DNA from: Lachnospiraceae bacterium
Lineage (GTDB): Bacteria > Bacillota > Clostridia > Lachnospirales > Lachnospiraceae
Length of the DNA: 64,000 bases
Direction of reading: 5' to 3'
Assembly: GCA_017624235.1 (NCBI GenBank)
Contig: JAGANL010000051.1
Span: 106,913 to 170,912 of the forward strand
Under the pieces are notes generated by a model. The model did no database searches. It was not told the origin of the DNA and saw only the letters and a program-made list of their open reading frames with translations. Shown here in pieces: positions 1-64,000 of the stretch. Each line of letters opens with the position of its first letter. Positions within the stretch are counted from its first letter, which is position 1. The position numbers and the translations under genes were made by a program.

Positions 1-803
1 TTTTTGGATAATCCTCCCAAAAAGAATACCTCATCCATGCGAATCCCCCATTCCCGCAGGGTACGGATGACACGCTCATGCGCCGGAGCACATCTGGAGG
101 TTACCAGCGCCGTCCGTATACCGGACGGGATGCCTGCCTGCATATCCCCCGCCAAAAGCTCTGCCGCTTTTTTCAGAAAGCCTGCAAACGGCCCGGGCTT
201 TAAAGGTTTTGCGGCGTTTATCCTCTCATGCTCTTCAAAGACCGCCAGACCTCTCTCCTGGAATATCCGTTCCGATTCATCCGTAAAGAGCACCGCATCC
301 CCATCTAATGCAATACGGATCGTCTCATCCTCCGTCTGCCTTCTGCTGCTTCCCGCTTCACACACAATACCGGATGCAATCCCGGATTCCACCGCACTCT
401 GAACATCCTCCGCATGAGCCGATAAAAGCAAATCCACCTGAAAGGATTTCAGATAGGAAGCAACGGACGCCCCATCCGTAAAAACCGCCCGTGTAATGTC
501 CATCTCATAATATGCAATGGAACGAAAGAAGCGTAAGGACGCATCCGCGCTGCTTCTGGACATCAGGATTACTTCAACGGGACTCTGCCGCCCCGCCTCC
601 CGTACCCTTCTGCTAAACCGCAGCAGCTTTTGAATAAAGGAAAAACCGGCTCCCGGTTCAAGTATCTCACCTTCATGCTGTATCTGATAGGCACAATAGG
701 CTTCTGCCCCTTCTGCTTCATAGATTCTGTTTTCCACTGACAGATCAAACAATGCTCTCGCAGAAACTGCCACGACCAGTTTGTCCTGTAAATCATATGC
801 CAT
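1..803 (-). CDS. 5'-nucleotidase (PF06189-type), C-terminus cut by window edge
   Basis: The reading frame starts at an ATG at 803, 7 nt after an AGGAGG ribosome site, and runs leftward off the edge, leaving about 267 visible residues. It begins with a DKLVVAVSARALFDL block and later shows IALDGDAVLFTDESE and APAHERVIRTLREWGI, ending at the edge in FFLGGLSK. This is the motif order of the cytosolic 5'-nucleotidase family PF06189, which dephosphorylates nucleoside monophosphates; the LDGDAV stretch is the probable HAD-like core. The family call comes from recalled motifs. The actual substrate is not visible from the sequence. Confidence 0.75.
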   Translation of the reverse strand, partial: MAYDLQDKLVVAVSARALFDLSVENRIYEAEGAEAYCAYQIQHEGEILEPGAGFSFIQKLLRFSRRVREAGRQSPVEVILMSRSSADASLRFFRSIAYYEMDITRAVFTDGASVASYLKSFQVDLLLSAHAEDVQSAVESGIASGIVCEAGSSRRQTEDETIRIALDGDAVLFTDESERIFQERGLAVFEEHERINAAKPLKPGPFAGFLKKAAELLAGDMQAGIPSGIRTALVTSRCAPAHERVIRTLREWGIRMDEVFFLGGLSK

Positions 804-851
804 AAGACCGCCTCCTAAATCTGCAGTACCTACGGCGCTCCTTACTCTGTT

Positions 852-1358
852 CTAACGCAGTCTGTTACACTCGTATTTTTCCAGCGTAAGCAGACAGGTC
901 TTGAGTGCGGCAAAGCGCTCCTCCAGCTCGCCATCCTCTACCTCCACATCGATAGCCACGGCCATGGTCGTAATCATTTCATCGGTAATTCTCGGATGAA
1001 GGGCTGCCAGAATATTCAAACGTTCTTCGTAAGTATCTGCATCCAGAAATTCCAGCACAAGGGGATCCAACTGCAGTTCCTCTGCCGCATCCAAAGTATG
1101 CTCCGCTGCCTCTACACTCTGTCCGACAATCTCTTCCACCAGTTCAAACCGGCTGTTCTGAGATGCGTCAGGATATTTTACCCGGTCCACAGGGCCAAGG
1201 AACATGGCAAGCGGTCTGGCATAAACCTTAAGCTCACCGTAAAGAGCCTGATAGATGACCATTTCTTCCCCGGTCTCCGTATGCTCGGCCAGCGTCACGA
1301 TTCGGTACAGATTCCCTTTAAAGTGCCTGTATATTTCATTCGGATTTGGTTTCCTCAT
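852..1358 (-). CDS. DUF1653 domain protein
   Basis: A 168-residue soluble protein. The first 70 residues (PNPNEIYRHFKGNLYRIV, then YQALYGELKVYARPL and MFLGPVDR) match the pattern of DUF1653, a short beta-rich domain of unknown function. The rest is acidic and helical. The ATG at 1358 is chosen over an upstream in-frame start at 1412 because AAAGGAG lies 7 nt before it and the domain begins immediately. No partner gene is evident; it sits between the 5'-nucleotidase and a small exported protein on the same strand. The biochemical role is unknown. Confidence 0.7.
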   Translation of the reverse strand: MRKPNPNEIYRHFKGNLYRIVTLAEHTETGEEMVIYQALYGELKVYARPLAMFLGPVDRVKYPDASQNSRFELVEEIVGQSVEAAEHTLDAAEELQLDPLVLEFLDADTYEERLNILAALHPRITDEMITTMAVAIDVEVEDGELEERFAALKTCLLTLEKYECNRLR

Positions 1359-1440
1359 GTAGGTTCTCCTTTTTGCATTCATTATGCAAAGTATATCACA
1401 TTTTAAAACCAATCCGTTGTTTTTTTCAGTTAAATTTTTC

Positions 1441-1809
1441 TTAAAAAATCTGGAAATCGAAAGTGCAGGTGTCCACCGGGAAGGAAACCTCCCGAAGCCC
1501 GTTTAAAACTCCCTGTCTTTCCTCTGTACTCATCCGACCAAATCTCTTGTGATGCAGTCGCACCTCATAGCTTCTGCCCCGATCCTCATGAATCGTCTTC
1601 GTCATTGTAACTCCTGCATGGGTGAGACTGTTTTCATCCAGCACCTCTCTTAACCGAGAAAGATATTCCGCCTCCCATGCGTCATAATATTTTTCTTCTA
1701 TGGCTGCCTGCTGTCTCTCCCGGCTCTGACTCATAACCGTCTGGGTCGTACCAAACAGGATCAGAGCCATTAGAACAAAAAAAGTTATGGGAAAAATGTT
1801 TACTTTCAT
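1441..1809 (-). CDS. small membrane-anchored or exported hypothetical protein
   Basis: 122 residues. An N-terminal hydrophobic segment (about residues 4-25, FPITFFVLMALILFG) acts as a signal peptide or membrane anchor, followed by a charged helical stretch (SRERQQAAIEEKYYDAWEAEYLSRLRE) and a short beta-type tail ending in FDFQIF. There is one Cys near the C-terminus and no lipobox. I do not recognise a family. It is preceded by a purine-rich ribosome site (GGAAAGGAG) and lies downstream of the hybrid kinase gene on the same strand, without obvious coupling. Confidence 0.6.
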   Translation of the reverse strand: MKVNIFPITFFVLMALILFGTTQTVMSQSRERQQAAIEEKYYDAWEAEYLSRLREVLDENSLTHAGVTMTKTIHEDRGRSYEVRLHHKRFGRMSTEERQGVLNGLREVSFPVDTCTFDFQIF

Positions 1810-1930
1810 AATAATCTCCTTTCCGTTTCCTGAATGTAAGCTTATTATGGCAGCATTTATGTCCCATTTTCAGGACTTTTATCATTTTCCCATAACTTCT
1901 TATTAAGATAATAAATTTTAAGATGATAAA

Positions 1931-4816
1931 TTATGTTTCCGCCTGTTGCATGGTCCGGTCAATCAATTCCTGAATTTCATCTACAGACAGATCTTCCATC
2001 CACGCTTCAATCTGTCCGAAGATTTTCTCATACTCTTCAGACAGCTCATATTTCTTTGCCTCCTTCAGAATTTCAAATACCTTCTGAAACTCGAATTCCT
2101 CAAGACAATATCTGATATTCGACAAAATACTGCAAATCATTTCATCCGACAGCTCATCCTGCTTCTTTGTCCTGCCTGGATTCATGCCAAAGTGTTCCAA
2201 TACCTGTCCAATTTCCTTTAACAGCTTCGCATATTCTGTCTGAAACTCTTCCATATGTGCGTCAATATAAGCATAATTACCTGCCTCGCCTTCCTGTTCC
2301 TGACGCTTTGCCATACCGGAAATTTCCGCAGCTCCCAGATTTAAGGATGTGCTCTTCATAGAATGAATCTTGATCGTATAAGTCTGATAATCCTGCTCCT
2401 GCTTCAGCCTGCGCAGCTCCTCAAGCTGTTTTTCACCATGCTCATAAGAAATCTGGAGTACCTTGAGATAATCATCTACTCTGCCGCCGCAGTTTGAAAT
2501 TCCCAGGTCGACATCTGCCTTTGTAAGACTCGCTTTCAGATACTGTTTTTCCTCTTTTTCTGCACCGTTATTTTGCTGTACAGACAGTTCCTTTGTTACT
2601 TTTACCTTATCAGTCGGAAGGAAACGGACAAAGAGTCTTTCCAACTGGCTCAGGTTAATCGGCTTTCCAAGATACTCATCGAAGCCCTCCTGCATCAGTC
2701 TGGTTCTTGCCCCGCTGATTGCATCAGCTGTCAGCGCGATGATTCTGCTGTTTTCATCCTTTTCATACCATTTTCTCAATGCCCGGATTCTTTGCATGGC
2801 CTCCACACCATTCATCTCCGGCATCATTTCATCCATAAATACGATATCATAATCCTTGTCCCGACATAAATCCACTGCCTGTCTGCCACTGTTTGCCGTA
2901 TCCACCGATAAGCCATAGGAACTGAAAATTCCTTTTGCCACTCTGACATTCACCTGATTATCATCCACCACCAGAACCCGAATATCCTGAATTTGAATGC
3001 TGCCGAGCTTTCTGCCCGCCTCACGCTCCTGTTCGTGAGAATATGCTCCATCCATCGGGCTGCCGTCCACAATGCTCTGTTCGAGTGTAACCACAAAAAC
3101 GGAACCCTTTCCATAAACGCTTGATACGGTAATATCACCGCCCATCAGTGTTGTATAACCTTTGGCGATGGAAAGTCCAAGACCGGAGCCTTCAATGCCA
3201 TAGTTGATCCTGCGGTCCAGTCTCTCAAAACTGCCAAAGAGCTTATCCATATCCTCCTTACGGATTCCTATTCCGGTATCCGTCACCTTAAATTCCAGCT
3301 TTGCTTTCTCTTCCGTCTTTTCCAGTACTGCCGCCTCGAAGGTCACGCTTCCTTTTTCTGTATACTTGACAGCATTGTTCAGAATATTGACCAATATCCC
3401 TCTTAAACGTACCTTATCACCAGACATGCTATTCGGCATATTCTGATCCACCTTCATCTGAAAGGCCAGCCCTTTGTTCTGGGCCTGTGTACTGATAATC
3501 AGGGAAATATCCTTAAACAGCGCCGCTGTATAGTAATTGTCGCAGACCAGTTCCATTTTTCCGGACTCGATTTTGGAAATATCCAGAATATCATTAATGA
3601 TGGCAAGCAGATTGTGGGAAGACCATTTGATGTCCTGCACATACTCCCGCACTTCATGACTGATATCCATATTCAGCACCAGCTCGGAAAAACCAATGAT
3701 CGCATTCATCGGTGTCCGAATCTCATGTGACATGCTGGCTAAGAACCTGCTCTTGGCCAGGTTGGCATATTCTGCCTCCTCCTTGGCCTCCTGCAGCCTC
3801 TGCATAGCCTTTCTCCGCTCAGACAGATCCGTTACGATGATGATATACCCAATAACGTCTCCAAAATCATCGAAAATTTTATTGATAAGCAGGCTGCAGT
3901 AGAGCTGATTGTTGTGACAGACAGCCTCCATCTCCCTGCTGTTGCCTTCAAACTCGAATACTTCTCTTTCATGCGTCTCAAACAGCTTATAAATCCTGTT
4001 TTCCTCCATCCGTTCATCCCGGATGCCCAAAAAGGAAAAGGCGGCATCGTTCCGAATCTGAAGCTTCCAGTCATAATCATAGACCAGAATCGGCATGGAC
4101 AGGGAATAATAAATAAATTCCGACATGTTGGAAATCGTCATTCTGGAACGGTCTATGAACTCCATCGCATGCACCAGTACGAGCAATCCCAAAAACTGCC
4201 CGAGCGTACTGCCCGGAATCGCCGTTTTGCCCAAAAGCGGAAATACCGTATCCAGAATCATTCCAAAAACAATAACGCCTTCTGCCATCAGAAGCTTCTG
4301 ACCAAGCACTCTCCTTCGTTTTTCTCTTCCATACCTGACCATATATAACGCCGCAACAAACATGTTGGCGGCAACGATAACGGTATAGACCGTATAGATC
4401 GTATTTTCAATACTGTTTCTGAAATAATACGTCATACCGATCTCACTTAATTCATAAGTGACCTCTTTTTTCTGTATCGTCAGAAAATAGATAAAAATAC
4501 CAAAGGAAGCAACCAGATTCATTCCTCTTTGAACCGATACGCTGAGACCGGACAGATAACATATAAGCATCAGCCCCACAATCAGATAGGCAATCGTTCC
4601 AACCATTCCGACTGCACGCCAGAAGTAAGCATTTTCCGGCTCCGTCTGAATGCTGACCCCCCAGAATCCAAAACTCCATACCGCGCTGGAAATGCTCAGA
4701 ATACAGAGCAGACGGTTTTCCCGATACTTCATATCCCTTTTGCGTATGGTTGACACAGAGTAATAGAGTGCCATGATAAAACAGGCAAACATCGCCTGAG
4801 GGAAAAAAATTTTCAT
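1931..4816 (-). CDS. hybrid sensor histidine kinase with receiver and HPt domains
   Basis: 961 residues. Seven predicted membrane helices (about 5-225) form a 7TM-type sensor region, followed by a PAS-like domain (about 232-335), a short coiled coil, and a HisKA domain with the phosphorylated His in SHEIRTPMNAIIGF (H364). An HATPase domain follows (about 470-590, DTGIGI and GSGLGLSIAKG), then a receiver (VLVVDDNQVN, phosphoacceptor Asp in FMDEMMPEMNG) and a C-terminal HPt domain (IHSMKSTSLNLGA). All phosphorelay residues are intact, so an internal His-Asp-His relay is expected. It lies 32 bp after the two-receiver regulator gene, the likely partner. The signal sensed is unknown. Confidence 0.9.
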   Translation of the reverse strand: MKIFFPQAMFACFIMALYYSVSTIRKRDMKYRENRLLCILSISSAVWSFGFWGVSIQTEPENAYFWRAVGMVGTIAYLIVGLMLICYLSGLSVSVQRGMNLVASFGIFIYFLTIQKKEVTYELSEIGMTYYFRNSIENTIYTVYTVIVAANMFVAALYMVRYGREKRRRVLGQKLLMAEGVIVFGMILDTVFPLLGKTAIPGSTLGQFLGLLVLVHAMEFIDRSRMTISNMSEFIYYSLSMPILVYDYDWKLQIRNDAAFSFLGIRDERMEENRIYKLFETHEREVFEFEGNSREMEAVCHNNQLYCSLLINKIFDDFGDVIGYIIIVTDLSERRKAMQRLQEAKEEAEYANLAKSRFLASMSHEIRTPMNAIIGFSELVLNMDISHEVREYVQDIKWSSHNLLAIINDILDISKIESGKMELVCDNYYTAALFKDISLIISTQAQNKGLAFQMKVDQNMPNSMSGDKVRLRGILVNILNNAVKYTEKGSVTFEAAVLEKTEEKAKLEFKVTDTGIGIRKEDMDKLFGSFERLDRRINYGIEGSGLGLSIAKGYTTLMGGDITVSSVYGKGSVFVVTLEQSIVDGSPMDGAYSHEQEREAGRKLGSIQIQDIRVLVVDDNQVNVRVAKGIFSSYGLSVDTANSGRQAVDLCRDKDYDIVFMDEMMPEMNGVEAMQRIRALRKWYEKDENSRIIALTADAISGARTRLMQEGFDEYLGKPINLSQLERLFVRFLPTDKVKVTKELSVQQNNGAEKEEKQYLKASLTKADVDLGISNCGGRVDDYLKVLQISYEHGEKQLEELRRLKQEQDYQTYTIKIHSMKSTSLNLGAAEISGMAKRQEQEGEAGNYAYIDAHMEEFQTEYAKLLKEIGQVLEHFGMNPGRTKKQDELSDEMICSILSNIRYCLEEFEFQKVFEILKEAKKYELSEEYEKIFGQIEAWMEDLSVDEIQELIDRTMQQAET

Positions 4817-4848
4817 ATCCTTGTGCCCCCTGTCCCAAATGCTGTATC

Positions 4849-5592
4849 CTATTCCTGAAATACCTTTTCAATCGCGTCTATCAGTGCCTCTTTCGTTACC
4901 GGCTTTGCCAGATAGGCGGCTGGCTTATACGGCAGACACTCCATCAGCACCTGTCTGTCGATTACACCGGACAGAATAATCACCGGAGTAAGCTGAATCT
5001 CTGAATTTTTCTGCATCATATTCAACACATTTCCTCCATTATAAAGAGGCATCTTATAATCCAGCAGAATCAAATCCGGCGTATGCTTCGCCAGATAATT
5101 CATCGCCAGCTTGGCCGAATTGATCATCACCATATTATATTCTTCGCTCAGATAACTGTTTAACAGCTTCAGATAGGTCATATCATCATCAATCGCCAGT
5201 ATCACTCTGCGATCTTCCTTTTTGCGGTGCTTCTCCCAGATAGAAGTCACCTTTTCCCGCAGGGTTTCCCGATCCACCGGCTTGATCAGATAGCCGTCCA
5301 CTCCCATCAGTGCAGAATTCATGACTGTGGTCTTATCACTCTTTCCGGTCACAAATACTACCGGAACATTGATGCTTTCTTTCAGATTCCGAAACTGCTC
5401 CAATGTCTTAAAGCCATTCATCATCGGCATATTGATATCCAGCAGTATCATATCCACATGATGATGCTGCACATACTGCAGAGCTTCGCGTCCTCCCGAG
5501 ACCGTTGCGATATTCGCTATACCTTCCAGATATTCGCTCATAATGTCCAATATTCCCAAGTCATCATCTACCACCAACACATTCGGCTGCAT
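4849..5592 (-). CDS. response regulator with two receiver domains, no output domain
   Basis: About 247 residues made of two CheY-like receivers. The first (NVLVVDDDLGILDIMSEYL, Asp in LLDINMPMMNG, Lys in YLIKPVD) and the second (ILAIDDDMTYLKLLNSYL, Asp in LLDYKMPLYNG, Lys in YLAKPVT) both keep the acidic pocket, the Asp and the Lys. No DNA-binding or enzymatic output domain is present. The ATG at 5592 is preferred over an upstream GTG at 5604 because GGAG lies 11 nt before it. The gene precedes the hybrid kinase by 32 bp, so it is probably a phosphorelay intermediate or a protein-protein output module. Confidence 0.85.
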   Translation of the reverse strand: MQPNVLVVDDDLGILDIMSEYLEGIANIATVSGGREALQYVQHHHVDMILLDINMPMMNGFKTLEQFRNLKESINVPVVFVTGKSDKTTVMNSALMGVDGYLIKPVDRETLREKVTSIWEKHRKKEDRRVILAIDDDMTYLKLLNSYLSEEYNMVMINSAKLAMNYLAKHTPDLILLDYKMPLYNGGNVLNMMQKNSEIQLTPVIILSGVIDRQVLMECLPYKPAAYLAKPVTKEALIDAIEKVFQE

Positions 5593-5710
5593 CGTTCTTC
5601 TCACTCCAATCTGTCATTCTCCCCGCTCGAATTGTCTGTATATTCAGACACTTAATCAGAAAAATTATAACATATTTTGTATATCCTATGCAACCTGGCG
5701 CGAACAGCCA

Positions 5711-6029
5711 AGAAGACAAATGGCAATTCAGCCCACGTCCTGCCGCCCTCCCACTTAGACTCCACACCACTGCCAAAATTTCGAGACTTACAGAAGGACT
5801 GTGTGTTTGCTTAATGGAGCATTCAAAACCGTAGGGAGAAATCGGCAAGGATGCCGATTTCAGGCGTCCCTGCGCACGAATGCGCATGGATGCCGGCCCG
5901 GCCGGGTATTCAAACTTTTCTGCTCCATTTAGAAAACACCAGTACATCTGTCGTCTCGAAATTTTGGCAATGGCGCGGAGACTAAGTGGGAGGGCGGCAG
6001 GGCGTGGGCTGAATTGCCATTTGTCTTCT
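5711..6029. repeat. long nested inverted-repeat element with structured head, copy 1
   Basis: Two 77-bp arms (5711-5787 and 5953-6029) are reverse complements with only five mismatches. Inside them pairing continues imperfectly into AATGGAGC (5813-5820) with GCTCCATT (5922-5929). That stem encloses two hairpins: AAATCGGCA/TGCCGATTT (5839-5847, 5852-5860) and GGCGTCC/GGATGCC with inner TGCGC/GCGCA (5863-5894). The element fills the gap between the GH127 stop and the two-receiver regulator start. Small ORFs across it are by-products of the palindrome. It is not a simple terminator, as there is no T-tract and it is far too long. A second copy of the head is at 23105-23222. Confidence 0.85.
5813..5929. 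ncRNA. candidate structured RNA head (copy 1)
   Basis: A 117-nt core with three nested helices: a closing stem, a 9-bp hairpin with a four-base loop AGGA, and a longer interrupted hairpin followed by GGCCCG. The same three helices occur at 23105-23222 with paired substitutions. That argues for selection on folding. Orientation is undecided, because both strands fold equally in the core. No family is assigned. Confidence 0.5.
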
Positions 6030-6054
6030 TTTCTATTCCAGCTCTATTCCTGTT

Positions 6055-7995
6055 CTAAGCCTCTCTCATCCACACAAGCATCTCACCCTTGCCTCTGTTA
6101 TTCCACATGCAGTACGGAATCGCCTTAAAGGAATCGGCTTTATAGACCGGAGCTGCGTCCGTATACAGTTCATCTCCGGTATCGGAATAATCGATTCTGG
6201 TGCCGAACAGCTTTGCACATGCTGTTCCGCCAAACAGCTCACCGTCATACTCCTCCTGAATCGGCATCTTTGCATCTATTATAATAGAAGAAAGATATTT
6301 TCCGTTGTCGGCCTCCTCCAGACAGTATACCCAGGGTCCCTTCATCAGGCTCACTTTGCCGATATTATCACGGACTCTCGGATTACACCGTACAAAACGG
6401 AAGGAAACATCAAGTGAAATCTGAAGCTCATCTCCCTTCTTCCATTCACGCTTCAGATATATATATCCCTTTTCCAACGTATATTCTGCCTGCTTTCCAT
6501 TGACCATAACGGTCACTTCTTTGGAAAATGCCGGTTTACGGACAGCAATTGTAAATTCTGCCCTGCTCCTTTCAGGCTCTACCACAATCTTGATATCTCC
6601 ATTTAGAGGATAATCTGCTGTTAAGGTGAACGCCGCTTTTCCAGCTTCCAGCTCCGTTTCTATCCGGCTGGCAATAAACAGGTTCACGTAAAGTGTATCC
6701 GCATCCACCGCATAAGTATAATCTCCCATGGATGCCAGGGTACGGGCAATATTCGGAGGACAGCAGGCTACACCGAACCAGAGCTGCCTTTCCGTCTTTA
6801 CGTGACGCATGGTCGGATTCTTCTCTGCAATTTCCGGTACGACCTCCAGCGGATTCACATAAAAGAAATGCTTTCCATCCATTGCAATGCCGGAGAGCAG
6901 CGTATTATAGAGCGCCTGCTCCACAATATCCATATACTTGCCATCCTTTGTGATTTGGAACATGCGGTTTGAAAACATGGCCAGTCCTACCGTCGCACAG
7001 GATTCGGAATAATTAGTATTGTTCGGCAGATCATAATCCGTCGTAAAGCGCTCACCATAGGAAGCAGAGCCTATACTGCCGGTGATATACATTCTCTTTT
7101 TCACAATGTTGGTCCACAAGACGTCACACTGCTTTAACAGCTCCTCATCCTCATATTCATAAGCCAGATCCGCCATGGCACTGTACAGATACACCGCCCG
7201 TACTGCGTGTCCTTCTGCTGTAGTCTGATCCTTGACAGGCATATGTGCCTGCGCATAATCCCAGTCAAAATCCCTGAATTCCGGAAAAATGAAATCCTGA
7301 TTTTTCACGCAATCCTCACTGGCAAAATAGCATGGTCTTGTACCTCTTGCACGCACAAAGTAATTGGCCAACTCCAGATATCTTCTCTCATGAGTCACAC
7401 GATACAGCTTCACCAGAGCCAGCTCTGCCTCAGGATGTCCCGGATAACCATGCAGCTTCCCGTTTTCACAGCCGAACACCTCACACATATCATCGGCCAT
7501 GCGGCAGACCACCTTCAAAAACTTATCCTTGCCTGTCGCCTGATAATAGGCTACTGCTGCTTCAATCATATGCCCAGCCGTATACAGCTCATGTCCCTCA
7601 AACAGATTCGACCACCTTGGTTTGCCTGTAATCGTAAAATAAGTATTCAGATAGCCGTCCTCACACTGTGCTCCTGCAATCAAATCCACCGCCGCATCCG
7701 CCAGGGCTTCCAGCTTCGGGTTTCTCTTTTTGGCCACACAATAGGCTACCGCTTCCAACCATTTGGCAACATCGGTATCCTGAAATACCATCCCCTTATG
7801 TTCACCCTCCTGATAGCCGCAGGCAATCTTGAAATTCTGAATGCAGTAGCTCTTTTCCGCCCCCTCTACGCTGTCATTAATCAGATCCCATTGGAACGGC
7901 AGAATCACATCCTCCACCAGATTGATGTACCTATTCCAGAAACCGTCATCGATCCGAATCCTATTCAGTTCTACATTTTGCAATTTTGTCTCCAT
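6055..7995 (-). CDS. GH127 beta-L-arabinofuranosidase
   Basis: 646 residues, the usual length for GH127 (formerly DUF1680). The N-terminal two thirds form an alpha/alpha barrel (FQDTDVAKWLEAVAY, GHELYTAGHMIEAAVAYY) and the rest is beta sandwich. The zinc site and nucleophile expected from the Bifidobacterium HypBA1 enzyme are present with the right spacing: E331 and C333 in NYSESCATVG, and C411/C412 in FGVACCPPN. No signal peptide, so it is cytoplasmic and would act on imported arabino-oligosaccharides. It follows the LacI-type gene by 48 bp and is probably co-transcribed with it. The exact linkage specificity cannot be read from the sequence. Confidence 0.9.
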   Translation of the reverse strand: METKLQNVELNRIRIDDGFWNRYINLVEDVILPFQWDLINDSVEGAEKSYCIQNFKIACGYQEGEHKGMVFQDTDVAKWLEAVAYCVAKKRNPKLEALADAAVDLIAGAQCEDGYLNTYFTITGKPRWSNLFEGHELYTAGHMIEAAVAYYQATGKDKFLKVVCRMADDMCEVFGCENGKLHGYPGHPEAELALVKLYRVTHERRYLELANYFVRARGTRPCYFASEDCVKNQDFIFPEFRDFDWDYAQAHMPVKDQTTAEGHAVRAVYLYSAMADLAYEYEDEELLKQCDVLWTNIVKKRMYITGSIGSASYGERFTTDYDLPNNTNYSESCATVGLAMFSNRMFQITKDGKYMDIVEQALYNTLLSGIAMDGKHFFYVNPLEVVPEIAEKNPTMRHVKTERQLWFGVACCPPNIARTLASMGDYTYAVDADTLYVNLFIASRIETELEAGKAAFTLTADYPLNGDIKIVVEPERSRAEFTIAVRKPAFSKEVTVMVNGKQAEYTLEKGYIYLKREWKKGDELQISLDVSFRFVRCNPRVRDNIGKVSLMKGPWVYCLEEADNGKYLSSIIIDAKMPIQEEYDGELFGGTACAKLFGTRIDYSDTGDELYTDAAPVYKADSFKAIPYCMWNNRGKGEMLVWMREA

Positions 7996-8043
7996 TTTTC
8001 CTCCATCCCAGGGTGTTTGTCTCCTTACACCTCTGCCTTTCTT

Positions 8044-9081
8044 TTATCGATATCCATCTGCTCTGACCGACGCCCCCGGAATAATCCGACAGGGCAGTAT
8101 GATGTCCTGATTTTCCTCTTCTCTACCGCTGATCTGTTCTGTTAAAAGCTCCATGGCATGATATCCCATAGCCTGCAGCGGACGTTCCACCGTCACAAGC
8201 TCCGGAGAAATATGCTGTGCAATCGCGGCATGATCAAATCCGGTCACCGCCACATCCTCCGGTATTTTCAGCCCAAGCTCCGTTGCCGCATCGTACACAC
8301 CAACCGCCATTTCATCATTCATAGCCATGATAATCTGCGGAAAATCCTTCCGGTCAAGAAGCTTTCCTGCGGTTTCCCTGCCTTCCTTATAATTCCAGCC
8401 TCCACATAAAACATTCTCCGGTGGTACCTCGATCCCCGCCTCCTTCATGGCTCTCTGAAAGCCCTTTAAACGCAGGGCTGCGGGCTCAGAGCCTTCCAAT
8501 CCTCCGATGACCCCAAACCGTCTGTATCCCTTTTTCAGCATAAGTCCTGTCAGTTGATAAAGTACCTCTTCATTATCATAGCGTACCGAAGAGCCTCTGC
8601 CCATCGGATAGCAGTAGCAGTATACGACAGGCTTTCCGATATCACTGATCATCTCAGGAAGCATCCGGTCATGCATCCCCACATAAATAATACCGTCTAC
8701 CTGCATACCTGCGAGCATATCCACTTCCCGGTCAATGTCCTCCTGATAATTGGAAATATCTTCAAAACGGGATGCAATCTTGCTCATCAGCCTCAGATTG
8801 CTCAGAATGGTATGATATCCCTGCCTTTCAGCAATCTCATTGATACCGTCGATGATTTGAGGGGTATGCCAGACCGTAATGTCCTCCACCAGAATACCAA
8901 TCAGTCTGGATTCATTGGTTCTGAGACTCTTGGCCAGCATATTGGAGCGGTAGCCGGTCTCCCGGATGATCCTCTCTACCTTTTCTCTGGTCTTATCACT
9001 AATCGGCGCCGTTCCGTTCAGAACATACGAAACCGTAGCAACCGAAACGCCCGCCATAGACGCAATTTCCTTTAGGGTCAA
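8044..9081 (-). CDS. LacI-family transcriptional regulator
   Basis: 345 residues. The N-terminal helix-turn-helix is MTLKEIASMAGVSVATVSYV followed by the hinge helix region LNGTAPISDKTREKV. The C-terminal part is a periplasmic-binding-protein-like sugar sensor (about 60-340: GILVEDITVWHTPQIIDGI, VDGIIYVG, PEDVAVTGFDHAAIA). The gene directly precedes the GH127 gene, so it likely controls that gene and itself in response to an arabinose-containing sugar; the ligand is an inference from context. A 16-bp perfect palindrome lies 28 bp upstream of the start. Confidence 0.9.
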   Translation of the reverse strand: MTLKEIASMAGVSVATVSYVLNGTAPISDKTREKVERIIRETGYRSNMLAKSLRTNESRLIGILVEDITVWHTPQIIDGINEIAERQGYHTILSNLRLMSKIASRFEDISNYQEDIDREVDMLAGMQVDGIIYVGMHDRMLPEMISDIGKPVVYCYCYPMGRGSSVRYDNEEVLYQLTGLMLKKGYRRFGVIGGLEGSEPAALRLKGFQRAMKEAGIEVPPENVLCGGWNYKEGRETAGKLLDRKDFPQIIMAMNDEMAVGVYDAATELGLKIPEDVAVTGFDHAAIAQHISPELVTVERPLQAMGYHAMELLTEQISGREEENQDIILPCRIIPGASVRADGYR

Positions 9082-9108
9082 TCCTTTTTCGCCCCTTCCT
9101 GAAGGTTT

Positions 9109-9124
9109 ATTTAAACGTTTAAAT
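9109..9124. promoter_or_regulatory. LacI-type operator palindrome
   Basis: ATTTAAACGTTTAAAT is a perfect 16-bp palindrome with the central CG step typical of LacI/GalR operators. It lies 28 bp upstream of the LacI-type gene start, so autoregulation of the regulator-GH127 operon is likely. Binding itself is inferred. Confidence 0.65.
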
Positions 9125-9209
9125 TGATAGTTAAATCATAGACGTATCCGGGAGATTTGTCAATATAATTTGATGTCAGGAAATATGAAATCCATAGATA
9201 AACAGAAAA

Positions 9210-9242
9210 ATGGATGAGTATTGTTTTCCTCTACTCATCCAT
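9210..9242 (-). terminator. rho-independent terminator of lysA
   Basis: On the minus strand ATGGATGAGTA pairs with TACTCATCCAT around an 11-nt loop, followed directly by a T-run. It lies 18 bp beyond the lysA stop codon. Confidence 0.85.
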
Positions 9243-9260
9243 CAAATTCAATACCACATA

Positions 9261-10520
9261 TCACTGTTTCGGGAAATGCTCCAAATCCAGCGTCGCAAAA
9301 TAATCTTCCTTCGTCTCTGCCCGGCGGATTAACTGGGTGCTTCCATCCTCCTTGAGCAGTACTTCTGCGGAACGAAGCTTTCCGTTATAGTTATACCCCA
9401 TGGAAAAACCATGTGCACCGGTATCATGAATCACAAGGTAATCTCCGATATCGATTTTCGGAAGGGAGCGCTGTACTGCAAATTTATCACAATTCTCACA
9501 CAAGCCACCCGTTACATCGTATACATGATCACGCGGCTCCTTTTCTTTTCCAAGTACCGTAATATGATGATAAGCCCCGTAAATAGCCGGCCGCATCAGG
9601 TTGGCTGCACAGGCATCCACACCGATATATTCACGGTAAATATGCTTTTCATGGATTGCCTTCGTCACCAGACAGCCATACGGTGCCAGCATAAAGCGTC
9701 CAAGCTCCGTAAAGATTGCAAGATCGTCCATTCCTTCCGGCACAAGAATCTCTTCATAGGCTTTCCGCACACCCTCACCGATTACCATAATATCATTCGG
9801 CTTGTCCTCCGGCTTATAAGGTATTCCGACACCTCCGGAAAGATTGATGAAGGCTATATGCACTCCGAGCTCTCTCTTCATTTCCACAGCCAGCTTAAAT
9901 AAGATGCGGGCCAGCTTCGGATAATATTCTTCCGTAATCGTATTGCTTGCTAAAAATGCATGAATGCCGAAATGCTTTACTCCCTTCGCTTTCATATACT
10001 TGAAGGCATCCTTCATCTGATCCTTGGTCATGCCGTATTTGGCCTCATTCGGGGTATCCATGATCTGATTATGAATCGAAAAATTGCCTCCCGGATTATA
10101 GCGGCAGCACATCGTTTCATGGAACGGTGCCAGCTTTTCATAAAATTTCAGATGTGTAATATCATCAAAATTGATAATAGCATCCAGGTCGGAAGCCAGC
10201 TTAAAATCTTCCTCCGGTGTCACATTGGAAGAAAACATGATCTCATGTCCTTTAAACCCGACTTTGTCAGACAGATATAATTCCGTATAGGAGGAACAGT
10301 CCACACCGATGCCCTCTTCCTTTAAAATCTGCATCAGATACGGATTCGGTGTTGCCTTGACTGCAAAATATTCTTTAAAACCCTTATTCCATGCAAACGC
10401 CTGCTTTAATCTTCTGGCATTTTCCCGGATTCCCTTTTCATCATATAAATGAAACGGCGTCGGATATTTCTGTGCCATTTCCTGTACCTGCTCCAGTGTT
10501 ACAAATGGTTTCTTTTCCAT
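9261..10520 (-). CDS. lysA: diaminopimelate decarboxylase
   Basis: 419 residues, the normal length for this fold-type III PLP enzyme, which converts meso-diaminopimelate to lysine. The PLP lysine is in YFAVKATPNP (about residue 53). The glycine-rich phosphate loop is NLSGGVGIPY, the substrate-binding Cys lies in GLCENCDKF, and the C-terminal barrel contains HGFSMGYNYNGKLR. The CENCD variant differs from the common CESGD but keeps Cys, Glu and Asp. Transcribed alone from a TTGACA-type promoter and closed by a strong terminator; divergent from the TrmB-type gene. A related PLP decarboxylase of this fold is a less likely alternative. Confidence 0.9.
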   Translation of the reverse strand: MEKKPFVTLEQVQEMAQKYPTPFHLYDEKGIRENARRLKQAFAWNKGFKEYFAVKATPNPYLMQILKEEGIGVDCSSYTELYLSDKVGFKGHEIMFSSNVTPEEDFKLASDLDAIINFDDITHLKFYEKLAPFHETMCCRYNPGGNFSIHNQIMDTPNEAKYGMTKDQMKDAFKYMKAKGVKHFGIHAFLASNTITEEYYPKLARILFKLAVEMKRELGVHIAFINLSGGVGIPYKPEDKPNDIMVIGEGVRKAYEEILVPEGMDDLAIFTELGRFMLAPYGCLVTKAIHEKHIYREYIGVDACAANLMRPAIYGAYHHITVLGKEKEPRDHVYDVTGGLCENCDKFAVQRSLPKIDIGDYLVIHDTGAHGFSMGYNYNGKLRSAEVLLKEDGSTQLIRRAETKEDYFATLDLEHFPKQ

Positions 10521-10565
10521 CTCTCCTGCGTCCTTTCTACATTGCTTTTTATCCTCTGCATTGTG

Positions 10566-10594
10566 ACTTTAACATACTGTCGTTTCCGTGTCAA
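10566..10594 (-). promoter_or_regulatory. sigma-A promoter of lysA
   Basis: Reading leftward, TTGACA (10594-10589) and TAAAGT (10571-10566) are separated by 17 bp and lie about 46 bp before the lysA start. The -35 is perfect and the -10 is weaker. Confidence 0.65.
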
Positions 10595-10734
10595 TGGGAA
10601 AACTAAAAATATTAGTATTATTTTGGAACACTATTATCTTTTCAAATCTGAAATTCTATGTTACACTGGCAATAAGCATTCAGAAAGCAGCATTTTACAA
10701 GCCTTGATTCTGTTTTCAGGAAAGGAACACATCT

Positions 10735-11430
10735 ATGGAACTGATTGAAAAACTGATTCATTTCGGACTGAGCCGTCCGGAAGCCAACATCTATATTACC
10801 CTGATCAAGCACGGTGCCCTGACCGGCTACGAGGTTGCAAAATTTACCGGCCTCTCCCGTTCCAATACGTATACCTCCCTTGCCGGACTCGTGGACAAAG
10901 GGGCCGCCTATGTGCTGGAGGAACAGGTGACCAAATATATTCCTGTAGATTTTGAAGAATTTTCCCGCAATTATATCAATGCCTTGCAGGACTGTAAAAA
11001 GGAAATCCTGTCTGCCCTCCCGGCTCCTGTCCGTCTTACGGAGGGCTACATCACGATACGAGGCAGCAGGCAGATACTGGACAAGCTGAAGAATATGCTG
11101 CTGTCTGCCGAGTACCGCATCTATGCCTCGTTGCCTCAAAACATTCTGGCTCAGACAGGGGATATCTTCCCCTCATTATCTGCCCAGGGTAAAAAGATCG
11201 TACTGCTCACCGATGAAAACTACGAGCTTTTAAACGGGACCGTATATCTGACCCCTACTCCGGCAACCCAAATACGGCTGATCGTAGATTCTGAACGGAT
11301 CCTGACCGGAGAACTGCTGCCGGACCGGGAAGATGCTTCCACCTGCCTGTATTCGGAAAACCAGAATCTGGTCAATGTATTTAAGGAAATGCTCCAGAAC
11401 GAAATAAAACTCCTGACCCTTTCTTCATAA
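10735..11430 (+). CDS. TrmB-family transcriptional regulator
   Basis: 231 residues. The N-terminal winged helix (FGLSRPEANIYITLIKHGALTGYEVAKFTGLSRSNTYTSLAGLVDKG, residues about 10-56) is typical of TrmB/HTH_24 proteins. A helical linker follows, then a PLD-like C-terminal domain (about 105-225) that often binds sugars in this family. It is divergent from lysA across a 214-bp gap, so it might act there, but no operator is obvious. Its last codons and stop lie within the stem-loop that terminates it. The ligand is unknown. Confidence 0.75.
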   Translation: MELIEKLIHFGLSRPEANIYITLIKHGALTGYEVAKFTGLSRSNTYTSLAGLVDKGAAYVLEEQVTKYIPVDFEEFSRNYINALQDCKKEILSALPAPVRLTEGYITIRGSRQILDKLKNMLLSAEYRIYASLPQNILAQTGDIFPSLSAQGKKIVLLTDENYELLNGTVYLTPTPATQIRLIVDSERILTGELLPDREDASTCLYSENQNLVNVFKEMLQNEIKLLTLSS

Positions 11431-11443
11431 GGTCAGGAGTTTC
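11410..11443 (+). terminator. terminator overlapping the end of the TrmB-type gene
   Basis: CTCCTGACC pairs with GGTCAGGAG around the stop codon, followed by TTTCTCC. The left arm encodes the last residues of the protein. Confidence 0.7.
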
Positions 11444-11459
11444 TCCTATATCCTCTATT

Positions 11460-11537
11460 TCATTCTTCTTTCAGCACCTTGACTGCAGTACCATAAGCAA
11501 TGACCATACCTGCACCTGTCATCAGACCCATCTCACT
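11460..11537 (-). pseudogene. C-terminal remnant of a YbjQ/UPF0145-like protein
   Basis: Directly after the GGDEF gene's TAA, the same frame continues for 25 codons (SEMGLMTGAGMVIAYGTA, then VKVLKEE) to a TGA. The pattern MxxGAGMVIAYGTAV is the conserved C-terminal strand of the YbjQ (heavy-metal-binding domain) family. The first three quarters of such a gene are absent, so this looks like a deletion scar. A stand-alone 23-residue peptide from the ATG at 11531 is possible but unlikely. The family call rests on a short match. Confidence 0.45.
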
Positions 11538-12596
11538 TTACTTTTTTGCCTTCTTTTCCAATTTATTCTGATACATATTCCGGTCCGCCTTATCAAACAA
11601 AACCCGGAAAGAGCAATCCGGCAGCTCTGTGGATAATGCCCAACCGCACGCATAGCTCACCTCCATGAAGTCACCTCCTCCATGATGGAGCCGGTTAAAC
11701 TCCTGCACATCCTCCTGCAGCTTCCTTAGAATCTCTTTCACCTCCTGTCTGGAAGAATCATAAATGACTGCCATAAATTCATCTCCGCCATATCTTCCCA
11801 CAAAATTCGGAGCAGGCACTGCATTCCGAAGCAGTCTTGCAAAGTTTACAATCAGCTGATCTCCAACCGAATGCCCTAAAGTATCATTTGCCACCTTCAA
11901 ATTATTCAAATCAAATACCACACAGGCAATCGGTTTCTGCATCAATTCCAAATCAGAAAAGAATTCTTCACACCGCCCCTTGTTGGGCAGGCCTGTATGC
12001 TGATCTGTAAATGCCTTTTGCTCCAGCTGATAGTTCCGGTGTCTCATTCTTACAGCTTCAAAAGAACGGCCCAACATCAGCAGGAGTAAAACCATCATAT
12101 CCCCAGCTGTAACCATTTCCAGATAACGGATAACCGTTGCAATGGATTCCGAATACTTTTCCGCCGCTGAGACAGTCTTATCCGCCATTCGAAAATACTG
12201 TTCACTCATAGCAACAATGTTTGTAGATTCATACCCATATTGGCGAACACGATAAATTTCAGATTTCAGCTGCTGCCAATATTTCATTTGCGCATCCAAA
12301 TCACTCTGATACACTTCATCCTTCAGGCTCACCAGATTATATTTTCCCGACTCATATTTCAGCCCGCTTAAAATTTCATCCAGATAAACGATAAGCTCAT
12401 CATTTTCCTGACCCGCGATTTCCAGCTTAATCTCCCGTTGCGTTGCACCTCTTACAAGTCCTGCATAATTAATGACCCTTGCAGTTCCCTGCAGACAATT
12501 GATTTGGAAAATCATAGATGCCACCAAAGCCATCAGAACAATAATCAGTATACTCTGAACGACTGTTACGAATGTTCTTACTCTTTTCGTTGTCAT
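11538..12596 (-). CDS. membrane-bound GGDEF diguanylate cyclase
   Basis: About 352 residues. Two membrane helices (about 10-30 and 160-180) flank an extracytoplasmic helical sensor region of about 130 residues. A cytoplasmic GGDEF domain (about 190-352) follows, with an intact GRYGGDEFMAVIY active site, FTDQHTGLPNKGRCEEF at its start and VVFDLNNLKVAND. It should make cyclic di-GMP. No RxxD inhibitory site is evident just before GGDEF. The ATG at 12596 is preferred because GGGAG lies 8-9 nt upstream. Its neighbours are metabolic genes and give no clue to the signal. Confidence 0.9.
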   Translation of the reverse strand: MTTKRVRTFVTVVQSILIIVLMALVASMIFQINCLQGTARVINYAGLVRGATQREIKLEIAGQENDELIVYLDEILSGLKYESGKYNLVSLKDEVYQSDLDAQMKYWQQLKSEIYRVRQYGYESTNIVAMSEQYFRMADKTVSAAEKYSESIATVIRYLEMVTAGDMMVLLLLMLGRSFEAVRMRHRNYQLEQKAFTDQHTGLPNKGRCEEFFSDLELMQKPIACVVFDLNNLKVANDTLGHSVGDQLIVNFARLLRNAVPAPNFVGRYGGDEFMAVIYDSSRQEVKEILRKLQEDVQEFNRLHHGGGDFMEVSYACGWALSTELPDCSFRVLFDKADRNMYQNKLEKKAKK

Positions 12597-12635
12597 GAAC
12601 AATTCTCCCGCTTTTATTTGATCTGCCGCATCGGT

Positions 12636-13817
12636 CTATTCATAAGCCATTTCAAATATTTTCAAAATATCATCATATGCCAGAGCCTTAAAACCAATCA
12701 ACGTTCTGGTCTTATTTCTGGAACAATCCAGTGCAAGCTTTCCAAGAGCTTCCTTCTGCACTCCCAAGGTCTTTAGTCTGACCGGCATTCCGATAGAACG
12801 ATAGAACTGCTCCTGCCTGTTGATTGCTTCTTCTACAGTCCTTTCCGGATGTTCAAAGTCAATCTCCAAATTCCAAACATTGTGCGCATACTGCAGCCAT
12901 CTGTTCAGATTGGCTGAATAGACATACCGCGCCCAGCTGCACCAGATTGCTGCCAGACCGGCACCATGCGCAATTTCAGGATACATCCCGGAAACCTCAT
13001 GTTCCAATTGGTGCACCACAAGCTGAAATTCCCTGCCGCATTGTGTAAGTCCGTTGTGCGCAAGAGAGGAAGCCCACATCATATTGGCACGTGCCTCATA
13101 GTTTTGAGGATTTTCCAGACAATCCACTCCGGCCTTCATCACATTTTTTATGACCGCCTCGGCAATCGCATCCGTCAAATAAGTATCCTCACCCGGACAA
13201 AAATATCTTTCGATCGTGTGCATTGCAATATCCACGATTCCGCAGGCTGTCTGATAGGGACTCACGGTATAAGTAAGTTCCGGATTTTCGATTGCAAAAT
13301 TCATTCTGTTACTGCTGCAGCCGTAGCCCCTCTTTTCTCCTGTTTCACTGTTGGTAATCACGCAGGAATTAGACATTTCCGAACCTGCTGCAGCAAGCGT
13401 CAGAATGGCGCCCTTCTTCAAAGTCTTTTCCGGTACACATTTTCCCAAAGAAAAATCCCAAACATCCACATCCGGATTCGCTGCACCATTCGCAATATCC
13501 TTTGCAGAATCCATGACCGAACCGCCGCCGACTGCCAGGACGAAATCCACACCTTCACGGATACACAACGCAATACCTTCTCTTACCAGCTGAAGCTCTG
13601 GATTTGCCACAACGCCTCCCAGCTCTACATAACTTATATTCTCCTCTTCCAGACATTGCTTCACCCGGTCCAGTAATCCGCTTTCCTTTGCCGATTTTCC
13701 TCCATAATGAATCAAAACCTTTTGAGGCTGATATTCTGCTATAATCTTTCCAATCTTATACTCTTCGTCTTTTCCAAAATATACCCTGGTAGGTGTTTCA
13801 TAAATGAAATTGTTCAT
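12636..13817 (-). CDS. iron-containing alcohol dehydrogenase (butanol dehydrogenase-like)
   Basis: 393 residues, group III metal-dependent ADH. The NAD(P)-binding loop is AVGGGSVMDSAKDIA. The metal ligands are in GIVDIAMHTIERYF (Asp and His), LVHQLEHEVSG and IAHGAGLAAIWCSW. It is closest in pattern to the BdhA/YqhD branch that reduces butyraldehyde or other aldehydes. The start has AAGGAG 8 nt upstream. It lies 39 bp before the GGDEF gene; co-transcription is possible. The true substrate cannot be decided. Confidence 0.88.
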   Translation of the reverse strand: MNNFIYETPTRVYFGKDEEYKIGKIIAEYQPQKVLIHYGGKSAKESGLLDRVKQCLEEENISYVELGGVVANPELQLVREGIALCIREGVDFVLAVGGGSVMDSAKDIANGAANPDVDVWDFSLGKCVPEKTLKKGAILTLAAAGSEMSNSCVITNSETGEKRGYGCSSNRMNFAIENPELTYTVSPYQTACGIVDIAMHTIERYFCPGEDTYLTDAIAEAVIKNVMKAGVDCLENPQNYEARANMMWASSLAHNGLTQCGREFQLVVHQLEHEVSGMYPEIAHGAGLAAIWCSWARYVYSANLNRWLQYAHNVWNLEIDFEHPERTVEEAINRQEQFYRSIGMPVRLKTLGVQKEALGKLALDCSRNKTRTLIGFKALAYDDILKIFEMAYE

Positions 13818-13913
13818 TTCTAATCTCCTTCGTAAAAAATTTTATAACAGTACAAAAATTTCGGCTGAAATATGTTAAATGCTGAAAGAAAATGATAGAA
13901 CACAAACAAAAAT

Positions 13914-13941
13914 AGGAAGTACCTTTCTACGGATACTTCCT
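13914..13941 (-). terminator. terminator after yqeY
   Basis: On the minus strand AGGAAGTA pairs with TACTTCCT around a small loop, followed by ATTTTTGTTTG. It lies 27 bp beyond the yqeY stop. Confidence 0.8.
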
Positions 13942-13967
13942 ACATGCGGTCAAATTCCGAAAAGGGA

Positions 13968-14414
13968 CTATTGTAGCATCTCTCCGACAATCTTATTGAC
14001 TAAAGCACCGTCAGCCTTGCCCTTTACCCGGGGCATCAGCTCCTTCATGACCTTCCCTTTGTCTCTGGCACTCGGCTGCTCAATTCCAAGACTGCTTAAT
14101 ACCTCTTTGATCACATCACGAATTGCTTCCTCGCTCATTTCCTCCGGGGCAAATTCCTTCAACACGGCAATTCTCTTCTCACAGGCTTCCTTAATATCCA
14201 CACGGTCTGCCGGAGCTAGCTCCAGGGTTTCCTTCGTCTGCTTGATCTCCTTTTTAATGACCTCAGCCTCTTCTGCCTCTGTCAGATCCTCTCTTTTATC
14301 AATCGCCCTGTTTTTCAGTGCTGCAAGCAGCATGGACAGCGTCTCTTTTCTGTCCTTGTCCTTATTTTTCATTGCCGCTACCATCTCAGCACGGATGACA
14401 TCAATCATGCTCAT
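13968..14414 (-). CDS. yqeY: GatB/YqeY domain protein
   Basis: 148 residues, all helical, as expected for YqeY. The opening SMIDVIRAEMVAAMKNKDKD and LSMLLAALKNRAID, and the tail KEVMKELMPRVKGKADG type motif (GKVMKELMPRVKGKADGALV), match the family, which resembles the tRNA-binding tail of GatB. The molecular role is unsettled. It follows the flagellin-like gene by 52 bp and is closed by a terminator. Confidence 0.9.
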   Translation of the reverse strand: MSMIDVIRAEMVAAMKNKDKDRKETLSMLLAALKNRAIDKREDLTEAEEAEVIKKEIKQTKETLELAPADRVDIKEACEKRIAVLKEFAPEEMSEEAIRDVIKEVLSSLGIEQPSARDKGKVMKELMPRVKGKADGALVNKIVGEMLQ

Positions 14415-14465
14415 TTCTATTCTGTCCTTTCCTGTCCGATTCTTTTATTTTACATCCTCCGGTCC

Positions 14466-15221
14466 TTACTGGAAAAATTTTAACACCAGAGAATCATCCT
14501 GCATCTTTTTCCGAAGCAGCACATTCTGATAGCTCTTTAACAGATCCTGTTTCTTCTGCTCCGTCACACCCTTTGCCATATCCAGATCTTCTATCCGGCT
14601 CTGTGCCGAAGTAAGCTGCAGTGAGGCATTGGTATTGGAACGGTAAGCATGCTCCAGCCGGTTCATGGATGCTCCCATACTGCTTCGCTGGGAAGTGACA
14701 AGCTCCAACGCTTTATCCACCCTGGAAATATCAAAATTGCCGGTTACATCATAGCCTTCCATTCCAAGCTTCGCTAATGTCGCATCCGCCATTTGAATCT
14801 CCATTCCGCTTCCATCCGGATTTGATGCGATATTCATATCCGCCATACTGCCGTCCAAAAGCTTCATTGTATTAAATTCCGTACCTTTGGCTGCCTGCCT
14901 GATTCCCTCCAGACACTGTCCAATCTCGTCCTGAATGCTTTGCTTCTCCTGTTGGCCATACAGACCATTGGACGCTTTTACGCTCAGCTCCCTGATACGC
15001 TGTAAATAATCGGTAATTCCATCCAGACCACCGTCTGCAATATTTAAAACAGACATTCCATCCCTGATATTCTCTGCACCCACATCATAGCCGTTCGTCT
15101 GACTCTGCAGCTTCTGCGCGATTGCCAGACCAGCCGCATCATCTGCTGCCGAATTGATTTTTTTGCCAGTAGATAACTGTGTATAAATCGACTGACTTCC
15201 AATACCGGATACACTGCTCAT
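14466..15221 (-). CDS. orphan flagellin-like protein with shortened N-terminus
   Basis: About 251 residues. The conserved flagellin D1 signature is clear (LSTGKKINSAADDAAGLAIA, then ENIRDGMSVLNIADGGLD), and the C-terminal helix has SAQSRIEDLDMAKGVTEQKK and ends SLVLKFFQ. Normal flagellins carry about 30 residues before the LSSG motif; here there are about 15 (SSVSGIGSQSIYTQ). The central domain is short. The ATG at 15221 is chosen because AGGAGG ends 8 nt before it, while the longer GTG start at 15230 overlaps that site. No other flagellar gene is in the window. Polymerisation into a filament is uncertain. Confidence 0.8.
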   Translation of the reverse strand: MSSVSGIGSQSIYTQLSTGKKINSAADDAAGLAIAQKLQSQTNGYDVGAENIRDGMSVLNIADGGLDGITDYLQRIRELSVKASNGLYGQQEKQSIQDEIGQCLEGIRQAAKGTEFNTMKLLDGSMADMNIASNPDGSGMEIQMADATLAKLGMEGYDVTGNFDISRVDKALELVTSQRSSMGASMNRLEHAYRSNTNASLQLTSAQSRIEDLDMAKGVTEQKKQDLLKSYQNVLLRKKMQDDSLVLKFFQ

Positions 15222-15369
15222 ACCATGCACCTCCTTCTATGGTAAATATGTCCTTAGTTATATATATTATAGCCGTTTTTTTCCAATTTCTCAATATGAA
15301 TCAAAAAAGTTGTCAACGAAACAGTGCAGCCCGGAGAGGGCGGAGGCTGGTGCCGGCTGAACTGCCCCT

Positions 15370-16347
15370 TTATGCACTGTACCGCACAATCAAAAGCTCC
15401 ACACTCAGACGGTCAGTCATTTTTCCGGTTTTGACCGCCTCTTCAGCCTCCACACAGGCTGTCACTGCCTGCTTTAGCTCTGGCATTTTAAACCGGGAGC
15501 ACTGCGCCACGTATTTTCCGACCACAAATCCATGCAGCCCTGTTTTTTCTCCGATGCTCTTATTGTCATACCCTTTTCCTTTCAGCTCCTTGACCTGCAT
15601 CAGCAGATTGAACTGTCTGGCAATCAAAAAAAGGATTCGCATCGGCGGCTCTTTGAGGGTCAGAAGGTCATAATATAAATCCAATGCTTTTTTCTGTTTC
15701 TTATCCGCTATGGCATTGATCATTTCGAAAATCTGACTGCTGATACGGTGGGTACAGACCGCCTCCACATCCTCACCGGTAATGACATCCTGTTCCAGCG
15801 TATAGCAAAAGAGCTTCTCTAACTCCTTTCGGATATTTTCCATATCAGTGCCTGCTTTTTCCAAAAACAGGTTCAGTGTCTGCTCGGATATCTTTTTTTC
15901 TTCCTTTTTTACCATCCCGAGAATCCAACGTTTGAGGGTATTCTCATCCTGTACAGCAAATTCTTCCACCCTGCCCAGCTTCTGTACAGCCTTATAAAGT
16001 CTGCTCCTTTTATCAATCTCTGCTTCCACAAAGATAAAATACGTACTTTCCGAAGGGGATGCCAGATACTCTGCAATGGCTTCTCCGCCCTTTTTGAACA
16101 ATCCGCTGTTCTCAATGGTAATCACACGCCTTTCTGCCAGAAACGGCAGCGTCTCTGCCAGATCGATAATTTCACCACAATTGATGTCCTTCCCCTCAAA
16201 ATAGTGGGAATTCATATCGTCTGCACCACCGGAGAGCGCATCCTTTAATTTGTCCCGATACTGCCTGCGTAGATAGGCTTCCTCTCCGTAAAGCAGATAA
16301 GCCTGCTTCAGTTCTCCTGTTTTGATATCCTCTAAAATTCCCTTCAT
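15370..16347 (-). CDS. holA: DNA polymerase III delta subunit
   Basis: 325 residues, the family length. The AAA-like fold opens with KQAYLLYGEEAYLRRQYRDKL, followed by LPFLAERRVITIENSGLF and the C-terminal collar domain (QFNLLMQVKELKGKGYDNKSI and GLHGFVVGKYVAQCSRF). It is the wrench subunit of the clamp loader. The start has AAGGAACACC upstream. It lies 92 bp after comEC, the usual comEC-holA order in Firmicutes. An inverted repeat (ACAGTGCA and TGCACTGT, 15319-15383) spans its stop codon. Confidence 0.92.
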   Translation of the reverse strand: MKGILEDIKTGELKQAYLLYGEEAYLRRQYRDKLKDALSGGADDMNSHYFEGKDINCGEIIDLAETLPFLAERRVITIENSGLFKKGGEAIAEYLASPSESTYFIFVEAEIDKRSRLYKAVQKLGRVEEFAVQDENTLKRWILGMVKKEEKKISEQTLNLFLEKAGTDMENIRKELEKLFCYTLEQDVITGEDVEAVCTHRISSQIFEMINAIADKKQKKALDLYYDLLTLKEPPMRILFLIARQFNLLMQVKELKGKGYDNKSIGEKTGLHGFVVGKYVAQCSRFKMPELKQAVTACVEAEEAVKTGKMTDRLSVELLIVRYSA

Positions 16348-16439
16348 GGTGTTCCTTCCTTCACGTTTCCCATCTTCTCATTCCTTATCCTTTAGGATAT
16401 ACCAATCCGCCCCTTTGTGCAATCCTGCCGGACAGCATT

Positions 16440-18758
16440 TCATTCCTCCCTACACTTCCTCTTTTCCGGCATTTTTTTACCGTACAGCGTCCGGCCTTTC
16501 GACAGCCACACCTTTCCCCTCTCTGCATTCACTTCACAGCTGCCCTCCCATGCTGTCACAAAAATACGGCTGCCGCTCTCCTTCGTCCGCTTTATCATGT
16601 CTTTTCCCGGATGTCCATAGGAATTATTCTCTCCACAGGAAATCAAAGTCAATATCGGCTTCAGTTCCTGCAAAAAAGCTTCGGTGGTAGAACCATTGGA
16701 GCCGTGATGTGCAGCCTTTAGAATCAGCGGATTCGCCGTATGACATATATCCGGATTTAATCTCCGCTGCCGCTCAAGCTCCTGTAATACCGTTTCTTCT
16801 TTGTCTCCCGGCAGATCTCCGGTAAATAGAAACTCGACTCCTTCACTACACAGCCAGAGCACCATCGAAGTGCTGTTAGCATCCTCCATAACCTCTCCTT
16901 CCACCGGATGAAGGCAGATCAGCATGACATCCTTCTCACGGATGCTGTCCCCGGCCACCATGCGGCACACAACCGGCCTTTTGCCGGACTGGGAAAAAGC
17001 AGCATCCACGATTTGGGCATATGCTGTCTCTCCTTCCCTGTCCTGTAACTGCGCGGTCTCAGGCAGCCCCAGCACCCTACAGCGTATCTCTCCATCCTTT
17101 AAGAGCTGCACGATGCCGTTTACATGATCTTCATCCGTATGGCTAAGCAGAATATAGTCCAGTTCCCGGATACCGTAATATTTCAACGCAGGAAGAATCT
17201 GCCAGCTTCCTGTATCCTTCTCAGAACTGCTGCCTCCGTCCACCAGAATTTCCGTATTCCCACTGCGTATCAGAAAGCAATCCCCCTGCCCCACATCCAG
17301 CATGGTGACCTGTAACCCTTCCCGTCCGGTCTTTGCTGTCACCACAGCTAACGCCCCCATAAGAAAGAGAAGGAGCATTCCTCCCGAAAGCTGTTTCCGA
17401 TACCGTTTTGCAAGAATGACCGCAGCAGTCAACATCATATAATATACTACGATCTGCTCCGTGCGCACATGTCCAATGGTCCACCGGCTGCCCGGCAGCA
17501 TCAGGGACAGCTTACCGGCCTTTTCATAAATCATCAAAATAACCTGACAAACGCTGCCCGGTATACGGGCAAGAGGCTGACACAATCCATACAAAACAGG
17601 AATCAGCAGTCCTGCCGGAAGCAGCATCGCGCTAAGTGGAATCACTGCCAGATTGAGAAGCAGAGAATACGGCGCCGCTTCATAAAAAAATTGTATCAGT
17701 ACAGGCAGGGTTGCCAAAAAGACTCCAAGTCCCCCTGCCACCGCCTTTGGAATATGCTCCTGCAGCATCGGTGTGAGCAGCGCCATTCCCATGACCGCGC
17801 CAAAGGATAATAAGAAACCGCTGTTCCACAGATAAAAGGGCTGTTCCACCAGGATTCCCACCGCTGCCAAAGAAAGTGCGGTGAGAAGATCGTAGCTTCT
17901 TCCCAAAAGTCTGGCCAGAAGGCTTAGGGAAAACATGAAAACAGCCCGCACTGTAGAGGTGCCCTGTCCGGTCATCCTGCCATAACAGTACATGATCCCT
18001 ATGCAAAACAAAACTGAAACTGCATGGGGAAGCGGTGTCCGTCTGCACAGGCGGTACATTCCCATACCTAAAAAGGTTATATGAAGACCGGAAATACAGA
18101 GGATATGGGAGATAGAAGCTTCCTGATACAGCTTTTTGGTGTCCTGGTCCAGCTCCTTTTTCTCCCCTAACAGCATGGCCTTTAACACCGAAGCATCCGC
18201 TTCGCCCAACACCGCCTCAAAGCTCTGTCCCAAATATGCCCGCAGCCTTTCCAGAGCTTCTCCGATTTTGTCATAATCCAGGCTTTCCTCCAGCACCCGC
18301 GCCTTCTGTATACGGAAGGAATATCCTGCAATCCGATAATACTCCGCCTGATCAAACCCTCCCGGCACCCTGGCTCTTTGAAAGGGCTTTAATTCTCCCT
18401 CCACGGTAACGATGCTGCCCATTTTCGGCACATCTTTATCTGCATGCACATCGTTATCTGCATGCACATCGTTATCTGCATGTTTACCCGGCTGCAGACG
18501 GCAGACGACTCCCTCCGTATGTTCTGCTTTCCAATTGACGTTCTGGAATTGTACGGATGAAATATCCTTCAGATAAAGTATCTGTTCTTCTCCATAGAAG
18601 ACCGAACTTTCCGTTTCCTTACGGCACACACGACCGGTGACCGTGACTATTTCTCCGTCTGCACCGTCATAAAACGGTGCAGGCGTCACCCATATTCCCT
18701 GTAATACTGCAATGACTGCTGCAAATACCAGGCAGACGGCACAAACCGGCCTGCGCAT
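16440..18758 (-). CDS. comEC: ComEC/Rec2 DNA-uptake channel
   Basis: 772 residues. An N-terminal hydrophobic segment and DUF4131-like OB region (about 20-160) are followed by about ten membrane helices (Competence domain, about 190-490; ISHILCISGLHITFLGMGMY). A C-terminal metallo-beta-lactamase-like domain follows (about 500-760; VTMLDVGQGDCFLIR, LLSHTDEDHVNGI, KAAHHGSNGST). It should conduct single-stranded DNA across the membrane, with the C-terminal domain a likely nuclease. GGGGGAG precedes the start. A hexapeptide repeat lies in the OB region. holA follows. Confidence 0.93.
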   Translation of the reverse strand: MRRPVCAVCLVFAAVIAVLQGIWVTPAPFYDGADGEIVTVTGRVCRKETESSVFYGEEQILYLKDISSVQFQNVNWKAEHTEGVVCRLQPGKHADNDVHADNDVHADKDVPKMGSIVTVEGELKPFQRARVPGGFDQAEYYRIAGYSFRIQKARVLEESLDYDKIGEALERLRAYLGQSFEAVLGEADASVLKAMLLGEKKELDQDTKKLYQEASISHILCISGLHITFLGMGMYRLCRRTPLPHAVSVLFCIGIMYCYGRMTGQGTSTVRAVFMFSLSLLARLLGRSYDLLTALSLAAVGILVEQPFYLWNSGFLLSFGAVMGMALLTPMLQEHIPKAVAGGLGVFLATLPVLIQFFYEAAPYSLLLNLAVIPLSAMLLPAGLLIPVLYGLCQPLARIPGSVCQVILMIYEKAGKLSLMLPGSRWTIGHVRTEQIVVYYMMLTAAVILAKRYRKQLSGGMLLLFLMGALAVVTAKTGREGLQVTMLDVGQGDCFLIRSGNTEILVDGGSSSEKDTGSWQILPALKYYGIRELDYILLSHTDEDHVNGIVQLLKDGEIRCRVLGLPETAQLQDREGETAYAQIVDAAFSQSGKRPVVCRMVAGDSIREKDVMLICLHPVEGEVMEDANSTSMVLWLCSEGVEFLFTGDLPGDKEETVLQELERQRRLNPDICHTANPLILKAAHHGSNGSTTEAFLQELKPILTLISCGENNSYGHPGKDMIKRTKESGSRIFVTAWEGSCEVNAERGKVWLSKGRTLYGKKMPEKRKCREE
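18430..18484. repeat. 18-bp tandem repeat inside comEC
   Basis: The unit ATCTGCATGCACATCGTT occurs twice exactly (18438-18455, 18456-18473), with diverged partial units on both sides. It encodes HADNDV-HADNDV-HADKDV in frame in the N-terminal OB-like region of ComEC. The unit length is a multiple of three, so slippage would change the protein length without a frameshift. Confidence 0.85.
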
Positions 18759-18848
18759 ACGTACTCCCCCTCTGCTTTCTTTGCAGTCCCCTTCTTTTTT
18801 ACCCCTTATCCTTCCGAATCGTTCACTTACCGACTATCCGTTCCCCAT

Positions 18849-19778
18849 CTATAAGCTCCCTACGATCTCCAGATTTCTTTCAAAAATATTTGTCAGGCTG
18901 ATTTTTTCCCGATACATCACATCCGTATTGCCATTGATGGACAACTGTACCTTATTGACATTAGGCAACTCTACCAGTGAATTAACGATTGAGAAAATCG
19001 TCACCTCGCTGGATACCTGATACGGCTGCACCAGAAAATTTTCATCCAGATTTACATAGCATATGCCATCCTTCACCGTCACACTGACTACCTTCGTGTT
19101 AGGATTGATGGTCGGATAGATTTCTGCATTGTTCGGCCCGTGAATCAGTTCCTCCACCACCAGCTTTTCCATGGATATATTACTGCTGTACACCTTGGGT
19201 CTCACCGCTTCAATCAGTTTTGTTCCGCTCTCATCCGCAAAATAGAGCCGGAGCTTTGTCTTCTCATAGGCGTTGATCTCATCCCCGGCATTGTCAATAA
19301 ACATGTCCGCAGACATCACTCCGACCGGATTTCCTGCCGCATCCGTCAGATTTTCCTCTCGAATCTGCATGGAGACATAATCGACTCCCGGTATCTGTGT
19401 CAGCGTCCGTACAATGGCTGCTCTTGTCAATACCTCCGTCGTAGCCGAAAGCTCCTTATAATGTTCATCAAATTTCAGGATAAGCTGACCCTCCTCCAGA
19501 CCATATTCCATCACGTGCACACTGCCGCCGATAGCCGGCTTCAAGGTCTGATCCTTCGGCTGCTCTGACAGCCTGACTAACAGTTCATCCACTGCCGCCG
19601 CAGGCTCATCTGCCTGCAGTCGATATTCCTCCATGACTACCTTCGTTTCCGACATGTTCAGATAATACAGCTCCACCGGTACTCCGGTTTCCTCCGGCTT
19701 CTGCTTTCCGCAGCCGACCGTCAGAATGCCAATCCAAAGAACTGCTGCCAGAATCAAAAAGCTTCTAATTCTTTTCAT
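18849..19778 (-). CDS. GerMN-domain lipoprotein (GerM-like)
   Basis: 309 residues. The signal peptide ends in a lipobox (LTVGCGK, Cys23), so it should be a membrane lipoprotein. Two GerMN-type repeats follow: about 35-150 (VELYYLNMSETKVVME, LTQIPGVDYVSMQI) and about 175-300 (LRLYFADESGTKLIEAV, VNLDENFLV, LVELPNVNKVQLSING). In Bacillus, GerM acts in sporulation and germination. It lies 32 bp downstream of the sensor kinase and is probably in the same transcript. A YycH/LpqB-like accessory role to the kinase is an alternative. Confidence 0.8.
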   Translation of the reverse strand: MKRIRSFLILAAVLWIGILTVGCGKQKPEETGVPVELYYLNMSETKVVMEEYRLQADEPAAAVDELLVRLSEQPKDQTLKPAIGGSVHVMEYGLEEGQLILKFDEHYKELSATTEVLTRAAIVRTLTQIPGVDYVSMQIREENLTDAAGNPVGVMSADMFIDNAGDEINAYEKTKLRLYFADESGTKLIEAVRPKVYSSNISMEKLVVEELIHGPNNAEIYPTINPNTKVVSVTVKDGICYVNLDENFLVQPYQVSSEVTIFSIVNSLVELPNVNKVQLSINGNTDVMYREKISLTNIFERNLEIVGSL

Positions 19779-19810
19779 ATTGATTCTCTTACGCCTTTCC
19801 CTCTGTCCTG

Positions 19811-21289
19811 CTATACGATATACATAAGCGGCATCTTGACCAAAAAGGTCGTTCCCTCTCCCTCGATGCTCTCTGCCTTAATCGATCCTCTGTGCATCAG
19901 AATGGCATTTCTGGTAATGGCAAGCCCAAGACCGGTTCCACCAATCTCCCGGGAATGGGATTTATCCACCCGGTAAAACCGCTCATAGATATGCTCCAAA
20001 GAATCCTCCGGTATACCGATTCCGGAATCCGATATCTCTACCGTAAAGAACTGATGATCCGCGTCCAAAAGCACCTTGACCCAGCCATGCGGCTTATTGT
20101 ATTTGATTGCATTTTCCACCAGATTGGAAATGGCCAGCGTAAACTTCACTTCATCAATCTCCGCTGTCACCGGACGGACACTTTCAAAAACAACCTCCAC
20201 ATCCTGCTTGCGCGCAATGGGGCGCAGCCTTTTCAGAATGAGCTCCATCAGCTCATTGATATTCACGGAGGTCACATTCAGCTCTGCCACCTTCTTGTCC
20301 ATTTTCACCAGAGATAACAGGTCTGTGATAATCTTATTTTCCCGGTCAATCTCATCCGTAATATCCACCATAAACTCCCGGTACAGCTCCACCGGTGCAT
20401 CCGGCTGCTGCAGCAGGGAATCGGCCAGTACCTTGATGGAGGTAATTGGCGTCTTCAGCTCATGCGACACATTGGATACAAATTCCTGCCTGGAATCATC
20501 CAACACCTTCATCCTGCCAAGCAGCTGATTAAACGCATCCACAATATGCTCTGTTTCCAGATAATCCGGCACGGATATCTGCTCATCGGTAAAGCCTGCC
20601 TTGACTTCATTGATTGCCTGCGTAATACGCTCAAACGGTCCCAGCAGGAGCTTGGACAGCACGCCTGCCAGTCCGATAATGACAATCAGCATAATAAGCT
20701 CTATAATCAGTGCCTTGCGATTCAGAATTTCCTGGGTAGTCACAATGGAATCTGTCGACACACTGGTCAGCATCACGCCGACTACCTCTTCCGGTGTCTT
20801 TCCATTCACATCCTGTACTGCCCTTCCCGCTATGATCGGAGTGGTCATCTCTATGTACCCGTTCACCCTGTCGTGATTGGACATTCCGGTTCCCTGAAAG
20901 CACTTCATGACCTCTTCGGAAATGATGATCTTTCCTTCACTGATTCCATACGTATCCTTGATGATTTTAAAGCTCCGGTCAATAATCAGGACACGACCGT
21001 CATACAGGTTGGAAAGCTGATCCAGTTCGGCATTGATCACTTCCGATGAGGTATCCTGAAGATAATTATACGTAATCAGATGATTTGCAAGAATCTGAAG
21101 CTGATTCTGCACATCCGACTTTCTCACATCAATCGCACGGGTTTCATAATTGTCCAGAATCCCATGCTTGATAATAATACTCGGCACGATGCCGACCAAC
21201 AGCATAAGCAGGAAAATACGCAGCTTCAGACTCCGCAGAAATTTAATCCTGCCCAGAAGATTTTTCATTCTTCCCATCTTTATAACCAT
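19811..21289 (-). CDS. HAMP-domain sensor histidine kinase (VicK/WalK-like)
   Basis: 492 residues. Membrane helices at about 22-42 and 195-215 flank an extracellular sensor. A HAMP linker follows (FERITQAINEVKAGFTDEQI), then HisKA with FVSNVSHELKTPITSIKVL and HATPase with DSGIGIPEDSLEHIYERFYR and GGTGLGLAITRNAI. All catalytic boxes are present. It lies 20 bp after its response regulator gene. The PAS domain of true WalK is absent, so this may be a different OmpR-type system, although the ERFYRVDKSHSRE block is typical of the WalK/PhoR class. Confidence 0.9.
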   Translation of the reverse strand: MVIKMGRMKNLLGRIKFLRSLKLRIFLLMLLVGIVPSIIIKHGILDNYETRAIDVRKSDVQNQLQILANHLITYNYLQDTSSEVINAELDQLSNLYDGRVLIIDRSFKIIKDTYGISEGKIIISEEVMKCFQGTGMSNHDRVNGYIEMTTPIIAGRAVQDVNGKTPEEVVGVMLTSVSTDSIVTTQEILNRKALIIELIMLIVIIGLAGVLSKLLLGPFERITQAINEVKAGFTDEQISVPDYLETEHIVDAFNQLLGRMKVLDDSRQEFVSNVSHELKTPITSIKVLADSLLQQPDAPVELYREFMVDITDEIDRENKIITDLLSLVKMDKKVAELNVTSVNINELMELILKRLRPIARKQDVEVVFESVRPVTAEIDEVKFTLAISNLVENAIKYNKPHGWVKVLLDADHQFFTVEISDSGIGIPEDSLEHIYERFYRVDKSHSREIGGTGLGLAITRNAILMHRGSIKAESIEGEGTTFLVKMPLMYIV

Positions 21290-21309
21290 ACCCTTTTCGC
21301 ACTACTCAA

Positions 21310-21999
21310 TTAATGCTTAAAGTAATATCCGACTCCCCATTTGGTATGTACAAATCTCGGCTCGCTCGGATTGGCTTCAATCTTTTCACGCAGCCTCCTG
21401 ATATGCACATCCACTGTCCGCACATCTCCCGGATAATCCGCACCCCATACGATTTTCAGCAGACTCTCCCTGCTGTATACCTTATTCGGATTTAAGATCA
21501 AAAGCTCCAGCACATCAAACTCCTTGGCTGTCAGGTTGATTTCCTTTCCATTGATATAGACGCGCCGTCCCTCGCAATCCAGCTTCATCTCACCGCTCTC
21601 TACTACATGAGCTTTGCCGCTTTCTTCCTTCTTCTTTCCGGTTCTGCGCATAATGGCCTTGATTCTGGCTTTAACCTCCAGAATATTGAAGGGCTTGGTA
21701 ATGTAATCATCGGCTCCGTATTCCAGCCCCAGAATCTTATCCATATCGTCGCCCTTTGCAGTCAGCATAATGATCGGTACACTGGAAAATTCCCGAATCT
21801 GCTGGCAGACCTCAAAACCTGTCAGCTTCGGCAGCATCACATCCAGAAGAATCATGTCATATTCTCCCTCTCTTGCCATAGACAGCGCCTCTTCACCGTC
21901 ATACGCACAATCTACCTCCATACCGTCCTGCTCCAGACTAAAACGGATTCCTTTCACAATCAGTTTTTCATCATCCACTACCAAAACCTTTTTGCCCAT
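21310..21999 (-). CDS. OmpR-family response regulator
   Basis: 229 residues. The receiver has VLVVDDEKLIVKGIRFSL, phosphoacceptor Asp in MILLDVMLPKLTG and Lys in DDYITKPFN. The C-terminal winged helix (about 130-229) has INLTAKEFDVLELLILNPNK and VDVHIRRLREKIE. It begins the operon regulator-kinase-GerMN lipoprotein. Target genes are not visible. Confidence 0.92.
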   Translation of the reverse strand: MGKKVLVVDDEKLIVKGIRFSLEQDGMEVDCAYDGEEALSMAREGEYDMILLDVMLPKLTGFEVCQQIREFSSVPIIMLTAKGDDMDKILGLEYGADDYITKPFNILEVKARIKAIMRRTGKKKEESGKAHVVESGEMKLDCEGRRVYINGKEINLTAKEFDVLELLILNPNKVYSRESLLKIVWGADYPGDVRTVDVHIRRLREKIEANPSEPRFVHTKWGVGYYFKH

Positions 22000-22023
22000 G
22001 TTATGATCTGTGCCCTTCCTTCC

Positions 22024-22839
22024 CTATTCAACCGTAATGTCATCCCTTATTTTAGCGAATGCTCCGCTTTTTATGCCTTCCACATTCATAATGTCTTCTA
22101 TCTTTGCAAAATTTCCATGCTCACTTCTATACCGGATAATGCTTTTTGCCCGGCTTTCTCCGATACCGCTTAGCGTACACAGCTCTTCTTCCGATGCCGT
22201 ATTGATGTTCACAAGCTGCTTTCCCGCCAAAGCAGAGGTGCCTGTCCCTTTTGCCTGACTCGCTCTCTCAGACTGCATACCGACTGTCACATACTCCTGC
22301 CCGGCTTCCTTTTCCGCTTCCTGTCTGGAAGGAATCTGTATTTTCATACCATCCTCCACAAGCTGAGCCTGATTGACCGTATCCCGACTGGCTGCTTCCG
22401 ACAATCCGCCTGCCTTTTCAATCACCTGATAGACCCGATCCCCGGACCGCATGCGATACACACCAGGTTCCGCCACCTCTCCGCAAATATGTACATAAAT
22501 CCATTCCGACTGCGTCCGGGGCAAATCCCCTGTTTCCATTTGCTCCTGTCCGTCCCTGTCGGACATCCTGGCTGCTGTATCTACTCCTCGATTATCTATC
22601 CCTGAATCGCCTGCAGCTGTGCCTTGTTCCGTCGTAAAAGCTTCTGTTTCCGTTTCCTGACTATCTCCGACATCCCTATCCGCCCACTCTTCTGCGGACA
22701 TGATCCTATCCTCCTGCACCTGCAGTCCATCCGTCAGTTCATAACCTGTCTTCCTGCTGCATCCAGCCATCAGCAAAGCTGCCATAGCTCCTACTGCGGC
22801 CAACACCAATCCCTTGCTACTCTTCTGTTTTTCCCTCAT
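22024..22839 (-). CDS. comEA: ComEA-like lipoprotein (SLBB plus helix-hairpin-helix)
   Basis: About 271 residues. The signal peptide ends in a lipobox (ALLMAGCSRK). A low-complexity acidic linker (about 35-105) leads to an SLBB domain (WIYVHICGEVAEPGVYRM, DRVYQVIEKAGG) and C-terminal tandem helix-hairpin-helix motifs (VNINTASEEELCTLSGIG, FAKIEDIMNVEGI). ComEA binds incoming double-stranded DNA at the membrane. A true lipobox is less usual than a plain membrane anchor in this family. The ATG at 22839 puts the signal peptide at the N-terminus. comEC lies 3 kb downstream on the same strand. Confidence 0.85.
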   Translation of the reverse strand: MREKQKSSKGLVLAAVGAMAALLMAGCSRKTGYELTDGLQVQEDRIMSAEEWADRDVGDSQETETEAFTTEQGTAAGDSGIDNRGVDTAARMSDRDGQEQMETGDLPRTQSEWIYVHICGEVAEPGVYRMRSGDRVYQVIEKAGGLSEAASRDTVNQAQLVEDGMKIQIPSRQEAEKEAGQEYVTVGMQSERASQAKGTGTSALAGKQLVNINTASEEELCTLSGIGESRAKSIIRYRSEHGNFAKIEDIMNVEGIKSGAFAKIRDDITVE

Positions 22840-23005
22840 AACTATACATAGCTCCCTTATCGTACGGAATACCATCTCGACTGTCGTCTCGATGTGGCTT
22901 TCGCCTTATTGTACCATAAAGCTGCTATATGCTGACTTCTTCATTGTATATAAATTCACGGATGGTTGCAAGTGGAAAAATGAAATATCGGCATCACAAA
23001 ATTTA

Positions 23006-23319
23006 CTGCCTGCAACCTGTCCCTCCCCGCCTGCACCTGCAACCCGTCGCCCCGGTCCTGGCCCCTGCTGAAGAAAAGACTACAGCCGTTTTGAGCATTT
23101 TCTTAATAGAGCCTTTCAATGACCCAGGGAAAAATCGGCACGGATGCCGATTTTAGGATTCCTGTGCATGGAAGCACATGGAATCCGGCCCGTCCTCATG
23201 TCTGCAACCTGCCTGCTCTATTTAGAAAATCCCAAAACGGATGTGTCTTTTCTTCAGCAGGGGCCAGGATCTGGGCGACGGGTTGCAGGTGCAGGTGGGG
23301 AGGGACAGGTTGCAGGCAG
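23006..23319. repeat. long nested inverted-repeat element with structured head, copy 2
   Basis: Two 75-bp arms (23006-23080 and 23245-23319) are reverse complements with three mismatches. They share no sequence with the arms of the copy at 5711-6029. The head between them has the same plan: AATAGAGC/GCTCTATT (23105-23112, 23215-23222), AAAATCGGCA/TGCCGATTTT (23131-23140, 23145-23154), and GGATTCC/GGAATCC with inner TGTGC/GCACA (23156-23186). The element lies between the YdcZ-type gene's stop (15 bp away) and comEA. The rest of the gap, 22840-23005, shows nothing I can name. Confidence 0.85.
23105..23222. ncRNA. candidate structured RNA head (copy 2)
   Basis: A 118-nt core closing with AATAGAGC/GCTCTATT, where copy 1 has AATGGAGC/GCTCCATT (G-C replaced by A-T). 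The third helix has TGTGC/GCACA where copy 1 has TGCGC/GCGCA. The loop side sequences TTCAA, AGGGA and GGCCCG are shared. Function is unknown. Confidence 0.5.
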
Positions 23320-23333
23320 CGGCATCCATAAAT

Positions 23334-23768
23334 CTATGACTGCCATTTAAAGATGACGATTCCGACAATCGCCACTCCCATACCAAGCACCTTTCTCATG
23401 GAAAGCGGCTGCTTCTCTACTCCGAACAGGCCAAAGAGTTCAATCAGATAGGCTACGATCAGCTGTGCAATGACAATGAGCATCACTGCCTTTGCAGGGC
23501 CAAGCAGCTCCATGCCCTTGATGACCGTATAGGTAATGAATGCACCGATTACGCCGCCCAACAGCATATATTTGGGTTCCACCTTTAGCAGTGTGCCGAA
23601 GCTTGTGCGGTCTGTCACAGCCCATGCTCCGAGACAGACCAACAATGCGGTCAGCTGTACAAACACATTTGCTGTCCAGATGCTGGAATCCTTCGTGACC
23701 TGCGTATTGAAAACACCCTGCACGCTCATCAATGCTCCGGATAAAAGTGCAATCAAAAAACCAACCAT
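23334..23768 (-). CDS. YdcZ/DUF606-family small DMT transporter
   Basis: 144 residues, the normal size for this half-size family of the drug/metabolite transporter superfamily. There are about five membrane helices, starting with VGFLIALLSGALMSVQGVFN and ending with VLGMGVAIVGIVIFKWQS. The ATG at 23768 follows a perfect AGGAGG by 6 nt, while the frame stays open to 23852 without another good site. The substrate is unknown. It lies between the solute-binding protein gene and the inverted-repeat element. Confidence 0.85.
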   Translation of the reverse strand: MVGFLIALLSGALMSVQGVFNTQVTKDSSIWTANVFVQLTALLVCLGAWAVTDRTSFGTLLKVEPKYMLLGGVIGAFITYTVIKGMELLGPAKAVMLIVIAQLIVAYLIELFGLFGVEKQPLSMRKVLGMGVAIVGIVIFKWQS

Positions 23769-23875
23769 TGTAGACCTCCTGTAAGCCCTCAGCTTTTTTC
23801 TTACAGTATCTCCCAAAGGTTGGTTTCTATACATTGTAACATCAAGAGACATTGCCTATGAACTATGTCTGTGGA

Positions 23876-25327
23876 CTATGTCTCCTGTATGCCGGTAAGC
23901 TGCTCTCGCATCTGTCCGTCCAGCTCATCCAGTACAGTCTGTATATCCTCGCCTGACCAGACTCTGGTAAATCCGATTTCCAACTGTACCCAGAAATTAC
24001 TCGTCTCAATCATCTTCGGCATGGAAATGGAGTCACGATATTCCTCCATACAGTTTTCTACATTTTGATTCTCATAAGGAACACCCTCTCTGGCCGAAAC
24101 CTTTCCAGCCCTCTCATAGAGGCTGTCTGCCTTTTCTTCGGTCAGAAATCTGGCAAAATCATTGGCAATCTCCTTTTTCTCAGAATAACCGTTGACCACT
24201 ACAGCACTTGTTACCGAAAGGCTTCTGGTCTGAAGCTCGCTGTTGATATCCGGCAATACGGCCACGCCATACTCATACGGGAATTCTCCTGCCTCCTTAG
24301 CTGCCTCCAGCTTGCCAATCGCGTCAGTCGTTGCAATGGTATAAATAATCTTTCCTTCTTTAAATTCCTGCAAAATGGAATCGTAGCTTACTTCTTTTGC
24401 ATCGATGGAAAAGAACTGGTTCAAATCCTGATACATCTGCATACAGGCAGCCGTCTGTGCATTATTCAGGTTGACCTGCTCGGCATCGTCTCCGGTGTTT
24501 CCTCCGGTCATCATATAATTACCTACAAAGAAATAATTATAGAAAATATCCGAAACATCCCATTTAAAAATGGACTCCACATTTTCCGGTGCATCATAAT
24601 GATCCGAAAAGGTCAGAATATCCTCAATGGTATCGGGAAGCAGCTCCTTCATCCGTTCCCCGGCCGCCGCATCAAGCTCTTCATCCGTATATTCCGGCAC
24701 CTCTACGGCATCGGCTGCTGCAACCGCAGCCTCCGTATCCTCCGTTCCGGCATCCTCCAGAATAGCCGTTGCTTCTTCTCCTGCTTTGGCATCCGCTTCC
24801 GCCTGAATTGCCGCTTTGGCCGCATCCAACAGATAGGTCTTATTGTACAGAAAAAAACTCGTTTCATAATAAAACGGATAGCCTGCCTGTCTGCCATGAT
24901 AGGTCACGGCATCCTGTGCCGTCTGACAGAAAACCGACGTGTCCCTGACGCTGTTTTGCCCGTCAATCTCACTGGCCAGCCCTGCCAGATAGGCCTTCTC
25001 CAGCGTATCGTTGGTCGTTACATATAGATCCGGTATCTCATCACTGCGCAGAGACGCCTCGTTGATCGCCTCCAGATATTCCAGACCCGACTGTATCTTT
25101 GGCACGATGCGATATCCCGTTTTCTCATAATATTCCAGTGCCGCACTGTTTACAAAATCCGTCAGTGCCTCATCCGTATACCAGAAATACAGCGTATCCT
25201 TTGCAAAAAAAGCAGACCGATTTCCCATCTTTTCGTGTTCCACAGTCGCCCTGCTGCCGCAAAAAAGCTCTGCTGCCAGAAGTCCACCCAGCAACAATAC
25301 GGCTGTGAAGCGCTTTTTCAAACTCAT
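23876..25327 (-). CDS. extracellular solute-binding protein (family 1 type), orphan
   Basis: 483 residues. An N-terminal hydrophobic segment (about 9-24) gives export; the Cys in ELFCGS is not in a clean lipobox. The body has the maltose-type binding-protein fold (LYFWYTDEALTDFVNSAALEY, QAGYPFYYETSFFLYNKTYL, YEYGVAVLPDINSE). An Ala/Glu-rich low-complexity insert lies at about 170-235 between the two lobes. No ABC permease or ATPase gene is adjacent, so either it uses a distant transporter or has a sensory role. It follows argD by 41 bp. Confidence 0.8.
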   Translation of the reverse strand: MSLKKRFTAVLLLGGLLAAELFCGSRATVEHEKMGNRSAFFAKDTLYFWYTDEALTDFVNSAALEYYEKTGYRIVPKIQSGLEYLEAINEASLRSDEIPDLYVTTNDTLEKAYLAGLASEIDGQNSVRDTSVFCQTAQDAVTYHGRQAGYPFYYETSFFLYNKTYLLDAAKAAIQAEADAKAGEEATAILEDAGTEDTEAAVAAADAVEVPEYTDEELDAAAGERMKELLPDTIEDILTFSDHYDAPENVESIFKWDVSDIFYNYFFVGNYMMTGGNTGDDAEQVNLNNAQTAACMQMYQDLNQFFSIDAKEVSYDSILQEFKEGKIIYTIATTDAIGKLEAAKEAGEFPYEYGVAVLPDINSELQTRSLSVTSAVVVNGYSEKKEIANDFARFLTEEKADSLYERAGKVSAREGVPYENQNVENCMEEYRDSISMPKMIETSNFWVQLEIGFTRVWSGEDIQTVLDELDGQMREQLTGIQET

Positions 25328-25368
25328 ATGTTACCTCTTATTTTCCAAACTATTTGTATTTTATGCCA

Positions 25369-26553
25369 CTAAATGCACTTTTCCAGAATGGCAATCATAT
25401 CATCCACATTTTCTCTGCTGATAATGAGCGGCGGTACAAAGCGAATGATATTCGGACCGGCATTGATCAGAATCAAGCCATTCTCCAAAGCTCTGTTAAT
25501 GATGTCACCGACCGGCTTATCACTGACAAGGCCGTGCATCAGTCCGACGCCGCGGTGAGCCGTAAAGACATCGTATTTTTCCACCAGCTCATCCAGCTTT
25601 TCTGACAGATATGCTCCCACATCATTTACATTCTCTATTATATGGTTGTGCTCAAATAAATCAAGCACTTCATTGATGGCAGCACAGGCTAACGGATTTC
25701 CTCCATAGGTAGTTCCATGATCGCCGCTTGTCAGCGAATGCTGTCCTACCTCCTCCGTCATCAGGAAGGCTCCCACCGGAACGCCGCAGCCAAGTGCCTT
25801 GGCTGTTGTCATGATATCCGGCTTTACACCGTATCGCTGCCATGCAAACATCGTTCCGGTCCGTCCCATACCACACTGAATCTCATCCAATATGAGCAGG
25901 ATGCCTTTCTCATCACACAGAGTACGCACCTGTTTTAAAAATCCCTCCTCTGCGGGATAGATACCGCCCTCGCCCTGCACCGTCTCGAACAGTATCGCAC
26001 AGGTCTTATCCGTTACCTGCGCTTTGACGCTCTCAAAGTCATTCATCTGCGCAAAACGGATGTTGCCGATCATCGGCTCGAAGGCCTCTCTGTATTTTGG
26101 ATTGCCGGTCACAGACAGGGCGCCCATCGTCCGTCCGTGGAAGGAATGCTCCATGGCAATGATTTCATGATCGGTTGTTCCATCTTTTAAATAGGCATAC
26201 TTTCTGGCAGCCTTTATCGCTCCTTCGATTGCCTCGGCACCGCTGTTCGTAAAGAAAACCCTGTCCATGCCGGACACCTTCTTTAATTTCTTAGCTGCCT
26301 CGATAGCCGGAACATTATAATAATAATTTGATGTGTGGATTACCTTATCGATTTGTGCCTTTAAGGCATCGTTATACGCCTTATTATGATAACCTAATGC
26401 AAAAACGGCAATACCGGAAACAAAATCCAGATATTTCTTTCCTTCGATATCGTACAGATAAACGCCCTCCCCTTTATCCAGTACGACCTGATACCGGTTA
26501 TAAGTGTGTAATAACGCTGCTTCCGCCTCGTCAATGTATTCCTTCATATTCAT
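25369..26553 (-). CDS. argD: acetylornithine aminotransferase
   Basis: 394 residues, class III PLP aminotransferase making N-acetylornithine from the semialdehyde. The pyridoxal pocket shows [31 protein letters not shown], and the Schiff-base Lys in [15 protein letters not shown]. It lies 12 bp after argB, as expected for an arg operon. Related ornithine or GABA aminotransferases are unlikely given the context. Confidence 0.93.
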
Positions 26554-26565
26554 ACAATCGTCCTC

Positions 26566-27450
26566 CTACTGTTCATCGTCCCGAATGATAGCCGTACCGA
26601 TACCTTCATTCGTAAAGATTTCCAAAAGCAGGCAGTGCGGAATGCGTCCGTCCAGAATATGCACGCGGTTGACACTGCTCTTGACCGCCTCGGTACAGTT
26701 AGTCAGCTTCGGCAGCATACCGCCACCAATGCAGCCGTCTGCAATCAGCTCTTCTGCCTGAGAAGCCGTCAATCTGGAAATGAAGGAGGACTTATCATTG
26801 ATATCCTTATAAAGTCCTTCGATATCCGTCAGAAAGACAAGCTTATCTGCGCCGACTGCCTTGGCAATAGCACAGGCTGCATCATCGGCATTGATATTGT
26901 AGCTCTGGAACTGATCATCCAGACCAATCGGAGCCACGATTGGCAGGAAGTCCTTCTCTAAAAGATCATAAAGAATCTGCGGATTGACTTCCCGTACATC
27001 TCCTACAAATCCGATATCCTTACCATCGGAATATTTTTTATCCACGGTCAGCATTCCGGCATCCTTGCCGCTGATGCCGACTGCCTTGACTCCCAGCTCC
27101 TCTACCATGGTTACCAGACTCTTATTGACCTTGGAAAGCACCATCTCAGCAATTTCCATCGTCTCCTCGTCCGTGACACGCAGTCCGTTGACAAATTGTG
27201 CCTCCTTGCCGACCTTGCCGACCCAGCGGCTGATTTCCTTACCGCCACCATGCACAATGATCGGTTTGAAGCCGACCAGCTTTAACAGAGTCACATCCTT
27301 GATGACATTTCTCTGTAATTCTGCATTGCTCATTGCGCTTCCGCCGTATTTTACCACGATAATCTTACGGTTGAACTTCTGGATATAAGGAAGGGCCTCG
27401 ATCAGCACCTCCGCCTTTTTCAACACCTCATTCATTTCCCTTGTTTCCAT
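26566..27450 (-). CDS. argB: acetylglutamate kinase
   Basis: 294 residues. The amino-acid-kinase fold begins [19 protein letters not shown] and carries [22 protein letters not shown] and, near the end, the substrate loop [14 protein letters not shown]. The N-terminal helix (about residues 7-25) is the kind linked to hexamer formation and arginine feedback in other ArgB proteins. It lies between argJ and argD. Confidence 0.95.
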
Positions 27451-27478
27451 CTTCGTTTCATTCCTTCCTGTATGCGTT

Positions 27479-27500
27479 GCATGCTATACATACAGCATGC
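27479..27500. repeat. 22-bp imperfect palindrome between argJ and argB
   Basis: GCATGCTATA-CA-TACAGCATGC, pairing apart from one position each side, sits in the 97-bp argJ-argB gap. It could be a small mRNA hairpin that sets relative expression; no T-tract follows. Confidence 0.4.
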
Positions 27501-27547
27501 CGTTCATATGACATGCTATGTATTCTTCGAATCGTCCTCGTTCAGTA

Positions 27548-28771
27548 TTACGATCTGTAATCCGCGTTAATTTTCACATAATCGTAAGTCAGGTCACAGC
27601 CCCAGGCAGTTGCCTCGGCCTCGCCGTCCTTCATGTCGACCAGAACGGTCACTGCCGGCTCTGACAGAATTTTCGTGGCCTCTTCCTCACTATAATCCGT
27701 AGCCACTCCATCCTTATAAATCTGAATGGATCCGGCTACGCTCTGGAAAAACAGCTCTATCTTTTCCGGGTCGAACTTTGCTCCGGAATATCCCAGTGCA
27801 CAGAGAATCCGTCCCCAGTTCGCATCGTGTCCGAAAATGGCTGCTTTCGTCAGGCTGGAACAGATGACTGATTTTGCAAGAATTCTTGCATCCTCTTTTG
27901 ATTTTGCATGAATAACCTTCGTTTCGAAAAGAGCAGTCGCTCCTTCTCCGTCTCCTGCCATTTTTTTTGCCAGCGTTGTATTGATAAAATTCAAAGCCTC
28001 TTTAAATTTCTCATAATCCTCGTTCTTCTCGGTAATCTCTGCATTTCCTGCCATGCCGTTTGCCAGAACCAGAAGGGTATCATTGGTAGAGGTATCTCCG
28101 TCCACCGAAATCATGTTGAAGGTGTCCTGTACATCCTCGCTTAACGCTTCCTGCAGCAGTTCCCTAGAAATAGCCAGATCCGTTGTCACAAATGCCAGCA
28201 TCGTGCACATATTCGGATGAATCATACCGCTTCCCTTACTCATGCCTCCCATGGTTACGGTCTTTCCCCCCACTTCAAAGGTCACTGCCACTTCCTTGGA
28301 AATGGTATCCGTTGTCATAATGGCCTCTGCCGCCATCGTTCCGGCTTCAGCTCCATAGGCTTTACTTTCTGCTAACGCTTTTACTCCTGCGGTAATCCTA
28401 TCCATCGGAAGCTGCATACCGATGACACCGGTCGAACCAATCAGCACAGCATTTTCCGGCACATTCAGCTCCTTTGCTGCCGCCTGTGCTGTTTCCTTGC
28501 AATAGTCATAGCCCTGCTTTCCCGTACAGGCATTGGCAATACCGGAATTGACAATGACAGCCTGTGCATAAGGAGAACGATCCACGACCTCCTTATCCCA
28601 CAGCACCGGAGCCGCCTTTACCACATTGCTTGTAAAAACACCCGCACATTTACACGGAGCCTCACTGTACACAAGCGCCATATCCTTGCGGTTTTGATAT
28701 TTCACTCCAGCCGCAGTTCCAGCCGCCATAAATCCCTTTGCCGCAGTCACACCGCCTTTGATTTCCTGCAT
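27548..28771 (-). CDS. argJ: bifunctional ornithine acetyltransferase / N-acetylglutamate synthase
   Basis: 407 residues. ArgJ self-cleaves before a conserved Thr; here the site lies in KGSGMIHPNMCTMLAF, so Cys takes the place of the usual Ala before the Thr nucleophile. The upstream GSTGVIGMQLP and downstream GDGEGATALFE blocks are normal. The ATG at 28771 follows AAAGGAG by 7 nt; the frame extends to 28795 without reason. It recycles the acetyl group between ornithine and glutamate. Positioned before argB and argD. Confidence 0.93.
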   Translation of the reverse strand: MQEIKGGVTAAKGFMAAGTAAGVKYQNRKDMALVYSEAPCKCAGVFTSNVVKAAPVLWDKEVVDRSPYAQAVIVNSGIANACTGKQGYDYCKETAQAAAKELNVPENAVLIGSTGVIGMQLPMDRITAGVKALAESKAYGAEAGTMAAEAIMTTDTISKEVAVTFEVGGKTVTMGGMSKGSGMIHPNMCTMLAFVTTDLAISRELLQEALSEDVQDTFNMISVDGDTSTNDTLLVLANGMAGNAEITEKNEDYEKFKEALNFINTTLAKKMAGDGEGATALFETKVIHAKSKEDARILAKSVICSSLTKAAIFGHDANWGRILCALGYSGAKFDPEKIELFFQSVAGSIQIYKDGVATDYSEEEATKILSEPAVTVLVDMKDGEAEATAWGCDLTYDYVKINADYRS

Positions 28772-28798
28772 GATAAATCTCCTTTCCAATTCCACAAA

Positions 28799-29242
28799 TC
28801 ATTGATTGAATGCAATGATATTCTCTGTATTGAGTACAAAATCATAATAATTCAAATCTTCCCGCTTCGTCCATCCGATACACTTCCAAAAAGCATTTCC
28901 GATATCATTTTCCGTAAACGCTATGAGCGATACCTTACTGATTCCCTCTTCTTTCAGGGCGTGCATACAAAAAACAACCATCGCCTTTCCGATTCCCCGC
29001 ATACGGTATGCCGGATCGACACAGACATGATACAGACAGCCTCTTCTGCCATCATGCCCGCACAGAATCGCTCCCACGACCTTTCCATCCTCTACCGCTA
29101 CCACGCTCGTATCCGGGTTACGTTTTAAAAACCGCTCCACGCCTTCCCTGGAATCGTCGATGCTGCGCATGGCAAAGCCCTTGATCGTCTTCCACAGGGC
29201 ATAAACCTGCTCATAATCTTCGATTGTCATTTTCCGAATCAT
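28799..29242 (-). CDS. GNAT-family N-acetyltransferase
   Basis: 147 residues. The acetyl-CoA loop is in VDPAYRMRGIGKAMV, and the fold opens MIRKMTIEDYEQVYALWKTIKG. The tail KCIGWTKREDLNYYDF is typical of small GNAT proteins. It overlaps the preceding gene by 4 bp (ATGA) and sits between argC and argJ, so it might acetylate an amino-acid intermediate. An N-acetylglutamate synthase role is only a guess; such short GNAT proteins act on many amines. Confidence 0.85.
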   Translation of the reverse strand: MIRKMTIEDYEQVYALWKTIKGFAMRSIDDSREGVERFLKRNPDTSVVAVEDGKVVGAILCGHDGRRGCLYHVCVDPAYRMRGIGKAMVVFCMHALKEEGISKVSLIAFTENDIGNAFWKCIGWTKREDLNYYDFVLNTENIIAFNQ

Positions 29243-29712
29243 TTTTGTGTATGCTCCTTTCCGGTTATCGTTTCCACGTTCAGTCTAAGCACGGTTACGG
29301 CGGCCACTGCTTTTTCTTCAAATTCCCAGTCCGCCCTTCCGGTCGCCTGTCGCATGATGCTCGTAAGCCCCTTGATCTTTTCCGCTCCGCATACCTCTTC
29401 CAGTCTTCCTCTGCCGCAAACGCTCTCATAATACATCGTATAGCTGCATGCGCTTCCCTCCCCGGCAATCCGTGTCTCACAATCCATCTCAAATGCCACA
29501 TTCGGATTTTTTCTCACGCATTCCAGCTTTTTTCCTTCTCCGGCTCCATGGAAATAAAGCACTATTTTCTCTCCGTCTGACTCGAACCCAAAATTCATCG
29601 GCACAATATAAGGAAAGTCTCCATCCAAAAATGCAATCCTGCACACCGTGCACTTCTTTATCATATCCAGTATTTTATCCAGCGAAGTAACCTCCCGATC
29701 CCTCCGTCTCAT
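29239..29712 (-). CDS. pyridoxamine 5'-phosphate oxidase-like flavoprotein (NimA type)
   Basis: About 157 residues with the split-barrel flavin-binding fold: MRRRDREVTSLDKILDMI at the start, VCRIAFLDGDFPYIVPMNFG, then VLYFHGAGEGKKLE. This is the nitroimidazole-resistance/PNPOx-like group, usually FMN or heme binding. The ATG at 29712 fits the family start and has GGGGG 6-7 nt upstream; an ATG at 29739 is an alternative. It overlaps the GNAT gene. The presence of both genes between argC and argJ is unusual. Confidence 0.82.
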   Translation of the reverse strand: MRRRDREVTSLDKILDMIKKCTVCRIAFLDGDFPYIVPMNFGFESDGEKIVLYFHGAGEGKKLECVRKNPNVAFEMDCETRIAGEGSACSYTMYYESVCGRGRLEEVCGAEKIKGLTSIMRQATGRADWEFEEKAVAAVTVLRLNVETITGKEHTQK

Positions 29713-29798
29713 TTCAATCCCCCTAACTGCTTCCTCCATGGCAATTTCCCACAGATATATGATGGCTCACACCCTTTGCAAATTTACACTGCTGTGTC

Positions 29799-30854
29799 TT
29801 ACGGGAACATCGGCACCAGCTTCAGACCTTCGCTCTCCTCCAGACCAAACACCAGATTCATATTCTGTACTGCCTGCCCTGCTGCACCCTTCACCAGATT
29901 GTCCAGCGCTCCCATGGCAATCACACGTCCCGTTCTTTCATCGATGACAAAATTCACATCCACATAATTGCTGCCCTCTACCCACTTGGTTTCCGGGCAG
30001 ACTCCTTTATCCAGTACGCGGACAAATTTCTCTTCCTTATAATACTTGTCATACGCTGCCCTTACCTCTTCATAAGACGGCAGGCTTCCATCCGGCTTTC
30101 TGAGAAGCTTTGCATAAGCAGTTGCCAGTATTCCCCGGTTCATCGGTACAAGATGTGGTGTGAAATTCAGGGTAATCTCACAATTTCCCGCATAGCCCAG
30201 CTGTTCCTCTATCTCAGGAGTATGTCTGTGGCTTGCCACACCGTAAGCCTTCATATTTTCATTTACCTCACAGAACAGATTGTTGACCTTAGCCCCTCTT
30301 CCTGCCCCGGAGGTGCCGGATTTGGCATCAATAATGATCGTATCGGTATCAATCAGCCCTTCCTTGACAAGCGGATAAAGCGTCAGAATCGAACAGGTTG
30401 TATAGCAGCCCGGATTCGCTACGATTCTTGCCTTTTTAATATCCTCTCTGTTAATCTCACACAAACCGTAAACAGCCTCATCTATGTACTGCGGCGCTTT
30501 ATGCTCAATGCCATACCACTTTTCATAGACCTTCACATCCTTAATACGAAAATCCGCACTCAAATCGATAATCTTTACCTTTTTTAATATTTCTTCACGA
30601 ATAAGGGATGCGCATAGCCCCTGGGGTGTTGCAGTAAAGATTACATCCACCTGATCGGCCAGCTCTTCCATATTATCATCCATGCAGACCGCATCCACAA
30701 TCTGAAACATATTCTGGTAGACCTCATAATACTTTTTATCAATATAGCTTCTGGAGCCAAACCATTTGATCTCCACGTCTTTATGTCCAAGCAGAAGTCT
30801 GACCAGCTCTCCTCCTGCATATCCGGTTGCTCCAATAATACCTGCTTTTATCAT
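29799..30854 (-). CDS. argC: N-acetyl-gamma-glutamyl-phosphate reductase
   Basis: 351 residues. The NADP-binding start IKAGIIGATGYAGGELVRLL and the active-site Cys in VANPGCYTTCSILTL are intact, along with SGTSGAGRGA and the ligand loop HRHTPEIEEQLG. It reduces acetylglutamyl phosphate to the semialdehyde. The ATG at 30854 is taken; a TTG at 30893 would add 13 residues. argG diverges from it across a 320-bp control region. Confidence 0.95.
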   Translation of the reverse strand: MIKAGIIGATGYAGGELVRLLLGHKDVEIKWFGSRSYIDKKYYEVYQNMFQIVDAVCMDDNMEELADQVDVIFTATPQGLCASLIREEILKKVKIIDLSADFRIKDVKVYEKWYGIEHKAPQYIDEAVYGLCEINREDIKKARIVANPGCYTTCSILTLYPLVKEGLIDTDTIIIDAKSGTSGAGRGAKVNNLFCEVNENMKAYGVASHRHTPEIEEQLGYAGNCEITLNFTPHLVPMNRGILATAYAKLLRKPDGSLPSYEEVRAAYDKYYKEEKFVRVLDKGVCPETKWVEGSNYVDVNFVIDERTGRVIAMGALDNLVKGAAGQAVQNMNLVFGLEESEGLKLVPMFP

Positions 30855-30902
30855 CTTAATACCCTTGCTCCTTTCCGGGACTTTCGCCTTCAAAATACTT
30901 TC

Positions 30903-30934
30903 TGTCAGAATCTGACAATATTATTTTTATTATA
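30903..30934 (-). promoter_or_regulatory. argC -10 box and adjoining palindrome
   Basis: Reading leftward there is TATAAT at 30934-30929, then a perfect 15-bp palindrome TGTCAGA-A-TCTGACA at 30917-30903, placed at or just after the expected transcription start. No good -35 is visible. This could be an operator at the argC promoter. Confidence 0.4.
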
Positions 30935-30992
30935 GTACTTTTACTTCCTAAAATCATCCCCAAATTTATTATTGCATAATTATACTTCTCAA

Positions 30993-31068
30993 TTGCATAA
31001 TATGCAAGCCATTTTTAATATTTTGTATATTTTTCATAAAAATTAGTTTCATATTGCATATTTTTGCA
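30993..31068. promoter_or_regulatory. ARG-box-like operators between argC and argG
   Basis: TTGCATAATATGCAA (30993-31007) and TGCATATTTTTGCA (31055-31068) resemble the A/T-centred ARG boxes bound by ArgR/AhrC. The second box abuts the argG -35 hexamer. Repression of both divergent transcripts by an arginine repressor is inferred; argR itself is not in the window. Confidence 0.55.
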
Positions 31069-31069
31069 C

Positions 31070-31098
31070 TTGCATTCTATATATAAATGTTGTATATT
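31070..31098 (+). promoter_or_regulatory. argG promoter
   Basis: TTGCAT (31070-31075) and TATATT (31093-31098) are separated by 17 bp, about 75 bp before the argG start. Downstream, CGGTACGA-T-TCGTACCG (31117-31133) is a perfect palindrome in the leader. Confidence 0.6.
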
Positions 31099-31174
31099 AG
31101 TTAGCAGATACAGAAGCGGTACGATTCGTACCGTTCCAATATAAAATACACTTAGGAATACGGAGGGTTTTCCA

Positions 31175-32398
31175 ATGAAAGAAAAAGTAATTTTAGCTTA
31201 CTCAGGCGGACTTGACACAACAGCCATCATTCCATGGTTGAAAGAAAATTTTGATTACGACGTAGTATGCTGCTGTGTAGACTGCGGACAGGGAAATGAA
31301 TTAGACGGACTGGAGGAGCGCGCAAAAGCATGCGGTGCCGAAAAGCTTTACATTGAAGATGTAACAGACGAATTCTGTGACGAGTACATCGTTCCCTGCG
31401 TCCAGGCACATGCCGTATATGAGAATAAATATTTACTCGGCACTTCCATGGCAAGACCGGTCATTGCCAAAAGATTAGTTGAGATTGCAAGAAAAGAAGG
31501 CGCTACTGCTATCTGCCACGGTGCAACCGGAAAAGGCAACGATCAGATTCGTTTCGAGCTTGGTATCAAAGCCCTTGCCCCGGACTTAAAGATTATCGCT
31601 GCATGGAGAAATGACAAATGGACCATGGATTCCCGTGAGTCCGAAATCGAATACTGCAAAGCACATGGTATCAATCTTCCGTTCTCCGCTGATAACAGCT
31701 ACAGCCGTGACCGCAACTTATGGCATATCAGCCATGAAGGTCTGGAATTAGAGGATCCTGCAAATGAACCGAACTTTGACCATCTGCTCGTACTTGGCAC
31801 CACACCGGAAAAGGCACCGGACGAAGGCGAATATGTAACCATGACCTTTGAAAAAGGTGTTCCGACCTCTGTAAATGGCAAAAAAATGAAGGTATCCGAT
31901 ATCATCCGTGAGCTGAACGCACTTGGCGGAAAGCACGGCATCGGTATTGTAGATATTGTAGAAAACCGTGTTGTAGGCATGAAATCCCGTGGTGTATATG
32001 AAACTCCTGGCGGAACCATCCTGATGGAGGCTCATCAGCAGTTAGAGGAGCTGATTTTAGACCGCGATACCTACACCATGAAAAAGGATATGGGCAACAA
32101 ACTGGCAGACATCGTATATGAAGGCAAATGGTTCACACCGCTGCGTGAAGCCGTACAGGCATTTATCGAGTCTACACAGGAGTATGTAACCGGTGAAGTA
32201 AAATTCAAGCTCTACAAGGGCAACATCATCAAAGCCGGAACAACTTCTCCGTATTCCCTGTACAATGAAAGCATCGCTTCCTTTACGACTGGTGACCTGT
32301 ATGATCATCATGATGCAGAAGGCTTCATCAACCTGTTTGGTCTTTCCAGCAAGGTACGTGCCATGAAGATGCAGGAGATCGCAAAGAACCAGAAATAA
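31175..32398 (+). CDS. argG: argininosuccinate synthase
   Basis: 407 residues, full length. The ATP loop is ILAYSGGLDTTAIIPWL, and GATGKGNDQIRFELG, YSRDRNLWHISHEG and LTGEVKFKLYKG-type segments follow (YVTGEVKFKLYKGN). It joins citrulline and aspartate. The start has CGGAGGG upstream. DUF1294 follows after 8 bp. argH is not next to it, so that last step must be encoded elsewhere. Confidence 0.96.
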   Translation: MKEKVILAYSGGLDTTAIIPWLKENFDYDVVCCCVDCGQGNELDGLEERAKACGAEKLYIEDVTDEFCDEYIVPCVQAHAVYENKYLLGTSMARPVIAKRLVEIARKEGATAICHGATGKGNDQIRFELGIKALAPDLKIIAAWRNDKWTMDSRESEIEYCKAHGINLPFSADNSYSRDRNLWHISHEGLELEDPANEPNFDHLLVLGTTPEKAPDEGEYVTMTFEKGVPTSVNGKKMKVSDIIRELNALGGKHGIGIVDIVENRVVGMKSRGVYETPGGTILMEAHQQLEELILDRDTYTMKKDMGNKLADIVYEGKWFTPLREAVQAFIESTQEYVTGEVKFKLYKGNIIKAGTTSPYSLYNESIASFTTGDLYDHHDAEGFINLFGLSSKVRAMKMQEIAKNQK

Positions 32399-32406
32399 GG
32401 GATTGC

Positions 32407-32700
32407 ATGGACGTTATATTGTTAATTACACTGTATTTGATAGGAATAAATATTACCGGATTTTTCATGATGGGTTATGATAAGTGGAAGGCCAAAAAGC
32501 ACGCCTGGCGCGTGCCGGAGGCCACCCTTTTCATCGTTGCCATAATTGGTGGCAGTGTCGGCAGCATTCTTGGAATGCACCTGTTCCGCCACAAGACAAG
32601 GCACTGGTATTTTCTCTATGGCTTGCCGGCCATTCTGTTTTTACAGATTGCACTGGTTATCCTGCTCTACCATGCCCCGGTACAATTTCAAATTTTGTAG
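32407..32700 (+). CDS. DUF1294 membrane protein
   Basis: 97 residues with three membrane segments (about 4-24, 40-57, 70-92). The motif MGYDKWKAKKHAWRVPE followed by GGSVGSILGMHLFRHKT is characteristic of DUF1294. Function is unknown. It begins 8 bp after argG, so it is probably co-transcribed with it. Confidence 0.85.
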   Translation: MDVILLITLYLIGINITGFFMMGYDKWKAKKHAWRVPEATLFIVAIIGGSVGSILGMHLFRHKTRHWYFLYGLPAILFLQIALVILLYHAPVQFQIL

Positions 32701-32734
32701 GAAATACAAACTATTTCAGGAAGGACGGATATCC

Positions 32735-33439
32735 ATGCATATTGCAATCTGTGATGACAATGTGGCCGACCGTAAGCAGATGGAACGGCTGCTCGGACGT
32801 GAATCCGATGCCCGCAAAAATACGACCGGTATCCTATACATCGATTCCTTCGGTGACAGTGCATCCCTTTTAAATGCACCGATGCTTTATGACTTATTTT
32901 TTATCGATCTGCATGAGAGCAATTATGACGGCATGGATTTTTCGAGAGAACTGCGTCTGGCCGGGGTAACGGCACCCATTGTACTGTGCAGTTCCACTAC
33001 GGATTATACGGCATTTTCCGACCAGCCTGAAACCATTCATCATTTAAAAAAGCCAATCCGCACAGCAGAACTTTCCGCCATGATCGACCTTGGCATCCAG
33101 GAACGTGCTACTGCTGCTCCCACAGTGGAAATCCGCTGTGAGCAGTCGACACATTACGTAGAACCGGATGGAATCATTCATGCAGAGCCCTGCAACCATC
33201 TTACCCGCATTCATTTTGAAAATGGTGACATACTCGATACACTTGGTTCCCTGAACGAGCTTTACTATCTTCTGGAATACACGCAGAATTTCATTTTTGC
33301 CAAAAAGAAAATGCTGGTAAACCTGAATTTTATTGCATCCGTTTCACTGTTTCAATTAAAGCTTACAACCGGTGAATCCTACCCCATTACACCTGCCGAT
33401 TACCGCTTCATCCGAAAATACTGGCCAAAAAAGGGATGA
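32735..33439 (+). CDS. LytTR-type response regulator
   Basis: 234 residues from the ATG at 32735, preceded by AGGAAGGA. The receiver (MHIAICDDNVADRKQMERLL, Asp in LFFIDLHESNYDG, Lys in HHLKKPIRT) is complete. The C-terminal part (about 125-234; QNFIFAKKKMLVNLNFIASV) has a LytTR-like beta layout but is weakly conserved. No histidine kinase is adjacent. It ends inside a bidirectional terminator shared with degV. Confidence 0.72.
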   Translation: MHIAICDDNVADRKQMERLLGRESDARKNTTGILYIDSFGDSASLLNAPMLYDLFFIDLHESNYDGMDFSRELRLAGVTAPIVLCSSTTDYTAFSDQPETIHHLKKPIRTAELSAMIDLGIQERATAAPTVEIRCEQSTHYVEPDGIIHAEPCNHLTRIHFENGDILDTLGSLNELYYLLEYTQNFIFAKKKMLVNLNFIASVSLFQLKLTTGESYPITPADYRFIRKYWPKKG

Positions 33440-33478
33440 GACAATGCTTTCCTTTCTGCATTGCTTCATCCCTTTTTA
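33427..33478. terminator. bidirectional terminator between LytTR regulator and degV
   Basis: AAAGGGATGA..CAATGC pairs with GCATTG..TCATCCCTTT, with A-runs on the left and T-runs on the right, so it can stop transcripts from both sides. It contains the stop codon of the left gene. Confidence 0.8.
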
Positions 33479-33489
33479 CGTACATCACT

Positions 33490-34329
33490 TTATATCGTGG
33501 CAATCACGCCGCCGTCATTAGCATACATACTGCTGATTCCGGCAGTGTCCATGATCAGCACATCCTTTACCTTGATTTTTTCCAGTACCATATCCCGAAA
33601 AGCCTCAGCCCGTGCCTTGGCATTACAGTGTGTAATCATCAGACATTTTTCCTCTGGATGAACCGCCTCATTTGCCAGCGTCTCCGCCATCTTCTGCAAT
33701 CCCTTTTTCATGCCGATTGCCTGACCCAGCTGAATAATCGTTCCCTCCGGTGTCGCTCCCATAACCGGCTTAATACTGAGTGTAGTGGCAACCAACGCCT
33801 TCACCCCGCTGAGCCTTCCGTTTTTCCGAAGCGTTTCCAAATTATCCAATATGAAATATGTGTTCATGGCATCCCTAAATTGTGTCAGCTTTGCTGTAAT
33901 TTCCTCAAATGGAAGTCCTTCCTCCTCCAGACGCATCGCCTCGAATGCTATCTGAGACTCCCCGCAGGAAGCAGAACAGGAATCAACCACACAGATATTC
34001 TTCTTTCCATACTGTTCCTCATACAGCTTTTTTGCCAGCTCTGCACTGTTATAGCTGCCGCTCAGATTTGAAGACAAAGTCACTACATAAATATTCTCCG
34101 CCTCACAGCAATAGCTTTCCAGAAAACGCTCCGGTGACGGACAGGAGGATTTCGGACAGCCCGGATACTCTGCTACCTTTCGTAAAAATTCAGCCTGATT
34201 GAAATGCTCATCATCCTGAATCCGATAATCTCCCACTTCCAATCCTAGCGGTACCAGTTCAAATCTTGCATCCTTTTTATATGTTTCCGGCAGCTCGCCA
34301 CAACTATCTAAAATAATTTTATAACTCAT
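33490..34329 (-). CDS. DegV family fatty-acid-binding protein
   Basis: 279 residues. The family pattern is present: SYKIILDSCGELPE at the start, the SSCPSPERFLESY segment, TLSSNLSGSYNSAELA and GRLSGVKALVATTLSIKPV. DegV/FakB proteins bind a fatty acid and present it to a FakA kinase. The ATG at 34329 follows GGAGG by 5 nt and is preferred to 34350. No fakA is near. Confidence 0.88.
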   Translation of the reverse strand: MSYKIILDSCGELPETYKKDARFELVPLGLEVGDYRIQDDEHFNQAEFLRKVAEYPGCPKSSCPSPERFLESYCCEAENIYVVTLSSNLSGSYNSAELAKKLYEEQYGKKNICVVDSCSASCGESQIAFEAMRLEEEGLPFEEITAKLTQFRDAMNTYFILDNLETLRKNGRLSGVKALVATTLSIKPVMGATPEGTIIQLGQAIGMKKGLQKMAETLANEAVHPEEKCLMITHCNAKARAEAFRDMVLEKIKVKDVLIMDTAGISSMYANDGGVIATI

Positions 34330-34429
34330 CTTAACCTCCACCATCAGCACAGCACGTAGTTTTCATTACTACTTATAATAACATGTCTGCACATCCTTGT
34401 AAAGGTCATCATTACAAAAACTGTTTTTC

Positions 34430-34534
34430 ACTGTCCGCGCCCGTCCGCGTTCTGCCCTGCCCCGTCTGCGCGGCTTGTATTTCAGGGCATACAGGAGGAC
34501 GGGGCAGGGCAGAATGCAGACGGGCGCGGACAGT
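34430..34534. repeat. GC-rich long hairpin just after the GH18 gene
   Basis: Arms of 37 bp (34430-34466 and 34498-34534) match at 35 positions, around a 31-nt loop. It starts 4 bp after the GH18 stop codon. It lacks the conserved head found in the two longer elements. Reading leftward it is followed by a short A-rich then T5 stretch, so a terminator role is possible, but the stem is unusually long. Confidence 0.75.
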
Positions 34535-34538
34535 TCTC

Positions 34539-35699
34539 TTACTTTAAAATATAGAACTGATATGCAAGCAGCAGCCAATTGGCCCGAAACCACTGCATAA
34601 TCTGCCAGTAGCCGCAGCCCCTCAGATCATATTCCCGTATCAGGTCGAACTTTGCCTGAAGGCTTCTCACATCCTCAAACCAGACCTCATGCCCGGTATA
34701 AACTGTATTTTCACCAGTACCGCTCCTATCGGTGTAAAAGAAAAACGGACTTTGTGAGAGATCGTCAAATTCTATGACCGCATCATTTGCTGCCGCGATA
34801 CGCACTGCTTCAATATTGCCGATGGTACGTGCTTTTGTAGTGCCGCGTACAAAAGGCAGAGGCCAGTCATAGCCATAATTGGGGATACCGAGATTGATTT
34901 TTTGAGAAGGAATCTGTGTCAGTGCATATTCCACGACCCGACGCACCTGATGGATAGGTGCAACCGCCATAGGCGGGCCATATGTATAGCCCCACTCATA
35001 GGTCATAAGCAATACATGATCTGCCACCTCTCCCAGAGCGCGGTAATCCTTTCCTTCATACAAAAGTCCTGCCTGCTCTGACGACGTTTTCGGTGCCAGC
35101 GCCACAGAGGTATGAAACCCGTTTGCCCGCATCGTTTCCGCCACCTGCCATACAAAAGCAGTAAAGGCATCCCTGTCTTCGGCCAGAATATATTCAAAAT
35201 CAATATCCACTCCCTGATAGCCCTTCTCATACATGATCTGCAGAAGATTTCCAATCAGATTATCTCTATCATCCGGATCATTCACGACAGAATGAATGAG
35301 CTGATTATTAAAATTACCATTTTCGTCAAAGGGAGTCAGCGTCAGAATGGGCTGTGTCCCAAATCGAAGTGCTGCTGCAATCATCCAGTCATCCTCCCCG
35401 TAAGCAGGTGGAATCAATTCTCCCTGTGCCGTAAATCCATAGGAAAAAATATATAACTCCGACAAAAACGGCAACGTCTGGTCTAAAACCCATGGACTGA
35501 TAAACGGATAAGCATAGCCACCGACCGAAATACTTCTGGAGGCATCACGGGTATATCGGTTTATCAAAAGAGCCTGCCCGATGACAAGTGCATAAGGGTA
35601 AATGAGCTGATTATCATAGATCAGAGTACCAACATCAACACCCATGGCTGCAGCGATACTGTCCACACTATCTCCATATTTTACAATATAGATTTCCAT
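34539..35699 (-). CDS. LysM plus GH18 hydrolase (spore-cortex SleL/YaaH-like)
   Basis: About 386 residues. One LysM domain (EIYIVKYGDSVDSIAAAMGV, residues about 1-48) precedes a GH18 barrel (about 60-386). The catalytic DxxDxDxE-type motif appears as GVDIDFEYI, and the late segments LLMTYEWGYTYGPPM and GIPNYGYDWPLPF are those of SleL/YaaH enzymes. These act on cortex peptidoglycan in germinating spores. No signal peptide is present, typical for spore-coat-directed members. The ATG at 35699 has AAAGGAA 6 nt upstream. Confidence 0.88.
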   Translation of the reverse strand: MEIYIVKYGDSVDSIAAAMGVDVGTLIYDNQLIYPYALVIGQALLINRYTRDASRSISVGGYAYPFISPWVLDQTLPFLSELYIFSYGFTAQGELIPPAYGEDDWMIAAALRFGTQPILTLTPFDENGNFNNQLIHSVVNDPDDRDNLIGNLLQIMYEKGYQGVDIDFEYILAEDRDAFTAFVWQVAETMRANGFHTSVALAPKTSSEQAGLLYEGKDYRALGEVADHVLLMTYEWGYTYGPPMAVAPIHQVRRVVEYALTQIPSQKINLGIPNYGYDWPLPFVRGTTKARTIGNIEAVRIAAANDAVIEFDDLSQSPFFFYTDRSGTGENTVYTGHEVWFEDVRSLQAKFDLIREYDLRGCGYWQIMQWFRANWLLLAYQFYILK

Positions 35700-35770
35700 T
35701 TCCATTTCCTTTGGGCAAAATCGTCTTATTTCAGTTTATGCGTGGATACAGTTACAAATACGCAGCAGTT

Positions 35771-35800
35771 TTTGACAGGCTGTCAAATCTATTGTACACT
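35771..35800 (+). promoter_or_regulatory. promoter with palindromic -35 region
   Basis: TTGACA (35772-35777) and TACACT (35795-35800) are 17 bp apart. The -35 lies inside TTTGACAGGCTGTCAAA (35771-35787), a palindrome around one central base pair. GCAGCAGTT (35762-35770) and AACTGCTGC (35813-35821) form an outer inverted repeat around the promoter. It drives the gene at 35876. Confidence 0.6.
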
Positions 35801-35875
35801 GAAGGCTAGAGTAACTGCTGCATTTTCCCAATCTTTGAGGCATATCCGGCAGTTGTAAAAAAGAAAGGACATACC

Positions 35876-36379
35876 ATGATTTCATTCCAGATTAAAAGCC
35901 TCGGCAGCTTCATGCACAAGCTGCTCTCATCTGACTGCTTTGACTCCTTCCTGTTAGCGGAAGCCACTTTGACCACAGCCGTTTCTTTCCGCATTGACGG
36001 GCATCAGAATAAAGAATTTTATACGACAGAGGAATGGGAGGATTCCTCGATTCGTCCCTATGATTTTGTCACATGGAAAACCATGCGCCCGCTCTTTTAT
36101 GATTTAGTCAAGGGCAAACGTACACCGGTGAATTTCAAATTCGTTCTCCATCTCATGCCGGAGTACGTCGCACCTACACTCGCAAAAGGAGATACCACAG
36201 TAACCGCAGGTGACATTCGTGCGCTTGCTCTCAATATAAAATATGACGGCTCCGCACTGACTATCGTAACCGGAACCGCCATGAATACTTTTCTTATGGA
36301 TAAATCCCCTGATCAAATCTGGGACAATGCAATGCGTAGATTTCTAACCAAAAAAGAAATTGACTTTGAGGAAATCTGA
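35876..36379 (+). CDS. DUF5721-like hypothetical protein
   Basis: 167 residues, soluble, with alternating beta strands. Notable segments are ISFQIKSLGSFMHKLLSSDC, RPYDFVTWKTMRPLFYDLVK and the tail DNAMRRFLTKKEIDFEEI. I recall this pattern as a Lachnospiraceae-typical family (DUF5721), but cannot confirm it. AAAGGAC lies 5 nt before the start. It has its own promoter and a shared terminator. Function unknown. Confidence 0.65.
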   Translation: MISFQIKSLGSFMHKLLSSDCFDSFLLAEATLTTAVSFRIDGHQNKEFYTTEEWEDSSIRPYDFVTWKTMRPLFYDLVKGKRTPVNFKFVLHLMPEYVAPTLAKGDTTVTAGDIRALALNIKYDGSALTIVTGTAMNTFLMDKSPDQIWDNAMRRFLTKKEIDFEEI

Positions 36380-36430
36380 TATCAAAGCCAAACAGGGACC
36401 GGCAGGCGGTGGCTGTTTGGCTTTGATATC
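36378..36430. terminator. bidirectional terminator
   Basis: GATATCAAAGCCAAACAG and its exact reverse complement form an 18-bp perfect stem around a 17-nt loop. It separates the DUF5721-like gene from spoVAE, which converge here. There is no long T-run, so efficiency is uncertain. Confidence 0.7.
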
Positions 36431-36443
36431 TGCTTCCATTTCC

Positions 36444-36797
36444 TTATTTCATCTTCGGATTAAAAATCAGGCTAGCCAGATAGCCAAAAATCAGCGCAGC
36501 CGAGGTTCCCACTGCTCCTGCCTTAAAGCCTCCGGTGAATAGTCCGAGGAATCCTTCCTGATCCACTGCTTCCTTTACACCCTTCATCAATACATTTCCA
36601 AAACCAAGAAGCGGAACGCTGGCGCCGGCGCCGGCAAACTTCTGAAACGGTTCATACCATCCGAATACACTGATGACTGCTCCGGTACACACTAAAAGTA
36701 CCATAATTCTTCCCGGCATCATTTTTGTCTTTTCCATCAATATCTGAACGAGCGCACAGATCAGTCCGCCGACCCAGAAAGCATTTACATAGTCCAT
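36444..36797 (-). CDS. spoVAE: stage V sporulation protein AE (SpoVAEb type)
   Basis: 117 residues, three to four membrane helices. It keeps the SpoVAC/SpoVAE signature FAGAGASVPLLGFGNVLMKG and closes with GTSAALIFGYLASLIFNPK, which fits SpoVAE better than SpoVAC. With SpoVAC and SpoVAD it helps move calcium-dipicolinate into the spore. It stands alone, about 17 kb from the other spoVA genes of this window. GGAGG lies before the start. Confidence 0.88.
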   Translation of the reverse strand: MDYVNAFWVGGLICALVQILMEKTKMMPGRIMVLLVCTGAVISVFGWYEPFQKFAGAGASVPLLGFGNVLMKGVKEAVDQEGFLGLFTGGFKAGAVGTSAALIFGYLASLIFNPKMK

Positions 36798-36905
36798 AAC
36801 CGAAAACCTCCTGTTTTCCTGTATGAGACTATTTTTACCGTTTGATCAGAAATTATTCCGTTACAATCTGCAAAGCTCTGCTTCATTCTGTGTTACTACA
36901 ATGAA

Positions 36906-37115
36906 TCATTGAATATCTGTTACCTGATACCCCTGATCGGCAACAGCCTGCATAAGAACATCGTCCGCAACACTTTTCTCAAGCGTTACAACAGCGGTTC
37001 CTGTCTGGTAACTGACCTCAGCCTTTGTCACACCATCAATTGCTTCAAGTGCTTTTTGGGTGTGCATCTCGCAATGCCCGCACATCATACCTTCGATCTT
37101 CAGAGTTTTTTTCAT
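36906..37115 (-). CDS. copZ: possible internally started CopZ copper chaperone
   Basis: An in-frame ATG at 37115 is preceded by AAGGAGGAG at about 9 nt, a strong ribosome site inside the copA frame. Translation from it would give a 69-residue HMA protein with GMMCGHCEMH, the exact size of free CopZ. Whether it is made besides the fusion is an inference. Confidence 0.5.
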   Translation of the reverse strand: MKKTLKIEGMMCGHCEMHTQKALEAIDGVTKAEVSYQTGTAVVTLEKSVADDVLMQAVADQGYQVTDIQ

Positions 37116-39437
37116 AGTCTTTGTCTCCTCCTTGTTGGTTGTATTTTTTAATTTCTTTTTCATTTTATAATCTCTTTTGGCATCATGTATCCTGAAGAAA
37201 TTCAAGCGCAGTGCGTTAGTCACAACGCTAAAACTGGATAAGCTCATTGCTGCCGCTGCAAACATCGGATTAAGCTGCCATCCCAATACACTTATAAATG
37301 CACCTGCTGCTAAAGGAATACCGATCATGTTGTAGATGAAAGCCCAAAATAGATTCTCGTGAATATTGCGCAGCGTTGCACGGCTCAAACGGATTGCCGC
37401 AGGGACATCAGACAGGCGGCTTTTCATCAGCACCACATCCGCCGCATCAATCGCCACATCCGCACCTGCGCCAATAGCAATACCAATATCAGCACTCGTT
37501 AGTGCCGGAGCATCATTGATACCATCACCGACCATAATGACCTTTCCTTTTTGCTGCAGTTTACGGATCACACTTTCCTTGCCATCAGGCAGTACTCCGG
37601 CAATTACTTCATCCACACCTGCCTTCGCCCCGATTGCTTTTGCCGTGCGTTCGTTATCACCGGTCAGCATCACCACATGGATGCCCATATCCTGCATTTC
37701 TCTAATTGCCTGAGGACTATCCTCTTTGATCGTGTCTGCCACAGCAATAATACCGCAAAGCTCATCGTCACGGGCAAAAAGCAGCGGTGTTTTTCCTTCC
37801 TCTGATAGATGTTCAGACCTTACTTTTATCTCACCCGGCACTTGAATTTGTTTGCTGATAAATTGATAACTGCCACCATACAGTGCAGTACCGTGATGCA
37901 ATGCCATAAGCCCGTTTCCCGGCAATGCCTGAAATTGCTCAACCTCGTCCGGCGTCAGTCCGTCCTGCTCAGCTCTCTGATTGATTGCTCTTGCCAGCGG
38001 ATGTTCACTCTTTTTCTCTAACGCATAAGCTATGGACAAAAGTTCTGTCTCACTCCTGCCGTTTATCGGAATCATATCCGTAACCCTTGGTTCTCCCTGA
38101 GTAATCGTTCCTGTTTTATCAAGTGCTACAATATGTGTCTTTCCCGCTTTCTCCAACGATACCGCCGTTTTGAAGAGAATTCCGTTTTTTGCACCCATTC
38201 CGTTACCCACCATGATGGCAACCGGTGTCGCAAGCCCGAGCGCACAAGGGCAGCTAATCACCAATACCGAAATTCCTCTTGCCAAAGCAAAACCTGCGGT
38301 CTGTCCGGTAATCAGCCATGCCATAACGGTGATTACCGCAATGGTAATAACAGCCGGAACAAATACACCTGACACCTTGTCTGCAACCTTGGCAATCGGT
38401 GCTTTTGTTGCGGCCGCATCGCTGACCATCTGAATGATTTGAGAGAGCGTAGTGTCTTCACCTACTCTTGTCGCTTCACAGCGTATATAACCCGATTGAT
38501 TCAGTGTTCCTGCGGAAACTGTACTCCCGGCAGCTTTGTCTACAGGAATACTCTCTCCTGTCAGGGTAGATTCATCCACTGCGCTGTTTCCCTCTAAAAC
38601 GGTTCCGTCCACAGGAATATTTTCACCGGGACGCACGACAAAGATATCTCCTTTTTCCACCTGCTCGATTGGCACAGTGCTTTCAGCACCATCCTGCAGA
38701 AGCGTGGCAGTCTTTGGAGCCAGCTTCATCAAACCCTTCAGCGCATCGGTAGTTTTTCCTTTTGAACGTGCCTCAAGCATTTTTCCTAAGGTTATCAGCG
38801 CAAGAATCGTGGCCGCAGATTCAAAATAGAACTCGTGCATATATGACATCACAGCATCTGCGTTGCCTTTGACCTGTGCATCTGTCATAGCAAACAGGGC
38901 AACTGTACTGTAGAAGAAAGCTGCCGCAGAGCCCAATGCGACCAATGCATCCATATTCGGAGCACGGTGCCACAAGCTCTGAAAGCCACTGATAAAAAAC
39001 TTTTGATTGATGACCATAATAGCAACCGTTAACAATAGCTGCAAAAGTCCCATTGCCACATGGTTGTCATCAAAAAACGGCGGCAGCGGCCAGCCCCACA
39101 TCATATGCCCCATGGAAACATACATCAGTACAATCCAAAAGCCGAGAGAGGTGATTAACCGTTTTTTTAACACAGGAGTTTCCCTGTCCTTCAGCACATC
39201 CTCGCCGGAAGAGAAACGTGTGTTTTGATCCTTATTTTCCTTTTTCAGAGCCGCTCCGTATCCCGCATCATGAACCGCCGCTATGATCTCCTCAGCAGAT
39301 GCGGTTCCTTCCACGCCCATGGAATTGGTCAACAGGCTCACCGAGCAGGAAGTAACTCCTTTCACACCCGATACTGCTTTTTCCACCCGTGCAGTGCAGG
39401 CAGCACAGCTCATACCAGTTACTGCATATTGCTCCAT
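36906..39437 (-). CDS. copA: copper-exporting P-type ATPase with C-terminal CopZ-like domain
   Basis: 843 residues. An N-terminal metal-binding domain (GMSCAACTARVEKA) and eight membrane helices surround the P1B core: ion site CPC in VISCPCALGLATP, phosphorylation DKTGTITQG, nucleotide loop EHPLARA, hinge GDGINDAPAL. The last 69 residues (from about 775) are a second metal-binding domain starting MKKTLKIEGMMCGHC. The linker codons encoding Lys-Glu-Glu are the ribosome site of a former separate copZ. CsoR is encoded just upstream. Confidence 0.93.
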   Translation of the reverse strand: MEQYAVTGMSCAACTARVEKAVSGVKGVTSCSVSLLTNSMGVEGTASAEEIIAAVHDAGYGAALKKENKDQNTRFSSGEDVLKDRETPVLKKRLITSLGFWIVLMYVSMGHMMWGWPLPPFFDDNHVAMGLLQLLLTVAIMVINQKFFISGFQSLWHRAPNMDALVALGSAAAFFYSTVALFAMTDAQVKGNADAVMSYMHEFYFESAATILALITLGKMLEARSKGKTTDALKGLMKLAPKTATLLQDGAESTVPIEQVEKGDIFVVRPGENIPVDGTVLEGNSAVDESTLTGESIPVDKAAGSTVSAGTLNQSGYIRCEATRVGEDTTLSQIIQMVSDAAATKAPIAKVADKVSGVFVPAVITIAVITVMAWLITGQTAGFALARGISVLVISCPCALGLATPVAIMVGNGMGAKNGILFKTAVSLEKAGKTHIVALDKTGTITQGEPRVTDMIPINGRSETELLSIAYALEKKSEHPLARAINQRAEQDGLTPDEVEQFQALPGNGLMALHHGTALYGGSYQFISKQIQVPGEIKVRSEHLSEEGKTPLLFARDDELCGIIAVADTIKEDSPQAIREMQDMGIHVVMLTGDNERTAKAIGAKAGVDEVIAGVLPDGKESVIRKLQQKGKVIMVGDGINDAPALTSADIGIAIGAGADVAIDAADVVLMKSRLSDVPAAIRLSRATLRNIHENLFWAFIYNMIGIPLAAGAFISVLGWQLNPMFAAAAMSLSSFSVVTNALRLNFFRIHDAKRDYKMKKKLKNTTNKEETKTMKKTLKIEGMMCGHCEMHTQKALEAIDGVTKAEVSYQTGTAVVTLEKSVADDVLMQAVADQGYQVTDIQ

Positions 39438-39459
39438 AATCGATTTGTTACGCCTCCTT

Positions 39460-39771
39460 TTATTTCATGAGTTTTTGCAGTGTTGCCACTAACTCATCAA
39501 TCACTTCATCCTTACCCTCACGGATATCTCTGGCAACACAGCCTCTGATATGGTTTGCCAGCAGTTCCTTATTAAAAGCATTGACCGCAGCATTCACAGC
39601 GGAAGATTGAATCAAAATATCCGCACAATAAGCATCTTTTTCCACCATTCCGCGAATCCCGCGGATCTGTCCTTCGATCCGATTCAGACGGTGTATCAGT
39701 TTTTTTCGTTCTTCCTCTGGGCGGGCTGTTGTTTTATCGCAGCATCCGCATATTTCTGGATCAGTCATCAT
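39460..39771 (-). CDS. csoR: CsoR-type copper-sensing repressor
   Basis: 103 residues, all helical. The Cu(I) ligands of CsoR are present: Cys in KDAYCADILIQ, and His and Cys in LLANHIRGCVARD. An extra N-terminal CGCC cluster is also seen. It directly precedes copA by 22 bp and has its own operator upstream. Nickel-type RcnR relatives have a different ligand set. Confidence 0.9.
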   Translation of the reverse strand: MMTDPEICGCCDKTTARPEEERKKLIHRLNRIEGQIRGIRGMVEKDAYCADILIQSSAVNAAVNAFNKELLANHIRGCVARDIREGKDEVIDELVATLQKLMK

Positions 39772-39786
39772 GTTACCTCCTTCTTA

Positions 39787-39831
39787 ATATACCCCTGTAG
39801 GGTATATTTATTATATGCCTCTATAGGGTAT
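39787..39831. promoter_or_regulatory. two CsoR operators upstream of csoR-copA
   Basis: ATATACCC-N5-GGGTATAT (39787-39807) is the classic CsoR box. A second, imperfect copy, ATGCCT-N5-GGGTAT, lies at 39815-39831. Both sit just before the csoR start, fitting copper-induced release of the operon. Confidence 0.8.
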
Positions 39832-39973
39832 CTGTCAATAGGAGTTCAAAATCCAGTAAGAGCTTCTTTATACCTGAAAACAAAAAAGCAGACTCCGAAG
39901 AACCTGCCATAATTTGTATTTTACGCATAGTCTTATCTTTCTATACATAAAAATCGTTATGTTTCATAATCGC

Positions 39974-40753
39974 TCAAATCATTTTTTTCTTCATGCTCTT
40001 AACATACTCAAAAATAGCATCTCCGGCCTTCTCACCATACTGCTCAGCCAGACGTACAATGGCGCTTCCTACAATCACACCGTCTGCCAGTCTGGCCATC
40101 TTTGCTGCCTGCTCCGGCGTATTGATGCCAAATCCGATGGCTGCCGGAATGTCTGTTGCCGAACGTACTGCCTGCATAATCGAGGCTAGATCGGTCTTGA
40201 TTTCACTCCGCATTCCGGTCACGCCCATAGAGGAAACGATATAGAGGAACCCGTTTGGATCCGCATCCTCTGCAATGGCCCGAATACGCTCCTCCGAGGT
40301 CGGTGCAATCATGGAGATGACGGCTATATCATTTTTCCGGGCAATTTCCTGAATTTCACCCTTTTCCTCAAACGGCATATCCGGTACGATAATTCCGTCG
40401 ATTCCACTTTTTTTACAGTTTTCAAAAAAGCGGTCATAGCCATATTTGTATACGGGATTTAAGTAAGTCATCACCACCAGCGCAGTGTCCTCATATCTCG
40501 CACGTACTTTGGATGCCAGACTGAAAATATCATCGGTCGTCGTCCCGGCTGCCAAAGCTCTGAGATCTGCGCCCTGAATGACAGGCCCCTCTGCAATCGG
40601 ATCAGAAAAAGGAATTCCAATCTCTACCAGATCACAGCCTGCCTCAATCATTTTCCCGATAAATTCCTCCGAACACTCAATATTCGGATCTCCTCCGGTC
40701 AAAAACCCGATAAATGCCTTTCCGTTTTCAAATGCCTTTCTAATCCTATTCAT
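39974..40753 (-). CDS. trpA: tryptophan synthase alpha chain
   Basis: 259 residues. The active-site segments [21 protein letters not shown] (Glu) and [16 protein letters not shown] (Asp) are intact; [14 protein letters not shown] follows. It cleaves indole-glycerol phosphate to indole. It overlaps the end of trpB by 8 bp and closes the operon. The 200-bp gap to csoR holds only a short non-coding stretch. Confidence 0.96.
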
Positions 40754-41930
40754 GGATATCTACCCCCCTGTATCTCGCAATTGCTGCCACATCCTTATCA
40801 CCTCTGCCGGACAGACAGACAATGATGCTCTCATCCGGCTTCATGGACGGTGCGATTTTTCTGACATGTGCAACAGCATGAGCGCTTTCAATCGCACAGA
40901 TGATGCCCTCCGTCCTTGCCAGATATTCAAATGCTTCCACTGCCTCCTCATCGGTAACCGGCACATACTCTGCCCGGCCGATATCATGCAGATAAGCATG
41001 CTCCGGCCCGATACCAGGATAATCCAGTCCTGCTGAAATAGAATAGACCGGCGCAATCTGTCCGTATTCATTCTGGCAGAAATAGGACTTCATGCCATGG
41101 AATACACCAAGTGTACCATTGGCGATGGTCGCCGCATTTTTATCCGTATGGACACCATGTCCTGCTGCCTCACAGCCAATCAGTCTGACACCCTCATCCG
41201 GAATAAAATGATAAAATGTACCCATCGCATTGCTTCCGCCTCCCACGCAGGCCACCACAGCGCTCGGAAGCTTTCCTTCCTTCAAAAGAATCTGCTCTCT
41301 GGCCTCCCTGCTGATTACGCTCTGGAAATCCCGCACAATCATCGGGAACGGATGCGGTCCCATGACAGAACCCAGCACATACAGCGTATCATCCACTCTG
41401 GCAGTCCACTCACGCATCGCCTCATTTACAGCATCCTTCAAGGTCTGCGTTCCGGTCATAACCGGATGCACCTTTGCCCCCAAAAGCTCCATACGGTAGA
41501 CATTCAGTGCCTGGCGGTCGGTATCCTCTTTTCCCATGAAAATCTCACATTCCATTCCCATTAAGGCCGCTGCTGTCGCCGTAGCCACACCATGCTGTCC
41601 GGCACCTGTTTCTGCAATGACTCTGGTCTTTCCCATCTTCTTGGCCAATAGAATCTGCCCCAGCACGTTATTGATCTTATGGGAACCGGTATGGTTCAAA
41701 TCCTCTCTTTTCAGATAAATTTTAGCTCCGCCCAGATCCTTCGTCATCTTCTCTGCATAATATAGTAAAGAAGGACGGCCTGCATATTCCTTTAAAAGTG
41801 TCTGCAGTTCCCTGTTAAACTCTTCATCCTGCTTATAAAATTCATAGGCCTTCTCCAGCTTGATCAACTCATTCATCAGGGTTTCCGGCACATACTGTCC
41901 GCCGTGAATCCCGTATCTTCCTCTTGACAT
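40746..41930 (-). CDS. trpB: tryptophan synthase beta chain
   Basis: 394 residues. The PLP Lys lies in [19 protein letters not shown], with the phosphate-binding loop [12 protein letters not shown]. It couples indole to serine. The start [19 protein letters not shown] is typical for TrpB1. It precedes trpA, overlapping it. Confidence 0.97.
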
Positions 41931-41963
41931 CGTCTTTCTCCACTCCTTCTGCTTTCCTTTTTC

Positions 41964-42623
41964 TTACAGGCTGTGCACCAGCTCTACGAGCTGCCTTATC
42001 TTTTCTGCATCCTTTCTCCCATCCGTTTCGACCCTACTGCTGGCATCCAGTGCAATGGCCTGTGACGCTCCGGCCGCCGCTGCCGCATTATCCCGGTCGA
42101 TGCCTCCTGCCAGCAGATAGGGCTTTCTGGTCTGTGGAATACAGCTCCATTCAAAGCTTTTCCCCGTTCCACCCGGCCCATTGTCAAATAAAAACAAATC
42201 GACACCGGCAGCTTCATAGCTTTCGATCACGGCCGCCATAGCTCCGGTACCTTTCATGGTAACTTCGGCGCCCTTTATCCTGCATACGGTACGCTCTGCC
42301 GCATCCATGCGAATGGCCTTGATGACAGGCAGTGATGTCTGCTTCTTCAATGCCGTAACAAAGTCCGGCGTTTCCGTCCCATGAAGCTGAATCATATCCA
42401 TCACACCGCTCTTTGCAAGCTCCAGTATCTGCTCCATCCGTTCATTCACGAAGACGCCTACCTTCTGAATGGACGGTGTCAACTGTGCTGCAAGCTCTGC
42501 CGCCCTTTGCGGCGTCACCTGTCTTTTGCTCTTGGCAAAGACAAATCCAATGTAATCCGGCAGTGCCCTGTTGACCGCCTCGATATCCTCCGTTCTGCTC
42601 AGACCGCAGATTTTTATCTTCAT
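41964..42623 (-). CDS. trpF: phosphoribosylanthranilate isomerase
   Basis: 219 residues. The barrel starts MKIKICGLSRTEDIEAVN, with the catalytic Cys in KICGL, and has FVNERMEQILELA, IQLHGTETPD and the Asp-bearing LFLFDNGPGGTGKSFEW. Start at the ATG 42623 fits the family. It lies 31 bp after trpC. Confidence 0.95.
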   Translation of the reverse strand: MKIKICGLSRTEDIEAVNRALPDYIGFVFAKSKRQVTPQRAAELAAQLTPSIQKVGVFVNERMEQILELAKSGVMDMIQLHGTETPDFVTALKKQTSLPVIKAIRMDAAERTVCRIKGAEVTMKGTGAMAAVIESYEAAGVDLFLFDNGPGGTGKSFEWSCIPQTRKPYLLAGGIDRDNAAAAAGASQAIALDASSRVETDGRKDAEKIRQLVELVHSL

Positions 42624-42654
42624 TCCATTCCGGCTCCTTCCGCCCTGTCCCATC

Positions 42655-43452
42655 CTAGGCCGTACACTCTCCTCTTAAGATGGCAAGCTGCTTCTTCTTA
42701 TCCTCACTTCGCATAAAGGTTTCTCCAATCAATACTGCATTGGTGCCGATTTTCTGCAGTCTCTCAATCTCATCCCGGCCGCGTATCCCGCTCTCCGATA
42801 CGAAGACGATTTCCGGCGGCACCAGACCTCTGAGCCTTTCTGTCGTCGTCAGATCCACCTGAAAGGTTTTCAGATTGCGGTTATTGACCCCTACGATGCG
42901 TGCCCCGCTCCGCAGAGCGGACTCTACCTCTTCTTCTGTATGAGCCTCTACCAGGGCAGACATTCCAAGCTCTTCCGCAATGCCTCGATATTCCCGCAAA
43001 GTATCCGTATCCAGCAACGCACAAATCAGCAGAATAGCCGATGCTCCGAGCCGTTTTGCTTCATATATCTGATAGGCATCCACCGTAAAATCCTTGCGCA
43101 GTACCGGGATTTGGACACTCTCGGCAATCTGCATCAGATAATTGTCGCTTCCCTGAAAATAAAACGGCTCTGTCAAAACGGAAATGGCGCTGGCTCCGGC
43201 CTCCTCGTATTCTCTGGCAATCTTCAGATAGGGGAAATCCTGTACAATGACCCCTTTCGAGGGAGAAGCCTTTTTGACCTCGCAGATAAAAGAAACCGGT
43301 TCTCCCCGAAGTGCTTTTTCAAAAGCAAACGGCTCCTGCTTTCTCCTGTGTGGAAACTGCTCTGCCTCACGCCGTATCTCTTCCAGGCTTCTTTTTCTTT
43401 TCTGCTCCTCCACGCGTATTTTCGTCTTGGCTGCAATCTCTTCCAAAATCAT
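42655..43452 (-). CDS. trpC: indole-3-glycerol phosphate synthase
   Basis: 265 residues. Catalytic lysines and glutamates are in FICEVKKASPSKGVI and VLRKDFTVDAYQIYEA, with ALVEAHTEEEVESAL and GVNNRNLKTFQVD. It closes the indole ring. Single function, not fused to TrpF. A few imperfect 10-bp repeats lie just before its start. Confidence 0.96.
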   Translation of the reverse strand: MILEEIAAKTKIRVEEQKRKRSLEEIRREAEQFPHRRKQEPFAFEKALRGEPVSFICEVKKASPSKGVIVQDFPYLKIAREYEEAGASAISVLTEPFYFQGSDNYLMQIAESVQIPVLRKDFTVDAYQIYEAKRLGASAILLICALLDTDTLREYRGIAEELGMSALVEAHTEEEVESALRSGARIVGVNNRNLKTFQVDLTTTERLRGLVPPEIVFVSESGIRGRDEIERLQKIGTNAVLIGETFMRSEDKKKQLAILRGECTA

Positions 43453-43527
43453 TCCACTCTGTCCTTCCTGCCTGTATCTGCTTGTATCTGTTTGTATCTC
43501 TTTTATATCACTTCTATACTGCCCAGC

Positions 43528-44535
43528 CTATGAATTGCTCAGCTCAATGAATTTCTCCAGCTGTGCAAGCGCCTTTCCGCTGTCGATCGTCTCCTGTGCC
43601 AATGAAACCGCTCCCTCCATGGTAAGCTCCGGCTTTGCAATATAGAGTGCTGCTGCCGAATTGAGTACAACCGCATCCCGCTTCGGTCCCTTGACACCGC
43701 TTAAAATGTCTCTTGTAATTCTGGCATTCTCCTGCGGTGTTCCGCCTACCAGCTCTTCCCTGCTGCACTTTTTCATGCCAAACTGCTCCGGCTCAATGAC
43801 ATAGCGGCTGAATCTTCCGCCCCGTACCTCACATACGCTGGTCGGAGCGCTCATGGAAATCTCATCCAGCTGGTCCTGTCCGTATACGACCATAGCATTG
43901 CCTACTCCGAGCTTTTCCAGAACCTTTGCCATCGGCTCAATCAGCGCTTCATCATAGACTCCTAAAAGCTGCATGTTGGCACCTGCCGGATTGGACAGCG
44001 GACCCAGAATATTAAAGACTGTCCGAATGCCAAGTTCCTTTCTGACCGGAGCCACATACTTCATGGCAATATGATAGTTCTGTGCAAATAAGAAACAGAT
44101 ACCGATCTGCTCCAGAATCTCCTTGCTCTTTTCCGGTGATACCGTAATATTGACCCCCAGCGCTTCCAAAACATCCGCAGCGCCGCATTTGCTGCTGGCA
44201 GCCCGGTTTCCGTGCTTCGCAACCGGTACGCCTGCTGCCGAGATTACCAGGGATGAGGTTGTGGAAATGTTGAAGGAATTGGATTTATCCCCTCCGGTTC
44301 CGACGATTTCCAACACATCCATGTCATGCAAAAGACGGATACAGTGCTTGCGCATACCGGCCGCCGATGCCGTAATTTCATCAATTGTCTCACCCTTTAA
44401 GGCTAATGCGGTCAAATAGGCTGACATCTGAATCTGGGATGCCTCCCCGCTCATAATTTCGTCCATCACGACTTCTGCCTCCTCATAGGTAAGGCTCTGA
44501 TTCATAACAACTTTCTGAATGGCTTCTTTAATCAT
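43528..44535 (-). CDS. trpD: anthranilate phosphoribosyltransferase
   Basis: 335 residues. The PRPP-binding loop is [19 protein letters not shown], followed by [21 protein letters not shown]. Not fused to TrpG, as in most Firmicutes. It lies 66 bp after trpG and 75 bp before trpC. Confidence 0.96.
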
Positions 44536-44601
44536 AGTAACGACTCCCTTCTGTTTCTATTGCTGCATTTTATACTGTATTGTGCTGCTTTCCCTATTTT
44601 C

Positions 44602-45165
44602 TCAGGAAATGAAGTTCTCCAGAATCGTCCTTCCCTGCGTGGTCAGGATGGATTCCGGATGAAACTGCACTCCGTAAATCTCAAAATCCCGGTGCTGTAC
44701 TGCCATGATTTCACCGTCCTCTGTTCTGGCTGTTACCAAAAGCTCCGGCGGAAGCGTCTCCTCCAGTACCGCCAGGGAATGATATCTGGCCCCCTGTATC
44801 GTTTCCGGAAGCCCCTGAAAAATCCGGCAGTCTGAATCCACCCGCATTGCCGACTGCTTGCCGTGCATCAGCTGCTTTGCATAGGATACGGTCGCACCAT
44901 AGGCTTCGCAGATTGCCTGATGTCCCAGACAGACGCCCAGAATGGGAATTTTTCCCGCAAAATATTTTGCTGCCTCCACACAGATTCCGGCCTCCGACGG
45001 TCTGCCCGGTCCCGGAGAAAGAATGATGCGGTCCGGCTGCATTGCTTCAATCTCCTGCAGGGTCATCTCATCGTTTCGGATGACACGGATGTCCGGCTCG
45101 ATGGCTCCTGCCATCTGGTACAGGTTATAGGAAAAGCTGTCATAATTGTCAATGAGCAGTATCAT
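44602..45165 (-). CDS. trpG: anthranilate synthase glutamine amidotransferase subunit
   Basis: 187 residues. The amidotransferase triad is present: Cys in LGVCLGHQAICEAYGA, His and Glu in YGVQFHPESIL. It supplies ammonia to TrpE. It overlaps trpE by 4 bp, indicating translational coupling. In some bacteria this subunit also serves PabB. Confidence 0.95.
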   Translation of the reverse strand: MILLIDNYDSFSYNLYQMAGAIEPDIRVIRNDEMTLQEIEAMQPDRIILSPGPGRPSEAGICVEAAKYFAGKIPILGVCLGHQAICEAYGATVSYAKQLMHGKQSAMRVDSDCRIFQGLPETIQGARYHSLAVLEETLPPELLVTARTEDGEIMAVQHRDFEIYGVQFHPESILTTQGRTILENFIS

Positions 45166-46634
45166 ACATCAATCCCTCCCTCTGCTGCCTGGAGTGCTTC
45201 CACAACCGCCCTGGCCTTGTTGATGCACTCCTGATATTCCTTTTGGGGTACACTGTCTGCGACAATTCCCGCACCGGAGCGGATAAAGACCTTACCGTTT
45301 TTCTGGAACGCAATACGGATGGCGATACAGGTATCCATATTTCCTGCAAAGTCGATATATCCGATGGCTCCTCCATAAATGCCGCGCTTATTGTTTTCCA
45401 GCTCGTTTATAATCTCGCAGGCTCTTATTTTCGGCGCCCCGGAAAGCGTTCCTGCCGGAAGTACGGCTTTGATGGCATCCACGGCATCCCGTTTTTCCTG
45501 AATCTCGCCTCTGACTGTGGAGCCGATGTGCATGACATGGGAATATCGCTCGATACTCATATATTTTTCCACTTCCACGCTTCCGAACCGGCTGATCTTT
45601 CCCAGATCGTTTCTTCCCAGATCCACCAGCATGTTGTGTTCTGCCAGTTCCTTCGGGTCCGCTAACAGCTCTGCCTCTAATGCGGCATCCTCCTTTGCAT
45701 TCTTTCCTCTCGGTCTGGTGCCTGCAAGAGGAAAGGTATAGAGGATTCCATCCTCCAGCTTTACCAACGTTTCCGGGGATGCACCTGCAATTTCAATATC
45801 ATCGCTGCTCAGATAGAACATGTACGGAGAAGGATTCGTAGTACGCAGCACCCGGTAGGTATCAAACAGACTACCCGTGACCTCGGCCTCCAGACGGTTT
45901 GACAGTACTACCTGGAAAATATCGCCCTCCTGTATGTAATGCTTTGCCTTTTCCACCATTCCGCAGTACTGCTCTTCGTTAAACAATGGCTGAAACGGAG
46001 AATGAACCATAAGCGGTTCAATCTCTGCAGGAGTTCCGTTACGGATCAGACGTACCATCTCCTCCAGCTCCAGACAGGCCTTCTTATAATTCTCCTCCGG
46101 TGCGTCCAGCCGGATGTTTACCATACAGATAATCTTCTGCTTCAGATTGTCAAACGCAATCACCTTATCAAACAGCATCAGATCCACATCCTGAAAGCCC
46201 TCCTGATCCTCCGCATCCAGAATCAGACCGGGTTCTGCATATTTGATAAAATCATACGAAAAATAGCCTACCAGTCCGCCCGTAAAGGAAGGCAGCCCCT
46301 TGATCCCCGGACTTTTGTTTTCCTCAATGACCTGCCGGATATACTGTGCCGGATCAACATCCTGAAAGGTCATCGTTGTCACTGTCCGAATGCGGAGCTC
46401 ATGATTCTTACAGGTCAGCTCCAGTGTCGGATCATATCCCAGAAAAGTATACCGTCCCCATTTTTCGGTATTTTCCACACTCTCTAACATATAGCAGTGA
46501 CGCGATACGGATTTCAGGATCCTGAGCACCTCAATCGGTGTCTTGAAATCGGAATAAATTGCAGTAGAGGCCGGACAGGTTTTATATTGTTCCCGATAGC
46601 CGAGAACTTCCTCAAAAGCCGGACTGATATTCAT
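45162..46634 (-). CDS. trpE: anthranilate synthase component I
   Basis: 490 residues. The chorismate-binding core is complete (IEIAGASPETLVKLEDG, AGTRPRGKNAKEDAALEAE, HNMLVDLGRNDLG, GTLSGAPKIRACEII). The N-terminal tryptophan-feedback region is present with CYMLES in place of the usual LLES. GGAGG lies 8 nt before the start. It is the first gene of the operon after the T-box. Confidence 0.95.
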   Translation of the reverse strand: MNISPAFEEVLGYREQYKTCPASTAIYSDFKTPIEVLRILKSVSRHCYMLESVENTEKWGRYTFLGYDPTLELTCKNHELRIRTVTTMTFQDVDPAQYIRQVIEENKSPGIKGLPSFTGGLVGYFSYDFIKYAEPGLILDAEDQEGFQDVDLMLFDKVIAFDNLKQKIICMVNIRLDAPEENYKKACLELEEMVRLIRNGTPAEIEPLMVHSPFQPLFNEEQYCGMVEKAKHYIQEGDIFQVVLSNRLEAEVTGSLFDTYRVLRTTNPSPYMFYLSSDDIEIAGASPETLVKLEDGILYTFPLAGTRPRGKNAKEDAALEAELLADPKELAEHNMLVDLGRNDLGKISRFGSVEVEKYMSIERYSHVMHIGSTVRGEIQEKRDAVDAIKAVLPAGTLSGAPKIRACEIINELENNKRGIYGGAIGYIDFAGNMDTCIAIRIAFQKNGKVFIRSGAGIVADSVPQKEYQECINKARAVVEALQAAEGGIDV

Positions 46635-46673
46635 AAGCCTTTCCTCCCTTTTCGTATTTTGGGTATACGGTAT

Positions 46674-46726
46674 AAAAAAAGCCCCGCATCCCGATAAGAT
46701 TCTACTGTCTTATCAAGGACGGGGAC
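46674..46726 (-). terminator. regulated terminator of the trp T-box
   Basis: On the minus strand CCCCGTCCTTGATAAGA pairs with TCTTATCGGGATGCGGGG, followed by seven T residues. It competes with the T-box antiterminator. Confidence 0.88.
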
Positions 46727-46976
46727 TGAATAAACGTTCCGCGGTGCCACCTTGATTCAGAAGGGAAACCCTTCTGCTCTCTGAGGAATACCATCATATT
46801 CCCTGCATCTAACGCGTGCATGACGTCGCAGAATACTCGGCTCATCCGCCTTTGACTGCGCCCTCAGTGGTCCATTTAACAAACTGCGTTCTGCCGGCTC
46901 TCAGCACCCCGGCTCTCTGTGAGTGCACGAATTGTTTTTATCTCCACTTCAACGGTTTTGTGGTTCTTTTTAAATT
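46674..46976 (-). ncRNA. tryptophan T-box leader
   Basis: The T-box core AGGTGGCACCGCGG is at 46752-46739. The upstream stem I carries AGAGAGCCGG and AGAGCCGGC hairpin arms and ends in a specifier region AAATGGACCACTGAGGG, so the specifier codon is TGG (46874-46872), tryptophan. Downstream, CCCCGTCC..TCTTATC pairs into a terminator ending in seven T residues (46680-46674). Uncharged tRNA-Trp should prevent termination and switch on trpEGDCFBA. Confidence 0.93.
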
Positions 46977-46982
46977 ATTTGT

Positions 46983-47011
46983 ATGATAACACTGCTTTTT
47001 CCGCATGTCAA
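46983..47011 (-). promoter_or_regulatory. trp operon promoter
   Basis: Reading leftward, TTGACA (47011-47006) and TATCAT (46988-46983) are 17 bp apart. Transcription would start near 46976, just ahead of T-box stem I. Confidence 0.8.
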
Positions 47012-47070
47012 TACTTTTTTGAATTAAAGCGTTAAATGGGTAACTTCTTCCCGGATATGGGAGGGATAGG

Positions 47071-47113
47071 GACTCCCGACCGCCTTAGTGCGTAGCTGTC
47101 CGGGCGGGAGCCC
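47071..47113 (-). terminator. GC-rich hairpin ending the toxin-like locus
   Basis: On the minus strand CTCCCG-CC pairs with GG-CGGTCGGGAG around an 18-nt loop with the ORF stop. It could terminate both the small transcript and an opposing one. No T-run follows. Confidence 0.5.
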
Positions 47114-47165
47114 AACAAGGGTATAAATGAAAAAGAAAAAAGAAAGGCACTACGACCAATGTCAT
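47085..47165 (-). CDS. tiny hydrophobic ORF, candidate type I toxin-like peptide
   Basis: 26 codons from the ATG at 47165 (MTLVVVPFFFLFHLYPCW, then APARTATH). The first 14 residues are hydrophobic enough to enter a membrane. An AAGGCG site lies 3 nt upstream. A strong promoter is 43 bp before it, and a GC-rich hairpin (47071-47113) covers its end. That promoter-peptide-hairpin plan resembles type I holin-like toxins of Firmicutes. It may equally be a decayed copy, as the tail is not typical. Confidence 0.35.
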   Translation of the reverse strand: MTLVVVPFFFLFHLYPCWAPARTATH

Positions 47166-47207
47166 AGCGCCTTCGCTAACAAAATATTTTTTATTTTGTT
47201 ATAATAG

Positions 47208-47237
47208 ATTATAGTACTCGTTTCCCAGTTTTGTCAA
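47208..47237 (-). promoter_or_regulatory. near-consensus sigma-A promoter
   Basis: Reading leftward, TTGACA (47237-47232) and TATAAT (47213-47208) are both perfect, with an 18-bp spacer. It points at the tiny ORF at 47165. A strong promoter for a 26-residue peptide is unusual. Confidence 0.75.
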
Positions 47238-47282
47238 TGGGGTTTTCTGCTGTTCTTCATTTTTGTATACAATGATACAAAA

Positions 47283-48212
47283 TCATACATTTCCCGAATC
47301 GACATTGTGCAAAACGTCTTTCTTCCGTTCCGGAAGCTGTACTAATACGACTGCTGCAAACACAATGGCGCAGCCAAGCAGTTCCTTTCCGCTCATCTTC
47401 TGTCCCAGAATCACCCATCCGGCTAATACCGATACAACAGATTCCAGACTTAAGATCAGGGCCGCAACCGTTGCATCCATATCCTTCTGACCAATAATCT
47501 GCAGGGTATAGGCTACACCGCAGGACATAATTCCTGCATACAGAATCGGAACAGCCGCTCCGGTAATTCCCGAAAGAGACGGCTTCTCCCAAATCAGGGC
47601 GCATACCGTACAGATAACAGCACTGGTGTAAAACTGAATACAGGATAAAACCACACCGTCCGCCTTCGGCGAAAAATAGTCAATGACTAAAATATGTACC
47701 GAGAACAGAACCGCACAGATAAAGACCAGAACATCCCCCCGGTTCAGGGACAGCGACTCATTCATGCACAGCAGATACAGACCGCAGGCCGCCATTACAG
47801 CTCCAAGCCAAACCACAGGCCGCACCCTTTTGTGAAAAAAGAGTCCGAAAATCGGTACCATGATAATATACAGGGTCGTAATAAATCCAGCCTTTCCGAC
47901 CGTCGTATACATAATCCCCATCTGCTGAAAGGTACTGGCTGAACAGATAGCCAGTCCACAACAGATACCGCCAATCACGGCAGTTCTGCGTTTCTTTCCT
48001 TTCTCCTCACGGCTCATCTTCTGTCCTGCTTCCTTCTGCCTGCGCCAAAAAATCAACGGCAGCAAAACAGTGCCGCCAAGCAGGAAACGGCTGGCATTAA
48101 AAGTAAACGGTCCCACATAGTCCATACCTGCGCTCTGTGCCACAAAAGCCACTCCCCAGATACAGGCCGCCAGCAAAAGCAGGAGACTGTTTCTTATCGT
48201 TGTTGTTTTCAT
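47283..48212 (-). CDS. EamA/DMT-family transporter
   Basis: About 309 residues, ten membrane helices in two EamA halves (AACIWGVAFVAQSAGMDYVG opens the first; SCGVAYTLQIIGQKDMDAT and AALILSLESVVSVLAGW the second). It probably exports amino acids or metabolites; the substrate is unknown. The ATG at 48212 places the first helix at the N-terminus. Confidence 0.87.
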   Translation of the reverse strand: MKTTTIRNSLLLLLAACIWGVAFVAQSAGMDYVGPFTFNASRFLLGGTVLLPLIFWRRQKEAGQKMSREEKGKKRRTAVIGGICCGLAICSASTFQQMGIMYTTVGKAGFITTLYIIMVPIFGLFFHKRVRPVVWLGAVMAACGLYLLCMNESLSLNRGDVLVFICAVLFSVHILVIDYFSPKADGVVLSCIQFYTSAVICTVCALIWEKPSLSGITGAAVPILYAGIMSCGVAYTLQIIGQKDMDATVAALILSLESVVSVLAGWVILGQKMSGKELLGCAIVFAAVVLVQLPERKKDVLHNVDSGNV

Positions 48213-48263
48213 TTCTTCTGTTTTCCTTCCATAGACAGCTTCCACGCTGTTTCCCTCTGCCGT

Positions 48264-48758
48264 CTAACACTTTGTCGTAATCTCAGCGACAATCTGCCGG
48301 ATGGTCTTATTTTCACAGTCTATGACCAGATCCGCATATTTTTCATATAATGGAATCCTCTCTTCATAGAGATCCAAAAGGGTCTGCCCCTCCCTGACCG
48401 TCACACCGCGTTCGTTCAGATCCCCCAGCCTGTCCCGGATTGCCTCATAGGACAGCTTCAGATAGCAGATGGTTCCCATTGCGCCAAGGTGCGCCATGGC
48501 CTCCTGACCATAAATGGCGCTGCCACCGGTTGCAATGACCGAATGGTTCAGCTCCAAAGCCGCATTGACCCGGTTTTCCACCTCCAGGAAGCCGTCGATT
48601 CCTTCCTGCTCAATGATTTCGTGAAGAAGCCTTCCTTCCTGCTCCTGAATAACCAGATCACTGTCCACAAACCTGTAGCCCTTTTTCTTGGCAAGAACGA
48701 CTCCGACCGTACTTTTCCCGGCTCCCGGCATGCCAATCAGGATAATATTGCGCTTCAT
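48264..48758 (-). CDS. aroK: shikimate kinase
   Basis: 164 residues. Walker A is IGMPGAGKSTVG; shikimate-binding VDSDLVIQEQEG and GGSAIYG are present, and the lid carries LNERGVT. It makes shikimate-3-phosphate, feeding chorismate to the nearby trp genes. It is 2 bp downstream of ridA and probably co-transcribed. Confidence 0.93.
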   Translation of the reverse strand: MKRNIILIGMPGAGKSTVGVVLAKKKGYRFVDSDLVIQEQEGRLLHEIIEQEGIDGFLEVENRVNAALELNHSVIATGGSAIYGQEAMAHLGAMGTICYLKLSYEAIRDRLGDLNERGVTVREGQTLLDLYEERIPLYEKYADLVIDCENKTIRQIVAEITTKC

Positions 48759-48760
48759 GA

Positions 48761-49141
48761 CTATTCTCCCAGATATGCAATGACCTCTACCTCACAGAGG
48801 ACGTCCTTCGGAAGCTGCTTTACTGCTACACAGCTTCTGGCCGGCTTCTCTGTAAAATATTTGTCATATACTGCATTGAAAGCTCCAAAGTCGGACATCT
48901 CTGCCAGAAAACAGGTTGTCTTGACCACCTTCGTGTAGTCTGTTCCTGCCGCTTCCAGAATAGCGCCTACATTTTTCATCGCCTGCTCTGCCTGTGCTTC
49001 GATGCCTTCTGCCTCTACATTTCCGGTAGCCGGATTGATTGGAATCTGTCCTGATGCAAATAAAAACTTATCTACCACAATTCCCTGAGAATACGGCCCG
49101 ATTGCTGCCGGTGCTTTGTCTGTACTGATCTTTTTTAACAT
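48761..49141 (-). CDS. ridA: RidA-family enamine/imine deaminase
   Basis: 126 residues. The family blocks are clear: TDKAPAAIGPYSQGIVVDKF, GQIPINPATG, and RSCVAVKQLPKDVLCEVEVIAY with the key Arg. It removes reactive 2-aminoacrylate-type enamines. The ATG at 49141 follows GGAGG by 9 nt and matches the family start. Confidence 0.92.
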   Translation of the reverse strand: MLKKISTDKAPAAIGPYSQGIVVDKFLFASGQIPINPATGNVEAEGIEAQAEQAMKNVGAILEAAGTDYTKVVKTTCFLAEMSDFGAFNAVYDKYFTEKPARSCVAVKQLPKDVLCEVEVIAYLGE

Positions 49142-49267
49142 AATCTGACTCCTCCTGCAAAATAGAAATTTATACTGCACATGTATTTTAACTGCTCCAT
49201 GTTTCTCTTTACTATAAAAGAAAACAAAAGGGTTTTCAAGAGTGGATTTTCCTCTATCAAAAACTCT

Positions 49268-49909
49268 CTATAAAAAGCTCATAATATCAGAAACGCTTCG
49301 GGCAATATATGTTGCCCCGGCACCTGTAAGCTCTTCATGGCTTCCATAACCAAACAGCACGCCGATCGAATCTATCCCGGCTTCCCTTGCACCGAAAATA
49401 TCATGCTCCCTGTCACCCACCATGACCGTCTCAGACAGATTTCGGATGTCTGCATTCCGAATGGCATATTGAATTACTTCGCTCTTCCTGCTTCTCTCTC
49501 CATTCATCAGGGCACCCGCAGCAAAATCAAAATAGTCATACAGCCCAAAATGCCGAAGGATTCTAAACGCATATTCCTCCGGCTTGGAGGTGGCCAAAAT
49601 CAGCTTTTTACCCTGTTTCTTCAACTGCCTTAACAATTCCTCCACTCCGGGATATACTTCGTTTTCAAATATTCCCCGATCGGCAAAATATTCCCGGTAA
49701 TACGCAACCGCCTGCCTGCCCTCCTCTTCGGAAAATCCATAAAACCTCATAAAGGATTCCTGTAGCGGCGGGCCGATAAATCGGTAGAGGCTCGTCCTGT
49801 CCTCCACCTTGATATTCCACTTGCCCAAAGCATACTTGACAGAATTGGTGATTCCCAGCGCAGAATCCGTCAGTGTTCCATCCAGATCAAACAAAATATT
49901 CTGATACAT
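49268..49909 (-). CDS. HAD hydrolase, phosphoglycolate phosphatase-like
   Basis: 213 residues. HAD motif I is YQNILFDLDGTLTDSALGI, motif II KLILATSKPEEY, motif IV VMVGDREHDIFGAREAGI. The cap is of the C1 helical type (FIGPPLQESFMRFYGF). This pattern also fits PpaX/Gph-like phosphatases. The ATG at 49909 has GGGAG 7 nt upstream. The substrate is not certain. Confidence 0.88.
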   Translation of the reverse strand: MYQNILFDLDGTLTDSALGITNSVKYALGKWNIKVEDRTSLYRFIGPPLQESFMRFYGFSEEEGRQAVAYYREYFADRGIFENEVYPGVEELLRQLKKQGKKLILATSKPEEYAFRILRHFGLYDYFDFAAGALMNGERSRKSEVIQYAIRNADIRNLSETVMVGDREHDIFGAREAGIDSIGVLFGYGSHEELTGAGATYIARSVSDIMSFL

Positions 49910-49952
49910 ATATCGGCTCCCTTTTTCCCTTCGATTTTCTCCACTCACCATT

Positions 49953-50681
49953 CTATAAATTATGAATAAAAAGCGCTGCCCCGGACAGAATCAGCATGAT
50001 AATCACCAGCTTTTTCACCAGCTTTTCATTTAACAGTCTTCCGCTTAGCATCCCTAAAAACAGACCAAGCAGCATGGCCGGCGCCAAAAGGACTGCCTGT
50101 TTCACGACACCTGCTGTCATAATCCCGAGCACCGTATACATGATAATCCGAAATGTATTTTCTATCAAAAAGACAACACAGATATTTCCTTTGAAAGCAT
50201 GACTGCTATCCGTGACCCGGTTTACATAAGCGCCAAGCAGAGCACCGATTCCATACAGGCCGCAAAGAATACCGGACAAAACACCGATGATAGCCAGTAC
50301 CAGCCTCGATTCCTTCGCCTTTCCCGGCCGAAACTCACGAAACAGCATTTCCAGTCCAATCAGTATAATGACCACGCCAAAGACAAGCTTCACAAGCCGC
50401 GTATCTGCATTTTTCAAAAAAAGCATTCCCGGTATCGTACCAGCTAACACCAGTACAGCAAGCGGAAGGCAGATGCTCCACCGAATCTCTTTCCGCTCCT
50501 TCCATGCTAAAATCACATTGGTCGGATATCCTAAGATCAGTTCGATTGGAGAAATATTGATGTTGCTGTGGTCAAAGCTCAGTATCGTGGTAAATACAAG
50601 CGTATTGGCAAATCCGCAGAGTCCTTTTATAAAGAAAGCGCATAATGCCGCCGCTGCCCACCATAGCATCCCGTCTGTCAT
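49953..50681 (-). CDS. TauE/SafE-family membrane transporter
   Basis: 242 residues, about eight membrane helices. The opening WWAAAALCAFFIKGLCGFAN and the second-half GVLSGILCGLYGIGALLGAY are the paired signature of TauE/SafE. Family members export sulfur anions or organic acids. It overlaps the preceding hypothetical gene by 4 bp, but the functional link is unclear. Confidence 0.85.
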   Translation of the reverse strand: MTDGMLWWAAAALCAFFIKGLCGFANTLVFTTILSFDHSNINISPIELILGYPTNVILAWKERKEIRWSICLPLAVLVLAGTIPGMLFLKNADTRLVKLVFGVVIILIGLEMLFREFRPGKAKESRLVLAIIGVLSGILCGLYGIGALLGAYVNRVTDSSHAFKGNICVVFLIENTFRIIMYTVLGIMTAGVVKQAVLLAPAMLLGLFLGMLSGRLLNEKLVKKLVIIMLILSGAALFIHNL

Positions 50682-51250
50682 TTCAGTTCAACCTCCGCTA
50701 TTGCACCGATTTCCGGTGTCTCCCCGATGGTCACTTCCATTTCCACTCCATACCGGGCCGGTGCTTCCACGCTCTCTGTAGCCTCTTTTTTCTCTCCGGT
50801 TTCTTCCTCTTCAAAGAGACTGTCATATTCCCTGCGTTCCTTATTACGGTTCAGCATCGCTGCATTCTTCGCCATCTGATACAATTCGCTGCTGTATTCC
50901 ATCAGCTTCTTTTCATCCGATGCCGGAACCTTATCCCCCGCGGCTATTCGTCTGGCAATCTCCATAATCCTGGCTTCATCCTCAGCCATTTTTTCATAAG
51001 CATCCGCCTGCTGCTTTGCCACAGCCGCATTGGACTCCATAATCCAGTTCATAAATGCCGTTTCCCGATCCTGACTCGCCTGCCTGTCCGCTTCCTCCAA
51101 TGCCCTTCTGGCTTCCTCTGAAATTTGCACCGTATCTCCGTTTACCTGAACGGTTCCCTTTTTCAAAACTCTGGACACTTCCGCAGAATCCGTAAACAGT
51201 AGCTTTTTTGTATTTTTCTGCGGTATCTGACTGCCGATTGAAAGATTCAT
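50678..51250 (-). CDS. hypothetical helical protein
   Basis: 190 residues from the ATG at 51250. The N-terminal part has a short beta strand (TVQVNGDTVQISEEARRAL), then a long charged helix (about 50-130, coiled-coil-like) with KVPASDEKKLMEYSSELYQ, and an acidic tail with a beta end (GVEMEVTIGETPEIG). I do not recognise a family. It is between a small hypothetical gene and the TauE gene, with a 4-bp overlap to the latter. It has no signal peptide or membrane segment. Confidence 0.6.
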   Translation of the reverse strand: MNLSIGSQIPQKNTKKLLFTDSAEVSRVLKKGTVQVNGDTVQISEEARRALEEADRQASQDRETAFMNWIMESNAAVAKQQADAYEKMAEDEARIMEIARRIAAGDKVPASDEKKLMEYSSELYQMAKNAAMLNRNKERREYDSLFEEEETGEKKEATESVEAPARYGVEMEVTIGETPEIGAIAEVELK

Positions 51251-51282
51251 GCAAAACACCATCCTTCCTGTACTCTGCAACT

Positions 51283-51513
51283 TTATTCTTCAAACCCTGC
51301 CAACACATAATATCCCGAAGGCTTCTCTTCGATTGCCAGCACTACGCCCTCTCTGGCAAGCATTCTCTCCCGGAACGGGAAATTGCCCGACATAGCTAAG
51401 GACGGGTCAATCGTATAGTAATAATTGCTCGGCAGCACACCCTCCGTCACAGTGATCTTATCCCCTACCTGAAGGAGTCCCTGCCTCTCCATTTTAAATT
51501 CCATTTTACGCAT
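51283..51513 (-). CDS. small hypothetical protein
   Basis: 76 residues from the ATG at 51513, preceded by GGAG at 9 nt; it overlaps the SGNH gene end by 8 bp. The sequence is beta-rich and without membrane segments (LLQVGDKITVTEGVLPSNYYY, then VVLAIEEKPSGYYVLAGF). No family recognised. Its position suggests coupling to the MBOAT-SGNH pair. Confidence 0.6.
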   Translation of the reverse strand: MRKMEFKMERQGLLQVGDKITVTEGVLPSNYYYTIDPSLAMSGNFPFRERMLAREGVVLAIEEKPSGYYVLAGFEE

Positions 51514-52432
51514 CACGTACCACTCCATGTTCCATCAAAAACTGTTTCCAGACCTGATAATAAGCGGCCTTTAAGTGGATCTGATCAAAGGTGTATTCTG
51601 CATTCAGATTTCCTTCCTCGTCACAAACGGCCTCATTGACATCAATGTAAAAAACATCCTTCTGATCCGCCAGAAGCGCAATCTGCTCGTTTCTGGCATT
51701 GATATTGGTATTGTTAAAAATCGGGTCTTCCGCATTCTTCTCTCCCGCCACCCGCATAATTCCTTCTACAAAAAGAATGGCATCCGGCTGCAGCTCCCGA
51801 ATACGTGTCATCACCTTTTTGTACTGCTCCATAAACAACGTGATATTGCCGCGTCCCAGCTCATTGATGCCGACCATCAGATAAACCTTGCCAAACTGCT
51901 TTCTGGAGAGGGCCTCTTCTACACTGACCGGCTTTTTTTCGCCCTCCAGCTGTACGATGGGCTTCTCCAGCACATTCCAGATGGTCAGAGAAGTCTTACA
52001 ATAAAATGTAGCTCTCTCCTCCATACCTCCATACTCAAACAGGCCCACCGTTCTCGAATCCCCGATAAACACCGCATCGTCAAAATAGGACTCATCCACC
52101 TGCACAAAGTCATAAACCTTTTCCGCTGCCGTTTCCGTTTCATCTGGCCCGTCTGCTCCTGTCCCTGCTGTCATTTTTCTCTCTTCCTCTGCCGCAGGGT
52201 CAAGCTCCTGACCCTCTGGAGGCTCCGTTGCCGCAACGTCACCCGGCTCTATATCGGTGGAAGATACCTTATCATGTATATCCCGAAATACCAAAGCCGA
52301 AAATGGAGCGGTACGGACATCATAGGCATTCTCCTGCCAGCCTCCCTGACTTTTCCAAAGGCCCGCAAGGGACAAGAGCAATCCGCTGACTGTAAGAGTC
52401 AACAACAAAGGATATTTTCTAAACCACTTCAT
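51506..52432 (-). CDS. membrane-anchored SGNH/GDSL hydrolase
   Basis: 308 residues. One N-terminal membrane helix (about 8-25) and a low-complexity acidic stretch (about 60-105) lead to an SGNH domain. It has the Ser block FIGDSRTVGLFEYGG, the Asn block LMVGINELGRGN and the Asp-His block TFDQIHLKAAYYQ. Encoded directly after the MBOAT gene, it is the usual extracellular partner that moves an acyl group onto a wall polymer. The substrate polymer is unknown. Confidence 0.85.
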   Translation of the reverse strand: MKWFRKYPLLLTLTVSGLLLSLAGLWKSQGGWQENAYDVRTAPFSALVFRDIHDKVSSTDIEPGDVAATEPPEGQELDPAAEEERKMTAGTGADGPDETETAAEKVYDFVQVDESYFDDAVFIGDSRTVGLFEYGGMEERATFYCKTSLTIWNVLEKPIVQLEGEKKPVSVEEALSRKQFGKVYLMVGINELGRGNITLFMEQYKKVMTRIRELQPDAILFVEGIMRVAGEKNAEDPIFNNTNINARNEQIALLADQKDVFYIDVNEAVCDEEGNLNAEYTFDQIHLKAAYYQVWKQFLMEHGVVRDA

Positions 52433-52468
52433 ATCTCCAATTCCTTTTTCCTAAACTACATACTGTCC

Positions 52469-53893
52469 CTAAAAGCTGAAATACAAAAACGGATTTAAGG
52501 CCGCATTAGCTATCATATAGATGCTGCCCCAGAATATCAGTGCGATGACAACCACTACCACCGGCTTTCTCCGATGCTTTTCCAACCAGACCGATATCTG
52601 CGGAATGCAGAACAATGCCGATACACACAAAACCGACCCATACAATTTGATATATTTCAAAAAGTCCCCGGTATTCACCACACCTACCGTCCTTCCGGCA
52701 AACTGCTCCAGAAACGGGAACAGCTTTTTCATATAAATCCCAAGCTGCCCCAGATCCGTAATCGCAAAAATCATCCAGGTCACCGGCATGACTGCCAGAA
52801 TATAGCAGACCGAAAAAACTCTGTGTTTTTCCAGATGCTTTCCAAGAAAAAGCTTCTCTGCCACCACAAAACCAAATAAAACGATCCCCCAAATGAGGAA
52901 ATTCAAGGTTCCTCCATGCCAAAGTCCGGTCAATATCCAGACTGCGGCCAGATTCACAATACACCTTGCCATTCCCCTCCGGTTTCCTCCAAGCGGTATA
53001 TAGACATAATCACGAAACCAGCTTCCCAGCGTCATGTGCCATCTGCGGAAAAATTCCCGTACACTTCCTGCTGCATAGGGATGCGCAAAATTCTGCACAA
53101 AAGGAATGCCCAGCATGACTCCGATTCCGGCTGCCATCAGGGAGTATCCCGCAAAATCAAAATATAATTCCAACGAAAAAGCAAAGGCTCCCAGCCACGC
53201 AAGCGGTGTGGAAATGCTTTCAAATCCAATGGTTTCCAGATCGTGCCATAGGATTCCCAGACGATCTGCAAGCAGTACCTTGGCTCCCAGGCCGATTGTA
53301 AAATAATACAGACCGTTTTCCAGTCTCCTGCCGATTGTCTGCATCCCCTTTATCTGCCATCGTATCCGCTCCATCCCTTCAAAGCGCATCACCGGCCCCG
53401 AGACAAGCTGCGGAAACAGGCAGAAATACAAAGCCGCATCCAGCCAGCCGTGCTGTCCGGCTTTTCCGTGGTAACAATCGATCTGATAGGACAGCATTTT
53501 AAACAGATAAAAGCTGATGCCAAGCGGCAGTCCAAGCTCTGCCGCCTCTTGAAACCCTCCATCCGGCAGCACTGCCCTGGATGCACTCAGAAGCTTAAAG
53601 CCTGCCAGCACGATGACATCCAGCAGCACTGCGGCAATCAGCCATCTGCGTCTCTCTTTCTGTTCCCCCTTATGGCTGCAAAGCTTTTGTCCCAAGACAC
53701 AATTGAACGCTGTAAGTACCATCAAAAGCGGCAGAAAAACAGGCGCACCAAAGGCATAAAATACCAGGCTTGCCAGAAAAAGCACTATTTTTTTATAACG
53801 GGAGGGTGCCAGATAAAAGGCAGTCAAAAAGAAAGGCAGGAACCGGAATATAAATTCCAGACTGCTGAAGGTCACTATATTATAATTGCTCAT
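52469..53893 (-). CDS. MBOAT-family O-acyltransferase (AlgI/DltB-like)
   Basis: 474 residues, about eleven membrane helices. The MBOAT core is clear: LSYQIDCYHGK, FFRRWHMTLGSWFRDYVYIPLG and the catalytic His in LTGLWHGGTLNFLIWG. It would transfer an acyl group across the membrane, with the SGNH protein acting outside. Acetylation of an exopolysaccharide or teichoic-type polymer is likely, but no dlt genes are nearby. Unusual tandem repeats lie upstream. Confidence 0.9.
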   Translation of the reverse strand: MSNYNIVTFSSLEFIFRFLPFFLTAFYLAPSRYKKIVLFLASLVFYAFGAPVFLPLLMVLTAFNCVLGQKLCSHKGEQKERRRWLIAAVLLDVIVLAGFKLLSASRAVLPDGGFQEAAELGLPLGISFYLFKMLSYQIDCYHGKAGQHGWLDAALYFCLFPQLVSGPVMRFEGMERIRWQIKGMQTIGRRLENGLYYFTIGLGAKVLLADRLGILWHDLETIGFESISTPLAWLGAFAFSLELYFDFAGYSLMAAGIGVMLGIPFVQNFAHPYAAGSVREFFRRWHMTLGSWFRDYVYIPLGGNRRGMARCIVNLAAVWILTGLWHGGTLNFLIWGIVLFGFVVAEKLFLGKHLEKHRVFSVCYILAVMPVTWMIFAITDLGQLGIYMKKLFPFLEQFAGRTVGVVNTGDFLKYIKLYGSVLCVSALFCIPQISVWLEKHRRKPVVVVVIALIFWGSIYMIANAALNPFLYFSF

Positions 53894-53964
53894 CCTCTAT
53901 CAAAAAAGTCCTTTCGGACTTTCGCTCCATTTATGTATGTGGTTCACTCCACCGATTATCACTC

Positions 53965-54163
53965 ATTATATCGTACATCGCCGCAAGGCTCATTATATCA
54001 CCATCTCGCCTGACGGCTCGATGCGTTTTTCGCCTTATGACGATGTCCGCAAGCGCACATCGCCGCAAGGCTCATTATATCACATCGCGCCTGACGGCTC
54101 GATGCGTTTTTCGCCTTATGACGATATCCGCAAGCGCACATCGTCGCAAGGCTCATTATATCA
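53965..54163. repeat. 81-bp tandem repeat with promoter-like boxes upstream of the MBOAT gene
   Basis: The segment beginning ACATCGCCGCAAGGCTCATT recurs at 53975, 54057 and 54138, giving a period of 82 then 81 bp. On the minus strand each copy contains TGATATAAT, an extended -10 motif, at 54000-53992, 54082-54074 and 54163-54155; a further TATAAT is at 53970-53965. They point at the MBOAT start (53893). It is not a CRISPR array: no spacers, long unit. No gene is present in 53894-54236. Confidence 0.75.
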
Positions 54164-54212
54164 CAAAAAAAGGCAGATGGAAGGGTATTTGTTAAAAAAA
54201 TGTCGAAATTTG

Positions 54213-54235
54213 TCAGGGAAGAAAAAACTTCCCTG
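54213..54235 (-). terminator. spoVAD terminator
   Basis: On the minus strand CAGGGAAG pairs with CTTCCCTG around a T6 loop, a few bases after the spoVAD stop. Only short T-runs follow. Confidence 0.65.
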
Positions 54236-54236
54236 C

Positions 54237-55289
54237 TCAAGGACTTTCCAAAATAATGCCGTGGGCAATGCCCGGGACAGTCTGTCCTTCGTTGTAGCTG
54301 GTTTTGCTAAGGAGTGCCCCGGTTGGTACGAACAGTACCCTCTTCCAGATTCCTTCCTCAATCTTCTTTAATATATAGGCTGACAGCGTGACAGCCGCAC
54401 AGCCGCAGCCGGAACCGCCTGCGTGGGTATCCTGTGCTTCTCTGTCATAGACTTCAATACCACAGTCCATATGCTGTTTGGTAATATCGAAGCCTCTTTC
54501 CTTCAACAGATCAATCAAAGCCTTTTGTCCCACATAACCGAGGTCTCCGGTAATAATCCTGTCATAATCCGACGGCTGCCTGTTAAAATCCATCAGGTTC
54601 TGATAAATCGTATCTGCTGCTGCAGGAGCCATGCAGGCCCCCATATTCATGGAATCCTTGATACCGAAATCCACGATTTTCCCGGTCGTAATTCCTGCAA
54701 TCTTTGCCCTTGCCCTGCCGCCGTTTCCATAGGAATCCTGTCCCAGCTTCTCACCGGATAATAAGAAGGCGCCGCTTCCTGTGACCGTCCACGAGGCAGA
54801 GAGCGGACGCTGATTGCCATAGCCTAAGGGAAAACGGAATTCCTTTTCCGCACTGGCAAAGTGGCTGGAGGTCACACATACGACCCGATCCGCAAATCCT
54901 GCCGACACGGCCATACTTCCGAGACTGAGTCCCTCTCCGCAGGTCGAACATGCCCCATAAATTCCAAACAGCGGAATCTGATAATTTAACAATCCAAAGG
55001 AGCTTGCAATCGACTGTCCCAGCAGATCCCCCGCAAACAGATATCGGATGTCATTCGGAGAAACGGACGCTTTCTTTAATACAAGATAAACCGCATCCTT
55101 CTGCAGACTGCTCTCCGCATCCTCCCAGTTATCACAGCCGAACATATCATCACTGCCTATCATATCAAACAGATCCGCAAGGGGGCCTTCCCCTTCCTTG
55201 GTTCCGACAATGGAGGCACTTTCTGCCAGGTAGACCTCTTTGCCAAATTCCAGACTTTGTTTTCCTCTTTGATATACTTTTTCTGCCAT
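54237..55289 (-). CDS. spoVAD: stage V sporulation protein AD
   Basis: 350 residues. The thiolase-like SpoVAD fold is recognised by LLGQSIASSFGLLNYQIPLF, GIYGACSTCGEGLSLGSM, VCVTSSHFASAEKEFRFPLGYGNQR and HAGGSGCGCAAVTLSAYIL. It binds dipicolinic acid. The ATG at 55289 (MAEKVYQRG) fits the family start; the open frame upstream to 55451 only overlaps the ATPase gene. It lies 79 bp after the ATPase, which separates it from spoVAC. Confidence 0.93.
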   Translation of the reverse strand: MAEKVYQRGKQSLEFGKEVYLAESASIVGTKEGEGPLADLFDMIGSDDMFGCDNWEDAESSLQKDAVYLVLKKASVSPNDIRYLFAGDLLGQSIASSFGLLNYQIPLFGIYGACSTCGEGLSLGSMAVSAGFADRVVCVTSSHFASAEKEFRFPLGYGNQRPLSASWTVTGSGAFLLSGEKLGQDSYGNGGRARAKIAGITTGKIVDFGIKDSMNMGACMAPAAADTIYQNLMDFNRQPSDYDRIITGDLGYVGQKALIDLLKERGFDITKQHMDCGIEVYDREAQDTHAGGSGCGCAAVTLSAYILKKIEEGIWKRVLFVPTGALLSKTSYNEGQTVPGIAHGIILESP

Positions 55290-55368
55290 CCTTCCACTCA
55301 CCTTTCTACTGCAATTTTTATGCTTTGGCCTCCGCTTCCAGTAAAAATATGTGCAGTTATGGTAGTTT

Positions 55369-58110
55369 TTATACGGGGCAGGATTCCGGTTTTTTGATTG
55401 ATTTTTTCTTATGGCTGCCTCCTGAGAAGGACAGCAGCGCCAGAAGTTCATGCCCCAGGAGGGGAAAGGCAGCCAATATGGTCAGGTGTGTCCATTCCTC
55501 GCCACTTAAATGTACCGTGCCGAATGCCTGAATGAGGAACGAAACCTCTGTCACTGCAAACTGGAGGGCAAAGCCGATGATGCAGGCAGTGAGCATAAGA
55601 GGATTGTTTGCATGGTTTATGCGGAAGATGGAACGGTGTACATCGCGCATTCCGACCGCATGGAAGAGCTGCGACATTCCAAGCACGGTAAAGGCATAGG
55701 TCTGTGCTCTTCGCAAAACTGTTTCATTCTGAAGAAGAATGGTCAGATTTTCCATGGTAAAGGGCATCCCCTTCTGCTGCAAAAGGGTATAGGGTATGGT
55801 AAAAAAGGCGGTCAGGCTGATACCTGCAATGAGGATGCCATAAAAGCAGGTGCGGGAAAAGCCGCCATCTGCAAACAGGCTTTCCTGCGGATGTCGCGGC
55901 TTTTTGCGCATCAGGCTTCTGCCGTCGTTTTTATCCACTCCCAGCGCCAATGCCGGAAGAGAATCCGTAATGAGATTGATCCATAAAATATGACTGGATT
56001 TTAAGGGAGAAGCCAGACCGCAGAGCACCGCTAAAAACATCGTCATGATTTCTCCCAGATTAGAGGAAAGCAGAAAGATAACCGATTTTTTGATATTTTC
56101 ATAGACACCCCGCCCTTCCTCGATGGCCTTTTCAATGGTTGCAAAATTATCATCAGTTAAAATCATATCCGAAGCCTGCTTCGCCACATCGGTTCCATTC
56201 ATGCCCATGGCAATGCCTATATCTGCTGCTTTCAGGGACGGTGCATCATTCACACCGTCTCCTGTCATCGCAACGATATTCCCCCGTTCCTTAAAGCCCC
56301 TCACGATTCTTACCTTCTGTTCCGGCGAAATACGTGCAAATACCCGTACCTGTTCCAAACGTTTTAAGAAGGCTTCCTCATCCAGCCGATTCATCTCCTC
56401 CCCGGTCACACACTGCTCCTTCCTCTCCACAATGCCAAGCTCTCCGGCAATTGCAAAGGCTGTATCTACATGATCTCCTGTAATCATAACCGTTGTAACT
56501 CCGGCTTCCCGAAACTGCTCCACCGCACCTGCTGCCTCCGGTCTTGGCGGGTCCTGCATTCCGACCAGTCCCACAAAGATAAGCTTCTCCTCACTCGGCC
56601 CATTTCCTCCGTATTTTATTGCGACTGCCAGAGTCCGTAATGCCTGTGAGGACATTCTCCGTACCGCCTCCCGTATCTGACGGCGTTCCCCCTCCTTCAA
56701 ATCGGCCGCACGGCCATGAAGCAGAATACCGGTACATTTTTTCAGCACCTCATCCGGCGCTCCCTTGGTATAGGATATCGTACTGCTGCCATGTCTGTGA
56801 AAGGTAGACATCATTTTCCGGTCAGAATCAAAAGCCAGTTCGCCGACTCTTGGAAAGCTCTGCTCCGTCTCTTCCTTCCGAATGCCATAGCTATCGGCAA
56901 ATTCCAACAAAGCGAGCTCCGTCGGATCTCCCATCCTGCTTTCTTCTTCATAAACCGCATCGTTGCACAGGCACATGCATTGCAGGAATTCCTTCATATC
57001 CTTTTCCATTCCTGCATTTTTAGTCAAAGCTTCTTCCTTTTCACCCTTTTTCGCCCTTTCATAAAGCTTCATATCCAGAAAATACTGCACGACCGTCATC
57101 CGATTCTGTGTCAGCGTTCCCGTCTTATCCGAGCACACAACGCTGACTGCTCCCAGTGTTTCCACGGAAGGAAGCCTGCGCACAATGGTATGTACCTTGA
57201 CCATACGGGTCACACTGAGCGCCAGGCAAATAGTTACTACAGCCGGAAGGCCCTCCGGTACTGCCGCTACTGCCAGGGAAATGGCTGTCAGGAGCATATC
57301 GAACACATTTCTTTCCTGCAAAAGCGCGATGCCAAAAAGCAAAGCACACAAAACCAGAGACAGGACGCTTAACACCTTACCAAGCTCGCCCAGCCTCTTT
57401 TGCAGCGGTGTCAGCTCCTCCCTGCTCTCATGAATCAAAGATGCAATTTTCCCAATCTGTGTATCCATGCCCGTTGCCACGACAACTCCCTCACCGCGTC
57501 CGTAGGTAACGATGGTGGACATATAGGCCATATTATGTCTGTCACCAAGCGGTATATCCTTCCTCTCAGGCAGCGCCTGAAAGGAGGCATTTTTTTCCAT
57601 AGGCAGGGATTCTCCGGTCAGCGCCGACTCCTCGATCTTCAGGCTCTCCGTATGGATCAGACGAAGATCCGCCGGCACCTGGCAGCCGGCTTCCAGACAG
57701 ACCAGATCTCCGGTCACCAGCTTTTTTGCCTCAATCTCACATTTCTTTCCATCCCGCAGGACAACCGCATGGGGGCTGGTCAGTTTTTTCAGGGAATCCA
57801 GCGCCTTCTGTGCCTTTCCCTCCTGTACGATGCCGACCACTGCATTCATCAGTACGACCACCAGAATAATAACGGCATCACTGATCTCCTGCAATAGCAA
57901 AGATACAAAAGCCGACAGGAGCAGCACATAGATCAAAGGATCGTTTAGCTGCTCAAAAAAGGCTTCAAATACACTTTTTTTATGCGCCTCGGCCAGTTCA
58001 TTTTTACCATTTCTCTGATAACGCTGCTCTGCCTCTTTTGTAGAAAGTCCCTGTTTCGGATTTACTCCAAGCTCGGTACAGGTCTCCCTGACGGTTTTCT
58101 TTTCATACAT
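55369..58110 (-). CDS. calcium-type P2A ATPase within the spoVA series
   Basis: 913 residues. A cation-ATPase N-terminus ([26 protein letters not shown]) is followed by the A-domain [13 protein letters not shown], the TM4 ion motif [13 protein letters not shown], phosphorylation [16 protein letters not shown] and hinge [17 protein letters not shown]. In TM6 there is [13 protein letters not shown], as in SERCA-like calcium pumps. The ATG at 58110 is used. It sits between spoVAC and spoVAD. A sodium or manganese pump is possible, as P2A subtypes cannot be told apart with certainty. Confidence 0.88.
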
Positions 58111-58243
58111 AACAAATCCCCACTCCTGTGCAACTATTGTTCCCATAAGGCAGGCGAGCCTGTACCTTATCTGTACAACCTATGCAGGCAGAAGCGGGGA
58201 TATTCATTTTACTGTTTTTTCATTGCTGTATGGACGGCTAACT

Positions 58244-58699
58244 CTAAAAGATTCCCAACCTTCCGACAATCCAGTACCCCAAGCCCAGCACCCAGCTTAC
58301 AAAGATCCCGTACAAAATCACCGGCCCGGCAATCGTAAAGATTTTGCACCCGATTCCGAATACCTGCCCTTCTTTCTTAAATTCAATGGCAGGGGCTGCT
58401 ACCGAATTGGCAAAGCCGGTAATCGGCACAAGGCTTCCTGCTCCTGCCCATTTTGTAATTTTCGGGTAAATATTAAACCCGGTCAGCAGTACACTGATAA
58501 GCACCAGAATAAGCGAACACCACGATCCTGCGGTCTGCTGATCCAGACCAAGGCTGCTACCATAATTCAGAATACACTGACCGATTACACAGATGATACC
58601 GCCCGACACAAATGCTTTTGTCATTTGTAAAAACACGTTATGCGTAGGCGTTACTTCCTTTACATACTCCTGATACTGCTGCTTTTTCTCTTCATTCAT
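58244..58699 (-). CDS. spoVAC: stage V sporulation protein AC
   Basis: 151 residues, four membrane helices. Family features: MTKAFVSGGIICVIGQCILN, then WAGAGSLVPITGFANSVAAPAIE, and the tail SWVLGLGYWIVGRL. SpoVAC forms a mechanosensitive channel involved in dipicolinate movement. An in-frame start at 58711 is an alternative; both follow a GGAG stretch. It is 22 bp after spoVAB... spoVAC start, and precedes the ATPase gene by 133 bp. Confidence 0.92.
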   Translation of the reverse strand: MNEEKKQQYQEYVKEVTPTHNVFLQMTKAFVSGGIICVIGQCILNYGSSLGLDQQTAGSWCSLILVLISVLLTGFNIYPKITKWAGAGSLVPITGFANSVAAPAIEFKKEGQVFGIGCKIFTIAGPVILYGIFVSWVLGLGYWIVGRLGIF

Positions 58700-58784
58700 C
58701 TTCCTGTCCATGCTCCTTTCCAAGGAAACCTTCTGCACAGGTCCCTTTTCCACATACACCACTTCACATTTCTTCCGTTGTCCA

Positions 58785-59258
58785 CTATTTCACTACGGCT
58801 GCCCAGCCATGTGCAAAATAATAAAGCGAACCGCACATCTTTCCAAATGCCATTGCCAATATGACGATTCCAAGCCCATGCCGAAAGCCGATTCTTCGTG
58901 TAAAAATGGGAATACTGTCCAGCATTTCCGCAATTGCCAGTGCTAATGCCCCGACAAAGATACCGGCAAAGATACCGTATACCGCAAGCAGAACTGTCCC
59001 GCATACTTCCCACATACCGCCCGGCAGGAAAGAACGGGCAGCCTCTCCCCATGTCTGACATCCCGGAAATACACTGAAAATAATGCCTGCCACGGCTCCC
59101 AAAATAACCATTTCCTCATACAAAAAGACCTTGCGGTTCGTATGGGTCTTTCCGGCAAATCTGGGAATCAGGCCGACCGACAGCAGCACGGTAAACAGTC
59201 CGCCTGCAACCAGCGCACCGGCACAGATACCAACAACAGCCAAAACCACATACCTCAT
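58785..59258 (-). CDS. spoVAB: stage V sporulation protein AB
   Basis: 157 residues with four to five membrane helices (AVVGICAGALVAGGLFTVLL, VYGIFAGIFVGALALAIAEM, HGLGIVILAMAFGKMCGSLY). The pattern RFAGKTHTNRKVFLYEEMVI is typical for SpoVAB. It overlaps the spoVAA stop by 4 bp (ATGA), showing translational coupling. Its exact role in calcium-dipicolinate uptake is not known. Confidence 0.9.
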   Translation of the reverse strand: MRYVVLAVVGICAGALVAGGLFTVLLSVGLIPRFAGKTHTNRKVFLYEEMVILGAVAGIIFSVFPGCQTWGEAARSFLPGGMWEVCGTVLLAVYGIFAGIFVGALALAIAEMLDSIPIFTRRIGFRHGLGIVILAMAFGKMCGSLYYFAHGWAAVVK

Positions 59259-59884
59259 GAAGGCTCCTGCTCCTTTCCTTCCCGTTCGGCAGTCTGTATC
59301 AGGGTCATATTGACATCCTGCTCGTATTCCCTCATGGCAACCTCAATCGGAGTCGGATCCTTTGTGATGCGCCTGCCACCGATATGATTGAAGAATAAGA
59401 TAATTCCGGCTGCAAGTCCGATGGAATAGCTGACCTCCAGCACGGTAAAGCCATCCGAGCTTGTTCCCATGACGATCTGATGGAACTCCGCAAAAACCTC
59501 CTGAATCCCGATATCATTATGAAATGCCATAATGGTAAAGGCTGTTCCAAAAAAGCTGATCAGCGCCACAAACACAATTTTAGCAGTGACCAGAAATCCT
59601 TTCTTTTTATCCGTCTTGACCTGCTTTACCACCGTATCTGTTTCTCCAATGCTCTCCACCGTAAGATTCGGTTCCAGCCTCTGAATTTCCTCTATGACCT
59701 GAAGGATGCTGATGACGGTACGGCCTCCCTGGGTCGCCTGAAAATGATGTACCTTCATTGCCTTTGCCTTTGCAAGGATGCTCCTGTTCGTACAGGTCAT
59801 GGATGCAAGATCCTTCAAATAAACAGAATCGGACATGACCTCCACATTCTGCTTTGCTTTCACGTATAGAATATCCGATGCCAT
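59255..59884 (-). CDS. spoVAA: stage V sporulation protein AA
   Basis: 209 residues. A soluble N-terminal half of SpoVAA type (DILYVKAKQNVEVMSDSVYL, KDLASMTCTNRSILAKAK, VISILQVIEEIQRLEPNL) leads to two membrane helices (about 110-130 and 150-170) and a cytoplasmic tail. First gene of the spoVAA-AB-AC group. It is not directly preceded by sigF here; a chemotaxis-receptor gene lies between. Confidence 0.9.
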   Translation of the reverse strand: MASDILYVKAKQNVEVMSDSVYLKDLASMTCTNRSILAKAKAMKVHHFQATQGGRTVISILQVIEEIQRLEPNLTVESIGETDTVVKQVKTDKKKGFLVTAKIVFVALISFFGTAFTIMAFHNDIGIQEVFAEFHQIVMGTSSDGFTVLEVSYSIGLAAGIILFFNHIGGRRITKDPTPIEVAMREYEQDVNMTLIQTAEREGKEQEPS

Positions 59885-60008
59885 ACTGTTAAACCGCCTT
59901 TGATTTTTTACTTCGTTTAGTATGTGCAGCTTTATATATTCTATACAGCAGATGTCTGACCGGTCATGTCCGTTGCCTTTGCTTTCTGCTGATTCAACTG
60001 TCTGTCTT

Positions 60009-62051
60009 TTATAAATTGAACTTATCCACGATTACATTCAATTCCTGTGCAATCTGCTTCTGATTGGAGGACAGAACAGAGACTTCACTTACCTCTCCTG
60101 ATACCGATTCCACCGCTCCCATCACAAGAGAACTGTTATTGGCTGTCTCCTGTGCCGATTCCGCAACATTCTGGATGGCATCCCCTACTTCTTCCATGAT
60201 GTGCTCAATGTTTCCGCTCATTTCATGGATTTTTTCCGATATAGAGCCAAAGGTGGCTGCATCCTCCTCATACTGCCTTCCAATATTGACAAATCTGTCA
60301 TAATCCGGTGTTACAGTCTCCTTTAGGAAGGATAACATTTCTTCGGTTCCCTTTGTCATCTTTTCAAATGCAGCCTGTACCTCTGTAATCGTGCCCTGAA
60401 TTTCTTCTACTGCTTTTGAGGTATCTCCGGCCAGCTTGCCGATTTCGGAAGCGACTACGGCAAAGCCTCTTCCCTGTTCCCCTGCTCTTGCTGCCTCGAT
60501 GGAAGCATTGAGGGACAAGAGATTAATCTGCTCGGCAATACTGGAAATCACATTCGCCATAACACCGATATTCTCCACCACGGCAGCGTTTCGATAAGCC
60601 TCTTCCATCTCCTTCTCCCGCTGGCTGGAAATCGCAAGTGCATACTCATAAGCCGCTTGACTATCCTGCTCGATTTTCAATGCACGCACCTTAATCTCAT
60701 CCGCCTGCTGATTGCTCTTTTCAGCTTCCGATGCCAGTATGCTGACAGAAGAATTGACCTCCTCTACCGACGCATTCACCTCCTGAGTTGCAGCACTGGC
60801 AGACATCATAGCCTCATTTACATCCGTCATATAATTTTCGATTTTTTCAAACTGCTGCGTCAACTGCTCCGCAGCACTGTTTAGCCGTTCACTGGCTCCC
60901 TTGATTTTACCGGAATGCTCTGCAATGTCACCGATTACGGCACGGTTGCTTTCAAACATCTCATTTAAGGATGCACTCATTTCTCCCAGTTCATCCCTGG
61001 ACTGTGCTTTTAATTTCTGCACCGTAAAGTCTCCCTGCGCCAGAGAGCCTGCAAAATTTCTGACCCTGCCAAGATTTTTGGCAATACTTCGTACCTGGAA
61101 CAGCACCGTAACGATACAGAAAATCAATGCAATCACGCATACTCCCGTCATTTTTACCAACAGTGCATAAATCGGTGCATTCAGTTCAGACTGCGGCATC
61201 CGTATCATCAGCTTCCACTGTACCCCGGGAACCGTAGTATAATACAGATTATAGCTTTCCGCAGCATCCCGGTAGACGACCATTCCGTTTTCCTGCTGCA
61301 AAAGCTCTGCTGCCGCACCGGCCAGGGAAGTATTTTCATCCTCTGCAATATTTTTCCTCTTCCTCACAGCACAGATAGGTTCCGCCTGCTGTCGTCAGCA
61401 TCGCATAACCGTTCTCTCCGATCCGGATGCCGTTTACCAGCTCTTCAATGGCCCCCAGTGCCATATCTACCGTTACTGCTCCGATAAACTTTCCATCCGC
61501 TCCATAGACAGGAGCCGTACAGGAAGCCATAATGACATCCATGGTCGGATCATAATATGGGTCTGTGATAACAGCCTTTCCGTCAGATTCCTTTGCCAAA
61601 AGATAATATTCCTGTGCAAAATAATCATATTCTGCATTGCTGTAATCATAGGTAAGTACAATGTCCTCCCCATCCTTATACCAATAGGGACCCATATAGG
61701 TTTCATTTCGGTCATACACCTGCGGTTCAAACCAGATACCGCTTCCCATGATCAGGTCATTATCTTTTATAATCTGTGAAAAAGCTTCCCCGTAGGTATC
61801 CATATCCGTACTCTGATAGGTTGTACCCACCGTCCTGGAAAGATTCATCGCCGTATTGCGAACCACCTCCAGATAGGAATCAATATCATTTACGTTTGCC
61901 TCAAGCTCCGCATCCATACGTTCCCTGATCTGCTCCGTAATAATTTTCTGGCTTGCATTCTCACTGATGAGAGTAAGCGCCAGCATCGACAGGATCAGAA
62001 TCGGCAAAATTCCCAACAACATTTTGAAGCTGATTTTTCTTATTTTTTCAT
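60009..62051 (-). pseudogene. methyl-accepting chemotaxis receptor, interrupted at two sites
   Basis: Two frames make one receptor. The upstream frame (62022-61336) has a membrane helix (MLLGILPILILSMLALTLIS) and a dCache sensor, ending [11 protein letters not shown]. The downstream frame (61367-60009) finishes the sensor, then has a membrane helix, HAMP and a full signalling domain with [21 protein letters not shown]. The frames differ by +1 within GGAAAAAT near 61350. In addition, the best start ATG at 62051 (GAGG 9 nt upstream) is followed by A6 and an immediate TAA; one extra A would give MKKIRKISFKMLLG. It lies between sigF and spoVAA. Confidence 0.75.
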
Positions 62052-62089
62052 CTGTCTGTTCCTCACTATAGGCTTCTTCCTGTTTTTTC

Positions 62090-62260
62090 TTACACGATGC
62101 TGTACTGAAGCCACTCGTACTTCAGCCTTGTCCCCTCCGTAATCTCTGGCGGCAGAAGCGCTCTGGCTACCAGCTTCAGGTCATCGCTCTCAACGTCCGT
62201 CCTCCGCAGATTTGCATAATCTCCATCCAGACTTTCCACAACGTAATAAAATGTATTCAT
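62090..62260 (-). CDS. 56-residue small protein, DUF3006-like
   Basis: Start ATG at 62260 with AAAGGGAGAAGG just before it; stop TAA at 62092-62090. The sequence MNTFYYVVESLDGDYANL, then the LPPEITEGTRLKYEWLQY part, has the small beta-barrel look of DUF3006: DGDYA near the start and LLP..EG near the end. Encoded between sigF and the chemotaxis receptor. Function is unknown, and the family call is by pattern only. Confidence 0.65.
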   Translation of the reverse strand: MNTFYYVVESLDGDYANLRRTDVESDDLKLVARALLPPEITEGTRLKYEWLQYSIV

Positions 62261-62330
62261 CCTTCTCCCTTTCCTGCTCTTTTTTCTTTTGCTTTATTAC
62301 AATACATTATAATACTTCCTGTTCTCCCTA

Positions 62331-63047
62331 TCAACTAATCTTTGCACGCATACGCAGCAAAATTTTCTTTTCCAGCCTGGATACCTGCACCTGCGTGATA
62401 CCCAGCTCCCTCGCCACCTGCATCTGTGTCTTATCCTCAAAATACCGCAGATGGATGAGCTGTCTTTCCTTCTCCGTCAGCTCCTCAAACAGACTTTCCA
62501 GCATCAGGTGATTGAGCAGCATCTCATTCTCGTTCCGATTCTCCGGCAGCCGGTCTACCAGATAGACCTCGCTTCCGTCCGGCTGATAGACCGGGCGGTG
62601 GATGGACTCGACCTCTGCTCCTGCCTCCAGGGCCAGCACGATATCCTCCCTGCTCATCCCGGTTTCCTCTGCAATCTCCTGCAGGGTGGCATCCCTGCCC
62701 TTCTCCCCTGCTATCCTTTCCTGCGCCTGACGAATCTTCCAGCCATTTTCCTTAATCGTCCTGGATACCTTGACCATTCCGTCATCCCGCAGAAAGCGCT
62801 TGATCTCTCCGGTAATCATCGGCACCGCATAGGTAGAAAATTTCACATCATAGGACAGATCAAATTTATCAATGGACTTTAACAGTCCGATGCTTCCAAT
62901 CTGGAACAGATCCTCTGCATCATAGCCGCGCCCCAGAAAACGCTTCACAATATGATGCACCAGCCCCAGATTTTTCTCCACCAGTAATTCTCTGGCTTCC
63001 TGACTGCCCTGCTGGGCTTTGGCAATCAGAGCATTGACCTCCTCCAC
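62331..63047 (-). CDS. sigF: RNA polymerase sigma-F factor
   Basis: 238 residues. Region 2 (KNLGLVHHIVKRFLGRGYDAEDLFQIG and KFDLSYDVKFSTYAVPMITG) is followed by the SigF/SigG signature EIKRFLRDDGMVKVSRTIKE, and region 4 with RYFEDKTQMQVARELGITQVQVSRLE. It is the forespore factor held by SpoIIAB. Gene order and length separate it from SigG. It lies 3 bp after spoIIAB. Confidence 0.95.
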   Translation of the reverse strand: MEEVNALIAKAQQGSQEARELLVEKNLGLVHHIVKRFLGRGYDAEDLFQIGSIGLLKSIDKFDLSYDVKFSTYAVPMITGEIKRFLRDDGMVKVSRTIKENGWKIRQAQERIAGEKGRDATLQEIAEETGMSREDIVLALEAGAEVESIHRPVYQPDGSEVYLVDRLPENRNENEMLLNHLMLESLFEELTEKERQLIHLRYFEDKTQMQVARELGITQVQVSRLEKKILLRMRAKIS

Positions 63048-63050
63048 GTT

Positions 63051-63506
63051 CTACTCCTCTTCCGAGAGATAGCTGTCCGTCCCAAGCTTCTTGCGCATAC
63101 GCACCGTAGTCCCTTCTCCCGGGGCCGATTCTACCTCCAGTTCATCCATGAATGCCTCCATAAAAGCGAACCCCATACCGGAACGCTCTAACTCCGGTCT
63201 TGTTGTAAAAAGCGGCTCCATTGCCTGTTCCACATTTTCCATTCCCTTTCCGCGGTCAGTCACCTCTACCGTCAGCCTGTCCCCCTCCAATACACAACGG
63301 ACGGTAACCTTGCCCTCCTTTTCCTCATAGCCGTGTATAATGGCATTTGTCACAGCCTCGGACAGCGCCGTTTTTACATCTGCAATCTCCTCTATCGTCG
63401 GATTTAGCGGTGTGATAAATGCTGCAACAGCAACCCTTGCAAACCCCTCATTGGCAGATACTGCATCAAATTCCAGCGTTACCTCATTCTTCATTTTATG
63501 TTCCAT
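63051..63506 (-). CDS. spoIIAB: anti-sigma-F factor / serine kinase
   Basis: 151 residues, GHKL ATPase fold. The N-box ALSEAVTNAIIHGYE and G1 box VTDRGKGMENVEQAMEPLF are intact, and RSGMGFAFMEAFMDELEVES closes the ATP lid. It binds SigF and phosphorylates SpoIIAA. The ATG at 63506 is kept; 63494 would give MKNEVTL as an alternative start. Confidence 0.95.
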   Translation of the reverse strand: MEHKMKNEVTLEFDAVSANEGFARVAVAAFITPLNPTIEEIADVKTALSEAVTNAIIHGYEEKEGKVTVRCVLEGDRLTVEVTDRGKGMENVEQAMEPLFTTRPELERSGMGFAFMEAFMDELEVESAPGEGTTVRMRKKLGTDSYLSEEE

Positions 63507-63516
63507 GCTCCTCTCC

Positions 63517-63825
63517 TCACTCCAAAATATCCATTACCTTATGCAGCCCCGAAAGATAAATAATACGCCGGATTGCCCCGTTTACATGAACTGCATATAC
63601 CTTGCCCCCAAAGCAGCTTACCTTCTTGTATCTGCCCATAATAATACCGATTCCCGAACTGTCCATAAATACGGTGTCCTCGAAATCAAATACCACATGA
63701 TTGACCTTCTTATGTAGGATGAACATATCTGCTCTTTCACTGATGGCAGCTGACTGATGATGATCGATTTCCTCCGGCATCTTTACCATCAGATAATTAT
63801 CGATTACCTTAAACTTGTCTTCCAT
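63517..63825 (-). CDS. spoIIAA: anti-anti-sigma factor
   Basis: 102 residues, STAS fold. The phosphorylated Ser lies in DTVFMDSSGIGIIMGRYKKV. Dephosphorylated SpoIIAA releases SigF from SpoIIAB. AAGGAG is 9 nt upstream of the start. Only about 37 bp separate the start from the end of a group II intron, so no operon promoter is visible nearby. Confidence 0.94.
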   Translation of the reverse strand: MEDKFKVIDNYLMVKMPEEIDHHQSAAISERADMFILHKKVNHVVFDFEDTVFMDSSGIGIIMGRYKKVSCFGGKVYAVHVNGAIRRIIYLSGLHKVMDILE

Positions 63826-63861
63826 GTCCTGTTGCTCCTTTCCTGTGCTATAAAAGTGTAA

Positions 63862-64000
63862 ATCGGGTAGGAGGTAGATAATTATTTTATCTACCGACCT
63901 CCCACACCACCTGGCATACGGTTCCGTACCAAGGCGGTTCTTTAGTTTTCACATATTTTCAAATAGTACTCTGTGAATGTGGGATACCCCCATTCACGGA
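63862..64000 (-). mobile_element. 3' end of a group II (IIC-like) intron
   Basis: Reading leftward after an RT-like frame comes AACCGCCTTGGTACGG, then CCGTATGCCAGGTGGTG, a domain-V-like hairpin with a CGC triad. Domain VI follows (GGTAGATAA-AATAA-TTATCTACC) with TCCTACCCGAT, which would be the intron 3' end near 63862. The CGC triad and short domains point to class IIC. The 5' part lies beyond the window. Recalled from known introns, not searched. Confidence 0.6.
63942..64000 (-). CDS. C-terminal fragment of the intron-encoded reverse transcriptase/maturase
   Basis: An open frame enters from the right edge and reads REWGYPTFTEYYLKICEN before TAA at 63944-63942. The tail resembles the end of group II intron maturases (GFxxFxDYYLKV). 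Only 18 codons are visible, so the call relies on the adjoining domain V/VI. Confidence 0.5.
   Translation of the reverse strand, partial: REWGYPTFTEYYLKICEN

Follow-up and report, generated by a model that had tools for sequence, protein, structure and literature searches.

The window, a stretch of 64,000 nucleotides from the genome of a Lachnospiraceae bacterium, contains two fold-back elements, all parts of which are given here on the forward strand: a head flanked by two long arms that pair with one another. In element 1, the arms (5702-5787 and 5953-6038) align as an inverted repeat of 86 nt with 91% identity; the outermost part of the left arm, approximately 5702-5720, lies outside the usual end of the element, as judged by eye. 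A reverse-strand gene (6055-7995) for a GH127 beta-L-arabinofuranosidase has its stop codon 16 nt beyond the right arm. In element 2, the arms (23006-23080 and 23245-23319) form an inverted repeat of 75 nt with 96% identity; at a distance of 14 nt, the right arm is followed by the stop codon that ends another reverse-strand gene (23334-23852), for a YdcZ-type exporter. The first-pass annotation had already recognized both near-perfect inverted repeats; its arm length for element 2 is retained, that for element 1 (77) is corrected.

The heads, at 5789-5952 and 23080-23246, both match the Rfam family RF01731 (TwoAYGGAY) over the full model (positions 1-168), with 78.9 and 81 bits for a gathering threshold of 43. 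This match is beyond chance, and the heads share with the family its two hairpins on a basal stem. Read from the sequence, hairpin 1 of element 1 (5838-5861) has a 9-bp stem and the loop AAGGAT (5847-5852), which deviates from AYGGAY at the second base; hairpin 2 (5863-5894) has the loop ACGAAT (5876-5881), without GGA. In element 2, the loop of hairpin 1 (23131-23154), ACGGAT at 23140-23145, fits the motif, and that of hairpin 2 (23156-23186), ATGGAA at 23168-23173, deviates at the last base. GGA is hence present in three of the four loops. The three head helices with paired changes described earlier are all found, with the sequences then given (positions counted by hand in both heads): AATGGAGC/GCTCCATT in element 1 versus AATAGAGC/GCTCTATT in element 2, TGCGC/GCGCA versus TGTGC/GCACA, and GGCGTCC/GGATGCC, with one G.T pair, versus GGATTCC/GGAATCC.

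No named element with this design was known to the first-pass annotation, which had itself listed a hit to a known Rfam family as counting against its view; such a hit is what was found. TwoAYGGAY has been known since 2010, though it is unexplained. Its Rfam entry is typed as a Cis-reg RNA, and it is tabulated by Weinberg 2010 (PMC2864571) as probably RNA and not cis-regulatory. The passages on the motif in PMC2864571 and PMC4333381 make no mention of the long arms, of how many copies a genome has, of arms changing in concert or of presence/absence. New here are the comparison of arm identity within and between copies, the paired change in situ, the presence/absence and the weak wobble excess.

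The genome of the window, 80% complete, has 37 matches to RF01731 (36 above the cut-off), and two further genomes have 47 and 31. At least 65 of the 397 genomes of the family are carriers, 63 of them above the cut-off. The expectation of a structured unit that recurs, its stems covarying and its arms differing from locus to locus, is borne out by many copies in this genome and its relatives. One partial match (L037) was excluded from all counts after the initial steps, and a locus without left flank (L026) from the arm counts. The relatives' set comprises 51 loci, with two heads cut at contig ends (L043, L050) left out and head orientations taken as the strands given by the family search; a further head set keeps 47 of the 51, the heads of G035 and G024 being removed.

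The arms are 93% identical within one copy and 48% between copies, compared with 76% between copies for the heads. The two arms of the window do look dissimilar, as had been noted, but they do not have nothing in common: in a profile built from the other copies, 32 of 35 arms of this genome match, including both of the window (16.9 bits, reached by 0 of 200 shuffles, and 9.2 bits, reached by 1 of 200). Most arms are homologous, if strongly diverged, and the arms change fast. The head is therefore not placed on arbitrary fold-backs, and the earlier proposal of a mobile head landing on, or making, unrelated local fold-backs is largely refuted and now very improbable, the more so as copies in one relative (G067) share their arm ends. 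Three of the 35 arms without a profile match remain in its favor, as do about seven of 35 palindromes, element 1 included, that by eye reach into the flank beyond where the element usually stops, so that the making of fold-backs from local sequence was half right. Altogether, the earlier observation is partly confirmed and its interpretation partly supported.

Arm lengths vary between copies, yet within a copy they are equal in 30 of 35 cases and differ by one base in the other five. At one orthologous site (L258/L293), 26 of 27 arm pairs stay paired in each species although 12 of the 27 differ; ten of these changed on both sides, five being of transversion type, a result that rests, like the presence/absence below, on one genus pair. 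The sole unpaired position of each species is G.T, compatible with wobble pairing, which counts against copying of one half from the other in the DNA. A second candidate pair of orthologues (L004/L041) was rejected, its alignment being limited to the heads. An inverted duplication as the source of paired heads in G111 was unsupported as well (similarity of 0.62 between partners, 0.68 for other copies). It seems to be at the DNA level that the halves of a copy are held in agreement; their match by itself may therefore not demonstrate an RNA function.

A structured RNA is expected to tolerate G.U more readily than A.C mismatches, as in the controls: 51 G.U against 8 A.C for TPP and 270 against 20 for RNase P (from 28 of the 50 and 30 of the 41 matches listed, namely those with assigned loci or the best scores). 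G.U is hardly above A.C in the arms (39 versus 28 and 80 versus 77 in two sets) and in most head sets (14/6 and 29/25; 17/21 with one head per genome); the hairpin stems gave 2/9 and 13/12. The G067 heads (35 of 47 copies used for the wobble and fold tests) show the opposite, 47 G.U versus 4 A.C, which counts against the DNA-copying reading; 32 of the 47 G.U come from two seemingly misregistered columns, without which 15 versus 4 are left. Against TPP alone, neither the heads of the window's genome (Fisher test, 0.17) nor those of G067 (0.38) differ significantly, nor do the G067 heads against RNase P (0.77). A fold test without G.U gave 7 versus 1 for the TPP control, too few events for the test to stand by itself, and 4 versus 7 for the G067 heads. 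The argument from compensation to RNA is weak here, because wobble pairs are hardly or not at all preferred in the arms and the stems of the hairpins; the G067 heads are the exception in its favor.

The little wobble preference in the arms also fits a DNA palindrome kept by selection instead of copying, in which a protein such as a transposase would bind a cruciform or single-strand hairpin and the halves must match. The conserved loops and ends agree with such binding. This is nevertheless improbable, as the joint change of length in both arms is hard to reach by single mutations and the arm sequence is nearly free between copies.

Conserved loops bear also on another reading, by which TwoAYGGAY would be a CsrA-binding RNA, perhaps mobile too: two GGA loops on a Y-shaped head would titrate or recruit a CsrA dimer, and the arms would serve as RNase III entry or insulation. 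A published motif match (PMC4333381) speaks in its favor. In the window's genome, GGA is found in hairpin 1 of 36 of 36 heads and in hairpin 2 of 32 of 36, elsewhere in 34 of 47 and 26 of 42, as counted by an automatic finder that sometimes chooses the wrong hairpin; some loops are of ACGAT type, without GGA. The orthologues L258/L293 keep GGA while their stems differ. Such retention, complete for hairpin 1 in the window's genome, is not explained by the upkeep of a palindrome alone. In the basal helix, G.U outnumbers A.C in three of four sets (12/5, 26/17 and 13/3), the fourth, with a single head from each genome, giving 14/14. Both points also count against the DNA-copying reading. In the genome of the window, a CsrA gene lies upstream of one that resembles flagellin. 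CsrA occurs in 62 of 65 carriers versus 148 of 332 non-carriers (Fisher test, 4e-16; 2 of the 148 lie under the Pfam cut-off), but flagellin tracks the element equally well (64 of 65 versus 149 of 332; three lists compared by hand, assuming the same 397 genomes, whose handles agree). Relative to the adjoining gene the orientation is mixed, with 18 sense and 27 antisense among the 45 facing gene ends that lie less than 40 nt away, overlaps included. Together with the weak wobble signal in arms and hairpin stems and the persistence of hairpins without head, this makes the CsrA-binding RNA rather unlikely. An association with a particular neighbor gene was also rejected: no Pfam family recurs in more than 2 of the 91 flanking ORFs scanned (the relatives' part of 156 listed, one duplicate and the window genome's own omitted).

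Presence/absence at orthologous sites, through either gain or loss, is shown between two congeneric species. For 46 of the 47 copies in G067, both flanks were sought in G382; they lie on one stretch in eight cases, and at seven of these the flanks are 28-245 bp apart with no RF01731 match there in the full family search. A shared end, TTAGGGTGTCAAAAC, occurs with at most one mismatch 29 and 17 times in G067 and G382 (46 in total; reversed control, 0). Hairpin derivatives without head exist. Reading 260 nt inward at 12 of the 46 end matches revealed neither an autonomous partner nor a separate transposon end. For window element 2, no clean empty site was found in the congener G001, where the interval between the orthologues is taken up by other sequence that includes coding genes; the sides of element 1 map to separate contigs of G001.

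TwoAYGGAY elements resemble MITEs and similar bacterial repeats (NEMIS/Correia, RUP) in being short and non-coding, in having terminal inverted repeats whose conserved ends recur among copies, in the large number of intergenic copies and in presence/absence. They differ in that neither a transposase partner nor a clean duplication of the target was found, and in that head and ends are conserved whereas the intervening arms can vary freely if pairing holds. REP/BIME elements, mobilised by RAYTs, are likewise palindromic and intergenic; some TwoAYGGAY elements lie just past a stop codon, others in divergent pairs (G111). Identity with REP/RAYT was rejected, since PF01797, the Y1 transposase family that includes the RAYTs, is absent from four of eight carriers among 61 genomes (G000, G001, G023 and G032), two of these four being 99-100% complete. 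Neither this Y1 search nor the inward reading at the 12 loci yielded a transposase partner for the element.

With moderate confidence, each structure is best explained as a single copy of a dispersed DNA fold-back of MITE-like type, ~300 bp long, with TwoAYGGAY at its center and halves recopied from each other. The demonstrated base is the many copies per genome, the presence/absence, the ends common to two species, the head-less derivatives, the lack of a recurrent neighbor among the scanned genes, and the concerted arm change, including in situ at one orthologous site. Template switching, during replication or hairpin repair, may recopy the halves from one another, which would make and keep Watson-Crick stems with little selection at the RNA level. 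Some transposase would spread the copies in trans, and a protein would bind at the GGA loops and the junction bases, which are conserved. Monttinen and Loytynoja (PMC8794818) describe template switching that creates and restores perfect stems via DNA copying; RNA genes were studied there, whereas a dispersed repeat is proposed here. The broader claim, that the covariation of this curated RNA family was written by template switching between the halves of a fold-back DNA element, is put forward only tentatively.

Covariation counts as strong support for a functional RNA. Should DNA copying be what maintains these stems, the Rfam family needs to be re-read, the simple check of wobble against A.C mismatches would help to screen other candidates, and TwoAYGGAY would exemplify a whole class of false positives in covariation-based RNA discovery. 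If it is a CsrA sponge instead, the flagellated bacteria of the family would carry dozens of mobile CsrA-binding sites. Under either reading, a family that has gone without explanation since 2010 can be put to the test.

The two elements of the window, at about 5702-6038 (element 1) and 23006-23319 (element 2), each carry a head of the Rfam family TwoAYGGAY (RF01731) on the forward strand, at 5789-5952 and 23080-23246, respectively. On re-reading of the sequence, the heads and helices described in the first-pass annotation were confirmed as written, and the near-perfect inverted repeats it had seen as arms were found around both: 86 nt at 91% in element 1, 75 nt at 96% in element 2. The adjoining genes all lie on the strand opposite to the heads; they encode a GH127 glycosidase and a response regulator beside element 1, and a YdcZ-type exporter and an SLBB/helix-hairpin-helix protein beside element 2. 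The window also contains a T-box leader (RF00230, 46712-46961, reverse strand), barely over its cut-off (93.2 bits vs. 93).

The element is multi-copy. In the window's genome, 2.33 Mb in size and 80% complete, 37 matches were counted (36 above cut-off); it is one of 8 carriers among 61 genomes. Across the family, at least 65 of 397 genomes are carriers (63 above cut-off), a floor because at most six candidates were scored per genome; the ten carriers searched in full hold 2 to 47 copies. No Pfam family recurs in more than two of the 91 flanking ORFs scanned. With simple ORF calls, the arm lies 0-20 nt from the gene in 27 of 89 facing gene ends, and the orientation relative to the adjoining gene is mixed.

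Inverted arms of 48-86 nt surround every one of the 35 copies of the window's genome with both flanks available. Their length varies among copies, while the two arms of one copy are equal in 30 cases and differ by one base in 5. The first-pass annotation had seen nothing in common between the arms of the two elements, but the aligned arms of the copies have a faint consensus with a shared outer end near TAACAGTTCAGCC, and 32 of 35 left arms are recognized by a profile built without the tested copy (against 200 shuffles, 30 beat all, 2 beat 199, and 3 gave no match). The arms are related to each other and evolve in concert. Over a fixed 60 nt, arm identity is 93% within a copy and 48% between copies (ungapped shuffles, 27.5%), and heads are 76% identical between copies, 92% at most; hence no observed copy is recent, yet the arms remain paired. 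One head in the relative G035 (L055, 1329-1487) is flanked by a far longer inverted repeat than elsewhere, ~226 nt with 24 mismatches.

Change in place is visible at one orthologous site, where the flanks of element L258 (genome G382) match those of L293 (G067) on either side. Of 27 inner arm pairs compared in these two elements, 26 are paired in each species, the sole unpaired position being a G.T; 12 pairs differ between the species, 10 of them on both sides and 5 of transversion type. Both hairpins of these elements retain GGA and differ in the stems. At another intergenic site, occupied in both G085 (L308) and G394 (L314), the elements share an odd stem mismatch and their heads are oppositely oriented, possibly through inversion at the site. 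Beside the L308 element, at ~1290-1420, another palindromic insertion was seen by eye (CGCAGGTTT ... AACCTGCG).

Selected RNA helices tolerate G.U pairs but not A.C mismatches, as in the TPP (G.U 51 vs. A.C 8) and RNase P controls (270 vs. 20) from the window's genome and its relatives. The arms gave 39 vs. 28 in the window's genome and 80 vs. 77 in relatives, and for the stems of the hairpins the counts were 2 vs. 9 and 13 vs. 12; the basal helix leans to G.U in three of its four sets, at 12/5, 26/17 and 13/3, but not in the fourth (14/14). For arms and hairpins, the comparison therefore weighs against selection as RNA, which may still act on the basal helix. Heads gave 14 vs. 6 in the window's genome (Fisher vs. 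RNase P, 0.003; vs. TPP, 0.17), 29 vs. 25 in 47 heads of relatives (1e-11 and 0.0002) and 17 vs. 21 with one head per genome. The 35 heads of G067, on the contrary, count against a DNA reading: at 47 vs. 4 they resemble RNase P (0.77). Two columns, apparently misregistered between two hairpin-2 types, supply 32 of these 47 G.U, and without them the ratio is still 15 vs. 4. The earlier argument from compensation to RNA is weak here, given how little wobble preference arms and hairpin stems show; the G067 heads are an exception.

As for mobility, 8 of 46 G067 copies have both flanks on one compared stretch of G382 (~1 Mb of its 2.8 Mb was covered). One of these sites is occupied in G382; in the other seven the flanks lie 28-245 bp apart, without a match in the full family search of that genome, a presence/absence pattern that may reflect either gain or loss. 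The end TTAGGGTGTCAAAAC (at most one mismatch) occurs 29 and 17 times in the two genomes and never in a reversed control, and head-less hairpins exist (L396, L400). Reading of 12 loci revealed no partner transposase, and 4 of the 8 carriers among the 61 genomes lack Y1 transposases. Genome G111 has nine close divergent head pairs (L315-L323), of which seven, by eye, join two distinct head subtypes, a pattern that would fit the copying of a unit with two heads.

A CsrA-binding role for TwoAYGGAY has been proposed from motif matches (PMC4333381). Among the 397 family genomes, CsrA is present in 62/65 carriers vs. 148/332 non-carriers and flagellin in 64/65 vs. 149/332, so that motility explains the carrier pattern as well as CsrA does, on raw genome counts uncorrected for phylogeny. 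The element is nearly confined to flagellin-bearing genomes. The sole CsrA match of the window's genome (L239:2526-2900, contig C18; 124 aa, 57 bits) is longer and divergent, and a flagellin-like ORF follows directly downstream of it. A second, lower-scoring CsrA of ~100-130 aa occurs in some relatives.

Nothing on the element appeared among the literature matches listed for MITEs in Lachnospiraceae, CsrA with the TwoAYGGAY family, miniature inverted repeats in Clostridia or palindromic Rfam elements. The conserved loops and ends may be read by a protein. Template switching is reported to make and restore stems (PMC8794818), and a hairpin-prone DNA repeat would promote it. In about seven copies, the palindrome extends by eye into the flank. 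Template switching would account for such extensions, as well as for the concerted, length-matched and wobble-poor change of these elements.
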